From NCBI GenBank assembly GCA_030067055.1, contig JASJAL010000053.1:1-15654 (forward strand): 15,654 nucleotides of DNA, given 5' to 3'. Source of the DNA: Kiloniellales bacterium. Lineage in GTDB: Bacteria > Pseudomonadota > Alphaproteobacteria > Kiloniellales > JAKSBE01. Below, piece after piece: positions 1-15,654 of the stretch. Under the pieces are notes generated by a model. The model saw only the letters and a program-made list of their open reading frames with translations, searched no databases and was not told the DNA's origin. Both the position numbers and the translations under genes were made by a program. Each line of letters begins with the position of its first letter. Position 1 is the stretch's first letter.

Positions 1-164
1 AAATCATTTTCAGCCTTCACGATGACGGCTTTTGCCACGCGCTCACCCGAAACGTGGCTTGCCTCTGCGGTCGACGATGACGAAGTGGTCGGGCGATGCG
101 TGATCACTTCATAGGTGACTTGCTGGTCCGCAAGGTACTTCTCAAGTGTGGTTGCCAAAGCCAT
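1..164 (-). CDS. YbaK/ProX-type aminoacyl-tRNA deacylase, 5' part only
   Basis: Reading from an ATG at 164 towards the left edge gives 54 codons with no stop, beginning MALATTLEKYLADQQ and containing a THRPTTSSS stretch and an ERVAKAVIV stretch. This is the N-terminal pattern of the YbaK/EbsC/ProX family (short amphipathic helix, TxHPxTxxS-like segment, then the K of AKAV). These are small cytoplasmic proteins that hydrolyse mischarged aminoacyl-tRNA in trans. The start is well supported by a GGGAGG Shine-Dalgarno about five bases upstream. About two thirds of the gene lies beyond the edge. It is a monocistronic-looking neighbour with no evident link to the hydrogenase operon. The family is assigned from recognition of the N-terminus only, so the substrate (Cys-tRNA-Pro, Ala-tRNA-Pro or other) cannot be given. 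Confidence 0.8.
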   Translation of the reverse strand, partial: MALATTLEKYLADQQVTYEVITHRPTTSSSSTAEASHVSGERVAKAVIVKAEND

Positions 165-192
165 TGCTTACCTCCCTCTTTATCGAGCGTTT

Positions 193-210
193 GCTGGAAC
201 CAAATCCAGC
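193..210. promoter_or_regulatory. Perfect 6-bp inverted repeat upstream of the YbaK-like gene
   Basis: GCTGGA, six bases, then TCCAGC. It lies 28 bases upstream of the YbaK-like start codon, just ahead of its ribosome binding site, so it could be an operator half-site pair or a leader hairpin. I see no convincing -35/-10 pair to anchor it. A 6-bp repeat is common by chance. Confidence 0.2.
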
Positions 211-367
211 CGAGGTATTCACGCGGCCCCCATCGGTTTGATGTCACTCTTCCTGCCGCTGTGGCGCGACCCGCTTCGATGTGGCTCAGCAAGCCTGGCA
301 ATCCCCACCAGCGTCTTGCCGTCAAGCATCACGTTGGGAAATCGCAGTGTTTGATGCCCCAGTCCAG

Positions 368-382
368 TGAGGGGCTCCCTCA
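368..382 (-). terminator. Weak hairpin just after the GNAT stop codon
   Basis: TGAGGG-AGC-CCCTCA forms a 6-bp stem with a 3-base loop about seven bases past the GNAT stop. No T-run follows, so a standard intrinsic terminator is not supported. It may only be a transcript-end stabiliser or chance. Confidence 0.2.
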
Positions 383-388
383 GCTCCT

Positions 389-955
389 TCAATAGACAGC
401 CTTGCGATACAGGATCGCCTCGCAGGTACAACCGTTGTGGCGATGTATGCAATCAAAGGCTCCTTGCTCGCACCTCTCCTTGAAGTAGGTCGGAACCTTG
501 GCCCATTGTACAAAGCCAAGCCTACCCATAATGGCGTCGACGCTCGCTTCAACAGGTCCCCTCTTGAAGGTGACAATCAGCTTGTCGGCCCCCAAGCCCA
601 CAACTCCATCGTGAACGGCGCGAAGTAGCTTTGTTCCAATGCCTTTTGCGCGGTATTCGGAGGCAACAGCCACCGATTGGACGACACCCAATACGCCCTC
701 CGCATCGGCGGCTTTCAGATCTTCCGGGATGTCCTTGATCCTTTGCTCCAGAAACTCCTGGAGCCCACCCTGCGGCAGTACTCTTCCGTAGACAAACCCG
801 ATGACTTCTTCGTCTGGCGAGATACAAACCAGGAAGCAAGAGTCGGAGGCTTGAGGTATCTCTGAAGCATTCTTGAAGTATCCAGCACCAAAGATCCGTT
901 CAGCCAGTACGCTTACCTTGGCCTGCCACCGCGGCGTGTAAGCTTCAATGCGCAT
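389..955 (-). CDS. GNAT-family N-acetyltransferase with Cys/His-rich C-terminus
   Basis: 188 residues. The acetyl-CoA-binding motif A is clear: a hydrophobic beta strand (VQSVAVA, about 92-98) followed by YRAKGIG (101-107), the RxxGxG pyrophosphate loop, and an amphipathic helix. A later beta strand/helix region ends in MGRLGFVQ (143-150), typical of GNAT motif B. The substrate is unknown. The last 27 residues hold C162, C169, H171, H173, C176 and C178, a possible metal site that most GNAT enzymes lack. The start is an ATG at 955 with only a weak GGAAA upstream. The gene stands alone: 224 bases separate it from the YbaK-like gene, and an 876-base geneless stretch lies upstream. The fold is secure; acetylation of a small molecule or a protein is equally possible. 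Confidence 0.85.
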   Translation of the reverse strand: MRIEAYTPRWQAKVSVLAERIFGAGYFKNASEIPQASDSCFLVCISPDEEVIGFVYGRVLPQGGLQEFLEQRIKDIPEDLKAADAEGVLGVVQSVAVASEYRAKGIGTKLLRAVHDGVVGLGADKLIVTFKRGPVEASVDAIMGRLGFVQWAKVPTYFKERCEQGAFDCIHRHNGCTCEAILYRKAVY

Positions 956-1831
956 TGCTGGTTTCCAGGGCCGTCCCGCCGCCTGTCGACGGTCAGAGAT
1001 GCTACGGCCGCGATCCTAAGTTCTCATACAGGATATCACACTAGCGCAACGGAGTATCATGAAGAGCGGTTGCCCCAGTGTGTCGAAGGAAAGGTGGAGG
1101 GATCGAACTGAAGGTCGAAGGTCGATAGGCTGTTGTCTAGATCTATGGTCCCGGATGACAGGCGGTGTTACCCAAAGTCCTGTGGGGTCAAGAATTTCGA
1201 GCCGCCGGCGGGTGCTGACTGTTTCGGTGAATCCAAGACTTTTTTGAACATGAGCCAAAGGCATCTCGTGGCTATAAACGCCCGTTTCAACCACCTCCGT
1301 GGCACGTCCGCTTCTTGTCCGGCTGTGATCGTTTGAGCCGATCAGGACCGCTTTGCCCATAGGAGCAGAGGTTCAAGAGGCTGACGCCGAAAGGCGGACT
1401 CTGATCCGGAGGAGAATCTGGCTACTCAGACAGGGATACTCAGCTGATCGCTAGCCATTCTCAATGACGACACGACTTAAACCTGCGGCGAGATTGAGCA
1501 TCAGGCTGGTAAGCCGCGTTTCGACTGAGGTGACAGTCACTCGGACTGTACCTCTAGCAACGTCTGCCTGGCCGTAGGCCCGCAACTGCCGCCAACGAGG
1601 CCCCAAGAATTTGGTCAGCATTAGGAAGACCGAAGAGTGTAAGCCGGCGATGTGCGTCCTCATGCGTCGGAAGCACGCACGGGCTAGGTGGTTTGTTTCC
1701 ATAGCTCGTCAGCAGACGACGCAGAATGACGCAAAGGTGCCGTAGGTGACATGGATCATTGATCTGCAACCGAACTGAGGGGTCACGTAAGTGCCAGCGG
1801 AGGAATGTCAGTTCATGGCAGGAGAGCAGAA
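956..1831. other. Geneless 876-base stretch between divergent genes
   Basis: This stretch must hold the promoters of the GNAT gene (leftward) and of the CBS-BON gene (rightward). The open frames in it (for example 1016-1360 and 1451-1702 on minus, 1059-1247 and 1133-1336 on plus) have no Shine-Dalgarno, no recognisable motif and unbiased codon use, so I do not call them. Visible structure is slight: a CGCC-GAAA-GGCG stem-loop at 1385-1396, flanked by AGAG (1376-1379) and CTCT (1399-1402), and a GTGAC-A-GTCAC repeat near 1530. No tRNA, insertion-sequence ends or CRISPR repeats were seen. It could be a decayed gene or element, but nothing identifies one. Confidence 0.5.
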
Positions 1832-2518
1832 ATGCAGGCAAAGGACGTAATGACCACGAACGTAGTGACTGTCCAGATCGGTACCGGGGTTCCAGAGATT
1901 GCGCGTCTGCTGTTGAAGCACAGGATCAGCGCTGTTCCGGTCGTCGACTCGGACCAGCGTATCCTTGGGATCGTCAGCGAAGGCGACCTTATGCGGCGCA
2001 CAGAGACTGACACCGAGAGGCGGCATTCCTGGTGGTTGGAGGCAATGCTCTCCACAGAGGATAGGGCCAGGGAATACATCAAGGTTCATGGGCGGAAAGC
2101 CGGCGACGTGATGACCCGCGATTTGATCAGCGTCACTGAGGAAACACCGCTTTACGAAATCGCCGGACTCCTTGAGAAGCATCACGTAAAGCGAGTCCCG
2201 GTTACTCGCGATGGGCGGCTGATCGGAATCGTAAGCCGCGCGAATTTGCTGCACGGGTTTGCTGCCAAAGAAGCCAGGACCACCGGCCCCGGCTCTTCCG
2301 ATGACCAAACCATTCGAGAAAACCTGCTCCACACGCTCGCCAAGGAGGCAGGGCTCGATATGGCATTGATCAACGTGATCGTGAATGATGGAGTCGTGCA
2401 GCTATGGGGGCTTGTTGGCTCCGGCACTGAGAAGAAGGCAGCGCAAGTTTCGGCGGAGAGCACTCCGGGCGTGAAGCGCGTCGAGAACAATCTCGGCCAA
2501 GCGCCAACCGTGGTATAG
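1832..2518 (+). CDS. CBS-domain pair plus BON domain protein
   Basis: 228 residues from the preferred start. CBS domain 1 spans about 1-57 (AKDVMTTNVVTV, then GIVSEGDL), CBS domain 2 about 90-144 (GDVMTRDLISV, then GIVSRANLL), and a BON domain about 158-222 (a beta strand with DGVVQLWG, ending GVKRVENNL). CBS pairs bind adenosyl nucleotides; BON domains bind phospholipid or act as interaction modules. CBS-BON proteins are usually small stress or energy-state sensors of unknown target. An ATG at 1805 is in frame, but its GGAGG lies only one base away. The ATG at 1832 has AGGAG seven bases upstream and matches the usual family N-terminus. There is no catalytic domain and no membrane segment. 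It converges with the hydrogenase operon, so a functional link is not implied. Confidence 0.92.
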   Translation: MQAKDVMTTNVVTVQIGTGVPEIARLLLKHRISAVPVVDSDQRILGIVSEGDLMRRTETDTERRHSWWLEAMLSTEDRAREYIKVHGRKAGDVMTRDLISVTEETPLYEIAGLLEKHHVKRVPVTRDGRLIGIVSRANLLHGFAAKEARTTGPGSSDDQTIRENLLHTLAKEAGLDMALINVIVNDGVVQLWGLVGSGTEKKAAQVSAESTPGVKRVENNLGQAPTVV

Positions 2519-2524
2519 GCCTAT
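2515..2524. other. 10-bp palindrome spanning two converging stop codons
   Basis: ATAGGCCTAT is a perfect palindrome in which the TAG of the CBS-BON gene (plus, 2516-2518) and the TAG of the last operon gene (minus, 2521-2523) are mirror images. No separate terminator fits between the two genes. Confidence 0.6.
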
Positions 2525-2916
2525 GAAATGCGAGTTGCGCCGGCCGCGAGCAAAGGAGCACACAAAGGCAAGGCAGTGCCCCTCTCGTCAGCTAAAATCT
2601 CGCCACAGAACTGCTCTAGACTAAGCTCCCCCGGCGCCTCCAGAGCCTCCTCGTCTACAGGAAGGCGATTGCCGAGTTCGTCTTCCATGTGCACTCGGAG
2701 GACCCAATAATCCGCGCGGTGCTCGGGAACGAACTCAAGCGATCCGACCGCGGTCACTTCTTCGACGTCGGTCTCCTCGGAGCCGCCCTCAGTTGGGACG
2801 AGAGTTTTGTCCGTGACATACTCGCACAAGGCATTTGTTAGCAGCCCAGATCCGCACCGCTCGAAGGCCTGCTGAACCAGGTCCATCGATTCCCGTGTCC
2901 TCATGTTCTTTCGCAT
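2521..2916 (-). CDS. Unrecognised acidic protein, last gene of the hydrogenase operon
   Basis: 131 residues from the ATG at 2916, which has GGTGA eight bases upstream. A TTG at 2931 and ATGs at 2904 and 2886 are other in-frame choices; the 2886 start has GAGGA about eleven bases before it. I do not recognise the family. There are no membrane segments, no signal peptide and no paired-Cys motif. The middle is strongly acidic (clusters such as SEETDVEEV and HMEDELGN) and the sequence alternates short beta-like stretches (ADYWVLRVH) with charged turns, suggesting a small soluble cytoplasmic protein. It follows the maturation protease by 64 bases on the same strand, so it probably shares the transcript. 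Its role could be accessory (assembly, regulation) or unrelated. The steady codon pattern and absence of stops support a real gene. Confidence 0.6.
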   Translation of the reverse strand: MRKNMRTRESMDLVQQAFERCGSGLLTNALCEYVTDKTLVPTEGGSEETDVEEVTAVGSLEFVPEHRADYWVLRVHMEDELGNRLPVDEEALEAPGELSLEQFCGEILADERGTALPLCAPLLAAGATRIS

Positions 2917-2980
2917 AACGCAATTCACCAATGACTTGGCTCAAAGCGGCGCGAGCCATCTGCGGATCCGGTCAACGCTA

Positions 2981-3556
2981 CTAGACCTGCCAATCATTCA
3001 CGTGTTCGTGGAGGGCAGAGATCAAGGCTTCTTTGAGTAGTTCGACGGCCCGAGACCCCTCTTCGGAGAGCTCCGTGCCCAACCCGATATCGGCAGGTTG
3101 GATGGCCAGGACCACCAGGCGTGCCTGGGTCCTGGCCCTCAAGAAATCTGCGGTGGTTTGCAGCGAAAGGGCATGGGTGGAGACGTCAGAGGGACCAACG
3201 AGTTCCGGCTCGAGGATATTCAGCTCTCCCGGCGCCCCGCCAAAATCGACCGCGTCGAGAATGAGAATGGTATCCGGACGCGATCGCGCGACCATTTCGA
3301 GATAGTTCTCGGGGACCGCGCCAGCATCGATCACATGCACATTGGTTTGCCCTTCAAGCTGCTCGGCCAATAATGAGCCAACCCCGTCGTCGCGTCGAAA
3401 ACGATTGCCTACCCCCAGCACGACAACGCGACCCTTCATAAGGCTTTTCAAGCGTGAGAGAAACATAGCCTCCACAGCTTCGTCCCGTTTCCCAGGTGCT
3501 AAGATGTTTTCCTTTAGATGGCTCATCCTCAGCTTGGCCCAGCTCCGCCGCGCCAT
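2981..3556 (-). CDS. HycI/HyaD-type [NiFe]-hydrogenase maturation endopeptidase (peptidase M52)
   Basis: 191 residues from the first ATG, which directly follows the upstream stop codon. The protein has the family opening strand and loop VVLGVGNRFRRDDGVG (about 45-60), then IDAGAVPE (76-83), ILDAVDFGG (99-107) and STHALS (126-131). The Asp of the RDDG loop, D101 and H128 are the likely Ni-sensing ligands. The enzyme cuts the C-terminal tail from the large subunit after Ni-Fe insertion, and that substrate, with a tail, is encoded in the same operon. The start is uncertain. No Shine-Dalgarno precedes 3556, while the ATG at 3466 has GGAGG (only two bases away) and would give a 161-residue protein closer to the usual family length. 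An ATG at 3526 is also in frame. The function is secure. Confidence 0.9.
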   Translation of the reverse strand: MARRSWAKLRMSHLKENILAPGKRDEAVEAMFLSRLKSLMKGRVVVLGVGNRFRRDDGVGSLLAEQLEGQTNVHVIDAGAVPENYLEMVARSRPDTILILDAVDFGGAPGELNILEPELVGPSDVSTHALSLQTTADFLRARTQARLVVLAIQPADIGLGTELSEEGSRAVELLKEALISALHEHVNDWQV

Positions 3557-4168
3557 CTAGACGGCAAAAGCGGTCTTGCGCCGGCACTTGGGGCACTGGA
3601 GGGCCAGTCGATCGCCCCGTCGTACCTCCTCGCCTTCTCCTTTGACCCCCTGATCGACCAAACCAAGGTTCCGGCCGACAACCATCATCAGCGTCGGATT
3701 GGCGAAGGCCAGCGGGCCCAGCCGCTGGACCAGCCAGCGAATTTGGTCCACTGGCGCGAGCACCGACCCGCATAACTCGCAGAGGAGCAGATCTTTCTCG
3801 ACGCGCTCTTCGAAGTCCTCTGGAGAGAAACCAACGCAATCATATTCGTTGCTGAGTTTGATTCCCTGCTGCGTCGGACAGTAGCGTTCGCACTGTCCGC
3901 ACCAGATGCACGCGTCGAGATGCTGGACCAAACGGCGCTTCGGCGGCGTCGACTCGAGGTCATCGATCACATCGATACACTTGGGAGGGCAGACTTCAGC
4001 GCAGGCACCGCAGCCGATGCAGCCCGGTTCGTCGAATCTCGGCCGACCTCGGAAGCCCTCCACCGGTTGAAACGCTTCGCGCGGAAATTTCGTCGTGAAG
4101 GGCGGTGAAAGAACCGCCCGTATGGCCTGAGCGAGTATCCGGGGCTGCAGGAAACTCGGCAGTCTCAT
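3557..4168 (-). CDS. NuoI/EchF/HycF-like 2[4Fe-4S] ferredoxin subunit with extra four-Cys tail
   Basis: 203 residues. Two classical [4Fe-4S] motifs are present: C50-C53-C56-C60-P and C87-C90-C93-C97-P. This subunit carries electrons within the peripheral arm to the small subunit. After the cluster domain, C130-xx-C133 (CELCG) and C192-xx-C195 (CPKC) frame about 58 residues and may form a zinc-ribbon-like site, as in HycF/HyfH-type subunits. The start is the ATG at 4168: it has GAGGAG five bases upstream, forms an ATGA overlap with the preceding mrpG stop, and yields a conventional N-terminus (MRLPSFLQPRIL). The longer frame to 4237 overlaps mrpG and lacks support. The gene sits after the Mrp block and before the protease, apart from the core hydrogenase genes. 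Confidence 0.9.
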   Translation of the reverse strand: MRLPSFLQPRILAQAIRAVLSPPFTTKFPREAFQPVEGFRGRPRFDEPGCIGCGACAEVCPPKCIDVIDDLESTPPKRRLVQHLDACIWCGQCERYCPTQQGIKLSNEYDCVGFSPEDFEERVEKDLLLCELCGSVLAPVDQIRWLVQRLGPLAFANPTLMMVVGRNLGLVDQGVKGEGEEVRRGDRLALQCPKCRRKTAFAV

Positions 4169-4518
4169 TGCTTCTCCTCTGTCCGGCGGCGAACCGGAAA
4201 ATCCTCCTCGTAGTGATCCACGACACTCCCTTCCCATTGTTCGATGCCCGATCGATGAGCTGCACGGGCGAGGGCGTGGGCGGCTGTCGGCGATGTGATC
4301 AGGACGAAGGCGATGCAGATGATTCCCTTAACCGTACCCGGCAGCGAATCGAGCAGGATCAGACTGCCCACCAGGATGAAACAGGTGCCGACCGTCACGC
4401 ACTTCGTGGAGGCCTGAAGGCGGTTGTAGACGTCCGGGAAGCGCACCAGTCCAATACATCCGAAGATGTCGAACAAGATTCCGATCGCGATGATCGTCCC
4501 GCCTAGGATCTCAGTCAT
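4165..4518 (-). CDS. mrpG: MrpG/MnhG-like Na+/H+ antiporter subunit
   Basis: 117 residues with three predicted membrane helices (about 3-24, 38-57 and 62-85) and the family loop LVRFPDVYNRLQAS (24-37), followed by a charged cytoplasmic tail. MrpG is a small structural subunit of multi-subunit cation/proton antiporters and of Mbh hydrogenases (MbhC equivalent). The start is the ATG at 4518, eight bases inside the mrpF gene, with AGGGG a few bases upstream. Upstream in-frame codons to 4566 only read through the mrpF shadow. It overlaps the ferredoxin gene by four bases, so translation is probably coupled. Confidence 0.92.
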   Translation of the reverse strand: MTEILGGTIIAIGILFDIFGCIGLVRFPDVYNRLQASTKCVTVGTCFILVGSLILLDSLPGTVKGIICIAFVLITSPTAAHALARAAHRSGIEQWEGSVVDHYEEDFPVRRRTEEKQ

Positions 4519-4786
4519 GCAACCCCTTCCCGACCAGGTATTTCGCCAAGGCCAAGGTCCCAACAAAGCTGATCAGGGCCCAGACGATCGCCACATTCAG
4601 CAGGTACTCCTTGCCCAAGGCCGCGGTGAGAATACCGACGAACCCCACCATGACCGTGCCGAGGATGTCGATCGCCACCAAGCGATCCGGTGCCGTCGGA
4701 CCGCGAGCGATGCGATACAAGCACAGGGCACAACAGACCAGCAGTCCCGCCACGAATGTCGAGTAAAGCGCTCCAAAAACAGTCAT
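4511..4786 (-). CDS. mrpF: MrpF/MnhF-like antiporter subunit
   Basis: 91 residues, full length for the family, with three membrane helices (about 4-24, 33-55 and 62-82). The signature RGPTAPDRLVAIDILG (28-43) between helices 1 and 2 is diagnostic. It corresponds to MbhB of archaeal membrane-bound hydrogenase. An AGGTGG Shine-Dalgarno lies about seven bases before the ATG. It follows mrpE by 18 bases and overlaps mrpG by eight. It is one of the small subunits that pack against MrpE and MrpG in the ion-translocating membrane arm. Confidence 0.93.
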   Translation of the reverse strand: MTVFGALYSTFVAGLLVCCALCLYRIARGPTAPDRLVAIDILGTVMVGFVGILTAALGKEYLLNVAIVWALISFVGTLALAKYLVGKGLHD

Positions 4787-4804
4787 AATTGCCCACCTGC
4801 TGGT

Positions 4805-5443
4805 TTACTCGAGTATCTTCTGGATAAACCATTCGAAACGACCGAGGATCCGCTTCGCAGTTTCCTCTTCCTCCAAAGTCAGAACATTGATCCAGTGCAC
4901 ATAGAAGGTCCCATCTTCCGCGATGTCGACCGTCATTGTGCCTGGCGTGAGCGTGATGCTGTTGGCCAAAGCCGTCCGTGCCGATGCAGAACGAAGCTTC
5001 GAAGTCGCCCTTACGATGCCCGGGCGGATAGGCATGGCGGGGTGCAGCACGCGGTACGCCACATCGAGGTTCGCCTTGATGACGTAGTAGCCGAAAACAA
5101 GAAGGTAGACCGCTGCCCAGAAGTAGCGCACCGGATCGATCAGGCGACCGAAGCGCTCCGTGACGATCTGTCGCGCCACCAGGGCCACTAAGCCGGCAAC
5201 GATCAGGCCGGCTGAAATGTCACCCCAAAGCAGACGGCCATCGGACGGCGAAACGGGCCAGACCAACAGGATCCAAAAGACATATGCAAAAGCAAACAGC
5301 ACCATGCCCTTGGCGAAGCGATGATCGGCCATCGCAGCTCCCGAGATGTTATCGGGTTTGGCGCCGGAGAGCGTTTGGGACTTCTGCTCCTTGGGGCTTT
5401 GTTCGACGATCCTGGGCATCTGTTCTTCCACCGGACTCGACAC
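4805..5443 (-). CDS. mrpE: MrpE/MnhE-like antiporter subunit
   Basis: 212 residues from a GTG at 5443, ten bases after the mrpD stop. The core has membrane helices from about 45 onward and the MrpE hallmark NSITLTPGT (161-169), followed by a cytoplasmic beta-rich domain with YVHWINVLT. Residues 1-37 are hydrophilic and unusual for the family (rich in Q, E, S). An ATG at 5332 preceded by GGGAG would remove them and give 175 residues, nearer the normal MrpE length; the GTG has only a weak GCGGAA upstream. The protein corresponds to MbhA. The family call is secure and the start is not. Confidence 0.9.
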   Translation of the reverse strand: MSSPVEEQMPRIVEQSPKEQKSQTLSGAKPDNISGAAMADHRFAKGMVLFAFAYVFWILLVWPVSPSDGRLLWGDISAGLIVAGLVALVARQIVTERFGRLIDPVRYFWAAVYLLVFGYYVIKANLDVAYRVLHPAMPIRPGIVRATSKLRSASARTALANSITLTPGTMTVDIAEDGTFYVHWINVLTLEEEETAKRILGRFEWFIQKILE

Positions 5444-5453
5444 CTGGTTTCCG

Positions 5454-6905
5454 CTAAAGGTCGAAGGTCCCGCCGAGGAGGGCCTGCGCCGCTGGCCCTA
5501 TCAGGATCGGATCGCCTAGGCCGCCTATCACCAGCACCGAAAGCGCCATGCATCCGATCGCCAGGACGACCATCGCCGTCGCCATCAGACGAGGCTCAGC
5601 CAGTGGGGCCGTCGACACCGGCGACGCACCAAAGAACGCATATCGCTGCGCCTTGAGCTGGTATCCCAGGGTAACGACACTGACGCCGACGGCCACTGCG
5701 GCCAGGACATAGAATCCGCTTTGGACGCAAGCCACCACGATGATCAGCTTGCTCCAGAATCCGTTCAACGGGGGGATACCCGCAATCGACATGGACGCCA
5801 CCATAGAGGTCGCCCCGGTTACCGGCATTACCCGGTTCAGGCCACCTAGCCGCTTCAGGTCTCGATCGCCGGTGGCGTACTCCACGGCACCGGCATTGAG
5901 AAACAGCAGCGATTTGAACATCGAATGATTGACCAGATGATAGAGCGCGCCGACCACGCCGAGCGGTGTGCCGAGACCGAGTCCCAGCACGATGTATCCG
6001 ACCTGACTGATGCTGCTGTAGGCAAAGAGACGCTTCATATCCCACTGGCCCGTGGCTAGGAGCCCCCCGACGACCATGGAGATCACACCCAGCCATCGAA
6101 GCAACCCGAGCACGCCTTCGTCGGCTCCGAAGACGTTGTAGATCAGGCGCGCCACGACGTAGATTCCAATCGCCTTGATGAGTACGCCGGAGAGCATGGC
6201 AGAGACCGGCGCGGGCGCAGAAGGATGGGCATCGGGCAGCCAGGCATGGAAAGGCACGAGCGCGGCCTTCATGCTGAAGCCGCAGATGAACAGCGCGATC
6301 GCAAAGAGGAGCGACGGGTCCATGCCGCTGTCCGACGTGCGGCTCGCGATATGGGCCATGTTCAAGGTGCCGGTAACGCCATACACCAGTGCCACCCCGA
6401 TCAGGATGAAGCTGGATGCCAGCGTCCCCAGTATGGCGTATTTGAAGGAGGCTTCGAGTTCTTCGTGCTGACAGCCGAAGGCGACCAGGGCATACGAGGC
6501 CACTGCCGCGATCTCCATCATGACATAGAGGTTGAAGAGGTCGCCGGCCAGGATGACGCCGTTCATTCCCGCCACCAAGAAAAGGAACAGGCAGTAGAAA
6601 CGCCGCTTGTCCGTGTACCGCTGCATGTAGTCGACCGAATAAATGCCGGCGGCTAACCCGACCAGATTGACGGCGATCAGCAGCAAGGACGCGAGCGGAT
6701 CGAGTCGCAGGTCGATCCCGATCGGTGTGGGCCATGCTCCCACGTGGTACAAGGCCTCCTCGCCAACGCTGGCGAAGGCCAGGATCGTGAGGCCGACCAT
6801 GGTGGCGTTGGCCAAGCAGTCGGACACGATCGGCCGCCCACGCGCGACCAGCGGGAGTATGAAGGCCACTGCCAAGGGTATGGCTATGAGCAGGGGAATC
6901 AGCAA
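5454..6905 (-). CDS. mrpD: MrpD/NuoN-like ion-translocating antiporter subunit
   Basis: 483 residues, about 14 membrane helices, normal length for MrpD/MbhH. Residues used for ion transfer in this superfamily are present: E131 in TM5 (LYVMMEIAAVASY), K213 in TM7 (SMKAALVPFHAWLPDAHP), K244 in TM8 (GVLIKAIGIY), H323 and K331 (YHLVNHSMFKSLLF) and K386 in TM12 (LNGFWSKLII). It should carry one of the two ion pathways of the membrane arm. The start is a TTG at 6905 with AAGGA ten bases upstream; no better in-frame start is seen. It lies 34 bases after mrpC and ten before mrpE, in the canonical C-D-E order. Confidence 0.94.
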   Translation of the reverse strand: MLIPLLIAIPLAVAFILPLVARGRPIVSDCLANATMVGLTILAFASVGEEALYHVGAWPTPIGIDLRLDPLASLLLIAVNLVGLAAGIYSVDYMQRYTDKRRFYCLFLFLVAGMNGVILAGDLFNLYVMMEIAAVASYALVAFGCQHEELEASFKYAILGTLASSFILIGVALVYGVTGTLNMAHIASRTSDSGMDPSLLFAIALFICGFSMKAALVPFHAWLPDAHPSAPAPVSAMLSGVLIKAIGIYVVARLIYNVFGADEGVLGLLRWLGVISMVVGGLLATGQWDMKRLFAYSSISQVGYIVLGLGLGTPLGVVGALYHLVNHSMFKSLLFLNAGAVEYATGDRDLKRLGGLNRVMPVTGATSMVASMSIAGIPPLNGFWSKLIIVVACVQSGFYVLAAVAVGVSVVTLGYQLKAQRYAFFGASPVSTAPLAEPRLMATAMVVLAIGCMALSVLVIGGLGDPILIGPAAQALLGGTFDL

Positions 6906-6939
6906 TTCACTGACTGTCCTTGTATCTCAGATACTTGGC

Positions 6940-7287
6940 CTATCCTCGCAGCCTTGTCATCTCGCCGACATCGAAAGTCCCGTAGCGCTCATAAAGCCGG
7001 ACACACAGAGCCACCAAAAGCGCGAGAACACCCAAACCGATGACGATGGATGTGAGCACGAGGGCCTGTGGAAGTGGATCCACCGCGGCTCCCGAAAAAA
7101 CCGTTGGCGTAGCTCCTGGATCCATGATGGGCGGCGTCCCTTCGCTTCGGTAGCCAATAAGAATCAGAAGCAGGTGGACGCCGTGCTGCATGATCAGGAG
7201 GCTAATCACGATCTTGACCGTATTCCGGTTCGCGATGACGCCGTAGAGCCCGACGAGGATCAACAGGAAGCACAAGAGATAGATCAT
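6940..7287 (-). CDS. mrpC: MrpC/MnhC/NuoK-like antiporter subunit
   Basis: 115 residues with three membrane helices (about 2-20, 26-46 and 73-97) and the family motif DPLPQALVLTSIVIG (70-84). It is the NuoK-like small subunit (MbhG equivalent) next to the antiporter chain, with acidic and His residues usual for the half-channel region. The ATG overlaps the mrpB stop as ATGA. Its Shine-Dalgarno, AGGAGG five bases away, is supplied by the codons for the acidic tail of MrpB. It is followed by mrpD after 34 bases. Confidence 0.93.
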   Translation of the reverse strand: MIYLLCFLLILVGLYGVIANRNTVKIVISLLIMQHGVHLLLILIGYRSEGTPPIMDPGATPTVFSGAAVDPLPQALVLTSIVIGLGVLALLVALCVRLYERYGTFDVGEMTRLRG

Positions 7288-7766
7288 AGGTCCTCCTCTT
7301 CCTCCTCGCTGCTACTGGGGAGGATCTGAAAGGCGGCCAGCACCGTGAACGCCAGAAACAGTGAACTGGCCACTTTCAATCCAAGGCCGATGTTCGCGAT
7401 GGGCATGATCCCCCCACTGAACAGCGTGAAACGCGCCCGCTCCGATGTGCCGATGAAATTCTCGAGGAAGGTACCGGTGGCCCAGATTGCGACCAAGGCG
7501 AGGGCCAGGAAAAGCAGAACGCCGATGCTATCCAGGGCTGATGCGGCTTTCTTGCTGAAGAAGCTCAGACCCTGCTCCTGTCCCCCTGCAAGGGTCAGCA
7601 GGATGAACCCGCAAGCGATGATGACGCCCCCGGCAAACCCCCCGCCAGGCGTAATGTGCCCGTAGAGTACGATGTAGATGCCGTAGGTCAGGATGATGCC
7701 GTTGAGCCAACGGGCCACAGTTCGGACAATTTCACCCATACCTTCGCCGGAGGAACGTTTCTTCAT
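7284..7766 (-). CDS. mrpB: MrpB/MnhB-like antiporter subunit
   Basis: 160 residues, about four membrane helices. The family signature GHITPGGGFAGG (36-47) follows helix 1, and a second conserved segment FSGGIMPIANIGLGLKV (116-132) precedes the last helix. It corresponds to MbhF. The C-terminus is a run of serines and glutamates (SSSEEEEEDL). The ATG overlaps the stop of the preceding MbhD/E-like gene by four bases (ATGA) without a clear Shine-Dalgarno, so translation is probably coupled. Confidence 0.93.
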   Translation of the reverse strand: MKKRSSGEGMGEIVRTVARWLNGIILTYGIYIVLYGHITPGGGFAGGVIIACGFILLTLAGGQEQGLSFFSKKAASALDSIGVLLFLALALVAIWATGTFLENFIGTSERARFTLFSGGIMPIANIGLGLKVASSLFLAFTVLAAFQILPSSSEEEEEDL

Positions 7767-8332
7767 TCTTGTCTCGCTTCGTCTTGATCGGGAATAGTGG
7801 CCGCTCGCGCCTTCCGGCGAAGGATTGCGAGGGCGCCCAAGACAGCGCAGAACAGGACGGTCGCCTCACCGAGGGTGTCGTAGGCGCGGAAGTCGAGCAA
7901 AACCGCTGTCACGATATTCGGCGCCCCGGTACTGACCAGACCATACTGCAAGTACCTGCTAGAAGGGGCATCGGCGAACCTCTCCATCACCGAGCTGCCG
8001 AACTCCGGAAAGTCCGTAAATGCTTGGAATCCGAAGAGCCCGACGGCCGCGACGAACGTCGTCGCTGCAATCAGACCAAAGAACCGACGTCGGCCAACCG
8101 CCATTTTGGCGTCGCGGCCGATGGTCGCCCGAATCAAGATCACGAGGCCGATGACTTCGACGCCGATCTGTACGATGGCAACATCCGGCGCGCCCAGGAA
8201 CAGAAAGGCAATCGTCAACAGAAACCCTACAGCACCGACGCTGACGACCGAGAACAACAAGCGCGAAGTCCCCACTGCGACAATCGCCGCGGCGATCATG
8301 AACAAAGTCAACACGGCAATAACTTCAATCAT
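7763..8332 (-). CDS. MbhD + MbhE-like subunit (equivalent of the MrpA C-terminal region)
   Basis: 189 residues, about five to six membrane helices. Residues 1-75 match the DUF4040/MbhD module (GAPDVAIVQIGVEV at 47-60, with a NuoJ-like bent helix). Residues 85-175 match MbhE, with NIVTAVLLDFRAYDTLGEA (139-157) as signature. In Mrp antiporters these modules form the C-terminal third of MrpA; in P. furiosus Mbh they are two proteins. Here they are one gene placed right after the NuoL-like gene, overlapping it by eight bases. Together the two genes amount to a split MrpA. The start ATG at 8332 lacks a strong Shine-Dalgarno. Confidence 0.9.
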   Translation of the reverse strand: MIEVIAVLTLFMIAAAIVAVGTSRLLFSVVSVGAVGFLLTIAFLFLGAPDVAIVQIGVEVIGLVILIRATIGRDAKMAVGRRRFFGLIAATTFVAAVGLFGFQAFTDFPEFGSSVMERFADAPSSRYLQYGLVSTGAPNIVTAVLLDFRAYDTLGEATVLFCAVLGALAILRRKARAATIPDQDEARQE

Positions 8333-10193
8333 GTCTGGGGCCGATCTGGGTCATTGCGTAAAGCACCACCAGCAACCCGGCAATGAACCATGTCAGATAA
8401 ACGGGCAGAGCACCGCTGTGCGCGCTGCGAAGCAGCGAGACGAAATAAGAAACGAATTTCGCGCCGACCTCGTATACGTCGAAGATCTGCGCCCGGGCCA
8501 GCTGGTAAAGGCGGCGCAAGCCAGGCAGCTTCTCGACCGCATCGTAGAAGTCAGTCCCGGTAACCTCCACGAATCGACCGCGGCCTCGTTTCTCGCCGCG
8601 TATGTATACCTCGTCGAGATGCTCGCCGCCGATGTAGGTCTCACAACGCCGAAGCCGACCGGCCGTCATTGTAGCTACGTACACGATTGCGCCCAGCCCG
8701 ATCGCGGTCAGGATCATGACCGTCGCCAGACCCGACCACCAAACCCCAGACATCTCCGCGGTGACGGCAGGGAGTATGAGCCAGTTAAGGGCTGTCGAGT
8801 GCGCGAAGACGCCGAATAGGACACAAAGTGCGGCCAAGACGAGCGCGGGTAGAAGCATCTTCGGGCTGGCCTCGCGGAGGGATCGTCCGGCGATCTCGGG
8901 CGCGGGCTTACACAGGAAGACTGCGTGCAAGACCTTCACGAAACTGGCAAGCGTAAGAGCGGAACCGAGCATGGCGGACACCAGCCAGAGGATCCAGAGC
9001 GGGCTGCCGCTCTCGCCCTCCCCAATGATACCCTGATAGACCATCCATTTAGATGCGAAGCCGTTGAGTGGCGGAATTCCCGAGATCGAAAGCGCAGCCA
9101 CCGCGAAAGCGGCAAAGGTAAGGGGCATCGACCTGCCGAGACCACCGAGTCGGTCGAGGTCGGTCGTTTCCGCGTTCTTCTCGACCGCACCGGCGCAGAG
9201 GAACAGGCAGCATTTGTAGATCGCGTGGTTGAGCATGTGGAACAGGCCACCGGCGATGCCGACTGGAACTCCGCTGCCGACTCCAAGGATCATGTAGCCG
9301 ACCTGGCTGACAGCGTGATACGAGAGCAGTACCTTCAGATCGTGCTGAACCAGCGCCAACAGGACCGCAGCCAGGATGGTGATCGTCCCCAGGAGCATGA
9401 ACATCGTGTGCATCGCCGAACTGAGCTCGAACAGATCCAGCACGCAACGCGCAAGAAGATAAATGCCCAGCAGCTTGTCGAGCGAGGCCGGCAGAAATGC
9501 TGTCACGGGGACGAGCGCCTTCGCCCCACAATCCGGAACCCAGGCGTGAAACGGCATAGCGCCGGCCTTGGCGAAAGCGGCACCAACGAACGTAAGAAAC
9601 ACGACATGAGCAGCCAGTCCCTCGATCGGGACCGCAGCGGCATCCATTCGGGTGGATCCGGACAGGTTCCAAACCAAAGCCACGCCGAGAACGAGCAATG
9701 CATCCATACCTCCGACGATCATCAGTGCCTTCCTTGCGGCTTCCGCGGCGCCGGGACCTGCAATTCCGATCATCAGGTAGAGGGTGAGCGCCAGAAAGCC
9801 CCAGAACACCAACAGCAAAAGCAGATCGTTGGCGAGAACCGCACCGCAGGCGACCCCCAGCGTCCACAGCAAATAGGCGAAATATTCGCGGTGCCGCTCG
9901 CGTCCCGTCATGTATTCCCAGGAATACAAGGCGATCAGGAAGCCGAAGACTGCGATGGCAAGCAGGACGAAAGCACTCAACCCGTCTACACGCAGCGAGA
10001 ACCACGTGCCCAGCTCCAGGAGCTCGTCTCGATCTGAGAAGAGCGGCCACACGACGCCGACCGTCACGGCCGCCGACACCACTGCCACCAGGGCGCGGGT
10101 CCGCTGAGCGGCCCGAGGGATCAAGAGGCAAATCAGCCCGGCCAGCAAGGGGACCGTGACTGGCAGAAGCACCGGATGAACGATCAGCTCCAT
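8325..10193 (-). CDS. NuoL/HyfB/MrpA-N-like antiporter subunit lacking the TM5 glutamate
   Basis: 622 residues, about 15-16 membrane helices. The antiporter fold is clear: FAKAGAMPFHAWVPD (207-221, TM7 K209), LDKLLGIYLLAR (238-249, TM8 K240), HDLKVLLSYHAVSQVGY (284-300), FHMLNHAIYKCCLF (318-331) and NGFASKWMV (377-385, TM12 K382). TM5 reads LVFWGFLALTLYL (128-140): Gly132 stands where NuoL, NuoM, NuoN, MrpA and MrpD have a conserved Glu that pairs with the TM7 Lys. The C-terminal part has a cytoplasmic segment and a last helix, as in HyfB/HycC types. The start ATG at 10193 has AAGGG about seven bases upstream; a TTG at 10217 would only add residues overlapping the previous gene's end. It follows the large subunit by 16 bases. 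Confidence 0.93.
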   Translation of the reverse strand: MELIVHPVLLPVTVPLLAGLICLLIPRAAQRTRALVAVVSAAVTVGVVWPLFSDRDELLELGTWFSLRVDGLSAFVLLAIAVFGFLIALYSWEYMTGRERHREYFAYLLWTLGVACGAVLANDLLLLLVFWGFLALTLYLMIGIAGPGAAEAARKALMIVGGMDALLVLGVALVWNLSGSTRMDAAAVPIEGLAAHVVFLTFVGAAFAKAGAMPFHAWVPDCGAKALVPVTAFLPASLDKLLGIYLLARCVLDLFELSSAMHTMFMLLGTITILAAVLLALVQHDLKVLLSYHAVSQVGYMILGVGSGVPVGIAGGLFHMLNHAIYKCCLFLCAGAVEKNAETTDLDRLGGLGRSMPLTFAAFAVAALSISGIPPLNGFASKWMVYQGIIGEGESGSPLWILWLVSAMLGSALTLASFVKVLHAVFLCKPAPEIAGRSLREASPKMLLPALVLAALCVLFGVFAHSTALNWLILPAVTAEMSGVWWSGLATVMILTAIGLGAIVYVATMTAGRLRRCETYIGGEHLDEVYIRGEKRGRGRFVEVTGTDFYDAVEKLPGLRRLYQLARAQIFDVYEVGAKFVSYFVSLLRSAHSGALPVYLTWFIAGLLVVLYAMTQIGPRHD

Positions 10194-10209
10194 GCGTGCG
10201 CCCTTGCCA

Positions 10210-11430
10210 TCATTCAAAGGGCAGCTGTGGCTCTTGCCAGCCCGTTTGTTTCTTCAAGTGCTCCGTTTTCTCTTGCGATAGGCGGATGAGGTCTCGGCCA
10301 TCCCAGACCCGGTCGCCGCTCGTCCGGTCCACGGCGCTCGCCATGCGTTCGGTACAGCAGTAGCAAGGATCTACCGCTGCCAGGATGATCGTGGCGTCGG
10401 CCACAGTCGCGCCCAGAACCGTCACGGTATTTGTCGGCACATTCATGAAGCTGGGCGCCCGCACCTTGTGGCGGACCGGACGGTTGCTGCCATCGCTGCG
10501 GATATAGTGGAAGACCTCGCCGCGAGGCGCTTCGTAGTGGCCGATGCCTTCGCCCGGCTCAACGTTTGGAGGGTTGGAGTCAATCGGCCCATTTCGGGTT
10601 TTGAGTCTTTCCAGACACTGTTCGATGATCTTGATCGATTCGAACATTTCCAGAATTCGAACGACGGCCTTGTCGAAGACGTCGCCGTTGTCGCGGGTGA
10701 TAACGTTCCAATCGACCAGACCGTAGGCGGCGTGTGGATGATCGCGGCGCACGTCGATGTCGACTCCGGAGGCTCGGGCGGTCGGGCCGAGCGCGCCAAA
10801 CTCGATCGCCTGCTGTTTGGTCAAGACGCCGACCCCTTGGGTGCGCGCATGCAACAGCGGATCGTCCAAGACGGCGCCCCGGAACATATCGATGGGCCCT
10901 TTGAGCCCATCCAGCATCTTTCCGATCTCCGGGATACTTTCCGGCAGGATGTCCCGGCGGACGCCACCCGGCTTCATCATGCCGTAGTGATTTCGATTGC
11001 CGGTGATGAGCTCCAGGATATTGAGCAGGTCCTCGCGGAACCGCCACGCCCACATCCAGATCGTGTTGAAGCCCAGGAAATGCCCGGCCAGACCCAGCCA
11101 GAGCAAGTGCGAATGGAGGCGTTCCATTTCCGCAATCGTTGAACGGATGAATAACGCGCGCTCCGGCACTTCGATTTCGCCGGCCTCCTCGATCGCCTGC
11201 ACGCAAGCGATCGGATGGGATGTCGAGCAAATTCCGCAGATGCGCTCGACCATGAATATCGTTTCCTCGAAGTCTTTGGACTCGGAAAGCTTCTCGATAC
11301 CTCGGTGGTTGTAGCCAAGCTCGATATCCAGATGGACGACCTGTTCGCCTTCCACGTGCAACTTGAAGAACTCTGGCTCCTCTTGAAGAGCATGATACGG
11401 GCCGATTGGTATGATCGTTCGCTTGGTCAC
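10210..11430 (-). CDS. Group 4 [NiFe]-hydrogenase large (catalytic) subunit, EchE/MbhL/HycE-like
   Basis: 406 residues. All four Ni-Fe cysteines are present: RICGICSTSH (63-72, C65 and C68) and DPCYCCTER (354-362, C356 and C359). The extra C358 is non-canonical. Complex I NuoD lacks these pairs, so this is a hydrogenase catalysing reversible H+/H2 conversion on the cytoplasmic side. After R362 a 44-residue tail remains (MASAVDRTSG to QLPFE), comparable to the tail removed from HycE, and implies processing by the protease of this operon. Length fits the Ech/Mbh type without a fused NuoC domain; that domain is the preceding gene. The start is a GTG at 11430 with AAGGAG ten bases upstream. It could be of HydDB group 4d or 4g, but assigning it needs a tree. 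Confidence 0.96.
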   Translation of the reverse strand: MTKRTIIPIGPYHALQEEPEFFKLHVEGEQVVHLDIELGYNHRGIEKLSESKDFEETIFMVERICGICSTSHPIACVQAIEEAGEIEVPERALFIRSTIAEMERLHSHLLWLGLAGHFLGFNTIWMWAWRFREDLLNILELITGNRNHYGMMKPGGVRRDILPESIPEIGKMLDGLKGPIDMFRGAVLDDPLLHARTQGVGVLTKQQAIEFGALGPTARASGVDIDVRRDHPHAAYGLVDWNVITRDNGDVFDKAVVRILEMFESIKIIEQCLERLKTRNGPIDSNPPNVEPGEGIGHYEAPRGEVFHYIRSDGSNRPVRHKVRAPSFMNVPTNTVTVLGATVADATIILAAVDPCYCCTERMASAVDRTSGDRVWDGRDLIRLSQEKTEHLKKQTGWQEPQLPFE

Positions 11431-11437
11431 GGCCGCC

Positions 11438-11878
11438 TCACTCCTTGTAGTCCCGACGCAAGGGGTATTTCCCTTCGGGCCAATCGTCGCGCAGCAGCAA
11501 ATGCCGCAGGTCCGGGTGATTGCGAAATCTGATGCCTAGCAACTCCCACATTTCCCGCTCGATCCATTCGGCCGCCGGGCAAAGGGGTGCGATAGACTCG
11601 ATCTCAGGGTTTTCGCGGTTGAGCCGCGTACGCACGGTGACGACACACCCCAGCGAGTCCAGGGCCCAGTGGTACAGCACTTCGATGGCAGTGGGGGTGT
11701 CGACACCCGTCGCAATCTGAAACCGCGCCTGGAGATCCTGGAACATCAGTCGACTGGCCTCGGGCACGTCATTTGGCGACACATCAATGAACACCCGCTT
11801 CACCGATCTCTCCTCGAGGCCAAGAAGTCGGTCCTGAAGCGTTGCCTTTATGCGGCTGAGGACATCTTCACGGGTCAC
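11438..11878 (-). CDS. NuoC/EchD/MbhK-like 30-kDa-type subunit
   Basis: 146 residues. The N-terminal alpha/beta domain is followed by the NuoC signature EREMWELLGIRF (107-118), HPDLRHLLLRDDW (121-133) and PLRRDY (139-144). It has no redox cofactor; in Ech, Mbh and complex I this subunit packs against the large subunit and helps bind it to the arm. The GTG start at 11878 is well supported by AGGAG seven bases upstream. It lies 24 bases after the small subunit gene and seven before the large subunit, the standard small-NuoC-large order. Confidence 0.93.
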   Translation of the reverse strand: MTREDVLSRIKATLQDRLLGLEERSVKRVFIDVSPNDVPEASRLMFQDLQARFQIATGVDTPTAIEVLYHWALDSLGCVVTVRTRLNRENPEIESIAPLCPAAEWIEREMWELLGIRFRNHPDLRHLLLRDDWPEGKYPLRRDYKE

Positions 11879-11902
11879 GCGGTTCTCCTTCCGACGCGGG
11901 CG

Positions 11903-12397
11903 CTACGCCTTGGCCGCCGTTGGCGCCGGCAGCATTGCCGGCTCGCTCTCCTTCGCTCGCGCCTTCGGCACGATCTCGCCGCTTCGCAGGCCATCAACGA
12001 CCTTGAGCACCGCCGCGATGATGGCCTCCGGCTTGGGCGGACATCCCGGCAGGTATGCGTCGATTGGAATGTAGTTGCCGGGAGGGCCGTCCCAGTTGTA
12101 GGAGCCCTGAAAAATAATCCCAGTGCACGGACAACCTCCAATGGCGATTACCACCACCGGTCTCGGCGCCTCCTCGTAGAGCCGCTTGGCGCGGATGGCT
12201 GCCTTTTTGTTGAAGATGCCCGACAGGAGGATCAGATCCGCGTGGCGGATACTCCCAACCAGGACGATGCCGAAGCGCTCGAGGTCGTACTTCGGCGTCA
12301 GCGCGTCGAGGATCTCGATGTCGCAGTTGTTGCAGGCACTGCCGGCGAGATGAAACACGTTAAGGGATCGCGACAGGACCTGAGTAGCGAAGCTCAT
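11903..12397 (-). CDS. Group 4 [NiFe]-hydrogenase small subunit, NuoB/EchC/MbhJ-like
   Basis: 164 residues. The proximal [4Fe-4S] ligands are C22 and C25 (GSACNNCDIEIL, 19-30), C89 (GGCPCTG, 87-93) and C119 (LPGCPPKPEAI, 116-126). The spacing is the single-cluster pattern of Ech/Mbh/complex I, without the extra clusters of uptake-hydrogenase small subunits and without a Tat signal, so it acts in the cytoplasm. It hands electrons from the ferredoxin subunits to the Ni-Fe site. The C-terminal 20 residues are Ala/Pro/Lys-rich and probably disordered. The ATG is four bases after the NuoH-like stop. In the CxxC region it reads NNC rather than the commoner NGC. Confidence 0.95.
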   Translation of the reverse strand: MSFATQVLSRSLNVFHLAGSACNNCDIEILDALTPKYDLERFGIVLVGSIRHADLILLSGIFNKKAAIRAKRLYEEAPRPVVVIAIGGCPCTGIIFQGSYNWDGPPGNYIPIDAYLPGCPPKPEAIIAAVLKVVDGLRSGEIVPKARAKESEPAMLPAPTAAKA

Positions 12398-12401
12398 GAT
12401 C

Positions 12402-13352
12402 TCACCATCCCATCCATGCCAGGGCGGCGGCGATCAGCGCCAGCGCGGTCATTGGTCCCCAGAACAAGCGCACGGCCTGGTCCGTTCGCAGTCTCGGGGT
12501 GGTGTTGCGCAAGACGACGATCACGGCGATCAGCGAGGCCCAGAGGCCGAATCCGAGTAGCTTGCCCGCCCATCCTCCGCTGACGATCGACCCGCCGAGG
12601 TACACCACGACCAGGAAGACCGGCAGGGTGAATAGCATCATTGCCCGCGTCAGCTTGAACATGGCCAGCGGCGGCCCAGAGTATTCGATGTAGGCACCGC
12701 CGCTGAGTTCGCCTTCCGCCTCAGGCATGTCGAAGGGCACGAGCGTCAACTTGGCTTGCGTGCATACGATGGCAACCAAAAGAGCCAACATCCCGGAGGG
12801 CAGCGCCACCGCCCCTGTTGCCGCCAAGAGATCTCCCAATCGGATGCTGTGGACCTGAATTACCGGCACCAGAACAGCCAGCACGAACGGCAACTCGTAG
12901 GCGATCATAAGCTTGATCTCTCGGCTGCCGCCGAGCGAGGCCAAAGGGTTGCGCGAGGCAAAGGCGCCCAGGATCACGGCCAGGGCGGGCATCACGAGCA
13001 GGTACAGAAGCACGATCAGGTCCCCGACGAAGGTGGCTTGCGGATGCAAGAGCGCGCGCCAAAGAATCGTCGAAGCCAAGGCGACCGCGGCCAAGCCGAT
13101 CAGCGGCGCAAGCAGGAACAGTCCGATCGAGCCGCCGGCCGGAACGCAGGTGTCTTTGATGAGTAGCTTGCCGATATCGTAAAAGGGTTGAAAGAAGGGC
13201 GGACCCACTCGCATCTGCACCCGGGCCGTGACCTTTCGGTCGACCCAGCTGGTGATCAACCCGGCCGCGCCCGTGAACAGCAGGCCCGGGAAGATGAGAA
13301 ACTCCAGCAGGGTGGCGGCGGTGTTCAGGGTGACTCCTCCCGCTTGATCCAC
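12402..13352 (-). CDS. NuoH/HyfC/EchB-like membrane anchor subunit
   Basis: 316 residues from a GTG at 13352, about eight membrane helices. Characteristic cytoplasmic loops are present: RVGPPFFQPFYDIGKLL (48-64) and EAEGELSGG with EYSG (211-226), the acidic loop that couples the redox arm to ion translocation in NuoH. It binds the hydrogenase module to the membrane and to the antiporter chain. The start is odd. The GTG has no Shine-Dalgarno, while GGGAGGA lies about seven bases before an in-frame CTG at 13328 that overlaps the ferredoxin stop as CTGA. A CTG start would give 308 residues. Confidence 0.93.
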   Translation of the reverse strand: MDQAGGVTLNTAATLLEFLIFPGLLFTGAAGLITSWVDRKVTARVQMRVGPPFFQPFYDIGKLLIKDTCVPAGGSIGLFLLAPLIGLAAVALASTILWRALLHPQATFVGDLIVLLYLLVMPALAVILGAFASRNPLASLGGSREIKLMIAYELPFVLAVLVPVIQVHSIRLGDLLAATGAVALPSGMLALLVAIVCTQAKLTLVPFDMPEAEGELSGGAYIEYSGPPLAMFKLTRAMMLFTLPVFLVVVYLGGSIVSGGWAGKLLGFGLWASLIAVIVVLRNTTPRLRTDQAVRLFWGPMTALALIAAALAWMGW

Positions 13353-13813
13353 TTGGGCGATCGCACGGCCAGGTGGTCATCGATGATGTGAAGCTGAGGC
13401 TCATCGGGATCCACTTCGCGATACGCAAGGGCCCCGAGACTGCAACTGCGCGCGCAGGGTGGCTCGGCTTCGATTGGGCCAAGACAGAAGTTGCAGGGCG
13501 TCACGTAGAACGGGACCATGTCGGGATAGATCGTCCCGAAGGGGCAGGCGTGCACACACAACTTGCAGCTCACGCAGCGCAGGTTATGCCGTTTCAACAC
13601 GCCATCGCTCTGGCGCTCCAGGGCGTTGTAAGGACAGGCGTCGATGCAGCTTGGCTCCTCGCAGCGGCGGCAGATCAGCTGGAAAGTCGCCCGCTCGCGC
13701 AAAGCCAGGACACCATTATCGCTCGCACGGGGACGATAGAAGTAACTGCAGGTCACGCCACAGCGATCGCATTGATCGCAGATATCCAGATCGATGACCA
13801 AGCGCTTGCTCAT
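13325..13813 (-). CDS. HycB/HydN/CooF-like polyferredoxin, four [4Fe-4S] motifs
   Basis: 162 residues with sixteen cluster cysteines: C12-C15-C18-C22, C48-C51-C56-C60, C80-C83-C86-C90 and C107-C110-C120-C124. This is the DmsB/HycB arrangement, in which motifs pair 1 with 4 and 2 with 3. Such proteins pass electrons between a catalytic partner (formate dehydrogenase, CO dehydrogenase or, here, probably the HydB-HydG pair) and the hydrogenase. No Tat or Sec signal is present, so it is cytoplasmic. The ATG lies three bases after the HydG-like stop, with only a weak Shine-Dalgarno; the stop overlaps the NuoH-like gene. Confidence 0.94.
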   Translation of the reverse strand: MSKRLVIDLDICDQCDRCGVTCSYFYRPRASDNGVLALRERATFQLICRRCEEPSCIDACPYNALERQSDGVLKRHNLRCVSCKLCVHACPFGTIYPDMVPFYVTPCNFCLGPIEAEPPCARSCSLGALAYREVDPDEPQLHIIDDHLAVRSPKWIKREESP

Positions 13814-13816
13814 GGG

Positions 13817-14647
13817 TTAAGCGTCCCAAAGTTGCGGGTTGGACTGAATCTCTTCGTAGGAGAAGACGGGTCCGTCCTTACAAACGTAGTATCGGCCAAG
13901 TCGGCAATGCCCGCACATGCCCACCCCGCAGCTCATGTTCCGCTCCAGAGACAGATAAATGTTCTCGGGACGGTAGCCGCGCTCCAGGAGCTTCAGCACG
14001 GTGAATTTCATCATCAACGGAGGACCGCACATCACAGCGACGCCGTCCTCCGGATTACAGTCGAGATTTTCCTCGGTCAGGATCGTCGGCAGCACGCCAA
14101 CGTGGCCGTCCCACCGGGGATCGCCCACGTCTACGGTCAACATGACATCAAGGGCATCGCTCCGTCCCCATCCCCTCAGCGCGGCGTCGCGGAAGACGAT
14201 GTCGTCGGGCGTCCGCGCGCCATAGCGAATGATCACGCGCTCGTAGGCGTCGAGGTCTTCCAATAGCGCCATGAGGAAGGCTCGCAAAGGGCCCACCCCA
14301 CAGCCGCCACCGGCAATCAGGACCTCCCGCCCGCGGAAGTCGTCGATCGGATAGGGGCGACCCAAGGGCCCGCGGATGCCGACCTCCGAGCCCGGCCGCA
14401 TCGCATGCAACTGCTCCGTGACGCGGCCGACTCGCATGATGGTGATGTCCATGCGCTCGGTGATTCGGGGCGAAGAGGACGGAGTGAAGGGCGCCTCGCC
14501 AACGCCAGGCACGAACAATTCGACGAACTGGCCGGCCTTGAAGGCCACCGGGTCCCTTGGGCGAATGGTAAACGTCTTGATCGAAGGGGTCTCGTCTTCT
14601 ACCCGCTCAATCGTCGCTGGAACTGGCATGTATGGCGCCAGACTCAT
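13817..14647 (-). CDS. HydG/AsrB/NfnA-like FAD-NAD(P) and [2Fe-2S] subunit
   Basis: 276 residues. The order is a ferredoxin-reductase-type FAD barrel (1-105, with APFTPSSSP at 52-60 and GPLGRPYPID at 93-102), an NAD(P)-binding domain (VLIAGGGCGVGPLRAFL at 109-125; MCGPP at 206-210) and a C-terminal [2Fe-2S] site with C240, C245, C248 and C256. This is the gamma subunit of sulfhydrogenases (HydG), related to AsrB and to NfnA of the bifurcating transhydrogenase. It should exchange electrons between NAD(P)H and iron-sulfur partners. Preference for NADH or NADPH cannot be read reliably. The ATG has AGAGG seven bases upstream and overlaps the HydB-like gene by 41 bases. Confidence 0.94.
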   Translation of the reverse strand: MSLAPYMPVPATIERVEDETPSIKTFTIRPRDPVAFKAGQFVELFVPGVGEAPFTPSSSPRITERMDITIMRVGRVTEQLHAMRPGSEVGIRGPLGRPYPIDDFRGREVLIAGGGCGVGPLRAFLMALLEDLDAYERVIIRYGARTPDDIVFRDAALRGWGRSDALDVMLTVDVGDPRWDGHVGVLPTILTEENLDCNPEDGVAVMCGPPLMMKFTVLKLLERGYRPENIYLSLERNMSCGVGMCGHCRLGRYYVCKDGPVFSYEEIQSNPQLWDA

Positions 14648-15654
14648 CGACTGCCCTCTTCAGCACTTTGCGGATGTCAATCTTGCCGATGCAGGCTTCC
14701 GTGCAGCGCCCGCATCCGTCGCAGGCGTAGCGTCCAACCACCTGCGGAAAGAAAATGAACTTCTTGTCGAAGCGATTGCGTAACCGCTGGGCTCGCCGCG
14801 GACGGGGATCGCCGCCGGCCGTACAGGCAAAGCTGGGAAACAGGCAGGAATCCCATTGTTTGCAGCGGGCGGGATTGCCGTGCCCATCGACACCGTCGAC
14901 CAGAAAAAAGCAGTGGCAGGTGCAGCAGATGAAGTTGCATGCGCCGCACTCGACACAATCGGCGGCGAAGTCCTCCCAAAGGTCAGAGTCGAAGGCCTTC
15001 TCCACCGCCTGTCGGAAATCCGTCCCCAGCCTCAGCCCGGATGCTGCAGCGTTGTCCACGAGCTTGCCATACATCGTGTTGCGCTGGCTCTCGCGTGCCT
15101 CGAGCACGTCATCATCAGCCGGCTTCAGGTACCCCTCGGCTTCCCGAAGCAAATCGGCACCCCGATCCGTTCCGCTTTCCAGGACGTAGCCCTTCGGCGT
15201 CGGAGAAATGTTTATGTCGAAACCCTTCGTCGGATGCGGCTGCTCGCCGATCGCGGGACAGAAACATACGTCCAGGAACCCGGTACAATCACAGGATACC
15301 AGGATCGTTTTCTCGCGGGCTTCCGCATAGAGTGGATCCTGCATGTCTCGGTTCAAGAAGACCTGGTCGTGGATCTCTAGCCCGGAGAGATCGCAGTTCT
15401 TCACGCCAAACACGATGCGCTCGCTCAGCGGCTTGCCGGCCGCCGGATCTCTCCACGCACCGAGATACTCTCGCGGACGAAACAGCAAGGATTTCAGCGG
15501 CTCCACCGGTCGGTAGGCGCCCAGGGTGTGTCGTCCCGGATCCCAGGCGTCGGCCCTCACAAGCCGATAGCCTTCCTCCTCCTCGGTCAGGGCATACACG
15601 ACACGGCTCTCGGTGAGGGCCGAGAGCGCGTCATCCACGCTGTAATCGTCGCGG
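14607..15654 (-). CDS. HydB/AsrA-like iron-sulfur subunit, 5' end beyond the window
   Basis: The frame is open to the right edge. A GTG at 15638 would give 343 residues, but codons upstream (RDDYS) look coding and family members begin slightly earlier, so the true start is probably outside. The N-terminal domain carries the HydB/AsrA-type segment VKNCDLSGLEIHDQVFL (79-95, in GTG numbering) and CDCTGFLDVCFC (116-127). The C-terminal ferredoxin domain has C228-C231-C234-C238 (followed by C239 and C241) and C306-C309-C312-C316. In sulfhydrogenase and anaerobic sulfite reductase this beta subunit links the flavoprotein to the catalytic part. Here it is joined to a group 4 enzyme. It is the first operon gene visible; more may lie upstream. 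Confidence 0.92.
   Translation of the reverse strand, partial: RDDYSVDDALSALTESRVVYALTEEEEGYRLVRADAWDPGRHTLGAYRPVEPLKSLLFRPREYLGAWRDPAAGKPLSERIVFGVKNCDLSGLEIHDQVFLNRDMQDPLYAEAREKTILVSCDCTGFLDVCFCPAIGEQPHPTKGFDINISPTPKGYVLESGTDRGADLLREAEGYLKPADDDVLEARESQRNTMYGKLVDNAAASGLRLGTDFRQAVEKAFDSDLWEDFAADCVECGACNFICCTCHCFFLVDGVDGHGNPARCKQWDSCLFPSFACTAGGDPRPRRAQRLRNRFDKKFIFFPQVVGRYACDGCGRCTEACIGKIDIRKVLKRAVDESGAIHASSSDD

Follow-up and report, generated by a model that had tools for sequence, protein, structure and literature searches.

The window, the whole stretch of 15,654 bases that was analysed, holds a tight set of 17 genes on the minus strand, running from its right edge to base 2981 (Table 1). The gene order along that strand is HydB-HydG-HycB/CooF-NuoH-NuoB-NuoC-NuoD-NuoL-MbhDE-MrpB-C-D-E-F-G-HycF/NuoI-HycI, with Pfam or NCBIfam matches for every subunit named and a spacing of -73 to +34 bases between neighbours. 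The initial annotation had described a group 4 [NiFe] hydrogenase, MrpB-G and a HydB-HydG pair in about 17 nearly contiguous same-strand genes. This description holds: Pfam and NCBIfam find the set, related loci conserve it, and the HydG and ferredoxin genes (13817 to 13813) lie only 3 bases apart with no gap, as judged by sequence spacing. Because the gene set is conserved in related loci, its chance assembly is excluded. The operon had been drawn too long at 2521..15654, as its conserved part stops at HycI (2981); a further frame of 136 aa (2521-2931), which begins 49 bases beyond HycI, lies outside it and has no match in Pfam, NCBIfam or the 80 related loci.

Table 1. Genes of the hydrogenase operon, in order of transcription
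Subunit	Position	Strand	Length and main evidence
HydB / AsrA-like	14607..15654	-	343 aa from first in-window start; Pfam Fer4_22 1.5e-22
HydG / AsrB-like, FAD + NAD(P) + [2Fe-2S]	13817..14647	-	276 aa; Pfam NAD_binding_1, DHODB_Fe-S_bind, FAD_binding_6
HycB/CooF-type ferredoxin	13325..13813	-	162 aa; motifs for four [4Fe-4S] clusters
NuoH/HycD-like membrane anchor	12402..13352	-	316 aa; Pfam NADHdh 2.6e-59
NuoB/HycG-like small subunit, proximal [4Fe-4S]	11903..12397	-	164 aa; Pfam Oxidored_q6 5.3e-23
NuoC-like	11438..11878	-	146 aa; Pfam Complex1_30kDa 2.9e-28
[NiFe] hydrogenase large subunit	10210..11430	-	406 aa; Pfam Complex1_49kDa, NiFeSe_Hases
NuoL-like antiporter subunit, MrpA N-terminal-part position	8325..10217	-	630 aa; Pfam Proton_antipo_M 4.5e-51
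MbhD + MbhE (MrpA C-terminal part)	7763..8332	-	189 aa; Pfam MbhD 1e-11, MbhE 2.6e-10
MrpB	7284..7766	-	160 aa; Pfam MnhB 1.8e-26
MrpC	6940..7287	-	115 aa; Pfam Oxidored_q2 2.7e-26
MrpD	5454..6905	-	483 aa; Pfam Proton_antipo_M 1.8e-68; NCBIfam antiporter subunit D models below cut-offs
MrpE	4805..5443	-	212 aa; Pfam MNHE 8.1e-37
MrpF	4511..4786	-	91 aa; Pfam MrpF_PhaF 1.2e-16
MrpG	4165..4566	-	133 aa; Pfam PhaG_MnhG_YufB 8.6e-26
HycF/NuoI-like	3557..4237	-	226 aa; two [4Fe-4S] motifs + C-terminal CxxC...CxxC pair
HycI-family hydrogenase maturation protease	2981..3556	-	191 aa; Pfam HycI 2.1e-19; TIGR00072 above cut-off

Two Ni-Fe CxxC pairs in the NuoD-like large subunit, together with NuoB-, NuoC- and NuoH-like partners, place the enzyme in group 4. 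The large subunit carries the ligand motifs CGIC and DPCYCC (C65, C68, C356 and C359, kept in 80/80 aligned rows) and matches MbhL (PDB 6cfw_L, 7.4e-81) and HycE (7z0s_E, 5.7e-80); a C-terminal tail follows the second motif and measures 33 to 58 aa in 79/80 relatives. In the NuoB/HycG-like subunit, C22, C25, C89 and C119 are kept in 75/75 rows. HydB, whose reading frame is open as far as the window edge and whose N-terminus lies beyond it, and HydG match the beta and gamma subunits of sulfhydrogenase 1 (PDB 9nez_B, 1.3e-32; 9nez_C, 2.9e-54), with 15 of 19 HydB cysteines kept in 55/55 rows and HydG C240, C245, C248 and C256 in 57/57. The HycB/CooF-type ferredoxin, matched by PDB 8c0z_C (2.9e-13) and then by HycB (7z0s_B, 4.4e-12), is the likely connector from HydBG to the hydrogenase; clusters 2 and 3 are present in all 66 rows, the cysteines of cluster 4 in 62 to 66 and those of cluster 1 in 52 to 65. 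For the HycF/NuoI-like subunit the closest NCBIfam model is the formate hydrogenlyase Fe-S subunit (1.5e-25, below the model's cut-off), and its 12 cysteines, 8 for clusters and 4 extra, are found in 52/52 rows.

The NuoL-like gene and MbhD/E stand in what we take to be the MrpA slot of an Mrp operon, so that the set can be read as MrpA in split form and then MrpB-G. Counted in this way, the antiporter is complete from MrpA to MrpG, with MrpB-G assigned by Pfam. Pfam and NCBIfam place no second flavoprotein in the operon, and the window holds neither an FdhF-type molybdopterin formate dehydrogenase (Pfam) nor AsrC. An Rfam scan gave no match above gathering scores, while a scan of bases 2300-3200 found no promoter and three terminator-like sites (1.0 expected). 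A plasmid search with 7,355 of the window's 15,654 bases as query found no near DNA match, and the best large-subunit match was 43%.

Conservation and genome context

Comparison with 80 related loci supports a single, jointly inherited operon in which a group 4 [NiFe] hydrogenase is combined with a full Mrp set and a HydB-HydG diaphorase. HydB, HydG and the ferredoxin occur together in 47 of the 48 loci whose sequence extends 5.5 kb or more upstream of the large subunit, L004 being the single one without HydBG, and NuoL, MbhDE and MrpB-G occur in 45/48 loci having enough downstream sequence. Loci with HydB and HydG come from 16 phyla, and the gene set is found in metagenome-derived genomes. 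In two Elusimicrobia loci (L031 and L033) the Mrp genes are missing and the HydBG linkage is kept. The [NiFe] ligands are invariant and nearly all Fe-S ligands are too, with ferredoxin cluster 1 missing in some relatives. All HydG sequences of the cluster fall on one side of a branch (100/98) from the references, namely four group 3b sequences, one AsrB and one that is presumably Flx-type, its database record reading FAD/NAD(P)-binding protein. Distances correlate with those of the large subunit at 0.866 for HydG, 0.862 for HydB and 0.870 for NuoB (35 loci and the window). The large-subunit tree has four references only, two of them on very long branches, and its 49 'HydBG-linked' rows include L004, in which no HydBG was seen, and L008 and L009, whose contigs stop before HydBG.

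The MrpD correlation was at first about 0.27 and rose to 0.66 after a position filter that dropped 3/38 loci; the low initial value suggested confusion with the NuoL-like paralogue. Kin of molybdopterin oxidoreductases occur in 3/80 loci (L021-L023), and such an enzyme was set aside as a general component on that count; the insert between HydG and ferredoxin in L020 contains no molybdopterin enzyme domain.

Twelve relative genomes, chosen by us from the 80 loci, were searched for other partners of HydBG. None has its sole HydB/HydG pair elsewhere with a catalytic partner of its own: in 9/12 the cluster contains the only HydB to pass the cut-off, and the remaining 3/12 have an extra HydB with its own HydG beside a group 3b-type hydrogenase. 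Sharing of HydBG with another hydrogenase was set aside on the count of nine. A role in sulfite reduction was likewise set aside, as AsrC is above cut-off in 0/12 genomes; weak sub-cut-off matches occur in 12/12 and in 13/14 control genomes. The cluster is the sole PF00374 match in 6/12, and [FeFe] hydrogenases were found in 0/12. Two Kiritimatiellae genomes contain, some 14 kb off, another group 4 cluster that has NuoL/MrpD-like subunits and no HydBG. Pyruvate:ferredoxin oxidoreductase (TIGR02176) is above cut-off in 4/12, with partial sub-cut-off matches in the rest. In three one-contig Omnitrophota records the cluster is the sole hydrogenase found, Rnf is present and there is no NuoF-type NADH module, a combination that fits a need to vent electrons.

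Some members of the family show signs of regulation by an NADH sensor. A Rex gene or operator stands ahead of the operon in 24/52 relatives, with the gene directly upstream in 13/49, and an operator with at most one mismatch precedes hydB in 15/52 against 0.18 expected; five sets of control regions taken from within operons each gave 0. In the 11 loci closest to the window (L001-L003, L006, L007, L010-L014 and L027) neither gene nor operator was found, even at two or fewer mismatches for the site; the window's own operon promoter falls beyond its edge. Rex control is no proof of NADH as the substrate, because the Rex motif also precedes a CO-linked Ni-CODH/ECH operon (available part of PMC13077300).

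Proposed reaction and its alternatives

Our preferred reading, to which we give a probability of roughly 0.6, is a single membrane complex that would catalyse NAD(P)H + H+ <-> NAD(P)+ + H2 coupled to movement of Na+ and/or H+. It would be built like formate hydrogenlyase, with HydBG in place of FdhF and a whole Mrp antiporter as membrane arm. NAD(P)H would bind HydG, and electrons would pass through FAD and the HydG [2Fe-2S] cluster to the HydB clusters, then along the HycB-like connector with its four clusters, and over the two HycF-like clusters and the small-subunit cluster to the [NiFe] site. In formate hydrogenlyase, electrons are known to travel from FdhF to the hydrogenase by way of HycB and HycF, according to the accessible text of PMC9474812. 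We infer the electron path from the homologous E. coli formate hydrogenlyase and P. furiosus sulfhydrogenase 1, its ligands being present in the predicted proteins, and likewise infer docking, substrate, direction and ion. The loop after the nucleotide-binding strand gives no readable preference for NADH or NADPH.

The initial annotation had proposed an ion pump linking NAD(P)H, ferredoxin and H+/H2. An NAD(P)H module, a hydrogenase and an Mrp set do share one operon, but ferredoxin input, through the HycF/NuoI-like subunit, is no more than a possibility, and pumping driven by NADH -> H2 is energetically implausible by calculation. At ordinary H2 levels that reaction sets free next to no energy, and the likeliest mode would therefore be disposal of NADH as H2, with inward ion flow pushing electrons to more negative potential and so assisting H2 release. 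At low H2 and with a reduced NADPH pool the complex might pump, and with excess H2 it could run in reverse.

Such reversal could also be the normal direction: the complex would then be an energy-conserving H2:NAD(P)+ oxidoreductase that passes electrons from H2 to NAD(P)+ and uses the potential drop to expel ions. The anatomy would be identical, and at 1-10 kPa H2 and an E(NADH) of -280 mV the drop is 75-105 mV, which for two electrons equals 0.8 to 1.2 ions at 180 mV. We consider uptake unlikely, however, as the Rex genes or operators of 24/52 relatives fit a role at high NADH, that is NADH consumption (with Rex no substrate proof), and the three Omnitrophota records fit electron venting. A confurcating enzyme would need two donors at once to make H2, NAD(P)H feeding in through HydG and reduced ferredoxin through the HycF-like subunit, with the ferredoxin share covering the cost of pumping. 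The operon does contain a HycF/NuoI-like subunit, and an electron pair from ferredoxin at -500 mV would suffice to move 1.3 ions at 10 kPa H2, rising to 2.9 at 0.1 Pa. By Pfam and NCBIfam the operon is nonetheless without a second flavoprotein, and in formate hydrogenlyase, whose donor is FdhF, the HycF-type subunit has a relay function too (as far as the source is available); we regard confurcation as quite unlikely.

It is also conceivable that the hydrogenase is of the Mbh type and uses ferredoxin only, HydBG being a separate soluble enzyme of polysulfide or sulfite reduction that merely shares the operon. HydDB lists group 4g as putatively ferredoxin-coupled (PMC5037454, available part), and the HydBG pair is found beside group 3b hydrogenases, AsrC and Hdr-type genes and is therefore a mobile module. 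Against this stand the linkage in 47/48 loci and its retention in the Mrp-less Elusimicrobia, a HydG clade of its own with a divergence matching that of the large subunit, the lack of AsrC above cut-off in the 12 genomes, and a HycB-type connector directly after HydG, so that we hold this division of labour to be improbable.

A purified or characterised HydBG-Mrp-group 4 complex was not found among the open papers examined, and the accessible portions of PMC11323493, PMC12057145, PMC10376724 and PMC12361115 contain no HydBG-linked group 4 complex. To that extent the initial annotation was right that no characterised example was known, but the composition itself had already been reported, and called 'enigmatic' in 2019, in the available text of PMC6349859. 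Mrp-linked group 4g hydrogenases are taken as ion-gaining ferredoxin oxidisers (PMC8542988, PMC11257099 and PMC5037454, as partly available); PMC11257099 ascribes a group 4g hydrogenase to the genus of Endomicrobium proavitum. We tentatively suggest, at somewhat less than even odds, a complex-I-like machine with protons replacing quinone as acceptor: much of 'ferredoxin-coupled' 4g would actually be NADH-linked via a formate-hydrogenlyase-type relay, a Na+/H+ gradient would force NADH electrons onto protons, and many uncultured anaerobes would vent NADH as H2 without electron bifurcation. If a dedicated NADH module drives 4g, the ion balance and H2 limits would shift, and might even switch sign, in reconstructions of Omnitrophota, Elusimicrobiota, Kiritimatiellota and other lineages. 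The complex would then show, in a present-day organism, an NADH module that a relay connects to a [NiFe] site and a complete Mrp antiporter. Stages of this kind have been discussed in accounts of how complex I arose, but the diaphorase pair here is not NuoEF.

Comparison with known systems

E. coli formate hydrogenlyase (group 4a, HycB-G and FdhF) shares with the window the four-cluster HycB connector, a HycF-type subunit with an extra CxxC pair, HycG-, HycE- and HycD-like subunits, a HycI-type protease and the C-terminal tail of the large subunit. Its HycB and HycF relay is present, with family matches below NCBIfam cut-offs, whereas FdhF and HycC are replaced in the window by HydBG and a full Mrp arm. 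P. furiosus Mbh (group 4d, PDB 6cfw) shares the Mrp-derived arm with MbhD/E, and MbhL is the best match in the PDB, narrowly ahead of HycE; MbhL, however, ends in DPCxxC plus three residues with no tail. Group 4d Mbh, defined by ferredoxin as electron donor and by the lack of a diaphorase module, is not known to have HycB or HydBG and has one antiporter-like subunit rather than two; HydB, HydG and HycB-like genes occur in 47/48 loci here. Group 3b sulfhydrogenase (P. furiosus SHI, PDB 9nez) shares HydB and HydG, aligned over the cluster and FAD/NAD(P) motifs. It is soluble, with other large (HydA) and small (HydD) subunits and no known membrane arm; the HydA model scores 21 bits in the window against a cut-off of 880, and the small subunit is NuoB-like. 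AsrABC and the Hdr-linked Flx-type operon use the same diaphorase pair as a plug-in module with other catalytic partners.

Two further reported clusters compare with that of the window. L037 is the Ca. Saelkia tenebricola metagenome-assembled genome of PMC8542988 and has the same cluster, with a large subunit 65% identical to that of the window. The available part of that paper calls its hydrogenase HydDB group 4g and Mrp-linked, and describes group 4g Mbh in two ways, as an oxidiser of ferredoxin in Cloacimonadota and, in Omnitrophota, as a redox valve together with Mrp; its main text nowhere contains the string HydB. The Saganbacteria RX5A cluster, as described in the accessible part of PMC6349859, shares group 4 [NiFe] subunits, Mrp subunits, CooF and AsrA/AsrB with the window, and additionally has a molybdopterin oxidoreductase.

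Composition and distribution of the operon

The window's right edge opens an operon of 17 minus-strand genes with intergenic gaps of -73 to +34 bases, and Pfam and NCBIfam naming bears out the composition proposed in the initial annotation, a group 4 [NiFe] hydrogenase with an Mrp arm and a HydB-HydG pair (HydBG). The span of 2521..15654 given there is to be shortened, since the 17-gene set ends at 2981. A 136-aa frame following the HycI gene belongs to no Pfam or NCBIfam family and has no match among those listed for 80 related loci; it was left out of the operon. NuoL/MrpD-type subunits typically carry a glutamate in helix 5; at this position, the NuoL-like subunit has glycine ('FWG'), as do all 12 rows inspected (window included) of 67 aligned NuoL-like sequences, and the window's MrpD retains the glutamate.

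Features of the window, with coordinates and content
Feature	Coordinates	Strand	Content
Operon	2981 to right edge	minus	In order: HydB (gene continues past the edge), HydG, ferredoxin with four cluster motifs, NuoH-, NuoB-, NuoC- and NuoD-like subunits; further, NuoL-like antiporter, MbhD/E, MrpB to MrpG, HycF/NuoI-like subunit, HycI protease
NuoL-like subunit	8325-10217	minus	Part of the operon
Frame after HycI	2521-2931		Outside the operon
CBS-CBS-BON protein gene	1805-2518	plus	Convergent with the operon end
GNAT acetyltransferase gene	389-955	minus	

A protein search returned at least 8000 candidates, all with E up to 0.001, with 120 matches listed. Among the matches listed there, the closest named protein belongs to a Kiloniellales MAG (94%); among the loci, the closest is L001, of a Rhodospirillaceae MAG (83%). 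The window is accordingly of probable alphaproteobacterial origin. A contig scan confirmed 265 relatives, of which the best 80 were analysed. All 80 are MAG records and, being the most query-like, yield counts that carry no information on remoter group 4 enzymes. Gene order, traced by tblastn with the window's proteins, is shared by nearly all of them. HydB, HydG and the ferredoxin occur in 47 of the 48 loci whose sequence reaches 5.5 kb or more ahead of the large subunit, the one exception (L004) having a NuoH matched in part only and a phosphatase gene next upstream. NuoL, MbhDE and MrpB-G are present in 45 of the 48 loci that extend 7.5 kb or more beyond it. Mrp genes are absent in two of the three exceptions (L031 and L033); in the third, a one-contig Omnitrophota record (L055, also L085), HydB to the large subunit lie at 1-6.5 kb and the Mrp half, with just the end of NuoL, near 640 kb, through either rearrangement or misassembly. 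An insert separates HydG from the ferredoxin in L020, and additional NuoL/MrpD-like matches occur in L029, L033 and L071.

Of the 80 loci, 57 show both HydB and HydG, and many of the others are too short. Going by organism names, with some phyla assigned by us from genus or class, the 57 represent Pseudomonadota, Verrucomicrobiota, Kiritimatiellota, Lentisphaerota, Fibrobacterota, FCPU426, Planctomycetota, Nitrospirota, Bacillota, Omnitrophota, Elusimicrobiota, Latescibacterota, Eisenbacteria, Aerophobetes, Fermentibacterota and Mcinerneyibacteriota. The HydBG-linked hydrogenase-Mrp machine probably exists and is likely to be common among uncultured bacteria.

HydBG as a probable partner of the hydrogenase

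A phylogeny of 63 HydG sequences separates the 57 from this cluster, the window's among them, from the references (four group 3b, one Flx-type, one AsrB) by a branch supported at 100/98; the references are few and long-branched. Over 35 loci and the window, distances of the large subunit correlate at 0.866 with those of HydG, 0.862 with HydB, 0.870 with the small subunit and 0.66 with MrpD, so HydBG follows the large subunit as closely as the small subunit does. Judged from sequence, HydBG and the hydrogenase are one unit by descent.

Cofactor sites were counted in alignments of the window with loci passing a length filter. Conserved throughout are the four Ni-Fe ligands (80 of 80 rows), the four cysteines of the HydG [2Fe-2S] cluster (57 of 57), the small-subunit cluster ligands (75 of 75), and eight cluster cysteines plus an extra CxxC pair in the HycF-like subunit (52 of 52). 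In HydB, 15 cysteines are invariant in 55 of 55 rows, and C116, C239, C259 and C272 of the window vary. Clusters 2 and 3 of the HycB-like ferredoxin are invariant in 66 rows; individual cysteines of cluster 1 are absent in up to 14.

The initial annotation held that HydB/HydG found elsewhere with their own partner would count against its reading. We picked 12 genomes from behind the loci, their completeness not given; Fer4_22 above cut-off occurs once and inside this cluster in nine, and twice in the other three (G002, G011 and G012), where the second HydB has its own HydG alongside and adjoins a large subunit 22 to 31% like the window's. This distant partner (L002 1-5600, L081, L082) is taken as group 3b. 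In L002 the separate pair directly adjoins the group 4 operon. Neither AsrC above cut-off nor [FeFe] hydrogenase was found in any of the 12 genomes; a NuoF-type NADH_4Fe-4S domain is present in five, and RnfC and pyruvate:ferredoxin oxidoreductase above cut-off in nine and four, respectively. PF00374 has one match only in six genomes, including the one-contig records G006, G007 and G008, which have RnfC and no NuoF-type domain. Two Kiritimatiellae genomes (G004 and G005; L083, L084) provide a partial contrast case: a second group 4 cluster about 14 kb away, its large subunit 44% identical, has NuoL/MrpD-like subunits and no HydBG. Nor does this second cluster include a separate MrpB, each of the two genomes having a single MnhB match.

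Signs of Rex control and the probable direction of electron flow

In 13 of the 49 loci examined, the gene immediately preceding hydB is that of the redox regulator Rex, its identity resting on Pfam in L022, L038, L059 and L066 and on NCBIfam in L038. A scan for the Rex operator (12 fixed bases, 300 bases before hydB, 52 loci, expectation from shuffles) found a site with at most one mismatch in 15 loci against 0.18 expected, with two mismatches in 19 against 2.5, and with three in 25 against 15. Five sets of control regions from within the operon yielded none when one mismatch was allowed (0 of 52, 52, 50, 43 and 40) and 0 to 2 each when two were. In three of the 13 rex-bearing loci (L038, L047 and L055), a site matching the operator to within one mismatch sits where rex begins; gene and operator occur together in four loci, and one or other in 24 of 52. 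As Rex releases DNA at high NADH, according to a passage of PMC2883068, these signs of Rex control in part of the relatives point to a role in NADH consumption. Caution is due because a Rex motif is likewise found before a CO-driven Ni-CODH/ECH operon (an excerpt of PMC13077300) and the 11 loci nearest the window have no site with two mismatches or fewer. Other genes before hydB encode a cyclic-nucleotide-binding protein in L027 (Pfam) and apparently in L060 (by eye), and an IclR-type regulator in L001.

The potentials of NADH, NADPH and ferredoxin and the 180 mV gradient used here are textbook values. At pH 7, electron transfer from NADH at -280 mV to H2 is computed to gain 14 mV at 1 Pa and to cost 46 mV at 100 Pa. 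Ion pumping driven by electrons passing from NADH to H2 is energetically implausible: at -280 or -320 mV, NADH yields less than one ion per electron pair at every H2 level computed, at best 0.92 at 0.1 Pa. With so little energy available, the machine would need ion inflow, NADPH at low H2, ferredoxin as co-donor or reverse running. A reduced NADPH pool at -370 mV would gain 104 mV at 1 Pa, and ferredoxin at -500 mV 115 to 263 mV from 10 kPa to 0.1 Pa; alternatively, H2 would reduce NAD(P)+. We infer that gradient-assisted disposal of NADH as H2, in which inflowing ions would help push the electrons, is the likeliest mode, given the signs of Rex control and the several genomes in which this is the sole hydrogenase found and a NuoF-type module is lacking.

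Comparison with known systems

No biochemical study of a HydBG-linked group 4/Mrp complex was found among the open-access papers listed by the searches. The earlier remark that no characterised example was known holds to that extent, although the composition has been printed, and the arrangement was thus glimpsed at least once: an excerpt of PMC6349859 describes in Saganbacteria RX5A a group 4 [NiFe] hydrogenase with Mrp subunits, a molybdopterin enzyme, CooF and AsrA/AsrB, terms the cluster enigmatic and supposes an Mbh-like function. Loci L021-L023 (two labelled Clostridia) likewise have an added molybdopterin oxidoreductase, encoded ahead of rex and hydB; L021 also has FdhD, and a second Fer4_22 protein adjoins the molybdopterin enzyme there, as in Saganbacteria.

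HydDB gives group 4g as of undetermined role and putatively ferredoxin-coupled (passage of PMC5037454). The enzyme of Ca. Saelkia tenebricola, whose MAG (L037) carries HydBG, was entered as 'Group 4g, Mrp-linked' (part of PMC8542988), and an Endomicrobium enzyme as 4g and presumably ferredoxin-dependent (part of PMC11257099); the Endomicrobia locus L071, whose enzyme may be the same one, carries HydBG. New here are the breadth of the arrangement, its co-inheritance, a relay like that of formate hydrogenlyase, the indications of Rex control and the case that pumping powered by NADH fails energetically, so that ferredoxin coupling in 4g enzymes of this kind is worth testing.

The best match of both HydG and HydB is P. 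furiosus sulfhydrogenase 1 (PDB 9nez), the large subunit resembles MbhL and HycE to about the same degree, and HycB is one of several matches to the ferredoxin. Electrons from FdhF in the formate hydrogenlyase of E. coli reach HycG and HycE via HycB and HycF, the latter carrying an extra metal (excerpt of PMC9474812). HydBG would feed the hydrogenase through a relay of the same HycB/HycF type, which is common to both systems, and the window has HydBG in the place of FdhF.
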